A DNA stretch of 64,000 nucleotides, taken from the NCBI RefSeq assembly GCF_011383005.1, contig NZ_CP049935.1, forward strand, positions 2,232,001 to 2,296,000. Direction: 5' to 3'. The stretch is from Phycicoccus sp. HDW14. GTDB lineage: Bacteria; Actinomycetota; Actinomycetes; Actinomycetales; Dermatophilaceae. Positions 1 through 64,000 of the stretch are shown here, piece by piece (position 1 is the stretch's first letter; every line of letters starts with the position of its first letter). Below the pieces are notes generated by a model, which was not told where the DNA came from, searched no databases, and saw only the letters and a list, made by a program, of their open reading frames with translations. The translations under genes and the position numbers were made by a program.

Positions 1-792
1 GTCGTCGTGTTCCTGTTCTTCGTCCTCCCGCTGCTCGGCATGCTCGACTTCACGACGCAGGGGCCGGGCGGCCAGGGACGCACCCTCGCGACGTGGCGCA
101 CGCTCGCCGACGTCAGCACCATCTCCGTCGACTACCCGGCGCTGCGCGAGGGGTTCCTCGCCTCGGTCGGGCTCGCGGTCATCACCCCGGTCGTCATGCT
201 CCTGCTCCTCGTGCCGACGATGACGTGGGTGCGGCTGCGGCTGCCGGGGCTCTCGCGCACCGTCGAGTTCATCTGCCTCCTGCCGCTCACCGTGCCGGCC
301 ATCGTCCTCGTCGTCGGCCTCACACCGGTCTACGCGTGGGTCTACTACTTCCTCGGCTCCTCGACGCTCACCCTGGCGCTGGCCTACGTCATCCTCGTGC
401 TGCCGTACGCGTACCGCTCGCTCGACGCCGGCCTGCGCGCCATCGACGTGCGCACCCTCTCCGAGGCCGCCCGCTCCCTCGGGGCGAGCTGGTTCACGGT
501 GATGTGGCGGGTCATCCTGCCCAACCTGCGCACCGCCGTCCTGTCCGCCTCGTTCCTCTCCGTCGCGCTCGTGCTCGGGGAGTTCACCATCGCGAACCTG
601 TTCTCCAAGAAGAACCTCCAGGTCGCGATGTACGAGCTCGGCAAGTCCGACGCGAAGATCTCCGTCGCCGTCGGCCTCGCCGCCCTCGTGTTCGGCTTCG
701 TCGTGCTCTTCGCGATGTCCTTCGTCGGCAGCGCTCGGGCCGGCACCTCCCCCTTCTCCCGCCTCCGCCGCCGCAAGGAGCCGTCCGCATGA
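1..792 (+). CDS. ABC transporter permease, 3' part (spermidine/putrescine or sulfate/thiamine type)
   Basis: This is the C-terminal part of an inner-membrane permease of a binding-protein-dependent importer; its start lies before the window, because the frame is open from base 1. The visible 263 codons contain about five to six hydrophobic segments and a clear EAA loop, the ATPase docking site, at EAARSLGASWFTVMWRVILP. The substrate cannot be read from the sequence; the PotB/PotC, CysW and ThiP families all share this fold. Its stop overlaps the ATG of the ATPase gene (ATGA), so the two are translationally coupled. A partner permease and a binding protein are expected upstream of the window. 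Confidence 0.85.
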   Translation, partial: VVVFLFFVLPLLGMLDFTTQGPGGQGRTLATWRTLADVSTISVDYPALREGFLASVGLAVITPVVMLLLLVPTMTWVRLRLPGLSRTVEFICLLPLTVPAIVLVVGLTPVYAWVYYFLGSSTLTLALAYVILVLPYAYRSLDAGLRAIDVRTLSEAARSLGASWFTVMWRVILPNLRTAVLSASFLSVALVLGEFTIANLFSKKNLQVAMYELGKSDAKISVAVGLAALVFGFVVLFAMSFVGSARAGTSPFSRLRRRKEPSA

Positions 793-1859
793 GCGCCACC
801 GCCACCGCGCAGGGCACGCCCGTCCAGCTGACCGACCTGCGCCGCGTCTACGGAGGCGTCGCCGCGCTCGACGGGCTGACGCTGCACCTCGAGCCCGGCG
901 AGCTCGTCGCGCTGCTCGGGCCGTCCGGCTGCGGCAAGACCACCGCCCTGCGCTGCCTCGCCGGGCTCGAGGACCCCGACTCCGGCACCATCGAGGTCGG
1001 CGGCCGCGACGTCACCCGCATCCCGACGAACAAGCGCGACATGGGGATGGTCTTCCAGGCCTACAGCCTCTTCCCGCACATGACGGCCCGCCAGAACGTC
1101 GAGTTCGGCCTCGAGCTGCGGGGTCGCGACCGCTCGGCGCGCCGGGCCCGGGCCGCCGAGATGCTCGACCTCGTCGGGCTGGGGAAGCACGCCGACAAGT
1201 ACGCCCACCAGATGTCCGGCGGCCAGCAGCAGCGGGTGGCCCTGGCGCGCGCGCTGGCCATCGAGCCGCAGGTGCTGCTCCTCGACGAGCCGCTCTCGGC
1301 GCTCGACGCGAAGGTGCGCACCCAGCTGCGCGACGAGATCCGGCGCATCCAGCTCGAGGTCGGCACGACGACGCTGTTCGTCACGCACGACCAGGAGGAG
1401 GCGCTCGCCGTCGCCGACCGGGTCGGGGTCATGTCGACCGGCCGGCTCGAGCAGGTCGCCGCACCGGCCGAGCTCTACACCTCCCCGCGCACCCCGTTCG
1501 TCGCCGACTTCGTCGGGCTGACCAACCGGCTGCGCGCGCGGGTCGAGGGCGGCCGGGCCCAGGTGCTGGGCGGAAGCATCCCGCTGCTCGAGGGCTCGGC
1601 CACCGGCCCCGACGTCGTCGTGCTCGTGCGCCCGGAGGGGGTCACGGTCGCGCCGGCCGAGGGCGCGTCGGCCGCCGGGTCGGCGAGCGTCGTCAGCGCG
1701 AGCTTCCTCGGCGGGCACGGACGCGTCATCGCCCGCACCACCGACGACGAGCTGGTCACCGTGCAGGTGCCGAACACCGACGTCACGCGGTACCGGCCGG
1801 GCGACGCGGTGGTCCTCGGCCCCCGCGGCGACGCGGCCCTCGCCGTCTCGGCCGACTAG
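789..1859 (+). CDS. ABC importer ATP-binding protein, PotA-like with TOBE domain
   Basis: This 356-residue ATPase powers the importer whose permease precedes it. It has Walker A GPSGCGKTT near residue 39, a Q-loop in MVFQAYSLFPHM, the signature MSGGQQQRVALARAL, Walker B VLLLDEPLSALD and the switch histidine in LFVTHDQEEAL. The last ~110 residues form a TOBE-type regulatory region (VLVRPEGV, then a second beta-rich stretch), as in PotA, CysA and FbpC. The start is the ATG overlapping the permease stop. The stop TAG shares the palindrome CTAG with the stop of the convergent minus-strand gene. Substrate is unassigned; polyamine, thiamine, sulfate or iron are all possible. Confidence 0.9.
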   Translation: MSATATAQGTPVQLTDLRRVYGGVAALDGLTLHLEPGELVALLGPSGCGKTTALRCLAGLEDPDSGTIEVGGRDVTRIPTNKRDMGMVFQAYSLFPHMTARQNVEFGLELRGRDRSARRARAAEMLDLVGLGKHADKYAHQMSGGQQQRVALARALAIEPQVLLLDEPLSALDAKVRTQLRDEIRRIQLEVGTTTLFVTHDQEEALAVADRVGVMSTGRLEQVAAPAELYTSPRTPFVADFVGLTNRLRARVEGGRAQVLGGSIPLLEGSATGPDVVVLVRPEGVTVAPAEGASAAGSASVVSASFLGGHGRVIARTTDDELVTVQVPNTDVTRYRPGDAVVLGPRGDAALAVSAD

Positions 1860-2362
1860 GCCGACCGGGCCGGCTGCCCGGGAGCGTCCGCCGCGACACC
1901 GCGACGGGCCAGCCGGTCGCCGACGACCACGAGCACGGCGGTGGCCGCGGCGAGCGTGGCCAGGGCCGTGGCGGCCCCGAGTCGCTCGTCGACGGCGAAG
2001 GTGGGGATCATCCGCGAGGGCAGGGCGACGGCGAAGACCATCGCGACGACCGACCCCAGCCAGCTGCCCACCATGTTGCCGCGGTGCCCGCGGACGTCGC
2101 CGCGCCGGATGGCCAGCAGCCCGAGGGTCACCGTGACGAGCGTGACGAGGCTGAGGATGTGCAGCCAGCTGAAGGCGCCGTCGCGCAGGTGGCGGATCCA
2201 GAACGAGGACACCGCGGTCCACAGCATGAGGACGACCCAGACCCGGCCGAGCAGGCGGTGCCTGGTGTCGCCCTTGCGGCGTGACAGCTGGACGACACCG
2301 AGGCCGACCGAGACGACGGCCGCGGTGACGTGGGAGACGAGGAGGAGGGTCCAGGCGTGCAC
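1856..2362 (-). CDS. DUF2306 family membrane protein
   Basis: This 168-residue protein has four to five predicted membrane helices. The central block LLGRVWVVLMLWTAVSSFW followed by FSWLHILSL and RRGDVRGHRGNM is typical of DUF2306 (YozB-like) proteins, where the histidines and arginines sit at helix ends. Function in the family is unknown. The GTG start lies 2 bases after the stop of the upstream MarR-type gene on the same strand, so the two probably form one operon and the regulator may control it. Its stop overlaps the ABC ATPase stop on the other strand by 4 bases. Confidence 0.8.
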   Translation of the reverse strand: MHAWTLLLVSHVTAAVVSVGLGVVQLSRRKGDTRHRLLGRVWVVLMLWTAVSSFWIRHLRDGAFSWLHILSLVTLVTVTLGLLAIRRGDVRGHRGNMVGSWLGSVVAMVFAVALPSRMIPTFAVDERLGAATALATLAAATAVLVVVGDRLARRGVAADAPGQPARSA

Positions 2363-2364
2363 GG

Positions 2365-2778
2365 TCAGTCCTTCCGGAGAACGGTGGAGAGGGTGGTGAC
2401 GACGTGGAGGAGGTCGTCGGGATCGGCCCCGACGGCCCGGACCGCGTCGTCGAAGCGGTCACCGAGCACGGCGCTGGACGCGGTGAGGCGGGTGACGCCC
2501 TCGGGCGTCAGGGCCAGCTCGCGGCGGTTGCCGTGCCCGCGGCCGACCTCGAGCAGCCCGTCGGCGGCGAGGCCGGCGACCATCCGGCTCGTCGCCGCCT
2601 CGCTCGCACCGAGCCCGTCGGCGAGCTCGCGCTGGGTGGGTCGGTCGAGGCGCGAGACGTGGAGCAGGACGAGGTAGCGCCGGTAGGTCAGGCCGCTCCC
2701 CGAGCGGGCCAGGAGGGCCTCGGCGCGGCGGTCCATCAGGGCGACGAGGACGTGGAGCTCGTGGGCGAGGGTGGGCAC
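2365..2778 (-). CDS. MarR family transcriptional regulator
   Basis: This is a 137-residue winged-helix regulator. The recognition region RPTQRELADGLGASEAATSRMVAGLAADGLLEVGRG and the wing NRRELALTPEG match MarR proteins. I chose the GTG at 2778 because the alternative in-frame ATG at 2808 lies inside a double inverted repeat that looks like the operator; starting at 2778 leaves that element wholly upstream. It probably represses itself, the downstream DUF2306 gene, and possibly the divergent punA. Its ligand cannot be predicted. The upstream start remains possible and would add ten residues. Confidence 0.85.
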   Translation of the reverse strand: MPTLAHELHVLVALMDRRAEALLARSGSGLTYRRYLVLLHVSRLDRPTQRELADGLGASEAATSRMVAGLAADGLLEVGRGHGNRRELALTPEGVTRLTASSAVLGDRFDDAVRAVGADPDDLLHVVTTLSTVLRKD

Positions 2779-2789
2779 GTCCCCTAGAC

Positions 2790-2815
2790 TTGCACATGCA
2801 ACTTGCATGCGCAAG
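2790..2815. promoter_or_regulatory. Composite inverted-repeat operator between MarR gene and punA
   Basis: Two adjacent inverted repeats occur here: TTGCACATGCAA (2790-2801, 5-base arms, 2-base centre) and CTTGCATGCGCAAG (2802-2815, 5-base arms, 4-base centre). The sequence lies just upstream of the MarR GTG start and 33 bases before the punA -10 box. TTGC...GCAA dyads are typical of MarR operators, so autoregulation is the simplest reading. Confidence 0.6.
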
Positions 2816-2847
2816 GTACCTGGTCGCCCCGTGTCCACCCGCGTCGC

Positions 2848-2853
2848 TAGGCT
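2848..2853 (+). promoter_or_regulatory. -10 box of a leaderless punA promoter
   Basis: TAGGCT lies exactly six bases before the GTG start of punA, which would place the transcription start on the start codon. The same arrangement recurs before many genes in this window and supports the start chosen for punA. Confidence 0.55.
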
Positions 2854-2859
2854 GCGCCC

Positions 2860-3699
2860 GTGACCGACACCGCCGCCGCCCACGACCTCTCCGACCCCGC
2901 CACCGACCCGTTCGAGGTCGCCCGCGCCGCCGCCGCCGTCATCGCCGAGCGCACCGGGGCCGAGCGCCACGACGTCGCGCTCGTGCTCGGCAGCGGCTGG
3001 GGCCAGGCCGGCGACCTCGTCGGCGAGACCCTGGCCACCATCGAGAACACCGACGTCCCGGGCTTCGGCAAGGCGGCGGTCGCCGGGCACAGCGGGTCGA
3101 TGCGCTCGGTGGCCATCGGCGACACCGGCCGTCGTGCCCTCGTCTACGGCACCCGCACCCACTTCTACGAGGGCCGCGGCGTGCGGGCGGTCGTCCACGG
3201 GGTGCGCACGGCCGCCGCGGCCGGCTGCTCGACCATCGTCATCACCAACGGCTGCGGCGGGCTGAACCCCGACTGGGCGCCCGGCACACCGGTGCTCATC
3301 AGCGACCACATCAACCTCACCGCGCACTCCCCCATCGAGGGCGCCAACTTCGTCGACCTCACCGACCTGTACTCGCCGCGGCTGCGGGCGGTCGCGCAGG
3401 AGGTCGACCCCACCCTCGACGAGGGCGTGTACGTGCAGTTCCGCGGCCCCCACTACGAGACCCCGGCCGAGGTGCGGATGGCCAAGGTGCTCGGCGGCGA
3501 CCTCGTCGGCATGTCCACCTCGCTCGAGGCGATCGCGGCCCGGCAGAGCGGCCTCGAGGTGCTCGGCGTCTCGCTCGTCACGAACGCGGCGGCCGGCATC
3601 TCCCCCGACCCGCTGAGCCACGAGGAGGTCCTCGAGGCCGGGCGGGCCGCCGCCGACCGCTGCGGTCGGCTGCTCGCGGCCGTCGTCGGACGCATCTGA
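2860..3699 (+). CDS. punA: Purine nucleoside phosphorylase
   Basis: This 279-residue enzyme phosphorolyses (deoxy)inosine and (deoxy)guanosine to base plus (deoxy)ribose 1-phosphate in purine salvage. It belongs to the trimeric PNP family: phosphate-binding LVLGSGWGQ near residue 43, GTRTHFYEG, ITNGCGGLN, FRGPHYETPAEVRM with the catalytic Glu, and VTNAAAG near the purine site. Length matches mycobacterial PNPs (about 270). The GTG start is set by the -10 box six bases upstream. The gene is followed 11 bases later by a phospho-sugar mutase, which would handle the sugar phosphate product. Confidence 0.93.
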   Translation: MTDTAAAHDLSDPATDPFEVARAAAAVIAERTGAERHDVALVLGSGWGQAGDLVGETLATIENTDVPGFGKAAVAGHSGSMRSVAIGDTGRRALVYGTRTHFYEGRGVRAVVHGVRTAAAAGCSTIVITNGCGGLNPDWAPGTPVLISDHINLTAHSPIEGANFVDLTDLYSPRLRAVAQEVDPTLDEGVYVQFRGPHYETPAEVRMAKVLGGDLVGMSTSLEAIAARQSGLEVLGVSLVTNAAAGISPDPLSHEEVLEAGRAAADRCGRLLAAVVGRI

Positions 3700-3710
3700 G
3701 GTCGGGCGCC

Positions 3711-5387
3711 GTGGGCACGACGACCGACCTCGACACCCTCCTCGACGCCGCCCGCGCCTGGGCCGCCGACGACCCGGACCCCGCCACGCGGACCGAGCTC
3801 GAGGACCTCGCCGACCGGGCCGCCGATGGTGACGACGCCGCGCGCGAGGAGCTCGCCGACGCGATGTCGGGGATGCTCGAGTTCGGCACGGCCGGGCTGC
3901 GCGGGAAGCTCGGCGGCGGACCGAACCGGATGAACCGGGCCGTCGTCATCCGGGCCGCGGCCGGCCTCACGGCGTACCTGCGGACCCTCGACCCGGAGCC
4001 GTTCGTCGTCGTCGGCTACGACGCTCGGACCAACTCCGACGTCTTCGCGCACGACACGTGCGCGGTCGTCGTCGGGATGGGCGGGCGGGCCGTCGTGCTC
4101 CCCCACCCGCTGCCGACCCCGGTGCTGGCCTACGCGATCCGCCACCTCGGCGCCGACGCCGGCGTCATGGTCACCGCGTCGCACAACCCGCCGCAGGACA
4201 ACGGGTACAAGGTCTACGTCGGCGACGGCTCGCAGATCGTGCCGCCGGTCGACGGGCTCATCGCGGGACGGATCGCCGCCGTGGCGTCGGTCGCGTCGGT
4301 CCCCCGGGCCACCGACGGCTGGGACACCCTCGGCGACGACGTGCTCGAGGCCTACCTCGCCGACGTCGTCACCGTCGTCTCGCCCGACAGCCCGCGCGAC
4401 CTCACCGTCGTGCACACCGCGCTGCACGGCGTCGGGTCCGAGACCGTGCGCCGCGCGTTCCTCGCCGCGGGGTACGCGGCGCCGATCCCGGTGGCCTCGC
4501 AGGCCGAGCCCGACCCGATGTTCCCGACCGTCTCCTTCCCCAACCCGGAGGAGCCCGGCGCGATGGACGCCGCCCTCGAGCTGGCCGAGCAGACCTCGCC
4601 CGACGTCGTCATCGCCAACGACCCGGACGCCGACCGCTGCGCCGTCGCGGTGCCCGGGCCGGGCGGCTGGCGGATGCTGCGCGGCGACGAGGTCGGGGCG
4701 CTGCTGGGCTCGCACGTGCTGTCGCAGGGCGTCGAGCAGGACTCTCCCGACGCCGTGTTCGCGAACTCCATCGTCTCCTCCCGGCTGCTCGCGGCGATGT
4801 GCCGGGCGGCCGGCGTCCGGCACGAGGAGACGCTCACCGGCTTCAAGTGGATCGGGCGCGTGCCGGGCCTGCGGTACGGGTACGAGGAAGCGCTGGGGTA
4901 CTGCGTCGACCCCGGCCACGTCCGCGACAAGGACGGCGTCTCGGCCGCCCTGGTCGTCGCCGAGCTCGCGGCCACCCTCAAGGCCGAGGGCCGTGGCCTC
5001 GTCGACCGGCTCGACGAGCTGGCCCGCGAGCACGGGGTGCACGCGACCGACGCCCTCTCGGTGCGGGTCGAGGACCTCTCGCTCATCGGTCGCGTCATGG
5101 ACCGGCTGCGCGCATCCCCGCCGTCGTCCGTGGCCGGTGTGGAGGTCACGCGCGTCGACGACCTGGCCCGCGGCGACGGCGGCCTGCCGCCCACCGAGGG
5201 GCTGCGCTGGTTCCTCGCCGACGACTCGCGCGTCATCGTCCGGCCGTCGGGCACCGAGCCCAAGCTCAAGGTCTACCTCGAGGTCGTCGAGCCGGTCACC
5301 GCCGACGACCTGCGCGGGGCCCGCGAGCGCGCGGCCACCCGGCTGGCCGCGCTGCGGGCCGACCTCGAGGAAGCCACCCGCCCCTGA
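3711..5387 (+). CDS. Phospho-sugar mutase (phosphomannomutase/phosphoglucomutase/phosphopentomutase type)
   Basis: This 558-residue alpha-D-phosphohexomutase family enzyme moves phosphate between C1 and C6 (or C5) of sugars. The phosphoserine loop VTASHNPPQDNGYK, the metal loop NDPDADRCAV, the sugar-specificity loop around GYEEALGY and the phosphate-binding loop RPSGTEPKLKVY are all intact. The length and the N-terminal FGTAGLRGKLGGG motif fit the long PGM2/PMM2-like subgroup, some of which are phosphopentomutases. Its position 11 bases after punA favours a ribose-1-P to ribose-5-P role in nucleoside breakdown, though supply of mannose-1-P for the distant manC and polysaccharide genes is an alternative. 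Confidence 0.88.
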   Translation: MGTTTDLDTLLDAARAWAADDPDPATRTELEDLADRAADGDDAAREELADAMSGMLEFGTAGLRGKLGGGPNRMNRAVVIRAAAGLTAYLRTLDPEPFVVVGYDARTNSDVFAHDTCAVVVGMGGRAVVLPHPLPTPVLAYAIRHLGADAGVMVTASHNPPQDNGYKVYVGDGSQIVPPVDGLIAGRIAAVASVASVPRATDGWDTLGDDVLEAYLADVVTVVSPDSPRDLTVVHTALHGVGSETVRRAFLAAGYAAPIPVASQAEPDPMFPTVSFPNPEEPGAMDAALELAEQTSPDVVIANDPDADRCAVAVPGPGGWRMLRGDEVGALLGSHVLSQGVEQDSPDAVFANSIVSSRLLAAMCRAAGVRHEETLTGFKWIGRVPGLRYGYEEALGYCVDPGHVRDKDGVSAALVVAELAATLKAEGRGLVDRLDELAREHGVHATDALSVRVEDLSLIGRVMDRLRASPPSSVAGVEVTRVDDLARGDGGLPPTEGLRWFLADDSRVIVRPSGTEPKLKVYLEVVEPVTADDLRGARERAATRLAALRADLEEATRP

Positions 5388-5460
5388 ACGGCTCCTGACC
5401 CGCTCCCCACCTGTCGAACGTTGCTGGCGCCCCCTGCCGGCCGGTCGATATCGTCGGCCG

Positions 5461-6071
5461 GTGACCTCGCAGGGTGGCACCACCCCGGCGGCCCGACTCC
5501 CGCGGTCGGTCAGCCGACGCACGGTCGCGGCCGGGGCCGCGTGGAGCGTGCCGGTCATCGCCGTCGGTGCCGCCGCGCCGGCCATGGCCGCCTCGCGCTG
5601 CGGCCCCTCGCCGGCTTCGCCACGCCACCCTGGACCCTGACGACGAGCGGCACCAGCGTCGCCGGCACCGGGGCCGTCACCCTGAGCGGCGGCACCTTCG
5701 AGCAGACCCTCGACGCGGCGCGCGGCTCGACGTTCGTCGCCACGGTCTCCACGTCGCTCGCCGTCGTCGCCGGGGTGGTCTACACCTTCGTCCTCAGCTT
5801 CCGGGCCTACGTCACGAACACCCAGCCGATGCGGACCTTCCTCGACGTCCAGGGCTCGCCGCTCACCGGCGCCGCCCTCGTCGACACCTCGAGCCTGGCG
5901 GTCAACTCGGGGGGCAGCTACCACGTCTCCTCGCGCACGGCGTCCTACGTCGCGACGTCGACGGGGACGGTGACGGTGGCCGTGCGCACGAGCATCAGCA
6001 CCCCGGGCAACACCTCGGCCACGAGTGGCGACGACATGCTCGTCTACCCGCTGGTCCTCAGCTGCGCCTGA
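5461..6071 (+). CDS. Small secreted protein with Tat-like leader, frame interrupted
   Basis: The GTG at 5461 opens a leader with SVSRRTVAAGAAWSVPVIAV then AAAPAMAAS, a twin-arginine-like export signal common in small actinobacterial surface proteins, with likely cleavage after AMA. The frame stops at 5640, but the mature part continues in the -1 frame from about 5607 to 6071, giving about 203 residues if one C is added to the CCCC run at 5604-5607. The mature part is a Ser/Thr/Val/Gly-rich beta-type sequence ending in PLVLSCA, with a possible disulfide between its two cysteines. No enzymatic motif is visible; an envelope or surface protein is my guess. Confidence 0.6.
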
Positions 6072-6195
6072 CCTCGAGGCGGGGTCCGCCGCCGCTGCCG
6101 ACCGGCCGCGGTGGTGGCAGAACGTGACAGGACCGCCGCCTCGGCGTCGTCCGGAGGTGCCCGCTCCGGGGGCGTCCGGGGCCTCGGGACCCCCG

Positions 6196-6201
6196 TACAC
6201 T
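6196..6201 (+). promoter_or_regulatory. -10 box of a leaderless deoC promoter
   Basis: TACACT lies six bases before the GTG start of deoC, so the transcript probably begins at the start codon. No Shine-Dalgarno-like sequence is needed or obvious. Confidence 0.55.
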
Positions 6202-6207
6202 CTCGGG

Positions 6208-7196
6208 GTGAGCACCGCGACCGACCTCGACCCCACGGCGCGCGCCCGCGACATCCTCGGGGTGTCCCGCCTGACCAACTCCGCACTCACCGGCTGGCTG
6301 CACGGCCTGCCCGGCGTGGACCAGGTCGGCTGCGAGGCCCGCGCGGCGGCCCTGTCCACCCGCTCGATCAAGACGACGAGCAAGGCGTGGGCCATCGACA
6401 CCGCCATCTCGATGATCGACCTGACGACGCTCGAGGGCGCCGACACCCCGGCAAGGTCCGCGGCCTGGCCACGCGTGCGCTCGTGCCCGACCCGAGCGAC
6501 CTCTCCACCCCCAGCCCCGCGGCAGTCTGCGTCTACGGCGACATGGTGCCGTTCGCCCGTGAGGTCATCGGCGACCGCGCCGTCAACATCGCCGCCGTCG
6601 CCACCGCGTTCCCCAGCGGCCGGGCCAGCCGGGCGGTCAAGCTCGCCGACACCCGTGACGCCGTGGCCAACGGCGCCGACGAGATCGACATGGTCATCGA
6701 CCGCGGCGCCTTCCTCGCCGGCGACTACCTCGGCGTCTTCCGCGAGATCGCCGAGACCAAGGAGGCCTGCGGCGACGCGCGCCTCAAGGTGATCATGGAG
6801 ACCGGCGAGCTCGTCACCTACGACAACGTGCGCCGCGCCTCGTGGCTCTCGATGCTCGCCGGCGGCGACTTCATCAAGACCTCCACGGGCAAGATCTCCC
6901 CTGCCGCGACCCTGCCGGTGACGCTCGTCATGCTCGAGGCCGTCCGCGACTGGCGCGACGCCACGGGCGAGCAGGTCGGCGTCAAGCCGGCCGGCGGCAT
7001 CCGCACGAGCAAGGACGCCATCAAGTTCCTCGTCACCGTGTCCGAGGTCGCGGGCGAGGAGTGGCTGACCAACGAGTGGTTCCGCTTCGGCGCCTCGAGC
7101 CTGCTCAACGACCTCGTGCTGCAGCGGCAGAAGATGACGACGGGCGCCTACTCCGGCGCCGACTACGTCGCCGACGACGCCCCCAGCGGCTACTGA
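6208..7196 (+). CDS. deoC: Deoxyribose-phosphate aldolase, frame interrupted once
   Basis: The enzyme splits 2-deoxyribose 5-phosphate into acetaldehyde and glyceraldehyde 3-phosphate. Catalytic features of the class I aldolase are present: GGDFIKTSTGK with the Schiff-base lysine, GVKPAGGIRTSKDAI with the second lysine, and ADEIDMVID. The reading frame breaks at 6446-6452, where ACCCCGGCAAG should encode Thr-Pro-Gly-Lys; one extra G restores about 329 residues, normal for the long actinobacterial DeoC. The GTG start fits the -10 box at 6196. Two aldehyde dehydrogenase-like genes follow directly, suiting oxidation of the acetaldehyde product. Confidence 0.88.
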
Positions 7197-7222
7197 CCCA
7201 CCCCGACCAGCAAGGACACCCG

Positions 7223-8669
7223 ATGCCCACCTTCGAGTACGCGCCGGCCCCGAGTCCCGGGCGGTCGTCGACATCGCGAGCAGCCACGGCCTGTTCATCG
7301 GCGGCGAGTTCGTCGAGGCCACCGGCGGCAAGCCGTTCAAGACCGTCAACCCCGCCACCGAGGAGGTCCTCTCCGAGGTCTCCGAGGCGACCGCCGACGA
7401 CGTCGACGCCGCCGTGCGCGCCGCCCGCAGCGCCTACACCCGCGTCTGGTCGCGGATGAGCGGCGCCGACCGCGGCAAGTACCTCTACCGGATCGCCCGC
7501 ATCCTCCAGGAGCGGGCCCGCGAGTTCGCCGTCCTCGAGACGCTCGACAACGGCAAGCCGATCAAGGAGAGCCGCGACGTCGACATCCCGCTCGTCGCGG
7601 CGCACTTCTTCTACCACGCGGGCTGGGCCGACAAGCTGTCGTACGCGGCGCTCGGCGACGACCCGCGGCCGGTCGGCGTCGTCGGCCAGGTCATCCCGTG
7701 GAACTTCCCGCTGCTCATGCTCGCCTGGAAGGTCGCCCCGGCCCTCGCGTGCGGCAACACGGTCGTGCTCAAGCCGGCCGAGACCACACCGCTCACCGCG
7801 CTGCTCTTCGCCGAGGTCTGCCAGCAGGCCGAGCTGCCCCGGGCGTCGTCAACATCGTCACTGGCGCGGGCGCCACCGGGCAGGCCATCGTCGACCACCC
7901 GGGCATCGACAAGCTCGCGTTCACCGGGTCGACCAACGTCGGCAAGATGATCGCCCGCTCGATCGCCGGAACGCGCAAGAAGGCCACCCTCGAGCTCGGC
8001 GGCAAGGGCGCGAACATCATCTTCGACGACGCCCCGGTCGACCAGGCCGTCGAGGGCATCGTCAACGGCATCTTCTTCAACCAGGGCCACGTGTGCTGCG
8101 CAGGCAGCCGGATCCTGGTGCAGGAGAACGTCGCCGACGAGGTCGTGCGCCGGCTGAAGCGCCGCCTCGGCACCCTGCGCGTCGGCGACCCGATGGACAA
8201 GAACACCGACGTCGGTGCCATCAACAGCCGCGCGCAGCTGACCCGCATCGAGGAGCTGACGGCCGCCGGCGCCGCCGAGGGTGCCGAGCGCTGGGACTCC
8301 GGCTGCGAGCTGCCCACCGCCGGGTTCTGGTTCCGCCCCACCGTGTTCACCGACGTCTCGCAGTCGCACCGCATCGCCCAGGAGGAGATCTTCGGGCCGG
8401 TCGTCTCGGTGCTCACGTTCCGCACCCCGGGCGAGGCGGTCGCCAAGGCGAACAACACGCCGTACGGCCTCTCGGCCGGCATCTGGACCGAGAAGGGCAG
8501 CCGCATCCTCTGGATGGCCGACCAGCTGCGCGCCGGTGTGGTGTGGGCCAACACGTTCAACAAGTTCGACCCCACCTCGCCGTTCGGCGGGTACAAGGAG
8601 TCCGGCTACGGCCGCGAGGGCGGCCGCCACGGGCTCGAGGCCTACGTGAAGACGGGAGCGCAGCAGTGA
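7223..8669 (+). CDS. NAD(P)-dependent aldehyde dehydrogenase, frame interrupted twice
   Basis: This ALDH superfamily enzyme probably oxidises acetaldehyde made by DeoC. Visible motifs are VGQVIPWNFPLLM (cofactor loop), LKPAETTP, FTGSTNVGK, the general-base Glu in LELGGKGANI, and the catalytic Cys in NQGHVCCAGSR, then EEIFGPVVSV and SPFGGYKESGYGRE at the C-terminus. The frame breaks near 7251 (GGCCCCGAG) and near 7840 (CTGCCCCGGGC); adding one base at each gives 482 residues, the family norm. ATG at 7223 follows deoC by 26 bases. Its stop overlaps the GTG of the short ALDH-like gene. Confidence 0.88.
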
Positions 8670-9574
8670 GCGCGCGGGTCGACGTCCGCAAGACGTACAA
8701 GCTGTACATCGGCGGGAAGTTCCCGCGCTCCGAGAGCGGCCGCTCCTACGAGGTGATGGCCGCCCCGTCCGGCCGGCGGGCGACGCCCCGCTTCCTCGCC
8801 AACGCGGCGATGGGCTCGCGCAAGGACGCCCGCGACGCGGTCGTGGCGGCGCGCAAGGCCCAGCCGGGGTGGGCCGGGGCCACCGCGTACAACCGCGGGC
8901 AGGTGCTCTACCGCGTCGCCGAGGTGATGGAGGGCCGCCGGGCGCAGCTCGTCCAGGACGTCCGTGACTCCGAGGGCCTGACGCCGACGCGCGCCGAGGC
9001 CGTCGTCTCCGCCGCCATCGACCGCTGGGTCTGGTACGCGGGCTGGTCCGACAAGTACCCGCAGGTGCTCGGCGGGCTCAACCCGGTCGCCGGGCCGTAC
9101 TTCGACATCTCGGCACCCGAGCCGACGGGGGTCGTGGCCGTGCTCGCGCCGCAGTCCTCCTCGCTGCTCGGGCTCGTGTCCGTCGTCGCGCCGGTCGTCG
9201 TGTCGGGCAACACCTGCGTCGTACTGGCGTCCGAGGAGCGGCCGCTGCCGGCCATCGACCTCGCCGAGTGCCTGGCGACCTCCGACGTGCCGGGCGGCGT
9301 GGTCAACGTCGTCACGGGTCGCACCGCCGAGGTCGCGCCGTGGCTGGCCTCGCACCGCGACGTCAACGCCATCGACCTCACGGGCGCCGCGGGTGCCGAC
9401 GGGGTCGTGTGGGGTGACCTCGAGCTCGCCGCGGCCGACAACCTCAAGCGCGTGCTGCGCCCGGGCGGGTCGGGGGCCGAGGCGGTGGAGCCGGACTTCG
9501 AGGCGACGCCCGACCTCTCCCGGCTCACGGCCTTCCTCGAGACCAAGACCGTCTGGCACCCCAAGGGCCGCTGA
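8666..9574 (+). CDS. Short aldehyde dehydrogenase-like protein lacking the catalytic cysteine
   Basis: At 302 residues this is well short of a normal ALDH (about 480). It keeps the N-terminal cofactor-binding half: KLYIGGKFPRSESGRSYEV, GWAGATAYNRGQVLYR, a PTGVVAVLAPQSSSL segment at the NAD loop, and VVNVVTGRTAEV. It has no LELGGK glutamate and no Cys-containing active-site motif, and the C-terminal ~80 residues are unlike ALDH. The frame is open throughout, so this is not an obvious frameshift remnant. Start overlaps the full-length ALDH stop (GTGA), implying coupled translation and perhaps an ALDH subunit complex. Catalysis by this protein alone looks unlikely. Confidence 0.75.
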   Translation: MSARVDVRKTYKLYIGGKFPRSESGRSYEVMAAPSGRRATPRFLANAAMGSRKDARDAVVAARKAQPGWAGATAYNRGQVLYRVAEVMEGRRAQLVQDVRDSEGLTPTRAEAVVSAAIDRWVWYAGWSDKYPQVLGGLNPVAGPYFDISAPEPTGVVAVLAPQSSSLLGLVSVVAPVVVSGNTCVVLASEERPLPAIDLAECLATSDVPGGVVNVVTGRTAEVAPWLASHRDVNAIDLTGAAGADGVVWGDLELAAADNLKRVLRPGGSGAEAVEPDFEATPDLSRLTAFLETKTVWHPKGR

Positions 9575-9599
9575 CCGCCCACCCCACCCCACCTCACCG

Positions 9600-9649
9600 C
9601 GAACGTGTGTGAAGACCGTCGGCATGCCGACGGTCTTCACACACGTTCG
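9600..9649. terminator. 50-base perfect palindrome after the deoC operon
   Basis: Positions 9600-9624 are the exact reverse complement of 9625-9649, centred on GCATGC. It lies 26 bases after the last ALDH-like stop and before a promoter, so a transcription terminator is likely; there is no T-tract, as is usual for this GC class. A cruciform or protein-binding site is an alternative. Confidence 0.6.
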
Positions 9650-9696
9650 GGGGACATCGGGGCGGCGCTAACCCCTCGACGGGGGTCGACCGGTTG

Positions 9697-9702
9697 TACG
9701 GT
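9697..9702 (+). promoter_or_regulatory. -10 box of leaderless promoter before the DinB/TIGR03086 gene
   Basis: TACGGT is followed by six bases and then the ATG at 9709, which fits a leaderless transcript and excludes the earlier in-frame start at 9694. Confidence 0.5.
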
Positions 9703-9708
9703 CCGAGG

Positions 9709-10236
9709 ATGGCAGCAGACACCGGCACCCTCGAGACCGCGCTCGACCAGCTCGTCGACCTCGTCGATGAGGTGGACGACGACACCGCCGGGCGCCCGAC
9801 CCCCTGCCGCGACTGGACCGTCGACGACCTCGTCGACCACGTCGTGAACGGCGTGCAGAACTTCGCCCGCGGTGTGCGGGGCGAGGAGGTCGACTGGTCG
9901 ACCCCGACGCCGCACGTCGAGGGCGACCGGGCCACCGCCCTGCGCGCCGCCGGCGACGACCTGCTCGCCGCCTGGGCCGACGCCCCCGCCGACGCCGACG
10001 GCCCGCCGCCCGAGTGGCAGTGCTCCGAGCTCGCCGTGCACACGTGGGACCTCGCGCGCGGGCTCGGGCGGGACACCGGCGACCTCGACCCGGCCGTCGC
10101 CGAGAGGGGCGCGACCTTCATGGAGCAGGGCCTGACCGACGACAACCGCGGCGAGGCGTTCGGGCCGGCCCGCGAGGCACCAGCGGGCGCCGACGCCTAC
10201 ACCCGGCTCGCCGCCTTCGCCGGCCGCGAGGTCTGA
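9709..10236 (+). CDS. TIGR03086-family mycothiol-dependent metal enzyme (MDMPI N-terminal/DinB fold)
   Basis: This 175-residue protein belongs to the maleylpyruvate isomerase N-terminal/DinB-like group that is abundant in mycothiol-producing actinobacteria. The pattern RPTPCRDWTVDDLVDHVVNG near residue 30 and the later SELAVHTWDLARGLG carry the two conserved histidines that bind a divalent metal; the family also uses an Asp between them. Substrate is unknown. It stands alone, between a strong palindrome and a hairpin, so it is probably monocistronic. Confidence 0.8.
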   Translation: MAADTGTLETALDQLVDLVDEVDDDTAGRPTPCRDWTVDDLVDHVVNGVQNFARGVRGEEVDWSTPTPHVEGDRATALRAAGDDLLAAWADAPADADGPPPEWQCSELAVHTWDLARGLGRDTGDLDPAVAERGATFMEQGLTDDNRGEAFGPAREAPAGADAYTRLAAFAGREV

Positions 10237-10251
10237 CGGCGCTGGCCGACT

Positions 10252-10300
10252 CCCCGGGAGGCTCGACCGGGCCCCGACCCGGCCGACCCTCCCCCCGGGG
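10252..10300. terminator. GC-rich hairpin terminator
   Basis: CCCCGGGAGG...ACCGGG (10252-10271) pairs imperfectly with CCCGGCCGACCC...CCGGGG (10278-10300), giving a long stem with a short loop. It follows the DinB-type gene and resembles the hairpin at 18370-18413 in sequence, notably the TCGAC and GGGAGG/CCCTCC parts. Confidence 0.5.
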
Positions 10301-10380
10301 CACGAGCCGGATGCGGGAGTGGTCACCCCCGCGCCCGAGGCCGGGACCGGCCCGTCGGTGGCTCAACGTAGCCTGCGCCG

Positions 10381-10785
10381 ATGGCCACCGCACCGCGCCG
10401 CCGCCTCACCGACGAGGTGCCGTCCGCCACCGTCCGACGGCTGGGCCGACTGTGCCTGCGCCTCCCGGACGCCTACGAGGAACCCGCGTGGGTCGGCACC
10501 CGCTGGCGGGTGCGGACCCGCACGTTCGTCCACGTGCTCGGCATCGAGGACCCCGTCGACGGCACCTCGGTCGTCATGACCTTCCGCGCCTCGGGTGCGG
10601 AGCTCGAGGCGCTGCGGCACGCCGGGCCGCCCTTCTACGTCCTCGGCTGGGGCCGCGACGCGATGGGCCTGACCCTCGGCGAGCACACCGACTGGGAGGA
10701 GGTCGCCGAGCTCGTCGTCGAGTCCTACTGCGTCATGGCCCCGAAGAAGCTGGTCGCCCTCGTCGACCGCCCCGGGCCCGCCTAG
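10381..10785 (+). CDS. MmcQ/YjbR family protein
   Basis: This 134-residue protein has the CyaY-like MmcQ/YjbR fold: early LCLRLPDAYEEPAWVG, mid segment VVMTFRAS, and the C-terminal EELAELVVESYCVMAPKKLV-type helix. Members are small DNA- or nucleotide-associated proteins of unclear function. A TAGCCT box at 10369 lies six bases before the ATG, indicating a leaderless start. The TAG stop at 10783 is also the first part of the TAGACT -10 box of the next gene. Confidence 0.75.
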   Translation: MATAPRRRLTDEVPSATVRRLGRLCLRLPDAYEEPAWVGTRWRVRTRTFVHVLGIEDPVDGTSVVMTFRASGAELEALRHAGPPFYVLGWGRDAMGLTLGEHTDWEEVAELVVESYCVMAPKKLVALVDRPGPA

Positions 10786-10796
10786 ACTCGCCACCC

Positions 10797-11432
10797 GTGG
10801 ACGGACGGGCTGCTGACGAGGACCTCGGGTCCCCCGCCACCGACCGCCGACGGGTGGTCGTGCTGGCCGGCCCGAGCGGCTCGGGCAAGTCCCGCCTCGC
10901 GAACCGCCTGCACGCCGCGCGCGGCTGGCCGGTCTTCCGGCTCGACGACTTCTACCGTGACGAGGACGACCCGGCGATGCCCCGCCAGGCCGAGCTCGGC
11001 ATCGTCGACTGGGACCACCCCGACAGCTGGGACGCCGACCGCGCCCTCGCCGCCCTCCGTGAGCTCCTCGACACCGGCCGCACCGAGCTGCCGGTCTACG
11101 ACATCTCGAGCAGCCGCGCGGTCGGCAGCCACGAGGTGACCGCGCGTCCCGACGACCTCGTGCTCGCCGAGGGCATCTTCGCCGCCGAGGTCGTGGGCCG
11201 GCTCGACGCCGAGGGGATGCTGCACAGCGCGTGGTGCGTCCGGCACCGACCGGCCGTCACGTTCGTCCGCCGGCTGCTGCGTGACCTGCGCGAACGCCGC
11301 AAGCCGCCGGCCGTCCTCCTCCACCGGGGCTGGGTGCTGATGCGCGACGAGCCGGGCATCGTCGCCCGGCAGACGGCCCTGGGCGCCGTGGGTTCTCGCG
11401 CCTCGGCCGTGGAGCGCGAGCTGCTCGGTTAG
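10797..11432 (+). CDS. Uridine kinase-like P-loop ATPase
   Basis: The 211-residue protein has Walker A AGPSGSGKSRLANRL near residue 25 and the nucleoside-kinase acidic motif RLDDFYRDEDDP, followed by DWDHPDSWD and later LAEGIFAAEV, where the catalytic and substrate residues sit in uridine kinases. The C-terminal RRLLRDLRERRKPP resembles the LID region. Substrate specificity (uridine, or another small hydroxyl compound) is not certain. The GTG start lies eight bases after TAGACT. Its TAG stop again forms part of the next -10 box, TAGGGT at 11430. Confidence 0.75.
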   Translation: MDGRAADEDLGSPATDRRRVVVLAGPSGSGKSRLANRLHAARGWPVFRLDDFYRDEDDPAMPRQAELGIVDWDHPDSWDADRALAALRELLDTGRTELPVYDISSSRAVGSHEVTARPDDLVLAEGIFAAEVVGRLDAEGMLHSAWCVRHRPAVTFVRRLLRDLRERRKPPAVLLHRGWVLMRDEPGIVARQTALGAVGSRASAVERELLG

Positions 11433-11441
11433 GGTGGCGCC

Positions 11442-11468
11442 GTGGCGAGCGAGGGGGCACGAGGATGA
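11442..11468 (+). CDS. Possible leaderless 8-codon upstream peptide
   Basis: TAGGGT at 11430-11435 is followed by six bases and GTG, which opens an 8-codon frame (VASEGARG) ending in TGA at 11466. That stop overlaps the ATG of the proline-rich membrane protein (ATGA). If the transcript starts at the GTG, ribosomes would translate this mini-ORF and re-initiate on the real gene. No protein function is implied; the value is regulatory or translational. Confidence 0.4.
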   Translation: MASEGARG

Positions 11469-12693
11469 GCGACCAGCCGTGGGTGGCACCGGGATCCCCG
11501 TCGGCGGGCCCACCACCGGGGACCACCCCGCCCGCGCCCGGCGCCGGGTCCCCGCCGCCTCCTCCGCCCGGCTCGTACCCTCCCCCGGGCTCCTACCCTC
11601 CCCCCGGCTCGTACCCTCCCCCCGGCTCGTACCCTCCGCCCGGCTCGTCCCCGCCTCCGGGTGCCCGGCCCGCGCCGTACCGCTCGATGGAGTTCCGCCC
11701 CGGCATCGTCGCCCTGCGCCCGCTGCGGATCGGTGACCTCTACGGCGGCGTGCTCAAGGCGGTGCGTGGCAACCCCGCCGCCACCATCGGCCTCGCGGCG
11801 CTGACCACCTTCGCCTTCCTCCTCCCGACGACCGCCCTCGGCGCCTGGCTCTCCGGGCAGAGCGGGCTCGGTGTCCTCGACGAGTCCGCCGCCGCCTCCG
11901 ACACCCTGCCCGACGGCGCGGGCGCCGGACTGTTCGGTGTCTACCTGCCGACCATCGGGCAGCTGCTCTCGGGGATCCTCCTCGCGGGCTTCCTCGCCCA
12001 GGTCGTCGGCCAGGCGGTGCTCGGCCGGAAGGTCTCGATGTCCGAGGTGTGGCGCGCGACCCGCGGGCGGCTGCTCGCGATGGTCGGCGCCGTCCTCGTG
12101 ACGATCGTCGCCTTCCTCCTCGTCCTCGCCGTGACCGTCGGCGGGCCCATCGCGATCGGCGTCGCCACGGTCGGCACGGACATGTCGGACATCGGGCTGG
12201 TCATCCTCCTCGTGTTCGTCAGCGTCGTCGCGACCGTCCTGGCCCTGGCCTTCCTCGGCACGAAGTGGGCCTTCGCCACCCCGGCCATCGTCCTCGAACG
12301 GGTCGGGGTCTTCCGGGGCTGGGTCGCTCGTGGGGGCTCGTCGGCAGCCCCCTGCGCGCCCCCTTCTGGCGGATCTTCGGGCTCCGGCTGCTCACGGCCC
12401 TCATCGTCGGCACGGCGTCCTCCGTCATCACCCTGCCGATCACGCTGCTCCTCGTCGTCATCGGGGTCGTGGCCGTCGGTGACGGCGCCGACGGTGCGAC
12501 GCCCCTCGTCGTCCAGACGGTCAGCACGGGCATCGCCGGCCTCATCACCGGCGCCCTGACCACCCCGTTCAGCGCCGGGGTCGACGCCCTCCTCTACGTC
12601 GACGCGCGCATCCGCTCCGAGGGCCTCGACGTGCGGCTCATCCAGGCCACGCAGGGAGCCGCACCGCCGCCCTGGCCGCTCACCACGCCGTGA
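11465..12693 (+). CDS. Proline-rich glycerophosphoryl-diesterase-type membrane protein, frame interrupted
   Basis: Residues 1-70 are a Pro/Gly/Ser/Tyr-rich cytoplasmic tail with five PPPGSY-like repeats; after FRPGIVALRPLRIGDLYGGV come about six membrane helices, the pattern of the membrane protein that heads actinobacterial MoxR/DUF58 clusters. The frame breaks at about 12315-12320 (CGGGGCTGGG); one extra base restores LGRSWGLVGSPLRAPFWRIF and a total of 409 residues ending at 12693. The stop overlaps the next GTG. Function is unknown; a role in envelope assembly with the MoxR ATPase is an inference from context. Confidence 0.75.
11561..11662 (+). repeat. 18-base coding tandem repeat (PPPGSY)
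   Basis: About five near-identical 18-base units encode PPPGSY within the proline-rich tail of the membrane protein at 11465. Units differ mainly in C-run wobble positions. Such tracts can expand or contract by slippage and are also hard to sequence correctly. Confidence 0.75.
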
Positions 12694-13340
12694 CCCCGTC
12701 GGACGCACCGCTCGACCCCTCCTCGGAGCAGGCCCGGCGCTGGCTCGAGGAGGAGCTCTCGAGCCCGCGCTACCACGCGCAGCCCGGCCTCCTGGACCGG
12801 ATCCGGGAGTTCATCGAGCGGCTCCTCAACGCCTCGCCGGGCGGGGGCCTGCCGTCGTTCGCCGTGCCGATCGCCGTCGGGCTGGTCCTCGCCGTCGTCG
12901 GCCTCGTCCTGTGGCGGGTGCTGCGCCGGGAGGTCGGTCGCACGGGCGGTGAGGGCCTCGGCGTCCTCGACGTGCCCGACGTCCCGGCCGCCGAGCTGCG
13001 CGCCTCCGCCCGGTCGGCGCTGGCCCGGGGCGACTGGGACCTCGCCGTCCTCGACGGGGTGCGCGCCGTGGCCCGCGGCGCCGTCGAGCGGGTCGTCCTC
13101 GACGACGCCCCCGGTCGCACCGCCCACGAGGTCGCCCTCGCCCTGAGCACCCCGTTCCCGGCCGAGAGCGGCCCGCTCGTCGACGCGGCCGATGCCTTCG
13201 ACGCCGTCCGCTACGGACACCGCCGTGCGGGCGAGGAGACGGCCCGCGCCGTGCTCGCCCTCGACGACCGGCTCGCCGAGGCCCGCCCGGCGCGGCCCGG
13301 TCGGGTGGCCGACGACGTCCCGGCGAGGGCGGCACCGTGA
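12690..13340 (+). CDS. DUF4129 domain membrane protein
   Basis: This 216-residue protein has a single membrane helix (FAVPIAVGLVLAVVGLVLW, about residues 53-71) preceded by the EQARRWLEEELSSPRYHAQ helix, and a cytoplasmic DUF4129 domain with the conserved GDWDLAVLDGVRAVARG and RTAHEVA motifs. DUF4129 proteins sit in MoxR-DUF58 clusters and sometimes carry transglutaminase domains; this one does not. GTG start and stop overlap both neighbours by 4 bases, so translation is coupled. Confidence 0.85.
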   Translation: MTPSDAPLDPSSEQARRWLEEELSSPRYHAQPGLLDRIREFIERLLNASPGGGLPSFAVPIAVGLVLAVVGLVLWRVLRREVGRTGGEGLGVLDVPDVPAAELRASARSALARGDWDLAVLDGVRAVARGAVERVVLDDAPGRTAHEVALALSTPFPAESGPLVDAADAFDAVRYGHRRAGEETARAVLALDDRLAEARPARPGRVADDVPARAAP

Positions 13341-14567
13341 GCGCCTCCACCTCCAGCCCTCCTTCCACCGCCCCGGCGCCGGTCGCGGCGGCCGGCGTCG
13401 ACGGCCGCCGGGCCCTGCGCCGCGGCCGCACCGTCGTCGTGTGGGTCCTCCTGCTCGTGGTCGGAGGGGCGGTCCTCGCCCTCGCGGCCGGCAGCCCCCG
13501 CCCGCGGACTACCTGCACCCCGACGGCACCGGCCAGTCGGGCACCAAGGCGCTCGTCGAGGTGCTGCGCGACCAGGGCATCGACGTCGACGTCGTGAGCA
13601 CCTCCCAGGACGCCGTCGACGCCGCGGGCGACGGCCGACCGGCCACCGTCGTCGTCGGCAACTCCGACCTGCTCACCGACTCCGCCGCCCGGCGCCTGCT
13701 CGAGGGGACGCGCGGCGCCGACCGTGTCGTGTTCCTCGACGGCGCCCCCGGCGTGCTGCTGAGTCTCGACCTCGGGCTCTCGGTCGGCCTCCCGGCCGAG
13801 CGGCCCGCGGCCGCCGACTGCTCGCTGCCGTGGGTCGCGGGCGGCGACCGGGTCACGCACCTGTCGTGGGCCATCGTCCCGAGCGACGAGGCCCGTCGCG
13901 ACGGTGCCCGGGGCTGCTTCCCCACCGGCTCCGACGACCCCGCGCTGCCGTCCGGCTTCGCGGCCGTCGAGGTGCCGGCCGGGCCCGACCACGCCGCCGT
14001 CACGGTCGTCGGCATGCCGGACGCCGCGACCAACCGCTTCGTCACCGAGGCCGACAACGCCGGGCTCGTCGTCCGCCTGCTCGGCGGCTCACCGCATCTC
14101 GTCTGGTACCACCCGGACGACGAGGACGCCACGGCCAACCCCTCGACCACCGACGCCTCGGTGTGGCCGGAGTGGGTCGGGCCCGGGATGGTGGTCCTCG
14201 CGCTGGCCTTCGTCGCCTTCGCCCTCGCGCGCGGCCGCCGACTCGGCCGACTGGTCCCCGAGCCGCTTCCCGTCGTCGTGCGCGCCGCCGAGACCACCGA
14301 GAGCCGCGCCGAGCTGTACCGCGCGTCCGGCGACCGCGACCGCGCGGCCCGGGTCCTGCGGCTGGCGACCACGGGGCGGCTGGCCACCCGGCTCGGGATG
14401 TCCGCCGGCGCCCCGGCCGACGAGGTCGCACCCGTCGCCGCCGCGGCCGCCGGCCTCCCACCCGCCGACGTCGACCGGCTCCTGCGCGGGCCGGCCCCCG
14501 CCGACGAGCAGGGTCTCGTCACCCTCGCCCAGCAGCTCGCCCACCTCGAGGAGAAGGTCCGTACGTC

Positions 14568-14571
<4 letters not shown>
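13337..14571 (+). CDS. DUF4350 domain membrane protein, frame interrupted
   Basis: An N-terminal helix (VVVWVLLLVVGGAVLALAAG) is followed by an extracytoplasmic GATase-like DUF4350 domain (TKALVEVLRDQGIDVDVV, then VVVGNSDLLTDSAARRLL) and a second helix near residue 285 (GPGMVVLALAFVAFALARG) with a cytoplasmic tail. The frame breaks at 13494-13500 in AGCCCCCGCCC; one extra C gives SPPPADYLHPDGTG and 411 residues in total. It lies between DUF4129 and the MoxR ATPase with 4-base overlaps. Function is unknown; Golgi-GATase-like domains bind ligands rather than catalyse. Confidence 0.82.
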
Positions 14572-15591
<1,020 letters not shown>

Positions 15592-15592
<1 letters not shown>

Positions 15593-16884
15593 TGGCCCTG
15601 ACGACGCGCGCCGCGGCGCTGCTGCTGCTCGGCCTCGTCCCCGTCGTGCTGCGGCCGGCGGGGTCGACGGTCTGGGCGTGGCTGCTCGTGTGGCTCGTCG
15701 TCGTGGGGGCCGACCTGCTGCTCGCCGTGTCGCCCAGCCGGGTGCGGATGGTCCGCGAGGGCGAGGCGCTGCAGGTGCGGCTCGGGGAGTCGGTGACGAC
15801 GTCGCTGGTCCTCGAGAACACCACCGGCCGGACGGCGCGCGGGCTGCTGCGCGACGGTTGGCCGCCCTCTGCCGGAACGCGACCCGCGCGGCACCGGGTG
15901 TCCGTACCGGCCGGCGAGCGCCGGCGGGTGACGACGACGCTCGTGCCGACGCGACGCGGCGACCGGGCCGCCGACCGGGTGACGCTGCGCCTGGCGGGGC
16001 CGCTCGGGGTGGCTGCCCGCCAGCGCTCGGTGCAGGTGCCGGGCCGGGTCCGGGTGCTGCACGCGTTCCCGTCGCGCAAGCACCTGCCGAGCCGGCTCGC
16101 GGTGCTCCGTGAGCTCGACGGACGGGCGGCCGTGCGCACCCGTGGGCAGGGCACCGAGTTCGACAGCCTGCGCGACTACGTCGAGGGCGACGACGTGCGG
16201 TCCATCGACTGGCGGGCGACGGCCCGCCGCCGTCACCTCGTCGTGCGCACCTGGCAGCCCGAGCAGCACCGGCGCATCGTCATCGTCATCGACACGGGGC
16301 GGACCAGCGCCGGCCGGGTCGACGACGCCCCCCGCCTCGACGCCGCGATGGACGCCGCCCTGCTGCTCACGGCGCTGGCCGGGCACGCCCGCGACCGCGT
16401 GCAGGTCGTGGCCGGTGATCGGCGGGTCCACGCCCGCATCACCGGCGCCGACCGCGCCACCCTCCTGCACGACGTCATCAGCACGCTCGCCCCGGTCGAC
16501 CCGCAGCTCGTCGAGACCGACTGGTCGGTGCTGGCCTCGGAGGTCACCCGCTCGACCCACCGCTCGCTCGTCGTGCTGCTGACGCCCCTCGAGCCGGCGG
16601 CCGTCGAGGAGGGCCTCGTGCCGGTGCTGCCGGCGCTCGTGGCGCACCACCGGGTCGTCGTCGCGTCGGTGTCCGACCCCGTGCTCGACCGGATGCGCGA
16701 CGCGCGCGACGGGTCGCAGGAGGTGTGGGGCGCCGTCGCCGCCGAGCGCACCGCGTCCTTGCGTCGGGGTGCCGCCTCCGCCCTCGGTCGGCTCGGCGTC
16801 GACGTCCTCGACGCCCCGCCCGAGGACCTCGCCGTGCGGCTCGCCGACCACTACCTCGCGCTCAAGCGCGAGGGCCTGCTCTGA
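15592..16884 (+). CDS. DUF58 domain protein (VWA-like partner of MoxR)
   Basis: This 430-residue protein begins with two membrane helices (residues about 8-45), then an Ig-like region (VTTSLVLENTTGRTARGLL), then the DUF58 signature GQGTEFDSLRDYVEGDDVRSIDWRATARRRHLVVRT-type block near residue 185 and a von Willebrand A-like fold starting IVIVIDTGRTS with a degenerate metal site. The ATG overlaps the MoxR stop (ATGA). DUF58 and MoxR proteins work together; the actual target is unknown here. Intact frame. Confidence 0.9.
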
Positions 16885-16938
16885 CCGGTCGGGCCGTCGC
16901 ACCGATGAGTCCGGCCGGCTCCGGCAGTCTGTCGGGGT

Positions 16939-17544
16939 ATGGCAACCGTGATCATGCACGCAGTGGTGTCCGTCGACGGCTTCATCGCCGACCCCGGCGA
17001 CGACGTGGGGCCCCTCTTCGACTGGTACTTCGGCGGCGACCGGCCGATCGTCCCGGACGACCCCGACTCGCCCTTCCGGGTCGGGGAACGCTCCGTCGAC
17101 CACGTCCGCTCGCTGTGGGGCAGCATCGGCGCGACCATCCAGGGCCGCCACCTCTTCGACCTGACGAACGGGTGGGAGGCGCGGCCACCGGCCGGTGACC
17201 ACCTGCTCGTCGTGTCGCACCGGTCGAAGCCGGAGGGCTGGCACCCCGAGGCCGACGTCCCGTTCTTCGACGACGTGACGGCCGCGGTCGAGGAGGCGCG
17301 GCGCCGCGCCGGGGACCGGGTCGTGGCCGTATGCGCCGGCGAGGTCGGCGGGCGGGCGCTCGAGCTGGGCCTCGTCGACGAGGTCGCGATGGACGTCGTG
17401 CCCGTCGTGTTCGGGTCCGGCAAGCGCTACTTCGGGTCGGTGGCGGGCCACCAGATGCTCGAGGACCCGCACGTGGTCATCCCGGGCGAGCGGGTGCTGC
17501 ACCTGCAGTACAAGGTCCGTCGCCCGCAGGCGGCGACGTCGTGA
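16939..17544 (+). CDS. Dihydrofolate reductase-family protein (RibD C-terminal fold)
   Basis: This 201-residue protein has MATVIMHAVVSVDGFIAD at the N-terminus, IQGRHLFDLTNGW in the middle and VAVCAGEVGGRALELGLVDE near the C-terminus, the typical layout of the broad RibD_C/DHFR-like reductase family found widely in actinobacteria. NADPH binding is expected; the substrate is unknown and it is probably not the housekeeping DHFR. ATG at 16939. Its stop overlaps the GTG of the flavin-dependent oxidoreductase gene, so these two redox genes are co-translated, inserted inside the MoxR neighbourhood. Confidence 0.82.
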   Translation: MATVIMHAVVSVDGFIADPGDDVGPLFDWYFGGDRPIVPDDPDSPFRVGERSVDHVRSLWGSIGATIQGRHLFDLTNGWEARPPAGDHLLVVSHRSKPEGWHPEADVPFFDDVTAAVEEARRRAGDRVVAVCAGEVGGRALELGLVDEVAMDVVPVVFGSGKRYFGSVAGHQMLEDPHVVIPGERVLHLQYKVRRPQAATS

Positions 17545-18349
17545 CCCGGCCGTTCCGGTTCGGCGTCGTCGCGCCGGTGACCAACGGCCTCGCCGCCTGG
17601 CGCGACGACGTGCGCCGGGCCGCCGACGCGGGGTTCGGCACCGTTCTCGTGCCCGACGTGCCCTCGTGGCAGCCGGCCCCTGCGCCCCTGCTGGCCACCG
17701 CGGCGTCGATCGCCGACGTGCGCGTCGGCACCTGGGTGTCGGCGACACCGCTGCGCCCCGCGTGGGCCCTGGCCTGGGAGGCGCACTCGCTGTCGGTGGT
17801 CACCGGGGGGCGCTTCGAGCTGGGCATCGGCACGGGGCGCCCGGGCATCGAGGACGAGCTGCGCGAGCGCGGGATGGACCCGGTCTCCCCCGCGAGCGCC
17901 TCGACCGGGTGCGCGAGACGGTCGAGGAGCTGCGCCGTCTCGACGGTGCGGACCGGCACACGCCGGTGGTCATGGCGGTGAGCGGCCCGCGGGCCCGGGC
18001 GCTGGCGGTCGAGGTCGCCGACACGGTGACGCTGGCCGCGATGCCCGGTGACGGCCGCGAGTCGATGGCCGCGACGGCCCGCGGCATCCTCGCCGGACGC
18101 GACGTCGAGCTCGCCCAGCACGTCCCCGTCGTGGGCGACCTCGTGGCCCCGTTCATGGCCTCGGCGCGCGACACCGACATCGCCGCCCTCCGGGCCGAGG
18201 ACTCGCTGCTCGTGCTCCCCGCCGACCCGGCCGCGGCCGTCGAGGAGCTCCGGCGCCGCCGCGAGGAGATCGGCTACTCGTACGTCGTCGTCGGCTCGCA
18301 CGCCGTCGACGTCATGGCGCCCGTCGTCGCCGAGCTCGCCGGTCGGTAG
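17541..18349 (+). CDS. LLM-class (luciferase-like) F420/FMN-dependent oxidoreductase, frame interrupted
   Basis: A luciferase-like monooxygenase fold is indicated by FRFGVVAPV, AADAGFGTVLVPD, LLATAASIADVRVGTWVSATPLRPA, and RFELGIGTGRPGIEDELRERGM, which bind flavin or F420. The frame breaks at 17886-17891 in TCCCCCGCGAG; one extra C gives PVSPRERLDRVRETVEELRRL and a total of 269 residues, somewhat shorter than many members (about 300). The start overlaps the reductase-like gene. Substrate is unknown; the family includes coenzyme F420-dependent reductases common in this phylum. Confidence 0.82.
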
Positions 18350-18369
18350 CGGCCCGCGCGCCGCCGCCC

Positions 18370-18413
18370 GCGGGAGGGTTCGCCGGGTGCGGACCCGGTC
18401 GACCCTCCCCGGG
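18370..18413. terminator. Hairpin between convergent genes
   Basis: GGGAGGGTTCGCCGGGT (18372-18388) pairs with ACCCGGTCGACCCTCCC (18393-18409) around a GCGG loop, with one mismatch and two wobble pairs. It lies between the ends of the LLM gene (+) and the SpoIIM-like gene (-), so it can serve both. Confidence 0.6.
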
Positions 18414-18445
18414 ACGCCGACGTGGGCCTCGGGTGGCTGTGAAGG

Positions 18446-19440
18446 TCAGGCGGCGACGGGGAGGGTGTCGCCGGCGTCCCGGGCGGCCACGTCACCGGTC
18501 GCGCCGCGGGCCACGGCGGCCCGGCCGACGACGAACACGTAGAGCAGGAACGCGGTCTCGGCGAGCACCCCGATGGAGATGCGTGCCCACGTCGGCAGCC
18601 CCGACGGCGTCACGAAGCCCTCGATGACCCCGCTGACGAAGAGCACGACGACCAGCCCCATGGCGATGCCGACCGCCGTTCGGGCCTCCCGGGCGAGGGA
18701 CTGCCCCCGCGGCAGCGGCCCCGGGCTGATCCACGACCAGCAGATGCGCAGCCCCACCGCGCCGGCGACGAAGATGGCCGTCAGTTCGAGGAGCCCGTGC
18801 GGGAGGATCAGCCCGAAGAAGAGCGCGGTGCGGTCGTGGTAGGCCATCAGCGCCCCGGCGACCCCGACGTTGAGCACGTTCTGGGCGAGGATGACCACGA
18901 CCGGCAGCCCGAGGATCCCCAGGGCGATGACCTGCGCCGACACCCACGCGTTGTTCGTCCACACGAGCCCGGTGAAGTCGAGGTGCGCGTACTCGGAGTA
19001 GTACTGCGCGAAGTCGGTGCCCACGAAGGCGTTGATCTCCTCGGGGGACATCCGGCTGGTCCAGACCTGGGGTGCCGGTACGCGTACCAGCCGACGAGGA
19101 AGGCGATGGCGACGTTGGCCAGCGCCGTGCTCACCCACCACCAGCGCAGCCGGTAGAGCGCCGCCGGGAAGGTGGTCGTGAAGAACCCGAGCAGCGCGGC
19201 CCACGTCCCCGTCCGCCGCCCGGCCGTGGCCATCCGCGCGCGCGCCACGAGCGAGGAGAGGTGGGCGACGACGGCCGGGTCCGGGCTGGAGGAACGCACG
19301 ACCGACAGGTGCGTGGAGACGCGCTGGTAGAGGTCGAGCAGCTCGTCGGCCTCGGCCCCGCTGTGCCGGCGCTGGCCCACGAGGGTCTCCAGCCGGTTCC
19401 ACTGCGCCTGGTGGGCGGCCACGTACGCGTCGAGGTCCAC
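18446..19440 (-). CDS. Stage II sporulation protein M-like (DUF95) membrane protein, frame interrupted
   Basis: A cytoplasmic N-terminal part (MDLDAYVAAHQAQWNRLE..., YQRVSTHLSVVRSSSPD) leads into about six membrane helices with the family motif LPHGLLELTAIFVAGAVGLRI. The frame breaks at 19069-19072, where CACCCCAGG (minus strand) needs one extra base to join AYRHP to QVWTSRMSPEEINAFVG; the restored protein has 331 residues. SpoIIM-like proteins in non-sporulating actinobacteria pair with RDD proteins and MoxR clusters; function is unknown. A TAGGCT box six bases before the GTG at 19440 suggests a leaderless transcript divergent from the RDD gene. Confidence 0.85.
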
Positions 19441-19492
19441 GGATGCAGCCTAGGCGACCCGCGCGGCCACGGCCGGCGGTTAGCCTGTGCCC

Positions 19493-20326
19493 GTGGAGGA
19501 CACCGCCGGCCAGGGCTACCGCGCCTACGCGTCCGAGGACGTCGTGACGGGCGAGGGCGTCTCCGTCGAGCTGCCCGTCGCCGGCACCCTGATGCGGGCC
19601 GCGAGCGGCATCATCGACATGATCGCGGCCATCGTCCTGCTCATCGCCGCCGTGTGGACGGTCGGGGTGCTCGTCGCCGACACGAGCGAGGCGGTCGCCA
19701 CCGCCCTGCTGCTCGTCGGCGTCGTCACGGTCACCGTCGCCGTCCCCGCCACCGTCGAGACCCTCACCCGGGGTCGCACCCTCGGCAAGCTCGCCCTCGG
19801 TCTGCGGGTCGTGCGCGACGACGGGGGCCCGATCACCGCGCGGCACGCCATCACCCGGGCGCTCGTCGGCTTCGTCGAGCTGTGGCTGCCACCGTTCGTC
19901 GGCGTCCCCGCGCTCGTCAGCTCGGTCGTCAGCTCGCGCAGCAAGCGGCTCGGCGACTACGCCGCCGGCACCTACGTCATCAGCCAGCGCTCGCGGATGC
20001 GGCTGCTCCCCCCGCCGCAGATGCCCCTGCCGCTCGCCGAGTGGGCCACCCGGGCCGACGTCGCCGCGATGCCCGCCGGGCTCACCGTCGCCGTGCGCCA
20101 GTTCCTCTCCCGCGCAGGGGCGCTCGCGCCGTCGTCACGCGAGCCGCTGGGTCGCGAGCTGCTCGGCGAGGTGCTGCGGTACGTCGCCCCCGCACCACCG
20201 CCGGGGTTCCACCAGGAGTACGTGCTGTCGGCGGTCATCGCCGAGCGGCGCCGGCGCGACAGCGAGCGGCTGGCCCGCGAGGACGCGCTGCGCCGCCGGG
20301 TCGTCGGCGCCGACCCGCTCGCCTGA
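19493..20326 (+). CDS. RDD family membrane protein
   Basis: This 277-residue protein has three to four membrane helices and the RDD signatures: the Arg and Asp pair in LMRAASGIIDMIAAI, then TRGRTLGKLALGLRVVRDDGG and the C-terminal SRSKRLGDYAAGTYVI. The last ~110 residues form a charged cytoplasmic tail. RDD proteins are proposed ion or solute carriers, some with Na+/H+ antiport activity. The GTG at 19493 is six bases after TAGCCT (19481-19486), so I prefer it over the GTG at 19487. It is divergent from the SpoIIM-like gene, its usual partner. Confidence 0.85.
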   Translation: MEDTAGQGYRAYASEDVVTGEGVSVELPVAGTLMRAASGIIDMIAAIVLLIAAVWTVGVLVADTSEAVATALLLVGVVTVTVAVPATVETLTRGRTLGKLALGLRVVRDDGGPITARHAITRALVGFVELWLPPFVGVPALVSSVVSSRSKRLGDYAAGTYVISQRSRMRLLPPPQMPLPLAEWATRADVAAMPAGLTVAVRQFLSRAGALAPSSREPLGRELLGEVLRYVAPAPPPGFHQEYVLSAVIAERRRRDSERLAREDALRRRVVGADPLA

Positions 20327-20335
20327 CCCCCACTC

Positions 20336-20396
20336 ATTGCCCGAAACCCACCTCGAGGGGCCCGTTTCGGCACCTCCGAGGTGGGTTCTGGGCAAT
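20336..20396. terminator. Bidirectional hairpin terminator
   Basis: A 20-base stem with a single mismatch pairs 20336-20355 (ATTGCCCGAAACCCACCTCG) with 20377-20396, around a 21-base loop. It sits between the convergent RDD (+) and adenosine deaminase (-) genes. Confidence 0.7.
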
Positions 20397-20416
20397 CAGT
20401 CGGATGGTGGTGGCGC

Positions 20417-21503
20417 TCAGGCGCCGAGCGCCGCGTACCCGGGCTTGACGACGTGCTCGATGAGCTCGAGCCGCTCCTCGAAGGGCAGGAACGCCGACTT
20501 CATCGCGTTGATGGTCACCCAGCGCAGGTCGGCCAGCGTCCAGCCGGCCTCGTCGACGAGCAGCTGCATCTCGCGCGACATCGACGTGCCCGACATCAGC
20601 CGGTTGTCGGTGTTGACGGTGACCCGGAACCGCAGGTTCTTGAGCAGGGTGATCGGGTGTGCCGCAACGGACTCGGCGGCGCCAGTCTGGATGTTCGAGC
20701 TCGGGCACATCTCGAGCGGGATGCGCCGGTCGCGCACGTAGTCGGCGAGCCGGCCGAGCACGGCCACCCCGTCGTCACCCACCTGCACGTCGTCGACGAT
20801 GCGCACGCCGTGGCCGAGCCGGTCGGCACCGCACCACTGGATGGCCTCCCAGATCGAGGGCAGCCCGAAGGCCTCACCGGCGTGGATCGTGAAGTGCGCG
20901 TTCTCGCGACGCAGGTACTCGAACGCGTCGAGGTGGCGGGTGGGCGGGAAGCCGGCCTCGGCCCCGGCGATGTCGAAGCCACCGACGCCGCGGTCGCGGT
21001 AGGCGACGGCCAGCTCGGCGATCTCGCGCGAGCGGGCCGCGTGCCGCATCGCGGTGAGCAGGGCCCGGACCCGGATGGGCGTGCCGGCGGCGGCCGCCTC
21101 GGCCTCGCCCTCCCGCAACCCGGCGAGGACGGCCTCGACGACCCGCTCGAGCGGCAGCCCGCCCTCGATGTGCAGCTCGGGGCGAAGCGCGACTCGGCGT
21201 AGACGACGCCGTCGGCGGCGAGGTCGAGGGCGCACTCGCGCGCGACGCGGGTCAGCTGCTCCTCGGTCTGCATCACCGCGACGGTGTGCGAGAACGTCTC
21301 GAGGTAGCGCACGAGCGACCCGGAGTCGGCGGCGTCCCGGAACCAGGCGCCGAGGGCAGCGGGGTCGGTGGTCGGCAGGCCGTCGTAGCCGGAGGCCTCG
21401 GCGAGCTCGACGACCGTCGCGGGGCGCAGGCCGCCGTCGAGGTGGTCGTGCAGGAGGGCCTTCGGCGCGCGGCGGACGACCTCGGCGGTCGGGGTGGCGG
21501 ACA

Positions 21504-21504
<1 letters not shown>
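20417..21504 (-). CDS. add: Adenosine deaminase, frame interrupted
   Basis: The enzyme deaminates (deoxy)adenosine to (deoxy)inosine, feeding PunA. The zinc site LLHDHLDGG near residue 18, the HIEGGL segment, catalytic [23 protein letters not shown], and [12 protein letters not shown] with [11 protein letters not shown] are all present. The frame breaks at 21179-21182 (minus strand GCCCCGAGC); one extra base restores [10 protein letters not shown] and 362 residues, normal for Add. The ATG shares bases with the deoA stop (TGATG), so it is translated from the deoA message. Last gene of the M20-cdd-deoA-add run. Confidence 0.92.
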
Positions 21505-22792
<1,288 letters not shown>

Positions 22793-22850
22793 CGGCCCAT
22801 CATGGCAGGGGCGCGGCCCCCACCAGAACCACCCCGGGTGGCCGCGCGGG

Positions 22851-23269
22851 CTACGGGCGGCGGGTCTCGAGGTCCTCGGGACCGAAGGCCTGGGGCAGCA
22901 CCTCGCGCATCGTGAGGATGCCCTCGGGCGTCTGCAGCAAGGTGTCAGGAGTTCCGTTCTCCCACAGCAGCTGTCGGCACCGGCCGCACGGCATCAGGGT
23001 GTCTCCGCGGCCGTCGACGCACCACACGGCGACGAGCCGCCCGCCACCCGTGGCGTGCAGGGTGGAGACCATGCCGCACTCGGCGCAGAGGGTGACCCCG
23101 TAGCCGGCGTTCTCGACGTTGCAGCCCGCCACGACCCGACCGTCGTCGACGAGACCGGCGACCCCCACGGGGAAGCGGCTGTACGGGCAGTACGCGAGCG
23201 TGGTCATCCGCACCGCCTCGGCGCGCAGGACCTCCCAGTCGACCTCGGGGCGGGGACGGCGCTGGTCAC
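22851..23269 (-). CDS. cdd: Cytidine deaminase, frame interrupted at residue ~7
   Basis: The enzyme converts (deoxy)cytidine to (deoxy)uridine. Zinc site and catalysis: [16 protein letters not shown] with the HAE-type CAE triad and [11 protein letters not shown] for the two other cysteines; [10 protein letters not shown] at the N-terminus binds substrate. The GTG at 23269 overlaps the M20 stop; a break at 23247-23250 (minus strand GCCCCGAGG) separates VTSAVPAP from [14 protein letters not shown], and one extra base gives 139 residues. It precedes deoA by 58 bases, forming a pyrimidine nucleoside salvage run. Confidence 0.92.
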
Positions 23270-24483
23270 GAGTCCTCCTCGGGGGCGGCGCGGCGGGCGT
23301 CGAGGCCACGCACGACGGCGGCCGTCGCGAGCAGCCGCGCACCGAGGGCGATGGCCCGCTCGTCGACGACGAGGTCGCCCTGGTGCAGGTCGTAGGTGGG
23401 CCCTCCGGGCGTACGGGTGCCGAGCCGGGCCATCGCGCCGGTGCAGTGGTCGAGGTACCAGGCGAAGTCCTCGCCACCGAGCGACTGCGCCGTGGGCACG
23501 GGGCTGACCCGGCAGGCCAGCGCGGCCCGGCGCAGCGCGGAGATGCCGTCGGCGGTGTTGACGACCGGCGGGACCCCCTTGAGCCGCTCGACCTTGGCCT
23601 GCACCCCGTACGGCTGGACGACCCCGTGGACGATCTCCTCGAGCAGGGGGCCGACGGTGAGCCAGGACTCGGCGTCGAGCATTCGCAGCGTGCCGCGGCA
23701 CTCGCCGGTGCTCGGGATGACGTTGGCGACCCGGCCGGCCTCGATCTTGCCCCAGACCAGGGCCGCGCCGGTGCGGGGGTCGAGCCGCCGGCCGAGCACG
23801 CCCGGCACGTCGGTGACGACCTTGGCGAGCGCGTAGACGAGGTCCTCCGTGAGCTGCGGCCGGGAGGTGTGACCGCCGCGGCCGTGCAGCGTGACGGCGA
23901 TCTGGTCGGCGGCGGCGGTGAGCGCACCCTCGCGCAGCCCGACCTCCCCGACGTCGATGCTCGGGTCGCAGTGCACCGCGAAGATGCTGTCGACCCCCTC
24001 GAGCGCGCCGGCGGTGATGGCCTCGAGGGCGCCGCCGGGCATGACCTCCTCGGCGGCCTGGAAGACCGCCCGCACGGCGATGCCCCGCTCGGCGAGGGAG
24101 TCCTCGACGGTGCGCAGCGCGAGGACGGCGCCGACGAGCGCGGCGACGTGCACGTCGTGCCCGCACGCGTGGCAGACCCCGGGAGCCTGGGAGGCGAAGT
24201 CGAGGCCGGAGCGCTCGCGCACGGGCAGGGCGTCCATGTCGGCGCGCAGCGCGACCCGGTAGAGGGGCTCGGGCGCGCCGAGGTCGGCGAGGACGCCGGT
24301 GCCCGGCATCAGCCGGACGGCGACCCCCGCCGCGTCGAGTCGGCGCACCACGGTCTCGGTGGTGCGCGTCTCCTCGCGGGACAGCTCGGGGTGGGCGTGG
24401 AGGTCCCGCCGGAGGTCGGTGAGCTCGGGTGACAGCGAGGTGATGCGCTCGCCGAGCGCGGCGAGGAGGGCATCGTCGTTCAT
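23266..24483 (-). CDS. M20-family amidohydrolase/peptidase
   Basis: A 405-residue metallo-amidohydrolase of the N-acyl-amino acid/hippurate hydrolase group. Motifs: LRRDLHAHPELSREE, RADMDALPVRERSGLDFAS, CHACGHDVHVAAL, VFQAAEEVMPGGALEAI with the metal Glu pair, HGRGGHTSRPQ in the dimerisation domain, and SLGGEDFAWYL near the C-terminus. The substrate is unknown. Its stop overlaps the cdd GTG, so it heads the nucleoside salvage operon, an unusual leader gene. A TAGACT box lies 10 bases before the ATG on the minus strand. Confidence 0.88.
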   Translation of the reverse strand: MNDDALLAALGERITSLSPELTDLRRDLHAHPELSREETRTTETVVRRLDAAGVAVRLMPGTGVLADLGAPEPLYRVALRADMDALPVRERSGLDFASQAPGVCHACGHDVHVAALVGAVLALRTVEDSLAERGIAVRAVFQAAEEVMPGGALEAITAGALEGVDSIFAVHCDPSIDVGEVGLREGALTAAADQIAVTLHGRGGHTSRPQLTEDLVYALAKVVTDVPGVLGRRLDPRTGAALVWGKIEAGRVANVIPSTGECRGTLRMLDAESWLTVGPLLEEIVHGVVQPYGVQAKVERLKGVPPVVNTADGISALRRAALACRVSPVPTAQSLGGEDFAWYLDHCTGAMARLGTRTPGGPTYDLHQGDLVVDERAIALGARLLATAAVVRGLDARRAAPEEDS

Positions 24484-24545
24484 GAGGAGGCCGAGTCTAC
24501 GCGGATGGGCCCTCCCCCACCGGCAGGTCCGGCACGGGCAGCCGT

Positions 24546-25037
24546 TCAGCCGACGGCGCGGGCGGCCTTGTAGTCGTCCCAGCGGCGGGCGACGGCGTCC
24601 ATCTCGCGCTGGATGAACTCGAGGAACTCCGCCGAGAGCTGCATGCGCTCGCCCGCCCGCGACCTCGCGCCCACGCTGTCGCGGGCCACGACGAGGGCGG
24701 CGAGGATCGGCGCGTAGAGCTGCTCGGTCTGCATCATCATGTCGTGCCACGCGTCGTCGAGGGCGACGTACACGTCCCGCCGCGAGCCGCGCTCGCGTTC
24801 CCGGCGGATCATCCGGACCTGGGAGAGGTAGCGCACGGCGCCGGAGACCGCGGCCGGGCTGATGTCGAGCAGCTCGACGAGCTGGGCGGAGGTGCGCCGC
24901 CCGTCCTCGGTCGCGAGGAGGGCGGCGAAGACCCGCGCGGGCTGGAGCGGGATCCCGACCTCGGCGAGGGCACCACCGAGCCGCTCGACGACGTCGGCGG
25001 GCGGGTCGGGGATCACGTCGGAGGGTGCCGGGGCCAT
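24546..25037 (-). CDS. GbsR/MarR-type transcriptional regulator
   Basis: This 163-residue winged-helix protein has VERLGGALAEVGIPLQPARVFAALLATEDG followed by the helix-turn-helix SAQLVELLDISPAAVSGAVRYLSQVRMIRRERERGSRRDVY, typical of the GbsR branch of MarR-like regulators. It is divergent from an ABC exporter, a very common arrangement in actinobacteria, and a 20-base inverted repeat lies between them. A TAATGT box six bases before the ATG points to a leaderless transcript. Probable repressor of the exporter and of itself. Confidence 0.85.
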   Translation of the reverse strand: MAPAPSDVIPDPPADVVERLGGALAEVGIPLQPARVFAALLATEDGRRTSAQLVELLDISPAAVSGAVRYLSQVRMIRRERERGSRRDVYVALDDAWHDMMMQTEQLYAPILAALVVARDSVGARSRAGERMQLSAEFLEFIQREMDAVARRWDDYKAARAVG

Positions 25038-25052
25038 GGCGCCACATTACAA

Positions 25053-25072
25053 CATTCACAAGGTTGTGAATG
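25053..25072. promoter_or_regulatory. Inverted-repeat operator between regulator and ABC exporter
   Basis: CATTCACAA-GG-TTGTGAATG is a perfect inverted repeat with 9-base arms, lying between the regulator start (25037) and the exporter start (25091), just upstream of the exporter -10 box TACCGT (25078-25083) and of the regulator -10 box TAATGT. Binding there would block both promoters. Confidence 0.65.
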
Positions 25073-25090
25073 AGGTGTACCGTCGGTGGC

Positions 25091-26023
25091 GTGACCGATG
25101 CCATCACCGTCTCCGGGCTCCGCAAGACCTTCGGGCGCACCGTCGCCCTCGACGGCCTCGACCTCACCGTGCGCGCGGGCGAGGTCCACGGCTTCCTCGG
25201 CCCGAACGGCGCCGGCAAGTCGACGACGATCCGGGTCCTGCTCGGGCTGCTGCGCGCCGACGCCGGCACCGCCACCGTGCTGGGCCGCGACCCGTGGCGC
25301 GACGCCACCGACCTGCACCGCAGCCTCGCCTACGTCCCCGGCGACGTCGTGCTCTGGCCGACCCTGACCGGCGGCGAGACCATCGACCTGCTCGGGCGGC
25401 TGCGCGGGGGCATCGACGAGGACCGCCGGCGCCGGCTCGTCGAGCGCTTCGAGCTCGACGAGACGAAGAAGGGCAAGGCCTACAGCAAGGGCAACCGGCA
25501 GAAGGTCGCCCTCGTCGCGGCCCTGGCCAGCGGCGTCCCCCTGCTCGTCCTCGACGAGCCGACGGCCGGCCTCGACCCGCTGATGGAGGAGGTCTTCCAG
25601 CGCGAGCTCGCCGCGCTCCGGGACGACGGGCGCACGGTGCTGCTCTCGAGCCACATCCTCAGCGAGGTCGAGCGCGCCTGCGACCGTGTGAGCATCGTGC
25701 GCGCCGGGCGGATCGTCGACACCGGCAGCCTCGACGAGCTGCGCCACCTCACCCGCACCCGGGTCCACGCCGTCCTCGAGCACGCCCCGAGCGCCGAGGA
25801 GGTCGCGGGCTGGCCCGGCGCGCACGACGTGACGGTCGAGGGCGACGAGGTCCGCTGCTCGGTCGACGCCGAGCACCTCGGCACGCTCGTCGCCGACCTC
25901 GGGCGCCGCGGCGTCACCGGGCTCACCGTGCAGCCGCCGACCCTCGAGGAGCTCTTCCTCGCCCGCTACCAGGGCACGGGGTCCACGGACCGCGAGCGCG
26001 AGAACGAGGCGCAGCCGGCATGA
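25091..26023 (+). CDS. ABC exporter ATP-binding protein
   Basis: A 310-residue ATPase of the DrrA/antibiotic-resistance type. Walker [19 protein letters not shown], signature region as [17 protein letters not shown] (a variant of LSGGQ), Walker [17 protein letters not shown], and the H-loop in [13 protein letters not shown]-terminal ~80-residue extension follows, as in exporter ATPases. GTG at 25091 is seven bases after TACCGT, consistent with a leaderless mRNA; the upstream in-frame start at 25070 would overlap the operator and -10 box. Stop overlaps the permease ATG. Confidence 0.9.
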
Positions 26024-27672
26024 CCGCGGCCACCGCCCCCACCGCACCGGCCACCCCGCGCATCCCCGTCGCCACCCGGCTCACGGGGTTCGGCCAGCTG
26101 CTGCGCCTCGCGTGGCGGCGCGACCGCATCCTCGTGCCGAGCAGCGTCCTCGGGCTCGTGCTCTTCTCCGTCGGGTCGGCGCAGGCCACCCTCGCCCTCT
26201 ACCCGACCGACGCGGCCGCGACGGCGGGCCTGTCGTCGGTGCTCGCCAACCCCGCGGTCGTCGCCCTCTACGGCCCGGCGTCGGCGCAGTCCGCCGACGC
26301 GCTCGCCGTCATCAAGACCGTGATGCTCGGCGCCTTCCTCGTCGGCGTGCTCGGGCTCGTCGTCGTCCGCCGGCACACCCGCACGGAGGAGGACGAGGGC
26401 CGCCTCGAGCTGCTCGGCGCCGGTGTGGTGGGGCGGTGGGCGCCGCTGGCCGCCGCGGTCACCCTCGCGACGGCCGCCGTCGTCGCCGCGAGCGTCCTCT
26501 CGGCGCTGGGCCTGGCCGCGCTCGGGATGGACCCCGCCGGCAGCGCGGCCTTCGCGGTCGCGTGGCTCACGGGCGGGCTGGCCACCGTCGGCATCGCGGC
26601 CGTCGCCGTCCAGCTGGCGTCGACGACCCGCGGCGCCGGCGGGCTGGGCTTCGGCGCGCTCGGGGTGCTCTTCGCGGTGCGGGCCGTCGCCGACTCGGCC
26701 GACCCCGGCACCGTCCTGCACGGGCTGGCCTGGCTCTCGCCGCTCGGGTGGGCCGGCCGGGTCGAGGCCTACGGGGCCAACCGGCAGTGGGTGCTGGTGC
26801 TCGGCCTGCTGGCCCTGGCCGTCGGGGTGCTCGTCGCCGTGCGGGTGCTCGACCACCGCGACCTCGGCGCCGGCGTCATCCCCGTGCGTGCCGGGCCGCG
26901 CCGGGCCGGCGCGGGCCTCGCCGGCCCGCTCGCCCTCGTGACGCGGCTGGCCCGCGGCACGATCGTCGGATGGGCCGTGGGGATGGTCCTCGGCGGTGTG
27001 CTCGTCGGCTCCCTGCTCGGTGCCGTGACCGACATGTCGGGCGACCCGGCCATCCGGGACCTGCTCGAGAAGATGGGCGGGGGCGCCGGCGGACTCTTCG
27101 CCGACGTGTACGTCGCGACCGAGATCCACTTCGTCGCCGCGGCCGTCGCGGCGGCCGCCACCGCCCTCGTGCTGCGGCTCGTCGCCGCCGAGCGCACGGG
27201 TCAGGGCGAGGTGGTCCTCGCGACCGCCACCGGCCGGGTCCGCTGGTACACCGCGCACCTCGTGGTCCCCGTCGTCCTCACCGCCGCGCTGCTCGCCCTG
27301 CTCGGGGCGGTCGTCGGGCTCGTCGGTCCCACCGTCACGCCGGACGCACCGACCTTCGGCGAGTCGGTCGGGGCGACGCTGGCCGCGCTGCCGGTCGTGT
27401 GGTTGATGACCGGTGTCGCCGCGCTGCTGGCCGGCGCACTCCCCCGGTTCGCGCCGTTCGCCTGGGGCGTCCTGCTGGCGTCCTTCCTCGTCTCCGAGGT
27501 GGGTCCGCTCACCGACCTGCCGTCGTGGCTGCTCGACGCCTCGCCGTTCACGCACCTGTCGACGCTGCCGGCCGGGTCGTTCGGGTGGGTGGCGGCGCTC
27601 GTCCTCACCGCCGCGGCGCTCGCGCTCATGGTGGCGGGCGGGGTGGCCTACCGGCGTCGCGACGTCGCCTGA
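26020..27672 (+). CDS. ABC exporter permease (polyketide-antibiotic-exporter-like)
   Basis: This 550-residue protein has about 12 membrane helices in two halves, with a large cytoplasmic-extracytoplasmic loop between, the layout of actinobacterial exporters annotated as polyketide antibiotic exporters. It lacks its own ATPase and uses the preceding one (ATGA overlap). The highly hydrophobic Ala/Val/Leu-rich sequence gives no substrate clue. With the GbsR-type regulator it forms a self-contained, probably inducible efflux module. Confidence 0.88.
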
Positions 27673-27675
27673 GGC

Positions 27676-28752
27676 TCAGGTGAGGTCGGTGCGCCCCGAG
27701 TCCTTGAGCGCGTCGACGACCCGCTTGACGTCCTGCGCCCGCGCCCGGGTGGTGACGAGGACGGCGTCCGGGGTGTCGACGACGACCACGTCGTCGAGAC
27801 CGACGAGCGCCACCCGGCGACCACCGGACGTCACCACCAGGCCCGAGCCGCCGACGACCGTCACGTCGTCGGCGGACCCGAGCACGGTCAGGCCGTCGGT
27901 GGCGGGCAGCAGCGAGGCGAGGCTCGCGAAGTCGCCGACGTCGTCCCACCCGAAGGGCGCCGGCACCACGACGACGTGCCCCGCCGCGGCCGCCGGCTCG
28001 GCGACGGCGTGGTCGATGGCGATCTTCGTCAGGTGCGGCCAGACGGCGTCGAGGCGCGAGGGGTCGGCGGCGACCTCGCGCAGGCCGGCGGCGAGCTCGG
28101 GGTGCCAGCGCCCGAGCAGGTCGAGCAGCACGGACGCGCGGACGACGAACATCCCTGCGTTCCAACGGTACTCGCCCGACGCCACGTAGGCGGTGGCGCG
28201 CTCGGCGTCGGGCTTCTCGACGAACTCGACGGCGTGCCGGGCGGTCGGGAAGCCGTCCATCCGCTCGCCGGCACGGATGTAGCCGAAGCCGGTGGCGGGG
28301 TGGGTGGGCTCGACCCCCAGGGTGACGAGGTGGCCGTCGCGGGCCACCTCGACGGCCTCGCGGACCGCCGTGTGGAAGGCGGCGGCGTCGGGGATGACGT
28401 GGTCGGCGGCGAACGAGCCGATGACGGCGTCGGGGTCGCTGCGCTCGACGACCGCGGCGGCCAGGCCGATGGCGGCCATCGAGTCGCGCGGCGACGGCTC
28501 GGCGAGCACCCGTCCGGCGTCGAGCTCCGGGAGCTGCCCGCGGACGGCCTCGGCGTGCGCGGCCCCGGTGACGACGACGACCCGGTCGACGGTCAGCGGG
28601 GCCAGGCGGTCGACGGTGGCCTGGAGGAGGGTGCGCCCGCTACCCGTGAGGTCGAGGAGGAACTTCGGGTGCCCGGCGCGGCTCAGCGGCCACAGCCGGG
28701 TGCCCGCACCTCCCGCCGGCACGACGGCCCAGAACCCCGCGACGTCAGGCAT
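27676..28752 (-). CDS. manC: Mannose-1-phosphate guanylyltransferase
   Basis: The enzyme makes GDP-mannose from mannose 1-phosphate and GTP. The nucleotidyltransferase loop FWAVVPAGGAGTRLWPLSRAGHPKFLLDL at the start, GSFAADHVI, FGYIRAGERM, FVEKPD and YRWNAGMFV with GWDDVGDF are characteristic. At 358 residues it is the single-domain actinobacterial form without isomerase. TACCCT seven bases before the ATG suggests a leaderless message. Its end is 3 bases from the end of the convergent permease. GDP-mannose could feed mannosylated lipids or the polysaccharide locus at 37-46 kb. Confidence 0.92.
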   Translation of the reverse strand: MPDVAGFWAVVPAGGAGTRLWPLSRAGHPKFLLDLTGSGRTLLQATVDRLAPLTVDRVVVVTGAAHAEAVRGQLPELDAGRVLAEPSPRDSMAAIGLAAAVVERSDPDAVIGSFAADHVIPDAAAFHTAVREAVEVARDGHLVTLGVEPTHPATGFGYIRAGERMDGFPTARHAVEFVEKPDAERATAYVASGEYRWNAGMFVVRASVLLDLLGRWHPELAAGLREVAADPSRLDAVWPHLTKIAIDHAVAEPAAAAGHVVVVPAPFGWDDVGDFASLASLLPATDGLTVLGSADDVTVVGGSGLVVTSGGRRVALVGLDDVVVVDTPDAVLVTTRARAQDVKRVVDALKDSGRTDLT

Positions 28753-28788
28753 GGCGCCGAGGGTAGCCGCTCGGGTGCCGGCGCTCGC

Positions 28789-29316
28789 TCAGCCCCCGGC
28801 CCGCGTCGCGCCGAACGGGAAGGAGCGCACGACCCGCCACACGCCGTCCGGGTCGTGGTGGTACAGCTCGACGCTCGCCACCTCGAAGCGGGCGCGGAAG
28901 CCGGCGAGCCCGTCGAACGCACCGTCGAGGGCCGCGTCGCCGAGGTGGTGGGCGATGGTCACGTGCGGGTGGTACGGGAAGTCGAGGTGGCGCTGCACCG
29001 GCCCGGACCGGACCGCCGCCTCGAGCCGCTCGCACTCGACGATGCCGCGCGACACCTGCACGAAGACGACCGGCGAGACCGGGCGGAAGGTGCCGGTGCC
29101 CGAGAGGACCATCTCGAACGGTCGGGCGCGGCCGCAGACCTCCTCGAGGTGCGCGACGAAGGCGTCCATCACGTCGGGCTCGACGGCGGTCGGGGGCAGC
29201 AGCGTGACGTGCGGCGGGATCGCGGGGGCCATGGGGTCGCCGGCCTCCTCGCGGGCGGCCTGGAGCGTGGTGCCCCACGGCTCGGGGACGGTGACGGCGA
29301 CACCGTGGATCGGCAT
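28789..29316 (-). CDS. 2'-5' RNA ligase family (2H phosphoesterase) protein
   Basis: This 175-residue protein has two H-x-T/S motifs that define 2H phosphoesterases: PPHVTLLPPT near residue 38 and YHPHVTIAHHLGD near residue 120. Members act on 2',3'-cyclic or 2'-5' phosphodiester bonds in RNA or nucleotides; the in vivo role is usually unknown. It begins 11 bases after the trpS stop and is surely co-transcribed with it. Confidence 0.82.
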   Translation of the reverse strand: MPIHGVAVTVPEPWGTTLQAAREEAGDPMAPAIPPHVTLLPPTAVEPDVMDAFVAHLEEVCGRARPFEMVLSGTGTFRPVSPVVFVQVSRGIVECERLEAAVRSGPVQRHLDFPYHPHVTIAHHLGDAALDGAFDGLAGFRARFEVASVELYHHDPDGVWRVVRSFPFGATRAGG

Positions 29317-29327
29317 GGGCGCCGGCC

Positions 29328-31552
<2,225 letters not shown>

Positions 31553-31681
31553 CGCCGGTCCCGTCGTCGGCCACCACCTCGACCCGCGCCCGGGAGGTCA
31601 CGGGTTGCACACGATGGCCCCACTTCCGCTGCGCCGGACCGGCTCCGCCTCTAGCGTCACGACCCGACGGAGGGGACGGGG

Positions 31682-32440
31682 ATGGGGACGACATCGACGG
31701 CGGCACGCACGCTCGTGCTGTTCATGCTCATCGGCGGTGGCCTGTGCGTGGCCGGCGTGCTCGGCCTCGGCCTGGCGCTGCCCTTCGCGTTCCGGGAGGC
31801 CGACCGGAGCATGACCATCGAGAACACCAGCGGTCGCGTCCTGCTCGTCGAACGGGCCGCGGACCCGGCCCGCGACTCCCCCCTCCCGGTCGTCCTCGCC
31901 GTCGCCACCGAGGAGTGGCCCGTGGCCGGGTGCACCGACGAGCGGCTGGTGGCCCGTGACCTCTCCGGCTCGGTGGTCGCGTCCCGCGACGGCGTCTGCG
32001 CCGAGGACACCTGGGTCGTCACCGGTCAGGGGCTGCCGCCCGCGCCGGAGCACTCGGCGGGTCCCGTCCGGGCGGACCAGGTCGAGGTGCGGCTCACGGT
32101 GGGGGCGGTGTTCGACCTCTCCGACCGGACCCTCGAGTGGGCCCGGGCCCTGCCGGCCGCCCTCGAGCGGACCCGCGCCGCGGCCCGGGCGTCCGGTGCG
32201 ACGGTCGAGGGACCGTTCCTCGAGGCCCACCGCATCACCTTCTACCTGCGCGGTCCCGACCCGGCGGGGCTGCTCGACCTGGCCCGCGACGACCTGCTCC
32301 GGCCCGCGCCCGACGAGGCCACGGCCTGGGGCGGACCCCGGCGCGGCGCCGCCCCCACGACCGGGCCCCCGTCGGTGCTGCTCCTCGACCCGGAGCGTGG
32401 GCGAGGGTCTGGTCAGCGGGGTCGGCAGCCGCGATACTGA
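31682..32440 (+). CDS. Membrane-anchored hypothetical protein
   Basis: A 252-residue protein I do not recognise. It has one N-terminal hydrophobic helix (TLVLFMLIGGGLCVAGVLGLGLAL, residues about 10-33), then an extracytoplasmic region with two cysteines (AGCTDERL, DGVCAED) that could form a disulfide, and a Pro/Arg-rich end. A TAGCGT box at 31652 with a GGAGGGG element before the ATG suggests a normal leadered mRNA, unlike many neighbours. It is followed 4 bases later by another small anchored protein. Confidence 0.6.
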   Translation: MGTTSTAARTLVLFMLIGGGLCVAGVLGLGLALPFAFREADRSMTIENTSGRVLLVERAADPARDSPLPVVLAVATEEWPVAGCTDERLVARDLSGSVVASRDGVCAEDTWVVTGQGLPPAPEHSAGPVRADQVEVRLTVGAVFDLSDRTLEWARALPAALERTRAAARASGATVEGPFLEAHRITFYLRGPDPAGLLDLARDDLLRPAPDEATAWGGPRRGAAPTTGPPSVLLLDPERGRGSGQRGRQPRY

Positions 32441-32444
32441 CCCC

Positions 32445-32882
32445 GTGACCGTCTCCACCGCAGGGGGGCCGCCGAGCACACGCACCGCCGGCGTCGGCCT
32501 CGCCGGGCTGGCCGTCGTCGCGGCCCTCGCGCTGGTGGGCGCCTTCGTCGGGCGACCCGGCGCCGACCCGGTCTTCCTGTCGAGGGCGGGCGCGCCGGCA
32601 GTGGTCCGCGCCGCCGACGTCCACGTCGAGTGCGGCGGCGCCGGGGTCAACACCGGCACCATCGACGGGTCGGGCGGCTGGTCGTCGCCGCTCGCCGCAG
32701 CCGAGCGATGGTGGGCCGGAACCGGGTTCGCGACCCAGTACCCAGGGGCGCGGCTCCGGGTGCTCGACGGCACGCAGAGCCTCGTCGTCGTCGCGCAGGA
32801 CGTCGACGGCTCGCTGCGGGCCGCCCTCCAGTTCGACCGGGAGGGCACCGGCTGGACCTGGTCAGAGGCCCGGTACTGCTGA
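32445..32882 (+). CDS. Small membrane-anchored hypothetical protein
   Basis: This 145-residue protein starts with a Thr/Gly tail and a single hydrophobic segment (VGLAGLAVVAALALVGAFVG), followed by a small extracytoplasmic domain with two cysteines (HVECGGAG and the C-terminal EARYC), which may pair. GATACT lies six bases before the GTG at 32445, a leaderless arrangement. Family and function unknown. It lies next to another anchored protein of similar layout. Confidence 0.6.
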   Translation: MTVSTAGGPPSTRTAGVGLAGLAVVAALALVGAFVGRPGADPVFLSRAGAPAVVRAADVHVECGGAGVNTGTIDGSGGWSSPLAAAERWWAGTGFATQYPGARLRVLDGTQSLVVVAQDVDGSLRAALQFDREGTGWTWSEARYC

Positions 32883-32926
32883 CCCCGTGACCCCGGGACG
32901 ACGCCGCCGGTGGGTCGTGTCGCGCC

Positions 32927-33724
32927 TCAGACGGCGTACTCGACGAGGACCGGCGCGTGGTCGCTCCAGCGCTCGGCGTAGCTGGCCGCCCGTCCCACGG
33001 AGGCCTCGACCGCTCGCGCGGCCAGCGGCGCGGTGGCCAGCTGGTAGTCGATCCGCCAGCCCGAGTCGTTGTCGAAGGCCTGCCCGCGCCAGGACCACCA
33101 CGTGTAGGGCCCCGGCCCCGGCCCGTGCAGCCGCCGCGTCACGTCGACGAGGCCGTGCTCGGTGGCCCAGCGGTCGAGGTGGGCCTGCTCCTCGGGCAGG
33201 AAACCCGCCTTGCCGCGGTTGCCCTTCCAGTTCTTCAGGTCGTCGGCCGTGTGCGCGACGTTGAGGTCGCCGGTGAGCACCCCGAGCCGGCCGTCGGCGG
33301 CCCACTCCCCCACCCGGTCGCCGACCGCCGTGAGGAAGCGCTCCTTCTCCGCCTGGCGCGCGGTGCCGGCCTGACCGGTGTGCACGTACGCCGACGCGAC
33401 GGTGACGACCCGGCCGTCGACGACGACGTCGGCCTCCACCCAGCGACCCTGCCCCTCGAACTCCTCAGCGATGCCCGTGCGCACGTCCTTGACGGGATGG
33501 TGCGTCAGCACGGCCACCCCGGCGCGACCCTTCGCCTCGGCGGGCGAGTGCGCGACGGCCCAGTCGCCGAAACCGTTCTCGGCCAACACCGTCCGCAGCT
33601 GCTCGTCGTCGGCCCGCACCTCCTGGAGGGCGATGGCGTCGGCGCCGGTGGCGGCGAGCCGGGCGAGGCCGCCCCGGCGGAGGGCGGCACGGATGCCGTT
33701 GACGTTGGCGGAGACGAGCAGCAC
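32927..33724 (-). CDS. xth: Exodeoxyribonuclease III / AP endonuclease
   Basis: A 265-residue Mg2+-dependent nuclease of the ExoIII/APE1 family for base-excision repair. Catalytic residues are visible: Asn in SANVNGIRAA, Glu in IALQEVRADDEQL, Tyr in SAYVHTG, GDLNVAHTADDLKN, GWRIDYQLA and the catalytic His in WSDHAPVLVEY. The start is GTG at 33724, four bases after the cysN stop on the same strand, so it may be transcribed with cysDN. Confidence 0.93.
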   Translation of the reverse strand: MLLVSANVNGIRAALRRGGLARLAATGADAIALQEVRADDEQLRTVLAENGFGDWAVAHSPAEAKGRAGVAVLTHHPVKDVRTGIAEEFEGQGRWVEADVVVDGRVVTVASAYVHTGQAGTARQAEKERFLTAVGDRVGEWAADGRLGVLTGDLNVAHTADDLKNWKGNRGKAGFLPEEQAHLDRWATEHGLVDVTRRLHGPGPGPYTWWSWRGQAFDNDSGWRIDYQLATAPLAARAVEASVGRAASYAERWSDHAPVLVEYAV

Positions 33725-33728
33725 GCCC

Positions 33729-34970
33729 CTAGTTGACCATCCCCGCGCCGACCGTCGAACCGGTGGCCTCGTCGACGAGGATGAACGACCCCGTCGTGCG
33801 GTTGTGCTCGTAGGGGTCGAGGAGCAGCTGCTGGGTCGTGCGCAGCGTGACCCGGCCGATCTCGTTGAGCCCCAGCTCGCTGCCCTCCGGGTCGCGGTGG
33901 AGGGTGTTGATGTCGAGCCGGTACCGGATGTCCTTGACGACCGCCCGGGCCGAGCGCGTCGTGTGCTTGATGGCCAGCTTCTGGCGCGGCCGCAGCGGCT
34001 CGCGCGTCATCCAGCAGACCATCGCGTCGACGTCCTGCGTGGCCTCCGGTGCGTTGTGCGGGCGGCAGACCATGTCGCCGCGCGAGACGTCGAGGTCGTC
34101 CTCGAGCCGCACGACGACCGACATCGGCGGGAACGCCTCCTCGACCTCCTCGTCGAACAGGTCGATGCCGGCGACGCGGGTGGTCAGGCCGCTCGGCAGG
34201 ACCATCACCTCGTCACCGCGCTTGAGCACCCCACCGGCGACCCGGCCGGCGTACCCGCGGTAGTCGTGGTGGTCGTCGGACTTCGGCCGCACGACGTACT
34301 GCACCGGGAAGCGGACGTCGCGCAGGTCGCGGTCGGAGGCGATGTGGACGTGCTCGAGGTGGTGCAGGAGCGAGGGCCCCTCGTACCAGGGCATCGACGC
34401 GCTGCGGGTCACGACGTTGTCGCCCTTGAGCGCCGAGATCGGGATGACCTCGAGGTCGGGCACGTCGAGCCGGGCCGCGAAGGCGACGAAGTCCTCCCGG
34501 ATCGCCTCGAAGACCTGCTCGTCGAAGCCGACGAGGTCCATCTTGTTGACGGCCAGCACGAGGTGCGGCACCCGCAGCAGCGAGAGGATGACGGCGTGCC
34601 GGCGCGACTGCTCGGTGAGGCCCTGGCGCGCGTCGACGAGCACGAGCCCGAGGTCGGCGGTCGACGCCCCGGTCACCATGTTCCGGGTGTACTGCACGTG
34701 CCCGGGGGTGTCGGCGATGATGAACTTCCTTCGCGGAGTGGCGAAGTAGCGGTACGCGACGTCGATGGTGATGCCCTGCTCGCGCTCCGAGCGCAGGCCG
34801 TCGGTGAGCAGGGCGAGGTCGGTGTAGTCGTAGCCCTTGGTGCGCGAGGTGGCCTCGACGGCCTCGAGCTGGTCCTCGAAGATCGCCTTGGAGTCCAGCA
34901 GCAGCCGCCCGATGAGGGTCGACTTGCCGTCGTCGACCGAGCCGGCCGTGGCGAAGCGGAGCAGGTCCAT
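33729..34970 (-). CDS. cysN: Sulfate adenylyltransferase subunit 1 (GTPase)
   Basis: CysN is the GTPase subunit that drives ATP sulfurylase to form adenylyl sulfate. The G-protein motifs ATAGSVDDGKSTLIGRLL, ADTPGHVQYTRNMVTGAS, NKMDLVGF are intact, followed by EF-Tu-like domains II and III. At 413 residues it lacks the C-terminal APS kinase domain found in many actinobacterial CysNC fusions; a separate kinase gene is divergent at 35990. Its ATG overlaps the cysD stop (TGATG), so the two subunits are co-translated. Confidence 0.94.
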   Translation of the reverse strand: MDLLRFATAGSVDDGKSTLIGRLLLDSKAIFEDQLEAVEATSRTKGYDYTDLALLTDGLRSEREQGITIDVAYRYFATPRRKFIIADTPGHVQYTRNMVTGASTADLGLVLVDARQGLTEQSRRHAVILSLLRVPHLVLAVNKMDLVGFDEQVFEAIREDFVAFAARLDVPDLEVIPISALKGDNVVTRSASMPWYEGPSLLHHLEHVHIASDRDLRDVRFPVQYVVRPKSDDHHDYRGYAGRVAGGVLKRGDEVMVLPSGLTTRVAGIDLFDEEVEEAFPPMSVVVRLEDDLDVSRGDMVCRPHNAPEATQDVDAMVCWMTREPLRPRQKLAIKHTTRSARAVVKDIRYRLDINTLHRDPEGSELGLNEIGRVTLRTTQQLLLDPYEHNRTTGSFILVDEATGSTVGAGMVN

Positions 34971-35881
34971 CAGAAGTAGCCCTCCTTCTTGCGGTCCTCC
35001 ATGGCGGCCTCGGAGAACCGGTCGTCGCCGCGGGTGGCGCCGCGCTCGGTGACCCGGGCCAGCGACACCTCCTCGACGACCTCCTCGAGCGTCGTCGCGG
35101 AGCTCTCGACGCAGCCGGTGAGGCTGAGGTCGCCGACGGTGCGGAACCGCACGGTGCGCTCGGTGACCACCTCGCCGTCGCGGCACGGGTTGGCCGGGTG
35201 CTCGCTGAGCAGCATCCCGTCGCGCTCGAAGACCCGCCGGCGGTGGGCGAAGTAGATCGACGGCAGCTCGACCCGCTCGCGGGCGAGGTAGTGCCAGACG
35301 TCGAGCTCGGTCCAGTTCGAGAGCGGGAAGATGCGCAGGTGCTCGCCGGCGTGGAGCCGGCCGTTGTACAGCGACCACAGCTCGGGGCGCTGGTTCTTGG
35401 GGTCCCACTGCCCGAACTCGTCACGGTGGGAGTAGACGCGCTCCTTGGCGCGGGCCTTCTCCTCGTCGCGCCGGCCGCCACCGAAGGCCGCCGTGAAGCC
35501 GTGCGCCTCGATGGCGTCGAGCAGGGTGGCGGTCTGCATCCGGTTCCGGCTCGTGCGCCCGTCGTCGACGACGACTCCGGAGGCGATGGCGTCCTCGACC
35601 GAGGCGACGACCAGCCGCGCCCCGAGCCGGGCGACCCAGTGGTCACGGGTCTCGAGCACCTCGGGGAAGTCGAGCCCCGTGTCGACCTGGAGCAGCGGGA
35701 ACGGCAGCTTCGCGGGGTGGAAGGCCTTCTCGGCCAGGCGCAGCATGACGATCGAGTCCTTGCCGCCGGAGAACATCAGCACGGGCTTCTCCACCTCCGC
35801 GACGACCTCGCGCAGGATGTGGATCGACTCAGACTCGAGCTCCTCGAGGTGGGAGAGCCGGTAGTCGGCACGGGACGGCAC
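34970..35881 (-). CDS. cysD: Sulfate adenylyltransferase subunit 2
   Basis: The catalytic ATP sulfurylase subunit of sulfate assimilation, a PP-loop ATPase: VLMFSGGKDSIVMLRLAEKAF near residue 34, then LLQVDTGLDFPEVLE, GGRRDEEKARAKERVYSHRD, FPLSNWTELDVWHYL and CVESSATTLEEVVEE. Length 303 is standard. GTG start at 35881. The AT-richer 108 bases between it and the divergent APS kinase gene probably hold control elements. Forms an operon with cysN and perhaps xth. Confidence 0.94.
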   Translation of the reverse strand: MPSRADYRLSHLEELESESIHILREVVAEVEKPVLMFSGGKDSIVMLRLAEKAFHPAKLPFPLLQVDTGLDFPEVLETRDHWVARLGARLVVASVEDAIASGVVVDDGRTSRNRMQTATLLDAIEAHGFTAAFGGGRRDEEKARAKERVYSHRDEFGQWDPKNQRPELWSLYNGRLHAGEHLRIFPLSNWTELDVWHYLARERVELPSIYFAHRRRVFERDGMLLSEHPANPCRDGEVVTERTVRFRTVGDLSLTGCVESSATTLEEVVEEVSLARVTERGATRGDDRFSEAAMEDRKKEGYF

Positions 35882-35989
35882 GGCAGGGACCTCTCATCAC
35901 GGAATGTTTGGGAAACCATAAACGTGGTGCCGGTATCGCCACGTGAGGTGTCCGAGTGCTGGCCACCGTGGGACGGGCAGACTGGCCCG
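35882..35989. promoter_or_regulatory. Divergent cysD / APS kinase control region
   Basis: This intergenic stretch has a short AT-richer patch (GAATGTTTGGGAAACCATAAAC, shown in parts: GTTT...AAAC arms around 35904-35919) that stands out from the GC-rich surroundings. A TATGGT-like -10 for cysD lies on the minus strand in it, and CAGACT lies six bases before the kinase GTG. A sulfur-responsive repressor site is plausible but not identified. Confidence 0.4.
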
Positions 35990-37122
<1,133 letters not shown>

Positions 37123-37287
37123 CCTCGGGCGCCGCCGCCGTCCCGCTCGGCGCTGACCTGCGGCGACTCGCCGCGCGAGGTCTCCGCCTCCACCCCATCT
37201 CGACTACAGTGGCTCGCTGTCGGAAGGGTACCTACCGCAGGGGGACGGACCCAGGCCCCACGGGGCCGAACAGCGGTGGGAGAGGGA

Positions 37288-39164
37288 ATGAGTCGCCAGT
37301 CGCGCGGCCGGGGCACCGTCCTGGCCCTGGGGTGGGGTGTCGTCGACGCCGCCATCTGGTTCGTCGCCGTGGTCGTGGCCACGTGGCTGCGCTACCAGTA
37401 CGACCCCGACCTCACCTTCGTCCCGTCGACCTACCTCGCCGCGGGCGGCGCGGCCGGAGCCCAGCTGCTCGTCGGGCTCGTCCTCGGGCCGTACACCCGG
37501 GGCACGCACCGGGGGTCGTTCGAGGAGGTCCGCTCCCTCGCCACGACGACGGCCCTGGTCACCTTCGCGCTCTTCGGGGCGGCGGTGGCCGTCGAGGCGG
37601 CCTCCGAGGGGGGCCGCATCCTCGTCCCCGGCACCGTGCCGGCCATCGGCGGACTCACCGCCTACGCCGTCCAGCTCTCGACCCGGCTGCTGTTCCGGAC
37701 CCACTCCCGCCGCCGCGCCGCGCGCCGGCCGGACGCCACCCGGGTCATCGTCGTCGGTGCCGGCTCGGCCGCACGCCTGCTCGTGCGCAACCTGCTCCAC
37801 GACGAGCGCACCTCCTACCTCCCCGTCGCCCTGCTCGACGACGACCGCGCCAAGCGCCGCAGCCGCATCGAGGGCCTCCGGGTGCGGGGGACGCGGGAGG
37901 ACATGGCCCGCGTGGCCGACGCCACCGGCGCCGAGCACGTGGTCATCGCGATCCCGAGCGCGACGTCGCAGACCATCCGCGAGCTGAGCGCCACCGCCGA
38001 GGCCGCCGGGCTGCGCCCGCTCGTCGTCCCCTCGTTGAGCCACGTCATCGGCCGCTCCCTCACCGCCTCCGACATCCGCGACATCGACGTCGCCGACCTG
38101 CTCGGCCGCCGACCGGTCCGGCTCGACGACACCGCCATCAGCGAGCAGCTCAACCACAAGGTGGTGCTGGTCACCGGGGCCGGGGGGTCGATCGGCGCCG
38201 AGCTGTGCCGCCAGATCGCCCGCTTCTCCCCGAGCGCCTCGTCCTCCTCGACCGCGACGAGTCCGCGCTGCACGCCGTCCAGCTCGACCTCGACGGCGAG
38301 GGGCTGCTGCAGAACGAGAACATCGTCCTCGCCGACATCCGCGACCTGTCGACGCTGCGACGGCGCTTCCGGGAGCACCGCCCCGACATCGTGTTCCACG
38401 CGGCCGCGCTCAAGCACCTGCCGCTCCTCGAGCGCTTCCCCGCCGAGGCCTGGCAGACCAACGTCCTCGGCACCCTCAACGTCCTCACGGCCGCCGAGGA
38501 GGTCGGCGTCGGGACCTTCGTCAACGTCTCGACCGACAAGGCCGCCGACCCCACGTCCGTCCTCGGCTACAGCAAGCGGGTCGCCGAGCGCCTGACCGCC
38601 GGATTCGCCGAGCGGGGCGACGGGCGCTACCTCAGCGTCCGCTTCGGGAACGTGCTCGGCTCGCGGGGCTCGGTCGTCCCGGCGTTCACCGCCCAGATCC
38701 GCCGCGGCGGGCCGGTGACCATCACGCACCCCGACGTGCGCCGCTACTTCATGCTCATCCCCGAGGCCTGCCAGCTCGTCATGCAGGCGGCCACGATGGA
38801 GGCGGCCGGCGAGGTCCTCGTCCTCGACATGGGCGAGCAGGTCAAGATCGTCGACCTCGCCCGCACCCTCATCTCGATGTCGGGGCAGCCCGACGTCGAG
38901 ATCGCGTTCACCGGGCTGCGTCCCGGCGAGAAGCTCGCCGAGGACCTGTTCGGCCAGGCCGACGACCACCGCGTCACCACGCACGAGCTGATCACCGCCA
39001 CCGACGTGCCCCCGCTGCCGGCGTCGGTCGTGGGGACCACCCACCCCGAGCCCCACGAGATGCACGACGCGCTGACGAGGTTCGCCCTCGCGGGGCGGTC
39101 CGCTCAGGCGGGGTCGACCCCGGGCAGCCGGACGCTGCGGATGGCCTCCAGCACCTCGGCGTGA
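37288..39164 (+). CDS. Polysaccharide biosynthesis dehydratase, CapD/FlaA1 type, frame interrupted
   Basis: An N-terminal part with four membrane helices (residues about 10-125) and a Rossmann domain (TRVIVVGAGSAARLLVRNLL) precede the UDP-sugar 4,6-dehydratase domain: VTGAGGSIGAELCRQIARF, VFHAAALKHLPLLE, NVSTDKAADPTSVLGYSKR and RFGNVLGSRGSVVPAF. This family makes UDP-4-keto-6-deoxy sugars from UDP-GlcNAc for capsules and O-antigens. The frame breaks at 38228-38232 (TCCCCGAG); one extra base restores RFSPERLVLLDRDES and 625 residues. ATG at 37288 has a GGGAGAGGG ribosome site; a TACAGT box at 37204 implies a ~70-base leader. Its last 61 bases overlap the convergent glycosyltransferase. Confidence 0.88.
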
Positions 39165-39982
39165 GCCACGAGGTCGGCGGGCCCCAGGGTGGCGGACCGT
39201 CGCCCGACGAGCCGGTCGACGAGACCCAGCGGTTCCGCCACCCGGTAGGCGACCTCCTTGGCCACCGTCAGGGCGGACATCCGTGCAGCGCGACCGCGAC
39301 CCACGAGCACCGGCCCGTGCCGGCGCACGACGGCGCGCGTGCCGGCCATGCTGCGGGCGTACTTGGCGGCCGGCACCGTGCCGGCCTCCCGGAGGTAGAG
39401 CACGACGTCGTCGAGGACGACGGTGTCGCGGTCGCCGAGGGTCCGCACCCACAGCTCCTGGTCCTGGCAGCGGCGCAGCGAGGCGTCGTAGGGGTGCTCG
39501 AGGAACCACTGCGTCCGCCCCGTCACGCTCGCGTGCACGAGCGGGGCGTGGCGGAGGTGTGCGAGGGGGTCGCTCGTGGCCACCGACGGTCGCAAGCCGC
39601 TCGGCCGGGTGTCGCCGTCGACCGACACCGCCGCGCCGGCGACGAGGTCGGCGCCCTCGGCCAGGGCGGCGAGCGAGAGCTCGAGCCGCCGGGGGTGCAT
39701 CAGGTCGTCGCCGTCCATCCGGGCGAGCAGCGGCGTGGACACCCGCTGCGAGATCTCGTTGAGCCGCACCGGGGTCCCCCGGTTCTCGCGGTGACGGAAC
39801 AGCTCGACGCGAGGGTCGTCGAGCGCGGCCACGAGGTCGCCGCCACCGTCGACCGAGCCGTCGTCCACGAGCAGGAGCCGCCAGTCGGTGACGGTCTGGG
39901 CGTACACCGAGCGCACGCAGTCGAGGAGCGTCCCGGCGTTGTCGCAGAACGAGATCGCGACCGTGACCTCAGCCACGGCCAC
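39104..39982 (-). CDS. Glycosyltransferase family 2
   Basis: A 292-residue GT-A enzyme. VTVAISFCDNAGTLLDCVRSVYAQTVTDWRLLLVDDGSVDGGGDLV at the start and the DxD-type LLARMDGDDLMHPRRLE are the nucleotide-sugar and metal sites; a later QDQELWVRTL carries the catalytic base region. It transfers a sugar during assembly of the repeat unit. GTG at 39982 overlaps the upstream glycosyltransferase end by 14 bases. Last gene of the minus-strand polysaccharide operon; acceptor and donor are unknown. Confidence 0.88.
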   Translation of the reverse strand: MAVAEVTVAISFCDNAGTLLDCVRSVYAQTVTDWRLLLVDDGSVDGGGDLVAALDDPRVELFRHRENRGTPVRLNEISQRVSTPLLARMDGDDLMHPRRLELSLAALAEGADLVAGAAVSVDGDTRPSGLRPSVATSDPLAHLRHAPLVHASVTGRTQWFLEHPYDASLRRCQDQELWVRTLGDRDTVVLDDVVLYLREAGTVPAAKYARSMAGTRAVVRRHGPVLVGRGRAARMSALTVAKEVAYRVAEPLGLVDRLVGRRSATLGPADLVAHAEVLEAIRSVRLPGVDPA

Positions 39983-41117
39983 TCCCGCGGCGATCGGCCG
40001 ACCACGCGTCGCGCAGGAGTGGCACGACGTGCTCGAGGCTCCAGGGCGTGCCGGCCATCGTCGCCTGTGCCTCCTCGCGGGACGGCCGTGGGGCAGCGGC
40101 CACGGCGAGCACCGTGCGCGCCCACTCGTCGGCGTCCGCGCCGTCCGGGGTGCGGGTGACCAGCCCCGGCACGGCGTCGGTGGCCCCGGTGACGGCGTGC
40201 GAGACGACGGCCGGCACCCCGCTGGCCTGGGCCTCCACGAGCGTGATCGGGGCGCCCTCCCAGAGCGAGGGCAGGACGAGCACGTCGAGGTCGGCGAGGA
40301 CGCCGGGGACGTCGGTGCGCAGGCCGACCAGGTGCACGCGCTCCTCCAGCCCCGCGTCGCGCACGGCCCGGGCGACCGCCTCCCGGTCGGGGCCGTCCCC
40401 CACGAGGACGAGCGTCACGTCGTCGTCCGCGTCGCGCCAGCGGCGGGCGACGTCGACGAGGAAGCGCTGGTTCTTGACGGCCACGAACCGCCCGACGTGG
40501 CCGACGACCAGCCGGTCCGGCGCGATGCCGAGCTCCGCCCGCAGGCTCGGTGCCGCGTGCGCGAACGGGGCGAGGTCGATCCCGTTGGGGACGATGCGCA
40601 CCCGGGGGTCCGACGCGGCGCCGGGCCCGAAGAGGAAGGCCGCGGCCTCCGTCGTGCAGGCCAGGCCGGTGGTCATCGTCCGCAGGATCGCCGCCGTGGC
40701 CGCGCGGCTGTAGAGCCGCCGCGGCAGCCCCGAGGCGGCGACGACGGCGCGACGGTCGGTCTGGCTGTGGGCGATCCGCACCGGGACCCCCCGCGCCCTG
40801 GCCACCGCCAGCGGCACGGCGGAGAAGGTGCTCGTGAACGAGTGGACCGCGTCGAAGGGCCCCTCGGCCCGCAGGATCCCGGCCAGCCGTCGGGCGTAGC
40901 CGACGACGTCGCGCCCCAGCGGGCACACGAGGACGCGGTGCCCCAGGGCGTGGATCTCGTCGTCGTAGTCCGACGGCCCGTCGCCGTGCACGAGGAAGGA
41001 CAGGCGCACCTCCTCGGGCGGCAGGGCCCGGACGACGTTCATCAGCCAGGTCTCGATGCCACCGCGGTTCATCGCGCCGACGACGGCGAGCACCTCGAGC
41101 GGGCGGGCGGCGGTCAC
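39969..41117 (-). CDS. Glycosyltransferase family 4 (GT-B)
   Basis: A 382-residue GT-B enzyme with an N-terminal acceptor domain (VVGAMNRGGIETWLMNVVRAL, VHSFTSTFSAVPLAVARARG, RIAHSQTDRR) and a C-terminal donor domain (VGHVGRFVAVKNQRFLVDVA, LVGDGPDREAVARA, LPSLWEGAPITLVEAQASGVP) with the EX7E-type glutamates in SLWEGAPITLVEAQA. This pattern matches EpsF-like glycosyltransferases of exopolysaccharide loci. GTG overlaps the flippase stop by 4 bases. Confidence 0.88.
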   Translation of the reverse strand: MTAARPLEVLAVVGAMNRGGIETWLMNVVRALPPEEVRLSFLVHGDGPSDYDDEIHALGHRVLVCPLGRDVVGYARRLAGILRAEGPFDAVHSFTSTFSAVPLAVARARGVPVRIAHSQTDRRAVVAASGLPRRLYSRAATAAILRTMTTGLACTTEAAAFLFGPGAASDPRVRIVPNGIDLAPFAHAAPSLRAELGIAPDRLVVGHVGRFVAVKNQRFLVDVARRWRDADDDVTLVLVGDGPDREAVARAVRDAGLEERVHLVGLRTDVPGVLADLDVLVLPSLWEGAPITLVEAQASGVPAVVSHAVTGATDAVPGLVTRTPDGADADEWARTVLAVAAAPRPSREEAQATMAGTPWSLEHVVPLLRDAWSADRRGSGRG

Positions 41118-42355
41118 GGCATCTCCTCGAGGGTGCGCCGCACGACGAGCCCGAACCCGACGAGCTGGACGGCCGACGCGGCCGCCACGGCGACGACGGC
41201 ACCGTTCAGGCCGAGGGCCGGCACGGCCACCAGCGAGACGACGACGGCGACGACGGTCGCGACGACCGCCGTCGGCAGCTGGGCCGAGAAGCGCTGCGCC
41301 GCCGTCGCCCCGCCGACGAGGAAGCTCGCGGCGAAGGAGACGGCCGAGGCGAGGGAGAGCCCGGCGAGCAGCGCGCCGGAGTGCCGGTAGTCGTCGGTGT
41401 AGAGCAGCCCGAGGACCTCGTCGCCCACGACCCACGACAGCAGGGCCCCGAGCACCCCCACCCCGGCGCCGAACAGCACACCGAGGCCCAGGAGGCGCTC
41501 GAACCCCGGCCGGTCGCCGGACGCGTGCAGCCGGGCCAGCCGCGGCCCGATCGCGTTGCCGACGGCGTTGACGACGTTGCCCGCGGCGAGGACGACGTAG
41601 CCGACGCCCGCGAAGAGGCCGAGCGAGTAGGCGCCGAGGTCGTCCTCGACGACGAGGCGCGGCACGTTGGTGGCCACCGCCGAGAGGACGAGGACGGTGC
41701 CCAGCGGCAGGGCCGTGCGCACGAGCGCCAGCCGGCCGTCGCCGGGACCGTCGGGCGGGCCGGGGTCGACCCGTCGCGCGCGCAGCGTGGCGGGCACCAC
41801 GTACCCCACGAGGTTGAGCAGCGAGCCGGCCGCGAAGCCGACGAGCCCGACGAGCAGGCTCCCGGTCGCCACGACACCGACGGCCAGCAGCACGAGCGAG
41901 GCGAGCCCGTTGACCGCCTGGCTGCGGGCGATGACGTCCATCCGCTCGAGCCGCTGGTGGTAGCCGTAGAGCACGTCGGCGACCGCGTCGAGGGCCTTGG
42001 CGACGGCGAAGACCCCGATGGCGAGGACGACGTCGCGCGGCCGGCCCGACAGCAGCCCGTAGGCGACCGAGAGGGCGACGAGGGCCAGTGCACCCCACAC
42101 CCGCACCACGACGTAGTCGCCCAGCGGGCGGCGGTGCTCGACGTCGGTGGCCAGGACGATGCGCAGCTGCATCTGGACGAGGACGAGGACCGGCGCGGTC
42201 ACCGACGCCGCGAGCGCGAAGACGCCCACGTCGACCGGTCCGAGGGTCTTGGCGACGACCGCCACGGCCGCCCACTGCGCGAGCGTGTAGACGGCGTTGC
42301 CGACCACCGTCCAGACGATCGGCCGCCGGAGGGAGGCCTCGGTGGTCGGGCTCAC
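41114..42355 (-). CDS. Polysaccharide repeat-unit flippase (Wzx-like, MOP superfamily)
   Basis: A 413-residue protein with 12 or so membrane helices and the features of lipopolysaccharide/teichoic flippases: an N-terminal VVGNAVYTLAQWAAVAVVAKTLGPVDVGVFALA segment, then VADVLYGYHQRLERMDV and a C-terminal GLNGAVVAVAAASAVQLVGFGLVVRRTLEEM. It would move undecaprenyl-linked repeat units across the membrane to the Wzy polymerase encoded just upstream. Coupled to both neighbours by 4-base overlaps. Confidence 0.85.
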   Translation of the reverse strand: MSPTTEASLRRPIVWTVVGNAVYTLAQWAAVAVVAKTLGPVDVGVFALAASVTAPVLVLVQMQLRIVLATDVEHRRPLGDYVVVRVWGALALVALSVAYGLLSGRPRDVVLAIGVFAVAKALDAVADVLYGYHQRLERMDVIARSQAVNGLASLVLLAVGVVATGSLLVGLVGFAAGSLLNLVGYVVPATLRARRVDPGPPDGPGDGRLALVRTALPLGTVLVLSAVATNVPRLVVEDDLGAYSLGLFAGVGYVVLAAGNVVNAVGNAIGPRLARLHASGDRPGFERLLGLGVLFGAGVGVLGALLSWVVGDEVLGLLYTDDYRHSGALLAGLSLASAVSFAASFLVGGATAAQRFSAQLPTAVVATVVAVVVSLVAVPALGLNGAVVAVAAASAVQLVGFGLVVRRTLEEMP

Positions 42356-43883
42356 CGCGCCACCCGCAGCGGGCGGTCGGCACGGCGGGGTGCGGCAACG
42401 GGCTGGACCCACCGGCGGACGGCGAGCGCCCCGAGGAGGACGAGCCCGATACCGGCCAGGCTCGAGGCGGTGAAGGCCTCGACGACGAACTGGCTGTAGC
42501 CGCTGCGGGGGGCGAGCACGACCTCGCGGGCCAGCAGGAGGCAGAGGAGGCGGACCTCCCACGAGCGGTGCAGGCCCACGGTCAGCTGCCAGAGCACGAC
42601 CCCGAGCACGATGCTGCCGACGAGCACGCCGACGTAGCCCGCGTCGGCCCACAGCTCGGCGACGTAGGAGGAGCCGATGCCGCGGCCCTTGAGGTACTCA
42701 CCGCCGAGCACGCGGTAGGAGATGAGCTGCCCGAACAGGCCGCTCTGCTCGGCCCGCTCGACGCTCTGGCCGGAGAGCGCGCCGTCGCCGAGACCGACGA
42801 GGCCCGGGAGCCGCCGTCCGAGCAGGTCGACGAGGTGCCCGAGCGAGTACAGGTGGTCGGGGACCTGGGCCCGGTAGACGTACCCGTACCCGATCACCTC
42901 GAGGCTCGAGCTCTGGGCGTAGACGGTGTCCCAGAGCGGCCCGAACAGGCCCTCCGCCTGCCGGGCCTGGAGGGTCCGCGTGCGCCCGACGAGGGCCAGC
43001 AGGCCCAGCACCACCGGGATGGCCCCGGCGGCCACCCAGAGCAGCCGCCGCCCGACCCACCGACGGCCCGACGGGTCGGTCGCCGAGCGGTAGGAGAGGT
43101 AGACGAGGACCACGGTCACCGAGAGCACGAGCTCGGTGCGCTGCCCGGAGAACAGGGCCACCGAGGCGGCCGCGAGGTAGGCCCGGAGGCCCACCACACC
43201 GCCCGGGGGCGCGGGTCGGTGGCGAGGTAGCACAGGAAGACGGCCGTCGCCGACTGGCCGAGCAGGCGGACCGGCAGCGGCAGGCCGGAGGCGAAGGTCG
43301 TGTAGAGGTCGAAGTACGACGCGTGGCGCACGAAGAGCGCGGCCTCGACCCCGAGGGCCACGTGGCAGACCAGGGCCACCCCGAGCAGCACGACGGACGC
43401 GACCCGGATGCTCGGCACGATGGCGTCGCTGCGGTACGGCCGGGGGGTCGCCCGGCTGCCCCGCCCCCGAGCGAACGGGAGCATCCACCACCCGACCTGG
43501 AGCCCGACGAGGGAGAGTGCGAGACAGGCGAACACGTGGGTGTAGACGTCGTCGCGGTTGAAGGGCATCACGAACTGGTCGGTGCTCCCCGGCGGGTAGC
43601 CGACCACCTCGAGCAGGGGCCGGGCGAGGAGGAAGACGACGAAGGCCGCGAGGAAGGCCAGCCCCAGGGCCGAGACCCGGGGGGCCACGAGGAGGTGGCG
43701 CAGCGCCGACAGGGCGAGCAGGAAGCACGCGACGAGCACCGGCATCGGCTGCGTGGTCGCCCACCCGCCGGCGAGCAGTGCGACACCGGCGACGAAGGAC
43801 CAGGTGCCGAGCTGCGGGTGGGTCAGGGCGCTCCGCAGGCGGGCCGCCACTCCCCCGGCCTCGGGCTCGCGGGCAGGCGTCAT
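42352..43883 (-). CDS. O-antigen/exopolysaccharide polymerase-like membrane protein (Wzy), frame interrupted
   Basis: About 11 membrane helices and a large extracytoplasmic loop rich in Tyr, Gly and Leu (VYAQSSSLEVIGYGYVYRAQVPDHLYSLGHLVDLLGRR in parts) are typical of Wzy/O-antigen ligase-like polymerases, which share little sequence. The frame breaks at 43204-43209 (minus strand CGCGCCCCCGGGCGG); one extra base joins ATDPRP to GGVVGLRAYLAAASVALFSGQRTELV, giving 510 residues. It lies between a glycosyltransferase and the flippase, which supports the call. Confidence 0.75.
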
Positions 43884-45009
43884 CGTCGGGCCGCCGACCG
43901 CAGCAGGCCCTCGAGGGCGGTCCAGAGGCGGGGACGGTCGTAGCGGGCGAGCGCCCGCTCGCGCGCGGCCATGCCCATCCGGGTGCGCAGGGCGCCGTCG
44001 TCGACCAGCCGCTCGAGCGCCGCGGCGAGCGCCCCGGCGTCGCGGCGTGGCACGACGAGCCCGGTGGTGCCGTCGTCGACGACCTCGCGGCCGCCGGTGC
44101 AGTCGGTGACCACGGTCGGCACCCCGGCGGCCGCGGCCTCGATGACGACGAGCGGCAGCCCCTCGCGGTAGCTCGGCAGGACGCAGACGTCGGTGTCGGC
44201 CCACAGCCGCTCGAGGTCCTCGACGTGCCCCAGCAGGTGGGTCCGGGGCAGGGCCTCGAGGGCGGCGAGCAGCGCAGGGCCCTCGGGGTCGGGCCCGTCG
44301 ACGCGGCCGGCCACGACGAGGTGGGCCCCGGGTCGGCTCGGGGCGAGGCGGGTCCAGGCGCGCACGAGCTCGCGGATGCCCTTGTCGCCGGTCAGGCGAC
44401 CGGCGAAGGTGACGAGGACGTCGTCGGCGGCCAGGCCCAGCTCGTGCCGGTAGCGGGGGCGGCCACCTCGGGCCCGACGCCGTTGCAGGACCCGTCGGCG
44501 AGGACGACGACCCGACCGCGACGGACGATCCGGCGGTCCTCGAGGATCCGGCGCAGCTCGAAGCCGTCGGCGACGACGACGTCGGCGAGCCGGCAGGTCG
44601 CCGCCTCGAGCAGGGTGAGCACCCGGCGCGCGAGGCCGGAGGCCCCCTCGAGCCGCAGGCCGTGGACCACGTAGACCGATGGGACGCGCAGGACGCGGCA
44701 GGCCGCCACCCCGAGGAGGCTGGCCTTCGGCGAGCCCCACAGCGTGACGTCCGGGCGCAGCCGGCGCAGCAGCCCGAACAGGCTCCACGCAGCGCCCAGG
44801 TCCCGCAGCACCGAGGGGTTGCGCTCGAGCGGCACCGGGTGGAAAACGATCCCGTCCCCGGCGGCGAAGCGCGCGACGTCGGCCTCGTCGCTGCAGGTCA
44901 GGGCCACGTCCCAGCCGCGCTCGCGGAGGAAGGGCGCCTGGCCCCGGATGAACCCCTGCGCCGAGACGCCGGACGTCATCCCGTAGAGGACGAGGGGGCG
45001 GGCCGCCAT
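43880..45009 (-). CDS. Glycosyltransferase family 4 (GT-B), frame interrupted
   Basis: A GT-B glycosyltransferase: the N-terminal half has [56 protein letters not shown]; the C-terminal half VTFAGRLTGDKGIRELVRAW, LLGHVEDLERLWADTDVCVLPSYREGLPLVVIEAAAAGVPTVV with the conserved glutamates. The frame breaks at 44455-44459 (minus strand GCCGCCCCCGCTACC); one extra C restores VAAPRYRHELGL and 376 residues. ATG overlaps the sugar transferase stop (TGATG). Probably adds the second sugar of the repeat unit. Confidence 0.87.
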
Positions 45010-45634
45010 CAGAACGACCCCCGGCCGTGCAGCGCGACGACGAGGGTCCGGACGAGGATGCGGACGTCGAGCGCCAGTCCGGCGTTCTCGACGTACCAGC
45101 GGTCGGCGGCCATCTTCTGGCCGTGGTCGTGCGAGGACCGGCCGGTGACCTGCGCCCAGCCAGTGAGCCCCGGCTTGACGAGCAGCCGGCGCGCCTGGTC
45201 CGCGCTGTAGTGGCGGACGATCGGGAGGATCTCGGGGCGCGGCCCCACGAGGCTCATGTCGCCGCGCAGGACGTTGACCAGCTGGGGCAGCTCGTCGAGG
45301 CTCGTGCGCCGGAGCACCGCGCCGACCCGGGTCACCCGGGCCTGGGCGCTGGCCGCCGTCTTGAAGACGAAGTCGTCGGGCACGCCGTCGGCCCAGGTGC
45401 TGGTGTCGACCTCTCCGGCGAACTCGCCCGCGACCGACATGGTGCGGAACTTGAGCATCGGGAAGGGGGTGCCGCCCGTCCCGCCCGCGGCTGGCGGAAG
45501 AAGACCGGACCGCCGTCGTCGAGCTTGACGGCCACCGCGACGGCGGCGACGAGCGGGGAGGTGAGCACGAGCCCGACCGCCGCGGCCGCCACGTCGAGGC
45601 CGCGCTTAGCGGCGTGGTACGCGGTGCCGGACAC
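45009..45634 (-). CDS. Initiating sugar transferase (undecaprenyl-phosphate hexosyl-1-P transferase), frame interrupted
   Basis: This bacterial sugar transferase starts repeat-unit synthesis by linking a sugar phosphate to undecaprenyl phosphate. One membrane-associated helix ([22 protein letters not shown]) is followed by the family signature: [53 protein letters not shown] and [13 protein letters not shown]. The frame breaks between 45475 and 45487 (minus strand GCGGGACGG); one extra G gives 208 residues, the PglC/WcaJ-core size without the long N-terminal domain. GTG at 45634 overlaps the end of the FolD-like gene by 29 bases. Confidence 0.9.
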
Positions 45635-46589
45635 GGCTCATCCTCTCGGTCATCCACGGCTCGAGCGACTCGAGCGGGACGAGCCCGCCCACCCCGTCCG
45701 CCACGCCGACGACCTGGCGCGGGTCGGAGACGTCGTCGACGACGACCGACCCGCGGGGTCCGACCAGCCCGCCCGAGACCACGGGGACCCCGTCGAGCTC
45801 GGCCTGCGCGGGCCCGGCGGCCCCGACCCCGGGAGCCGGCCAGAGCACCTGGGCCTCGGCGAGGCGGGTGTCGAGCCGGACGACGGCGACCCCGCGGGCG
45901 GGCGCCCCCTCCACCAGCCCGCCGGAGACGTTGCCGATGCCGACGTCGACGACCGTCGCTCCCTCGCGCAGACGCCCGAGCCACTCCGCACCGACGACGC
46001 CGTCGGCGCTGACGGCCGTGACGAGGAGGTCGACGGGTCCCCTGGCCGGGTCGTCGGCCCGCGGCGGGGCCCCGTGGAAGGCGGGGAGCACCGCGGCGAC
46101 GGCGGCCACCGTGCGGTCGACGGCTGCGGGGTCCCGGCCGGAGACCCGGACGGTGGCGTTGCGCTCGGCCAGGAGGAGGGCGGCCTTGAGCCCGAGGTTG
46201 CCGGTGCCGACGACGACCGCGGTGAGCCCGGCGAGATCGAGGCCGGCGACCCGGGTGAGGAGGACGTCGAGGGAGCGGACGGTCGCGTCGTTCGGCTTCG
46301 TCGGGACGAGCCGGGCGTGCCGGACGACCTGCGCGGCGATGGCCGGGAGGTCGAGGTCCTGCTTGCGCTCGACGTCGAGGGCCAGGGTGCGACCCGGCCG
46401 GTCGAGGGCGGTGAGCACCTCGCGAGCGGCCTCGGCGGTCTCGACGAGCACGGCGGCCAGCGGCCCGTGGGCGTCGTGGCGGTCGGGGAGCCTGCGGACC
46501 GGGACCCCCCGCAGGCGGGCCGTGCAGGAGACGATGACGCGGTCGACGTCGTCGGCCGGGAGCCAACGCGGCTGCGGGCTCGACGACAT
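45606..46589 (-). CDS. FolD-like NAD(P)-binding dehydrogenase in a polysaccharide operon
   Basis: This 327-residue protein opens the polysaccharide operon. Residues about 123-145 are a Rossmann loop (AVVVGTGNLGLKAALLLAERNATVRVSGRD), and the later LLVTAVSADGVVGAEWL and GATVVDVGIGNVSGGLV follow the order seen in the cofactor domain of methylene-tetrahydrofolate dehydrogenase FolD. The N-terminal ~115 residues do not show FolD catalytic motifs, and a normal folD lies at 55244. No exact family is recognised. ATG at 46589 has GAGGGG eight bases upstream. It could be a sugar or polyol dehydrogenase, or use a folate-like cofactor for a modification; both are inference. Confidence 0.6.
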   Translation of the reverse strand: MSSSPQPRWLPADDVDRVIVSCTARLRGVPVRRLPDRHDAHGPLAAVLVETAEAAREVLTALDRPGRTLALDVERKQDLDLPAIAAQVVRHARLVPTKPNDATVRSLDVLLTRVAGLDLAGLTAVVVGTGNLGLKAALLLAERNATVRVSGRDPAAVDRTVAAVAAVLPAFHGAPPRADDPARGPVDLLVTAVSADGVVGAEWLGRLREGATVVDVGIGNVSGGLVEGAPARGVAVVRLDTRLAEAQVLWPAPGVGAAGPAQAELDGVPVVSGGLVGPRGSVVVDDVSDPRQVVGVADGVGGLVPLESLEPWMTERMSRVRHRVPRR

Positions 46590-46714
46590 GGAGCCCCTCA
46601 CACCCTTCCCTCGGTCCACCCCCGCGGTACGACCTCGGAATCATAGTCGAGCGGGGAGGGGTGACGTGACGGCACGCACCGGGCGCCGGGCTGTCCCCGG
46701 GACCGCACCTCCGC

Positions 46715-49876
<3,162 letters not shown>

Positions 49877-49888
49877 TGACCGGCTGAG

Positions 49889-50716
49889 CTACGCCGCCGT
49901 GGGACGACCCTCGGCGGCGTAGTGCCGGTACAGGAGGTAGGCGGCGAGGGCGTCGAGCGCGTGCCAGACCGCGTGCTGCTGGAGCAGGGCCTCGGGCCGG
50001 CACCACGGGTGGTCGCGCATGCCCGTCGTCCAGATGGCGAAGGCCAGCGCGAGGGTCGCGACCGACCCGATGCCGAACCGCAGGTCCTGGGCGGGCCCGT
50101 CACCGCGACGGCCGCGCCGCCACAGCGCGACCTCGAGGCCGATGGCCACCCACAGCTCGACGGCGAAGACCGCGTTGCCGAGGTGCCCGAGCACCGGCAC
50201 GTCGCCACCGCGGAAGTGACCGGCCATCCCGATGCCGACGGTGACGACGAACACCGATGCGAGCGTTCCGGGTCCGCGACGCAGCCAGCGCATGACGCCG
50301 TGCGCGACGGCGAAGCCCGACAGCAGGAACATGCTCAGCAGGTCGAGGTGCCCGCCGACGTCGGTCTGCGTCGCGTGCATCGCCATGCTGCCGGGGCCGA
50401 GGAGGACGACGAGCACCGCGAAGGCCGTCGCGAGACCGGGGTGGGCGCCGAGCGCACCCCCGAGGCGGCCGGGCCGGGACGCGTGCCACGCCACCGCCAG
50501 GCCGGCGAGCACGAACCCGAGATTGCTCCAGGTGTTGGCGGGCTGGCGCACCCAGCCGGGGTGGGCGGCCTCGCAGAACCCGTCACCGCGCCCGACGTCC
50601 GGGCCGAACCAGCCCCCGCGCGCGGCGAGGACGACGAGGGCGAGCGAGAGCACGGCCGTGACCCCCGTCACGACCACTGGTCTCAGGTCGCGCCCGCCCG
50701 GCGCCGCAGCCGTCAT
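49889..50716 (-). CDS. Ceramidase/CREST-like seven-helix membrane protein
   Basis: A 275-residue protein with about seven helices. It carries conserved motifs of the ceramidase/PAQR-type CREST superfamily in the expected order: DGFCEAAHPGWVRQPANTWSNLGFVLAG, then LGPGSMAMHATQTDVGGHLDLLSM (metal His and Asp), and HAVWHALDALAAYLLYRHY at the C-terminus (two metal His). Members are membrane zinc hydrolases acting on lipid amides; bacteria rarely contain ceramide, so the substrate here is unknown. I prefer the ATG at 50716 over the longer start, whose extra residues would overlap the mdh promoter. Confidence 0.7.
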   Translation of the reverse strand: MTAAAPGGRDLRPVVVTGVTAVLSLALVVLAARGGWFGPDVGRGDGFCEAAHPGWVRQPANTWSNLGFVLAGLAVAWHASRPGRLGGALGAHPGLATAFAVLVVLLGPGSMAMHATQTDVGGHLDLLSMFLLSGFAVAHGVMRWLRRGPGTLASVFVVTVGIGMAGHFRGGDVPVLGHLGNAVFAVELWVAIGLEVALWRRGRRGDGPAQDLRFGIGSVATLALAFAIWTTGMRDHPWCRPEALLQQHAVWHALDALAAYLLYRHYAAEGRPTAA

Positions 50717-50814
50717 GTGACCAGCCCACCACATCGGGCGCCTGCCGCGCCGGGTCCGCGCGCTGATAGCGTCGAACCGACACTCCACCCACCCGCGTAC
50801 GAAGGGGTACCACC

Positions 50815-51804
50815 GTGAGCAGCACGCCCGTCAAGGTGGCCGTCACCGGCGCCGCCGGCCAGATCGGCTACAGCCTCCTGTTCCGCATCGCGAGCGGCGC
50901 GCTGCTCGGGCCGGACACCCCCGTCGAGCTGCGGCTGCTCGAGATCACCCCCGCGCTCAAGGCCCTCGAGGGCGTCGTCATGGAGCTCGACGACTGCGCG
51001 TTCCCGACCCTCGCCGGGGTGCAGATCGGCGACGACCCCACGAAGGTCTTCGACGGCGTCAACCTCGCCCTCCTCGTGGGCGCCCGCCCGCGCGGCCCGG
51101 GCATGGAGCGCGGTGACCTGCTCGAGGCCAACGGCGGCATCTTCGCCCCGCAGGGCAAGGCGCTCAACGAGGTCGCGGCCGACGACGTGAAGATCACCGT
51201 CACCGGCAACCCGGCGAACACCAACGCGCTCATCGCGATGTCCAACGCCCCCGACATCCCCACCGAGCGCTTCTCGGCCCTGACCCGCCTCGACCACAAC
51301 CGCGCCATCAGCCAGCTGGCGGCGAAGCTCGGCGTGCCGGTCACCGAGATCAGGAAGATGACGATCTGGGGCAACCACTCCGCCACGCAGTACCCCGACC
51401 TGTTCCACGCCGAGGTCGGCGGTCGTAACGCCGCCGAGGCCGTGGGCGACCAGGAGTGGCTGGAGGGCACCTTCATCCCGACCGTCGCCAAGCGCGGCGC
51501 GGCGATCATCGAGGCGCGCGGTGCGTCGTCGGCCGCCTCCGCGGCGTCGGCCACCATCGACCACGCCCGCACCTGGGTGCAGGGCACCGCGGACGGCGAC
51601 TGGGTCTCGATGGCCGTGCGCTCCGACGGCTCCTACGGCGTCCAGGAGGGGCTCATCTCCTCCTTCCCGGTCACGGTGAAGGACGGCCGTTGGGAGATCG
51701 TCCAGGGCCTGGAGATCGACGAGTTCTCGCGCGGGCGCATCGACGCCTCGGTCGCCGAGCTCGCCGAGGAGCGCGACGCCGTCAAGGGCCTCGGCCTCAT
51801 CTGA
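50815..51804 (+). CDS. mdh: Malate dehydrogenase
   Basis: This 329-residue NAD-dependent enzyme converts malate to oxaloacetate in the TCA cycle. [21 protein letters not shown] is the NAD loop, followed by [21 protein letters not shown] (substrate Arg loop), [23 protein letters not shown], and catalytic His in [14 protein letters not shown] at 50815 has AAGGGG upstream; a TAGCGT box at 50767 gives a leader of roughly 36 bases, so this gene is not leaderless. A hairpin follows the stop. Confidence 0.95.
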
Positions 51805-51830
51805 GCCCACCCACCCCGACTTCCCCGGGC

Positions 51831-51861
51831 CTCCACCCGCGACACACTGTCGCGGGTGGAG
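51831..51861 (+). terminator. Hairpin after mdh overlapping the next gene start
   Basis: CTCCACCCGCGACA pairs perfectly with TGTCGCGGGTGGAG (14-base arms, loop CAC). It begins 27 bases after the mdh stop. The right arm contains the GTG start of the next gene (51856), so the structure would terminate mdh and, if present in the mRNA, could mask initiation. Confidence 0.65.
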
Positions 51862-52878
51862 CAGCACCTGGGCCAGACGGCGCTGGAGGACGGCACGCAG
51901 ATCCGGTTCGCGGTCACCGGCCGCGGGCCCGTCGTGGTCCACGTGCCCGGATGGGTCTCGCACCTCGAGCTCGGGTGGGCACTGCCCGTCGAGCGGCGCT
52001 TCTACGAGGGACTGACCGACGGCCGCACCCTCGTGCGCTACGACCGCCCCGGGTGCGGGCTGTCCGGGCCGACCGGGCGCGCCGACGTCGTCGAGCAGGA
52101 GATGGAGGTCCTGCAGGCGGTCGTGGCGGCGGTCGGGGTCGAGCGGTTCGACCTCGTCGGCGCCTCGTTCGGGGCACCCCTCGCCGTGCGGTGGGCGGCC
52201 CGGCACCCCGAGTCGGTGGACCGCCTCGTGCTCTACGGCGGCTGGGTCGACGGCGACGGGGTCGCCGAGCCGGCGGTGCGCGAGCACGTGCTGGGCCTGG
52301 TCGCGCAGCACTGGGGCCTGGCCTCCGACGTCCTCACCGAGATCTTCGCCCCCGAGGCCGACGCCGGGTTCCGGGCGATGTTCTCCCGCTACCAGCGCGC
52401 CTCGGCGTCGGCCGAGCGCGCCCACCAGATCCTCGCGGCCTGCTACGGCGTCGACGTCTCGCAGGACCTGGCCCGGATCAGCAGCCCCACCACGGTGCTC
52501 CACCGCGAGTACGACCGGGCCGTGCCCCTCGCCGAGGGACGACGGCTCGCGGCCGGCATCCCCGGCGCCACGCTGCGGGTCCTGCCCGGGCGGGCCCACG
52601 TGCCCTTCGCCGGCGACACCCACGCGCTCCTGACGGCCATCCGGGAGGGGCTGGGCCTGCCGGCCCTCGACCCCGTGGAGCCACCGGCCCTCACCCCGCG
52701 CCAGCTGGAGGTGGCGGCCCTGGTGGCCCGGGGCCTGTCGAACCGGCAGATCGGGGAGGCGCTCGTCATCACCGAGCGCTCGGCCGAGTCGCACGTCGAG
52801 CGGATCCGGGCCCGGCTGGGGTTCCGCTCCCGCGCCCAGGTCGCGGCCTGGTACGTCGGCTCGACCCCGTCCGGCTGA
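51856..52878 (+). CDS. Alpha/beta hydrolase fused to a LuxR-type DNA-binding domain
   Basis: Residues about 15-265 form an alpha/beta hydrolase: VVVHVPGWVSHLEL (oxyanion region), YDRPGCGLSGP, nucleophile elbow FDLVGASFGAPLAVRWAA with Ser, and RAHVPFAG with the His. Residues about 270-335 are a LuxR/FixJ helix-turn-helix: LTPRQLEVAALVARGLSNRQIGEALVITERSAESHVERIRARLGFRSRAQVAAW. The family probably senses or hydrolyses a small ester or lactone and acts as a regulator. GTG at 51856. A methyltransferase gene follows 60 bases later. Confidence 0.85.
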   Translation: MEQHLGQTALEDGTQIRFAVTGRGPVVVHVPGWVSHLELGWALPVERRFYEGLTDGRTLVRYDRPGCGLSGPTGRADVVEQEMEVLQAVVAAVGVERFDLVGASFGAPLAVRWAARHPESVDRLVLYGGWVDGDGVAEPAVREHVLGLVAQHWGLASDVLTEIFAPEADAGFRAMFSRYQRASASAERAHQILAACYGVDVSQDLARISSPTTVLHREYDRAVPLAEGRRLAAGIPGATLRVLPGRAHVPFAGDTHALLTAIREGLGLPALDPVEPPALTPRQLEVAALVARGLSNRQIGEALVITERSAESHVERIRARLGFRSRAQVAAWYVGSTPSG

Positions 52879-52938
52879 GGGCGAAGTGCGGTAGTTCCAC
52901 TGCTGACGGGACGCCGGGCCGCCGCGCAGGCTCGAGGC

Positions 52939-53601
52939 ATGACCTCCAGCGACCACGTCACTCCCCCGGCTCCCTTCGAGGAGCACGCCGTCCGGGGACG
53001 GTTCAACGCGCTGTTCTTCCGCGTGATGGGCGGGTACCTCGACCGGCGCATGCGCCACCACAAGTGGGCCGTCCTCGCCGGGCTGCCCGACACCGTCGTC
53101 GAGCTCGGCCCGGGGGTCGGCGCCAACCTGCCTTACCTGGCGTCCGGGTCGCGGCTCATCGCGATCGAGCCCAACCCCCACATGCACGCGCGGCTGCGGC
53201 ACGCCGCCCGGGCCCACGGCGTCGACCTCGAGGTGCGTGGCGTCGTCGCCGAACGGATCGACCTGCCGGACCACAGCGTCGACGCCGTCATCTCCAGCCT
53301 CGTCCTGTGCAGCGTCCGGGACCCGGAGGCCGTGCTCGCCGAGGTCCGTCGGATCCTGCGACCCGGTGGCCGGTTCAGCTTCGCCGAGCACGTCGTCGCC
53401 GACCCGGGCACGCTGACGCGCTGGACGCAGCGTGCGGTGCGCCGGCCGTGGGCCTGGGTCTTCGAGGGGTGCTCCTGCGAGCGCGACCTGGCCGGTGCCG
53501 TCGAGGGCGCGGGCTTCCGCAGCGTCGACCTGCGCCGCTACCGGATCCGGTCGGCGTTCCTGCCGTTCACCACCCACGTCGCCGGCACCGCGGTCGCCTG
53601 A
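52939..53601 (+). CDS. Class I SAM-dependent methyltransferase
   Basis: A 220-residue methyltransferase with motif I VVELGPGVGANLPYL, acidic loop IAIEPNPHMHARL, post-I VRGVVAERIDLPDHSVDAVISSLVLCSV (motif IV region) and RILRPGGRFSFAEHV. The order and the C-terminal GCSCERDLAGAVEGAGF resemble UbiE/phospholipid-type methyltransferases (METTL7-like). Substrate unknown, possibly a lipid. CAGGCT six bases before the ATG is the likely -10, so it may be independent of the hydrolase-LuxR gene. Confidence 0.82.
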   Translation: MTSSDHVTPPAPFEEHAVRGRFNALFFRVMGGYLDRRMRHHKWAVLAGLPDTVVELGPGVGANLPYLASGSRLIAIEPNPHMHARLRHAARAHGVDLEVRGVVAERIDLPDHSVDAVISSLVLCSVRDPEAVLAEVRRILRPGGRFSFAEHVVADPGTLTRWTQRAVRRPWAWVFEGCSCERDLAGAVEGAGFRSVDLRRYRIRSAFLPFTTHVAGTAVA

Positions 53602-53605
53602 GCCG

Positions 53606-54520
53606 ATGGACCACCAGATCGGCGCCGCGCCCTGCCCGAGGTGGGTCCGCCGGCCGGCCCGTGCCCTCCTGGTGCGCCGCCTGGGACCGCCCGACGCGCA
53701 CCACGTGGCCGGCCTGCTGGGGCGGCTGTCGCCCGAGTCGAGCTACCGCCGCTACTTCCGCATCGTGCGCTCGCTCGCGCCCGCGGACCTCGCACGCCTC
53801 GTCGACGCGAGCCCCGGCCACGTGGCGGTCGGGGCGTTCGACGGCGGCGTCCTCGTCGGCCTCGCGCAGACCTTCCGCTCCGACCGGCAGCCCGACCACG
53901 CCGAGATCGCGGTCGAGGTGGCCGACAGCCACCACCGCCGGGGCATCGCCGTCCGCCTGCTGACCGAGGTCACGTCCCGAGCGTCCGCCGACGGCATCAC
54001 CCACGTCACGGCGACGGTCCTCGCCGAGAACCGGCCCCTCCTGGCCCTCCTGCGACGGTCGGGGTGGGAGGTCGACACCACGCTCGACGGCCCCTACCTC
54101 GACGTCGTCGTCACCCTGCCGCCCGGCGGGCCCACCCCGTCACGGGGACATCGACAGGAAGAGGAAGGCCGCGAGCAGCACGAGGTGCACCGTGCCCTGC
54201 AGCCGTGTCGCGCGGCCCGGCACGACGGTGAGCACCGCGACGACCATGGTGATCGCGAGCAGCACGATCTGGGTCGCCCCGAGCCCGAGGTGCAGCGGGG
54301 TCGGCACCCAGATGGAGGCCACGGCGAGCGTCGGGATGGTCAGGCCGATGGACGCCATCGACGACCCCAGTGCGAGGTTGAGCGAGACCTGGATGCGCTC
54401 GCGCCGCGCCGCGTTGGCTGCCGCGATCGTCTCCGGGAGCAGGACGAGCAGGGCGATGACGACACCGACGAACGACACCGGCAGCCCGGCCGCGAGCACC
54501 GCCGACTCGATGGCCGGTGA
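53606..54520 (+). CDS. GNAT family N-acetyltransferase; true C-terminus uncertain
   Basis: Residues about 25-175 are a GNAT domain: LLGRLSPESSYRRYFRIVRS, VGAFDGGVLVGLAQTF, AEIAVEVADSHHRRGIAVRLLTEVTSRASADGITHVTATVLAENRPLLALLRRSGW with the acetyl-CoA loop (HRRGIAVRLL). As sequenced, the frame runs on to 54520 through ~130 residues that are antisense to the Ca/H antiporter gene and look non-natural. One missing base near 54125-54140 would end it at 54231 instead. The real protein probably ends soon after position 54130. ATG at 53606, 4 bases after the methyltransferase stop. Confidence 0.6.
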   Translation: MDHQIGAAPCPRWVRRPARALLVRRLGPPDAHHVAGLLGRLSPESSYRRYFRIVRSLAPADLARLVDASPGHVAVGAFDGGVLVGLAQTFRSDRQPDHAEIAVEVADSHHRRGIAVRLLTEVTSRASADGITHVTATVLAENRPLLALLRRSGWEVDTTLDGPYLDVVVTLPPGGPTPSRGHRQEEEGREQHEVHRALQPCRAARHDGEHRDDHGDREQHDLGRPEPEVQRGRHPDGGHGERRDGQADGRHRRPQCEVERDLDALAPRRVGCRDRLREQDEQGDDDTDERHRQPGREHRRLDGR

Positions 54521-55251
54521 CTCGATCTTGGCCAGCCCCACGACGGCGACGAGGGAGAGCAGGAGCAGCACGAGCGCGGTCCAGGCCTCCCGGTCGGTGG
54601 GTGGGTCGGCGTGGTCGTCGGCGGCGAGCACCTCGCCCTCGCCCGTGACCGGCAGGAAGAAGTCGCGGTGCCGGACGGTCTGGGTGACGACGAACGCGGC
54701 GTAGAGCACCACGGAGGCGACGGCCGCGAAGGCCAGCTGCCCACCGGTGAACTCGGGTCCGGCCTGCCCGGTGGTGAAGGTCGGCAGGACGAGGCAGGTG
54801 GCGGCGAGCGCGGCGACCGTGGCCAGTGCGCCACCGGTGCCCTCGGCGTTGAAGTTCGCGAACCCGAAGCGCCGGGCGCCGAGCAGCAGGGACAGGCCCA
54901 TGATCCCGTTGACGGTGATCATCACGGCGGCGAAGACGGTGTCGCGGGCCAGGGTCGCCGCCTCGTCGCCGCCGCTGAGCATCAGCGTGACGATGAGCGA
55001 GACCTCGATGACGGTGACCGCGACGGCGAGCACGAGCGACCCGAACGGCTCACCGACCCGGTGCGCGACGACCTCGGCGTGGTGCACGGCGGCGAGCACC
55101 GCGAGCGCCAGGAGCAGGGCCACGACGAGGACGAGCACGGGCCCGAGGTCGCGCCCCCACGTCGCCGCGAGGGCCACGAGACCGACGACGGGGCGAACGT
55201 CCAGGTGCGGGCGAGGACCGGATGCGTTCCGGCAGCGGCCACCTCAGCCAC
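54140..55251 (-). CDS. Calcium/proton antiporter (Cax/ChaA family), frame interrupted near the N-terminus
   Basis: A Ca2+:H+ exchanger with about 11 helices in two halves. The alpha repeats include [20 protein letters not shown] and [46 protein letters not shown], each with the ion-binding Glu. The frame breaks at 55190-55193 (minus strand TTCGCCCCGTCG); one extra base joins [14 protein letters not shown] to [17 protein letters not shown], giving 370 residues from GTG 55251. That start overlaps the folD stop by 8 bases, so it is translated with folD. Convergent with the GNAT gene. Confidence 0.87.
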
Positions 55252-56124
55252 TTCCCGGGTGCAGACCGGCGGCGCGCTCGGCGGCCTCGACGACGTTGGA
55301 CAGCAGCATCGCGCGGGTCATCGGCCCGACCCCGCCGGGGTTGGGGCTGACGAAGCCCGCGACGTCCCACACGTCGTCGGCGACGTCGCCGGCCACCCGG
55401 GCCTTGCCGGACGCGTCGTCGACGAGGCGGGAGACCCCGACGTCGAGGACGGCCGCACCGGGCTTGACCATGTCGGCGGTGACGATGCCGGGGACGCCGG
55501 CCGCGGCCACGACGATGTCGGCCTGGCGGACCTCGGCCGCGAGGTCGCGGGTCCCGGTGTGGCAGAGGGTGACCGTGGCGTTCTCGGAGCGTCGGGTGAG
55601 GATGAGCCCCAGCGGGCGGCCCACCGTGATGCCGCGCCCGACGACGACGACCTTGGCGCCGGCGATCGGCACGTCGTACCGGCGCAGCAGCTCGACGCAG
55701 CCGACGGGGGTGCACGGCAACGGGGCGGGCTCGCCGAGGACGAGCCAGCCGAGGTTCGTGGGGTGCAGGCCGTCGACGTCCTTGGCGGGGTCGACGGCAG
55801 ACAGGATCGCGTTCTCGTCGAGGCCGGTGGGCTGCTGGACGATGAAGCCGGTGCACGCGGGGTCCTCGTTGAGCGCGCGGACGACGGCGAGCACCTCCTC
55901 GAGGGTCGACCCGAGGGCAGGTCGTGGCGCATCGAGTGGATGCCGATCTCGGCGCAGTCCTTGTGCTTGGCGCCGACGTACCACCGGCTTCCCGGGTCGT
56001 CGCCGACGAGCACCGTCCCGAGGCCCGGCACCACACCGCGTTCGGCGAGGGCGGCCACGCGGGCGCGCAGCTCGTCCTTGATCGTCGCGAGGATCGCCTT
56101 GCCGTCGAGAGTCGTGGCCGTCAC
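55244..56124 (-). CDS. folD: Methylenetetrahydrofolate dehydrogenase/cyclohydrolase, frame interrupted
   Basis: Bifunctional one-carbon enzyme interconverting methylene- and formyl-tetrahydrofolate. [27 protein letters not shown] with catalytic Tyr and Lys, [61 protein letters not shown] and [14 protein letters not shown] are standard. The frame breaks at 55915-55917 (minus strand CTGCCCTCGGG); one extra base gives [21 protein letters not shown] and 293 residues. GTG at 56124 with AAGAAT six bases before it. It is the housekeeping folD, in contrast to the folD-like gene at 45606. Confidence 0.93.
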
Positions 56125-56327
56125 GCCACCATTCTTCCATCGGTCGGGGCGGCCCCCGACGACGTCCGGCGGGGCAGCCCCTCTGCTCCACCGCCCCGCC
56201 GGCGCCCGGCACCCACCCTCGCGGGCGGCACCGTGCAGGGGGTTCGGACCCGGGCGGCCCGCGGATGGGTCCCCACGCCGGGGGCCTGACCTCCCACGAT
56301 GGCGCTGGAGTGACTAGCGTGACCCCT

Positions 56328-56677
56328 GTGGCGAAGTACGCGGTGAACGAGGCGGGCGCGGCCCACGTCCGCGCGCTCATCGACGCCCACCAGTACGTGC
56401 TCGACAGCGACTGGGGCGAGGTCCAGCCCGACGCGGCGGCCCAGAACGCCTACCTCGAGCGGCACGGCTGGGACGCGTACGCCGCCTGGCACCTCGGGCT
56501 CACCGAGGGCCGGGCGAGGAGACCAAGGCCCGGTACGCGTTCGTCGCCGGTGACTTCCGCCGGGTCCACCGCAGCGCCCTCATCGCCTGCGTCTACCGGG
56601 CGTCGGAGTGGCGCCACAAGGAGGTCGAGCTCGCCGCGCACGACCTCCTCCAGCACCTCGACGCGACGAGCGCGTGA
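56328..56677 (+). CDS. Small conserved hypothetical protein, frame interrupted
   Basis: I do not recognise a named family. The frame opens at GTG 56328, seven bases after TAGCGT (leaderless). It encodes [34 protein letters not shown], an aromatic-rich [17 protein letters not shown], and after a break near 56506-56514 (GAGGGCCGGGCGAGG, one base missing) [40 protein letters not shown], 116 residues in total. It looks like a small soluble helical protein. Its stop overlaps the GTG of the membrane acyltransferase-like gene. Confidence 0.65.
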
Positions 56678-57849
56678 GCACCGACCAGACCACCCGCCGG
56701 TCCGGCCGGCACCGTTCGGGCGGACGCGTGTCGGTGCCCGCGCGCATCGCCCCGGGCGCGGCGGGCCCCCGGCTGCCCGGCCTCGACCTCGCCCGCGGCC
56801 TCGCCGTGCTCTCGATGCTCGTCGCCCACCTGAGCCCCGTCGGTGGCGTCCTCGACCTCAGCGAGTACCTGACGGCACCGCTGTTCGCCGTGCTCGTCGG
56901 GGCCGCGATGGGCCTGGTCCTCGCCCGACCCGGCACCGACCCGGTCCGCTTCGTCGCCGACAACGCGCTGCGCGGGCTGCTGCTCGTCGCCCTCGGGGTG
57001 ATGCTCCAGGCCCTGTACCCGCAGATCGACGTCGTCCTGCCCTACCTCGGCGTGCTCGTCGTCGTGCTGGCCCCACTCGCCGTGGCACTGCACCGGCTGC
57101 CGGTGCTCACGCTCGGGCTCGCCGTGGGGGCGGCGGTGCTCGGGCCGGTCGTCACGGAGCGGGCCCGCGACGCCCTCGTCTCCGGCGGGCCGGCCACCGG
57201 CACCGGCGCGCGGCACCTCCTCGACTGGCTCGCGGCCGGCCCCAGCTACCGGCTCGTGTCCTTCCTCCCGATGGCCCTCGGCGGGCTCGCCCTGGCCCTC
57301 CTGCTGCCCCGGCTCGCCGCGTGGCGTCCCGCGGCCGGTGTCGCCGCGGTGCTGCTGGCGGCGGCCGGTGTGGTGCACGCCCTCGGCGCGGCCTCGAGCG
57401 GCGGGGCCGCGCCTTACTCCGGGACCACCGCCGAGGTGGTTGCCGGCTCGCTCCTCGCGGCCGGCGTCGTCGCGGCGTCGTGCGCGCTCGCCGACGTGGC
57501 CGCGGTGGCGCGGTGGGGGATCCGCGCGCTCGACCCCGTCCTCTCGCTCGGCCGGCTGGCCCTGACGGCCTACACGGTGCAGGTGCTGTTCCTCGCCGTC
57601 GTGGCGGCCGTGCGCGGCGGCGCCCGTGACGACACCTGGCCGGTCCTCCTGCTGACGACCGCGGTCGTCGTCGGGTCGGCCTGGCTGCTCGACCGCACGT
57701 GGGGCACGGGTCCGCTGGAGCTCGTCGTCCGGCTCGCCCGGCTGCCCGACGGGTGGCAGCCCGGGGCGGCCCTCAGCGACGCGGTCAGCGCGGCACGGCA
57801 GCGGCGAGGGCCTCCAGAGCCGCCGGGAAGCACTCCGCCGGAGGAGTGA
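56674..57849 (+). CDS. Membrane acyltransferase-like protein (DUF1624/HGSNAT or DUF418 type)
   Basis: A 391-residue protein with about ten helices. The first segment, LPGLDLARGLAVLSMLVAHLSPVG, with Arg and Asp in helix 1 and a downstream His, is the pattern of heparan-glucosaminide acetyltransferase-like (DUF1624) and DUF418 proteins, which transfer acyl groups across the membrane or have unknown function. Near the end, LDPVLSLGRLALTAYTVQVLF is a second conserved DUF418 feature. GTG start overlaps the small gene stop. Its last 65 bases overlap the convergent allG end. Confidence 0.75.
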   Translation: MSTDQTTRRSGRHRSGGRVSVPARIAPGAAGPRLPGLDLARGLAVLSMLVAHLSPVGGVLDLSEYLTAPLFAVLVGAAMGLVLARPGTDPVRFVADNALRGLLLVALGVMLQALYPQIDVVLPYLGVLVVVLAPLAVALHRLPVLTLGLAVGAAVLGPVVTERARDALVSGGPATGTGARHLLDWLAAGPSYRLVSFLPMALGGLALALLLPRLAAWRPAAGVAAVLLAAAGVVHALGAASSGGAAPYSGTTAEVVAGSLLAAGVVAASCALADVAAVARWGIRALDPVLSLGRLALTAYTVQVLFLAVVAAVRGGARDDTWPVLLLTTAVVVGSAWLLDRTWGTGPLELVVRLARLPDGWQPGAALSDAVSAARQRRGPPEPPGSTPPEE

Positions 57850-59191
57850 CGAGGCCGGCACCGACCTGGCCGGTCCCCGCCACCCGACCGGCCATCCCGG
57901 TGTTGATCTGCGGCAGCTCGCCGGTGCGAACGACCTTCGTGACGTCGATGCCGACCGGCGTGCCGCGGAACCCGAGCACCGGAACCTGGAACAGCGGGTG
58001 CTCGCCGACGGTCACCTCGTACATCCGGCGGGTGGCGCGCAGCGCGAACGGAACGTCCCCGCCGACGAAGCGGACGATGGCCGGCGCGGCGGCCATCGCG
58101 AACCCGCCGATGCCGCCGGTCTCGGTGATCGCCGAGTCGCCGATGTCGGGGTTCGCGTCGTCGGGTCCGTAGTCGCCGAGGAAGAGCCCTTCCGGGGTGT
58201 TCGCGGGCCCGGTGAACCACTGGTCGCCGGTGCCGGAGACGCGGATGCCGAAGTCGGTGCCGTTGCGGGCCATCGTCGTGACGACCGTCGAACCGGGGAT
58301 GCCCTCGGCCGCCCGGGTGGCCAGCTTGCAGGCGGGCATCCCGAGGTTGAGGAAGAAGTGCTCGTTGGCGCCCGAGAAGCGCACGGCCTCGGCGACGTCG
58401 GAGGAGGGGGCGTCGGCGGTGATCATGCCGGGCAGCAGCTCACGCAGGAGCATCAGCGAGCCGGCGCGGTTGCGGTTGTGGCCCTCGTCGCCCATCTGGA
58501 GCATCTGGGCGATGACGGCGCGGACGTCGACCGGCCCCGTGGAGCGGACGGCCTGCCGGAGGATCGGGCCGAGGACAGCGCCCATCCAGCGCAGCCGGTC
58601 GATGACCTCGGGGCCGTACGCGCCGTAGCGCAGGACCTTGCCGAGCCCCTCGTTGAGAGAGCACCACGAGGTGTTGCCGTGCACGTCGTCGCGCAGCACG
58701 TAGACCCACATCGAGGGGCTGATGACCCCGGCCATCGGTCCGACGGCTCCACGGTGGTGACACGGTTCGAGGTCGAACTCGCCTGCCGCGAGGCGCCGTT
58801 CGGCGTCCTCGGCCGTGTCGGCGAGCCCCTCGAGGAGGACGGCTCCGATGAGGGCGCCGCGCAGGGGCCCGGACGCGCGGTCCCAGCCGATGGGCGGGCC
58901 GGCGTGCAGGAAGGTGCCGCGCTCGAGGCCGAGGGCCTCGGCGGCCGGCGCGACGTCGACGAGGACGGCCTCGGCGGAGGTCATCCGGGCCAGGGCCGTG
59001 GCGTTGGCGGCCTCGCGGCGCGGGTCGGCCATCACCCGGGCCAGGGCGACCTCCGTGCCGGGCATCGGGGGGTGCCAGCCGACCTCGGTGACCGGCACGG
59101 CCTGCTCGCGCAGGGCGGCGGCGAAGAGCGCGACACCGGACGTGGCGACGACCGGGTCGGCGGCGAGGAGTCCGTGCAGCGGGGCGGTCAT
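57785..59191 (-). CDS. allG: DUF1116 protein, oxamate transcarbamylase subunit AllG (YlbE) type
   Basis: A 468-residue DUF1116 protein. LARVMADPRREAANATALARMTSAEAVLVDV, GPPIGWDRASGPLRGALIGAVLLEG, CHHRGAVGPMAGVISPSMWVYVLRD, GNTSWCSLNEGLGKVLRYGAYG and the C-terminal GIGGFAMAAAPAIVRFVGGD are characteristic blocks. In E. coli the homologue AllG (YlbE) with AllF and AllH makes up the oxamate carbamoyltransferase that splits oxalurate to oxamate and carbamoyl phosphate in allantoin use. ATG overlaps the allF stop. Last gene of the operon; substrate in this organism is inferred, not shown. Confidence 0.82.
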   Translation of the reverse strand: MTAPLHGLLAADPVVATSGVALFAAALREQAVPVTEVGWHPPMPGTEVALARVMADPRREAANATALARMTSAEAVLVDVAPAAEALGLERGTFLHAGPPIGWDRASGPLRGALIGAVLLEGLADTAEDAERRLAAGEFDLEPCHHRGAVGPMAGVISPSMWVYVLRDDVHGNTSWCSLNEGLGKVLRYGAYGPEVIDRLRWMGAVLGPILRQAVRSTGPVDVRAVIAQMLQMGDEGHNRNRAGSLMLLRELLPGMITADAPSSDVAEAVRFSGANEHFFLNLGMPACKLATRAAEGIPGSTVVTTMARNGTDFGIRVSGTGDQWFTGPANTPEGLFLGDYGPDDANPDIGDSAITETGGIGGFAMAAAPAIVRFVGGDVPFALRATRRMYEVTVGEHPLFQVPVLGFRGTPVGIDVTKVVRTGELPQINTGMAGRVAGTGQVGAGLVTPPAECFPAALEALAAAVPR

Positions 59192-60678
59192 CGGGTGGCT
59201 CCCAGGGCGGCGACGGCGTGGCGGGCGGCAGCGGCGTTGGACAGGAACACGGAGGCGCCGGCGGCGGCGAGGGCGTCGGCGCAACGGGCGCGGCCCTGAG
59301 GGTCGGCATCGGTGCCGGAGAGCGACACCACGACCGGCAACGCACGGCCGTCCGCGTGGGCGGTGGCGCGGGCCGCCCGCACGGCGTCGGCGAGCTCGCC
59401 GGCGGGGTCGGGGTGGGCGCCGTGGCCGAGGACGAGGTCCACCAGCAGCACGCCGCACGTGGGGTCGGCGGCCTCGGTGGCGATGCGCGCCGTGCGCAGG
59501 GTCGGGTCGATCATCGGGTGGGCCCGGCCCCGGGTCAGCTCGTCGGCTCCGAAGTCGACGACGACGTGGCCGGGGTCGGTGAGGTCGGGGCCGAGTGCGG
59601 GCTCGTGGCCGAGGTTGGACGCGATGGCCCCGAGGTCGTCGGCGGCGACGAGGAGGGCCTCCTCGGCGAGGGTGCCTCCGCAGAAGAGACCGCGCAGGGA
59701 CGGCCCGCGGGTGAGGCCGGGGTCGTCGGGGTCGGCCTGTGTCGCAGCCCAGTCCGGCACGGTGACGCCCTCGGCGGCCAGCGCCTGCTCGAGCGCTGCG
59801 GTGAGGTCGGGACGGCCGGCGCCGAGGGTGGCCCAGTGGACGCGCAGGCCGAGGGCGTCGGCCTCCGCGCGGACGTCGTCGAGCACGGCGTCGTCCGGCG
59901 GCTTGGACACGACGAGCACCCACTCGGTGGCGGCGTCGGCGGCCAGGGCGCGCAGGGCCTGCCGGGTGGAACGGCCAGCGACGGCGGCCTTGAGGTCGCG
60001 CCCGCCGACGCCGAGGCAGTGGCTGACGCCCACACCGGCCGCGTCGAGGAGGCACATCGCCTGCTGCGCACCGGTTCCCGAGGCGGCGACGATGCCGACG
60101 GGGCCGGGGACGACGACGTTGGCGAAGCCCAGGGCGACACCGCCGACGAGCGCGGTGCCGCAGTCGGGACCCATGACGAGCACGTCGGCGGCGGCGGCGG
60201 CCTCCTTGAGCGCCACCTCGTCCTCGACGGAGACGTTGTCGGAGAACAGCATCACCGAGGCGCCGGCGGCGATGGCGTCGTAGGTCTCGGTGACGGCGTG
60301 GGCGCCCGGGACGGAGACGAGGGCGAGCCCGGCACCGGATCGACGGACCGCCGAGCCGAGCGTGCCCGGCGGCACCTCGTCGTCGGCACCGGTTCCGCCG
60401 GTCGGGGCCGACAGCGCGCGCAGGGCGTCGTCGACGGCGGTGACCCCGGTGGCGACGGCCTCCTCGTCGACGGTCCGCAGGGCGACGACGAGGTCGTTCG
60501 GGCCGGCGTCGCCGGGTACCTCGAACCCCATGCCGCGCAGCACCTCGACGTTGAGCTCGGTGGCCATCGCGACCTGGGCCGCCTCGACCCCGGCGGCACC
60601 GGCGACCGTGCGCGACACCTGCAACAGGCTCACCGAGTCGTGGTACGCGCCGCGGCGCAGCTCGACGTGGACGGTCAT
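59188..60678 (-). CDS. allF: FdrA-family protein, oxamate transcarbamylase subunit AllF type
   Basis: This 496-residue protein is FdrA-like, with CoA-ligase (SucD/SucC-like) folds: VELRRGAYHDSVSLLQVSR at the start, MATELNVEVLRGMGFEVPGDAGPNDLVVALR, FSDNVSVEDEVALKEAA, VMGPDCGTALVGGVALGFANVV, GIVAASGTGAQQAMCLLDAAGVGVSHCLGVGGRDL and a C-terminal VVDFGADELTRGRAHPMIDPTLR. The E. coli homologue FdrA was renamed AllF. It sits between allH and allG with 4-base overlaps at both ends, as expected for subunits of one complex. Confidence 0.85.
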   Translation of the reverse strand: MTVHVELRRGAYHDSVSLLQVSRTVAGAAGVEAAQVAMATELNVEVLRGMGFEVPGDAGPNDLVVALRTVDEEAVATGVTAVDDALRALSAPTGGTGADDEVPPGTLGSAVRRSGAGLALVSVPGAHAVTETYDAIAAGASVMLFSDNVSVEDEVALKEAAAAADVLVMGPDCGTALVGGVALGFANVVVPGPVGIVAASGTGAQQAMCLLDAAGVGVSHCLGVGGRDLKAAVAGRSTRQALRALAADAATEWVLVVSKPPDDAVLDDVRAEADALGLRVHWATLGAGRPDLTAALEQALAAEGVTVPDWAATQADPDDPGLTRGPSLRGLFCGGTLAEEALLVAADDLGAIASNLGHEPALGPDLTDPGHVVVDFGADELTRGRAHPMIDPTLRTARIATEAADPTCGVLLVDLVLGHGAHPDPAGELADAVRAARATAHADGRALPVVVSLSGTDADPQGRARCADALAAAGASVFLSNAAAARHAVAALGATR

Positions 60679-61513
60679 GCGGCGGTCCTCCCGGTGGCGG
60701 CGAGCGGGTCGAGGGCGGCGCCGAGGCCGGCGACGAGGTCGGCCCCGGAGGTGTGGCCGACGGCGAGCACCGGCGGGAGCGCGGCGCGGGTGGCGGCGAG
60801 GTCACCGGCCGCGACGGCGTCGACGAGCGCGACCACCTCGGGGGTGGCCCACCCGTCGAGGGCCGCGGCGAGCAGGGACGCGGAGACGGCCGTCGTGGCG
60901 TGCAGCCGGGCCCGGACGGCCGCGGCCAGCGGGTCGGGGCGACCCCGGGGCGGGACGTGCCCGAGCGCCCGACGCACGAGCAGTGCACCGGCGAGGGCGT
61001 CGTCGCCGCTCGGCGTGAGTCCGGGCCCCCGCCCGACGAGGCGCCCGACCGCCTGCTCGGGTGCGGTGGCCGTCAGGGCCTCGACGACGGCCGGCGCGAG
61101 CCAGTCGGGCGCGGCGGGGCATCCCCCAGCGAGCGCCGACCGCACCGGACCGGTCGCCGCGTGCGCGACGGCACCCCGGGCCACGCGGGCCGGGCGCCAG
61201 GTCCGCACGCCGCGCACGGTGAGGGCCGGGAACGCGAGGGTCCCCGCCCCGACGACGACCACGTCGCCGGCCACGACGCCGAGCTCGAGCCGGTCGCAGG
61301 GCTCCCCCAGCCGGACGGCCCCCGGCAGCGCGAGGGCGTCGTGGCCGAGCACGGGCAGGACCCGGTCGGCGGCCGCGAGGTAGGCGCCCGCGCGGTGCAC
61401 CCCCAGGACGACGAGCGGCCGGCGCGGGCAGCGGACGAGGTCGGCGGTGAGGGGCGAGAGGGCCCCGGGAGCACGAGCCGACCGCGCGAGGGGGCCTGCG
61501 CGGGCGAGGGCAT
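60675..61513 (-). CDS. allH: DUF2877 protein, oxamate transcarbamylase subunit AllH (YlbF) type, frame interrupted
   Basis: DUF2877 is shown by VRGVRTWRPARVARG, the phosphate-type loop VGRGPGLTPSGDDALAGALLVRRALG and LLAAALDGWATPEVVALVDAVAAGD with a C-terminal VLAVGHTSGADLVAGLG. ATG 61513 is six bases after TAGCGT on the minus strand (leaderless position), but its frame joins the body only if one base is added near 61461-61469 (GGGGCCC); this gives LVLPGALSPLTADLVRCP and 279 residues. A GTG at 61535 in the body frame is the alternative start. First gene of the all operon, divergent from pucR. Confidence 0.78.
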
Positions 61514-61519
61514 ACGGAG

Positions 61520-61547
61520 ACGCTAGTGACGGCACTACAGTGGCCGG
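61520..61547. promoter_or_regulatory. Overlapping divergent leaderless promoters with a dyad between allH and pucR
   Basis: On the minus strand TAGCGT (61525-61520) is six bases before the allH ATG; on the plus strand TACAGT (61536-61541) is six bases before the pucR ATG. Between and across them TAGTG-ACGG-CACTA (61524-61537) is a dyad with 5-base arms. A regulator bound there would affect both genes; PucR itself is the obvious candidate. Confidence 0.6.
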
Positions 61548-62909
61548 ATGGTCAGAGTTGCCAACGATGGGCCGAAGGACGCACAGACCTTGCCAGCCCC
61601 GGCTCCCGCCTCCCCGGAGTCCGACCCGGCCGCCCTCGCCGCCCTCGTCGAGCAGCAGCGGGCCCTCCTCGAGCGCGAGGACGAGGTGCACCGCGTCCTC
61701 GTCCGTGTCGTCCTCGACGGCGGCGGCCTGTCCGAGGTCGCCGAGGCGGTCGCGGGCTTCTACGGCGGGGCGGCCGCCGTCACGACGACCGACGGACGGC
61801 TCGTGGCGAGCGCCGGCGCCCTCGAGGACCTCCCGGACGTCACCGCGCTGCCGTGCTTCGACCGCACCGGCCGGCTGCTCGTCGAGGACGAGCCCGTCGG
61901 GTGGCGCGACCCCGCCGGCCCGGCCGACCCGACCCGCGCCCTGGTGCGCATCGTCGCCGGCTCCTCCGAGCTCGGCGTGCTCGGCGCCTTCTCCCCCGGT
62001 CCGGCCCTGAGCCCCACCGACGTCCACGTCCTCGAGCGGGCCGCCACGGTGGCCGCGCTGGCCATCACCAAGGAGCAGGCCGTCGCCGCGGTCGAGGGCC
62101 GCTACCGCGCCGAGTTCCTCCGTGACCTGCTCGCCGGGCGCGGGGGCGAGCCCGCCGACGCCGCGTCGCACGCCGCGTCGCTCGGGTGGGACGTCGCCCG
62201 GCCGCTCGTCGTCGTCGTCGCCGAAACGGACGAGAACGACGCCGAGACCACCCGGTCGGCCGAGGAGGTGCGGGTCCTCCAGGACAGATTCGCCCGCGCG
62301 TGGGCCCAGGCCGTCCGAGCCCGCGACACCTCCATCGCGGTCGCCGGCTTCAGCCAGGAGGTCGTCGTCCTCCAGCCCGTCGAGGAGGACGCGGACGCCG
62401 AGGCCGTGCTGCGCCGGGTCGGCGAGCTCGTGCGGGTCGTGCGCGGCGACGGGGGCGGTGGTCGGCGGACGTTCACGGTCGGGGTGTCGCGCACCGTGTC
62501 GTCGGTCGCCGACCTGCGCCGGGCGTACGAGGAGGCCGAGACCGCCGTGCAGGTCGGCCGGCAGGTGGAGGGCGGCTCGGGCGTCGCGCACTTCGACCAG
62601 CTGGGCATCTACCGGTTGCTCGCCCTCGTCCCCGACTCGGCCGACCTGCGGCGCTTCGTCACCGAGAGCCTCGGCGAGCTGGCCACCGACGCCTCCCCCG
62701 AGAACGCCGACCTGCGGCACACGCTCTCGGTGCTCATCGACACCAACCTCAACGTCGCCGAGACCGCCCGGCGGCTGTTCTTCCACTACAACACGCTGCG
62801 CTACCGGATCGCCAAGCTCGAGCGGATGCTCGGCCCGTTCACCACCGACCCGCAGCTGCGGCTCACCCTCGCCCTGGCCTTGCGGGTGCACCGGATGAAG
62901 GGCCTCTGA
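61548..62909 (+). CDS. PucR-type transcriptional regulator
   Basis: A 453-residue regulator with a GGDEF-like/CdaR central region and a C-terminal PucR helix-turn-helix: TLSVLIDTNLNVAETARRLFFHYNTLRYRIAKLERMLGPFTTDPQLRLTLALALRVHRM. Residues 1-160 form a sensory region of GAF-like character (GGLSEVAEAVAGFYGGAAAVTTTDGRLVASAGAL). PucR proteins control purine and allantoin catabolism, matching the divergent allHFG operon. Leaderless start by the TACAGT box. Intact frame. Confidence 0.88.
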   Translation: MVRVANDGPKDAQTLPAPAPASPESDPAALAALVEQQRALLEREDEVHRVLVRVVLDGGGLSEVAEAVAGFYGGAAAVTTTDGRLVASAGALEDLPDVTALPCFDRTGRLLVEDEPVGWRDPAGPADPTRALVRIVAGSSELGVLGAFSPGPALSPTDVHVLERAATVAALAITKEQAVAAVEGRYRAEFLRDLLAGRGGEPADAASHAASLGWDVARPLVVVVAETDENDAETTRSAEEVRVLQDRFARAWAQAVRARDTSIAVAGFSQEVVVLQPVEEDADAEAVLRRVGELVRVVRGDGGGGRRTFTVGVSRTVSSVADLRRAYEEAETAVQVGRQVEGGSGVAHFDQLGIYRLLALVPDSADLRRFVTESLGELATDASPENADLRHTLSVLIDTNLNVAETARRLFFHYNTLRYRIAKLERMLGPFTTDPQLRLTLALALRVHRMKGL

Positions 62910-62923
62910 CCGCCCGTCCACCT

Positions 62924-62997
62924 CGGCTCGCGAGCCCGACCGGTGGTCGCGAGCCGCGCCGACCCGGCTCCGCAACGACCCGCACGGCTCGCGAGCC
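62924..62997. repeat. Repeated palindrome GGCTCGCGAGCC after pucR
   Basis: The 12-base palindrome occurs at 62925-62936 and 62986-62997, with a partial copy TCGCGAGCCG at 62946-62956. The first and partial copies form a 10-base stem with a 12-base loop. The intergenic region 62910-63063 contains nothing else I can recognise; termination of pucR is the likely use. Confidence 0.5.
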
Positions 62998-63063
62998 GGC
63001 CGTGGTGGAGCCCGCGCTGGAGCCCGCACGCGCCACCGGGCACGGGGGTGGGACGATCGCGCC

Positions 63064-63885
63064 ATGACCGCACCCGACGACGTCTACACGCACGGGCACG
63101 AGGAAGCGGTCCTGCGCTCCCACCGGTGGCGGACGGTCGAGAACTCGGCCGCGTACCTGCTGCCACACATCACCGAGACCTCGCGCATCCTCGACGTCGG
63201 CTGCGGACCGGGCACCATCACCCTCGACCTCGCACGACGGGCCGGCGCGGGCCGCGTCGTCGGCACCGACCGGTCGGAGGCCGTCGTCGAGGAGGCTCGC
63301 GCTGCGGCCGCGCGGACCGGCCTGACGAACGTCGAGCTCACCGTGGGCGACGTGTACGCGCTCGACCACGCGGCCGGCTCGTTCGACGTCGTGCACGCCC
63401 ACCAGGTGCTCCAACACCTCACCGACCCCGTCGCCGCGCTCCGCGAGATGGGCCGGGTCTGCCGCCCCGGCGGCCTCGTCGCGGTCCGCGACGCCGACTA
63501 CTCGGCCTTCACCTGGTCCCCGGCCGTGCCCGAGCTCGACGACTGGCTCGACCTGTACCGGGAGGTGGCCCGCGGGAACGCCGCGGAGCCGGACGCCGGC
63601 CGCCACCTCAAGGGCTGGGCCCTGGCGGCCGGGCTCGAGGTGGTCTCGTCGACCGCCGGGGCCTGGTGCTTCTCCACCGCGGACGACGTCGCGTGGTGGG
63701 GCAGCACGTGGGCCGAGCGGGTGCTCACGTCCGGCCTGGCCGAGCAGGCGCTCGAGCGGGGGCTCGCGTGCGCCGCCGACCTCGACCGCCTCGCGGCGGG
63801 CTGGCGGCGCTGGGCCGCCGCACCCGACGCATGGTTCGCCGTGCTCCACGGTGAGCTGCTGTGCACCCCGAAGGCCGTGGGCTGA
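63064..63885 (+). CDS. Class I SAM-dependent methyltransferase
   Basis: A 273-residue methyltransferase: motif I ILDVGCGPGTITLDLARRAG, acidic VVGTDRSEAVVEEARAAA, GDVYALDHAAGSFDVVHAHQVLQHLTDPVAALREMGRVCRPGGLVAVRDADYSAF. The size and C-terminal SSTAGAWCFSTADDVAWWGSTWAERV part resemble UbiE/COQ5-like proteins with an extra helical domain. Substrate unknown. No partner gene is obvious; the palindromic repeat upstream separates it from pucR. Confidence 0.85.
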   Translation: MTAPDDVYTHGHEEAVLRSHRWRTVENSAAYLLPHITETSRILDVGCGPGTITLDLARRAGAGRVVGTDRSEAVVEEARAAAARTGLTNVELTVGDVYALDHAAGSFDVVHAHQVLQHLTDPVAALREMGRVCRPGGLVAVRDADYSAFTWSPAVPELDDWLDLYREVARGNAAEPDAGRHLKGWALAAGLEVVSSTAGAWCFSTADDVAWWGSTWAERVLTSGLAEQALERGLACAADLDRLAAGWRRWAAAPDAWFAVLHGELLCTPKAVG

Positions 63886-63912
63886 CGGCGAGGCCGCCTC
63901 GCCGGTCGACCC

Positions 63913-64000
63913 TCAGGGGACCTGCAGGGCCACGACGAACGCCTCGGGGTCGGCCACGGTGAAGGTGGCGCCCGGGTGGCGGATCCGACCCGTCGGGTCG
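63913..64000 (-). CDS. 3' end of a minus-strand gene running out of the window
   Basis: Reading the minus strand from 64000 to the stop at 63913 gives DPTGRIRHPGATFTVADPEAFVVALQVP in an open frame with normal GC codon bias. Too short to assign; it resembles the C-terminal strand-helix of small PH-like membrane proteins, but that is only an impression. Confidence 0.4.
   Translation of the reverse strand, partial: DPTGRIRHPGATFTVADPEAFVVALQVP

What the first reader, a model, noticed from the sequence alone, without database searches (positions are those of the whole stretch)
5600..61470. Systematic single-base losses in G/C runs break 22 conserved genes
Conserved genes are interrupted at about 5605, 6450, 7251, 7840, 12317, 13497, 14625, 17889, 19070, 21180, 21556, 23248, 30908, 36353, 38230, 43206, 44457, 45480, 48517, 55191, 55916, 56510 and 61465. 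In every case the break is in or beside a run of three to five C or G, on either strand, and one added base restores a protein of family-typical length with conserved motifs in register. All are losses, none a gain. That bias, and the hit on housekeeping genes (icd, folD, deoA, add, cysC), argues for a base-calling or assembly artefact rather than pseudogenes.
Basis: partly seen in the sequence, partly recalled or inferred. Interest (0 to 1): 0.75.

Follow-up and report, generated by a model that had tools for sequence, protein, structure and literature searches.

The report
Lost letters are a sequencing artefact
The broken genes are almost certainly intact in the living bacterium: the genome assembly drops one letter in some runs of G or C, which scrambles the reading of otherwise normal genes.

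Summary
The window lies in a 4.07-Mb single-contig assembly, 70-78% GC per 2 kb, of the genus that holds Phycicoccus avicenniae. A strict frame scan of five regions gave 20 losses and 0 gains in 138 kb here, against 0 losses and 1 gain in 373 kb of three relatives. All 20 gaps lie within 3 bases of a G/C run of three or more; chance gives 30%. The losses also hit rpoB, rpsL, murE, ftsZ, atpG and two G runs of the 23S rRNA, so decay or programmed frameshifting cannot explain the set. A PacBio Streptomyces assembly of 73% GC kept 205 indels, nearly all in G or C homopolymers (PMC4832174). Platform unknown; no reads were seen.

The parts
5598..5610 (+). frame loss in a small gene of no known family
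   Evidence: one-base loss against G005 only; no NCBIfam match of the relative's frame
6443..6453 (+). frame loss in deoC (deoxyribose-phosphate aldolase)
   Evidence: loss against G005, G006, G007; TIGR00126 in the relative
7244..7254 (+). frame loss near the start of an aldehyde dehydrogenase gene
   Evidence: loss against G005, G006, G007
7834..7844 (+). second frame loss in the same aldehyde dehydrogenase gene
   Evidence: Pfam Aldedh match in two frames
12310..12320 (+). frame loss in a membrane protein gene (weak DUF7847 match below its cut-off)
13490..13502 (+). frame loss in a DUF4350 gene
14600..14642 (+). net frame loss in the N-terminal linker of a MoxR-type AAA ATPase gene; exact place unclear
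   Evidence: net shift against G005; AAA_3 in the downstream piece
17880..17896 (+). net frame loss in a luciferase-like monooxygenase gene
   Evidence: net shift against G005 only; first piece matches only the N part of PF00296, the relative matches on in one frame
19064..19074 (-). frame loss in a SpoIIM-family gene
21174..21184 (-). frame loss in add (adenosine deaminase)
21552..21562 (-). frame loss near the end of deoA (thymidine phosphorylase)
23240..23262 (-). net frame loss at the start of cdd (cytidine deaminase)
   Evidence: net shift among larger indels
30903..30914 (+). frame loss in galK (galactokinase)
36345..36358 (+). frame loss in the N-terminal part of the gene with the APS kinase (CysC) domain
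38223..38234 (+). frame loss in a Polysacc_synt_2 gene
   Evidence: G005, G007
43198..43214 (-). probable frame loss in an O-antigen polymerase (Wzy) gene
   Evidence: profile split between two frames; no related DNA
44450..44466 (-). probable frame loss in a glycosyltransferase gene
   Evidence: N and C domains in different frames; no related DNA
45468..45490 (-). probable frame loss in a Bac_transf sugar transferase gene
   Evidence: frame starts at profile position 51; weakest of the 23
48511..48521 (+). frame loss in icd (monomeric isocitrate dehydrogenase)
   Evidence: PF03971 positions 1-582 of 734 in the upstream piece
55185..55195 (-). frame loss in a Na/Ca exchanger-family gene
   Evidence: loss against G005 only
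55905..55919 (-). frame loss in folD
56504..56516 (+). frame loss in a small gene of no known family
   Evidence: no Pfam match of the relative's frame
61460..61472 (-). frame loss in an AllH-family gene

Best explanation
The breaks are errors of the assembly, not of the organism. In the consensus a minority of G or C homopolymers of about 4 to 6 bases is written one base too short, and wherever that falls in a gene the reading frame is lost. Shown here: losses only, at G/C runs, on both strands, in five separate regions, in essential genes and in 23S rRNA, and nearly absent from relatives. Inferred: that the data were long reads (PacBio CLR or nanopore) without accurate short-read polishing, where undercounting homopolymers is the usual residual error.
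For: Strict scan: 20 losses, 0 gains in 138,384 bases here; 0 losses, 1 gain in 373,440 bases of G005, G006, G007 (P about 7e-11 for the split). Gaps at G/C runs: 20 of 20 within 3 bases of a run of 3 or more, random 30%. Essential genes hit: rpoB, rpsL, murE, ftsZ, an FtsW/RodA-family gene, atpG. 23S rRNA one G short in two G runs shared by G005 and G006. Two large families: 4 of 25 genes split between frames here, 0 of 80 in three relatives (my count). Completeness 92.72% for a single contig, while the other two single-contig genomes of the genus have 99 and 100. Precedent: PMC4832174.
Against: No reads, platform or coverage known. Most comparable runs are intact (53 of 57 of length 5). 16S rRNA shows no indel against G005. 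The rate is higher in the window than in the four other regions (10 in 39.4 kb against 10 in 99.0 kb, P 0.03 uncorrected), unexplained. Run lengths also differ now and then between the relatives: G006 to G007, runs of 3 to 7, 3 of 2189 shorter and 3 longer, against 9 of 1427 shorter and 2 longer from G005 to this genome, runs of 3 to 6. A/T runs of 4 or more are too few to test base specificity.
Confidence: 0.97

Rival explanations
1. Real pseudogenes: the strain is losing genes through relaxed selection or a mutator that deletes bases in homopolymers.
For: Single-base losses in runs are a common real mutation; the two sides of each strict break are still 55% identical or more, which fits recent breaks as well as artefact. 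A few dispensable genes could truly be broken.
Against: rpoB, rpsL, murE, ftsZ, atpG and the 23S rRNA are hit too; only one 16S gene was found in this genome. No gains among 20 strict events.
Confidence: 0.02
2. Programmed frameshifting or transcriptional slippage at G/C runs restores the proteins.
For: Slippage at homopolymers is known in bacteria (recalled, no call).
Against: Relatives carry the same genes in one frame. Most equal runs are not sites of a frame change. It cannot explain losses in rRNA.
Confidence: 0.005
3. The pattern comes from my alignments: long chance frames and uncertain gene starts at 75% GC.
For: My first scans gave many false events, in relatives too, and the looser scan still had 7/7, 3/4 and 2/1 confirmed losses/gains in G005, G006, G007.
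Against: With matched strict rules the relatives give 1 event in 373 kb and this genome 20 in 138 kb; nucleotide alignments show the missing base directly.
Confidence: 0.005

Closest known systems
Residual G/C-homopolymer indels in a PacBio HGAP/Quiver assembly of a GC-rich actinomycete: Streptomyces albus SM254 (PMC4832174, whole text)
   Same: GC-rich actinomycete chromosome in one piece; remaining errors are indels, nearly all in G or C homopolymers, which break frames
   Different: There 205 indels in 7.17 Mb were found and corrected with Illumina reads; here the extrapolated number is higher (about 400 to 1000 in 4.07 Mb) and evidently uncorrected; the platform here is unknown
Gene-fragmenting deletion errors in long-read drafts as described for Kastor (PMC12007338, 12 of 43 passages)
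   Same: Deletions follow homopolymers, most after runs of four to five; drafts score as partly incomplete through fragmented genes
   Different: There, in a 59% GC genome, A/T runs led; here G/C runs, in a genome where long A/T runs are rare

Membership tests
Homopolymer-undercount artefact of an assembly | Single-base losses, not gains | tested here: met
   20 losses, 0 gains in the strict scan; looser scan 30 and 3 confirmed, 4 and 9 unconfirmed
Homopolymer-undercount artefact of an assembly | Located in homopolymers beyond chance, more often in longer runs | tested here: met
   loss in 3 of 6024, 3 of 1172, 1 of 197, 4 of 57 and 1 of 1 runs of length 2 to 6
Homopolymer-undercount artefact of an assembly | Blind to function: essential genes and stable RNA hit as well | tested here: met
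Homopolymer-undercount artefact of an assembly | Raw or independent reads show the longer run | not testable with these tools
   no reads on hand
Pseudogenes of a decaying genome | Losses spare essential genes and rRNA | tested here: not met
   rpoB, rpsL, murE, ftsZ, atpG and 23S rRNA affected
Pseudogenes of a decaying genome | Indels of both signs and drift behind the break | tested here: not met
   no gains; both sides of each strict event at least 55% identical by the rule, mostly 80% or more
Programmed ribosomal frameshifting | Frame change at the same place conserved among relatives | tested here: not met
   relatives read through in one frame at the strict sites

The most novel reading that the evidence does not exclude
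The shorter runs are real in the DNA, and this bacterium tolerates hundreds of frame losses, even in rpoB and rpsL, through efficient slippage of RNA polymerase or ribosome at short G/C runs, together with an altered 23S rRNA.
Probability: 0.005. Interest if true: 0.95.

Novelty: not a real feature. Interest (0 to 1): 0.08.

Why it matters
As biology it is ordinary: the genes are most likely intact. As data quality it matters: a single-contig genome in a reference collection carries, by extrapolation of the strict rate, some 400 to 1000 lost bases, which distort gene content, pseudogene counts and completeness (92.72%). Anyone mining it would meet false pseudogenes and false fused or antisense frames.

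Tried and rejected
Plain nucleotide alignment of genes gave 59 to 127 frame-changing gaps in the seven pairs whose totals were shown, controls included (two totals were cut from the output), because small compensating gaps are common at this divergence; rejected as a count. Frame-aware alignment with stop-to-stop references flagged events in every genome (losses/gains 24/2 here, 6/11, 9/9 and 13/10 in G005, G006, G007), many of them upstream of gene starts by my reading; rejected. Trimmed references were better but left events near starts in the relatives.

Run-length spectra: runs of six are fewer here (18.5 per 100 kb against 31, 49 and 45.5), in line with shortening but not proof. A motif beyond the run was not established: CTCGGGG/CCCCGAG stands near 3 of 20 sites (random 0.9%), few and chosen after seeing the sites. 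A search for relatives of a glycosyltransferase piece gave matches in 17 of 98 genomes, this one included, the best other at 34% identity, not used further. A paper search for this genome gave nothing that I could tie to it; that call used a strain label which I recalled and which no call supports.

Full report
What the window is. Bases 2,232,001-2,296,000 of a 4,071,256-base single-contig assembly, completeness 92.72%, 70-78% GC per 2-kb step. G001 and G004 are listed in its genus, and their match coordinates equal those of records of Phycicoccus avicenniae BSK3Z-2 and Phycicoccus sp. CSK15P-2, so I place it in the genus of those strains. The closest genome, G005, is 98% identical over the intact part of deoA.

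Method. I fetched the matching regions of G005, G006 and G007 and wrote a protein-to-DNA aligner that allows steps of two or four bases at a cost. In the counted scans the references were protein segments conserved between relatives, with high GC at third codon positions; this assembly was not a reference. Each relative was also treated as a target in the same way, as a control. Frame changes were only measured; no base was put back.

Nucleotide alignment shows a one-base loss at 16 of 23 sites and at one more, 5605, against G005 only. Three sites (14625, 17889, 23248) lie among larger indels whose net shift equals one lost base modulo 3; at 14625 the looser scan also put a gain 74 bases upstream, before the gene start. 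Three sites (43206, 44457, 45480) lie in a polysaccharide locus for which one search found no related DNA. Their domains run from one frame into another at 43206 and 44457, and at 45480 a sugar transferase frame begins at profile position 51; for the last I did not show where the missing part lies. None was refuted. At several sites the relatives have another base inside what is a run here; a third-position substitution plus a loss in the longer run explains these (inference).

Counts. The strict scan over five regions (window, rpoB, ftsZ, atp, nusA) gives 20 losses and no gain in 138,384 covered bases here, and no loss and one gain in 373,440 bases of the three relatives; the split has P about 7e-11, and 20:0 has P about 2e-6 in a sign test. 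The looser scan gave 30 losses and 3 gains confirmed by majority of relatives, plus 4 losses and 9 gains unconfirmed, in 133,652 bases here; in G005, G006 and G007 it gave 7/7, 3/4 and 2/1 confirmed and 1/9, 2/2 and 1/3 unconfirmed losses/gains in 119,423, 120,778 and 124,432 bases. By distance to the alignment end most control events sit near gene starts, which is why the strict rules were made. The window has 10 events in 39.4 kb, the other four regions 10 in 99.0 kb (P 0.03, uncorrected); this is unexplained.

Context. All 20 strict gaps lie within three bases of a G/C run of three or more, against 30% of 20,000 random coding positions; 19 of 20 touch such a run (random 16.5%) and 16 of 20 touch a run of four or more (random 5%). 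Where six bases on both sides equal those of G005, runs are one base shorter here in 3 of 6024 (length 2), 3 of 1172 (3), 1 of 197 (4), 4 of 57 (5) and 1 of 1 (6), and one longer in 1, 1, 1, 0 and 0. Between G006 and G007 differences occur too: for lengths 3 to 7, 3 of 2189 shorter and 3 longer in one direction, 3 of 2187 shorter and 1 longer in the other. A/T runs of four or more occur once in the G005 comparison, so base specificity cannot be tested.

Damage blind to function. Outside the window the 10 strict losses fall in rpoB, rpsL, murE, ftsZ, truB and a sugar transferase gene, an FtsW/RodA/SpoVE-family gene, a TgpA/transglutaminase gene, atpG, and one gene in the atp region that I did not name. 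In the atpG family search this genome alone of five has the gene in two pieces. The 23S rRNA lacks one G in each of two G runs shared by G005 and G006; the other indels there are compensating pairs in variable stretches. The 16S has no indel against G005. One 16S gene was found in this genome. That a cell cannot live with such lesions rests on general knowledge of these genes.

Genome-wide check. In the AMP-binding and aldehyde dehydrogenase families I counted genes whose matches lie in two frames: 4 of 25 here, 0 of 80 in G005, G006 and G009 together (my reading of the rows; one of the four rests on a weak second piece of 21.7 bits; Fisher P 0.003). One of the four is the window's own gene.

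Literature. Streptomyces albus SM254 (73.34% GC), assembled from PacBio reads at 262x and polished with Quiver, still had 205 indels, nearly all in G or C homopolymers, corrected with Illumina reads (PMC4832174, whole text). The Kastor authors report that deletion errors in a long-read draft follow homopolymers, most after four to five equal bases (PMC12007338, passages). They came from the searches; other papers listed there were seen as listings only.

Verdict. Added here: it is spread over the genome, reaches essential genes and rRNA, hits a minority of runs, and by inference mostly shortened runs of about five. Unknown: the platform, and whether a few dispensable genes are truly broken as well.

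Noticed in passing
L132:1120-4235 (minus strand), 23S rRNA of this genome, outside the window: Two G runs are one base shorter than in G005 and G006; used as evidence.
   Followed up: yes
window 57788-62909: Genes with AllG, AllH and CoA-ligase (Ligase_CoA) domains beside a PucR-type regulator, which looks like an oxamate carbamoyltransferase (purine catabolism) cluster.
   Followed up: no
window about 39000-46600: A polysaccharide locus (Wzy polymerase, glycosyltransferases, sugar transferase) with no good DNA match in the matching regions of G005-G007 (best a 58% stretch in G007): it looks like a variable island.
   Followed up: partly
window as a whole against four other regions of the genome: Strict frame losses are about 2.5 times denser in the window (10 in 39.4 kb against 10 in 99.0 kb); cause unknown.
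   Followed up: no
L130:15226-17907 (minus strand) and the atp region of this genome (L118): A polyprenyl glycosylphosphotransferase-type sugar transferase gene lies near the atp operon and is also frame-broken in this assembly.
   Followed up: no
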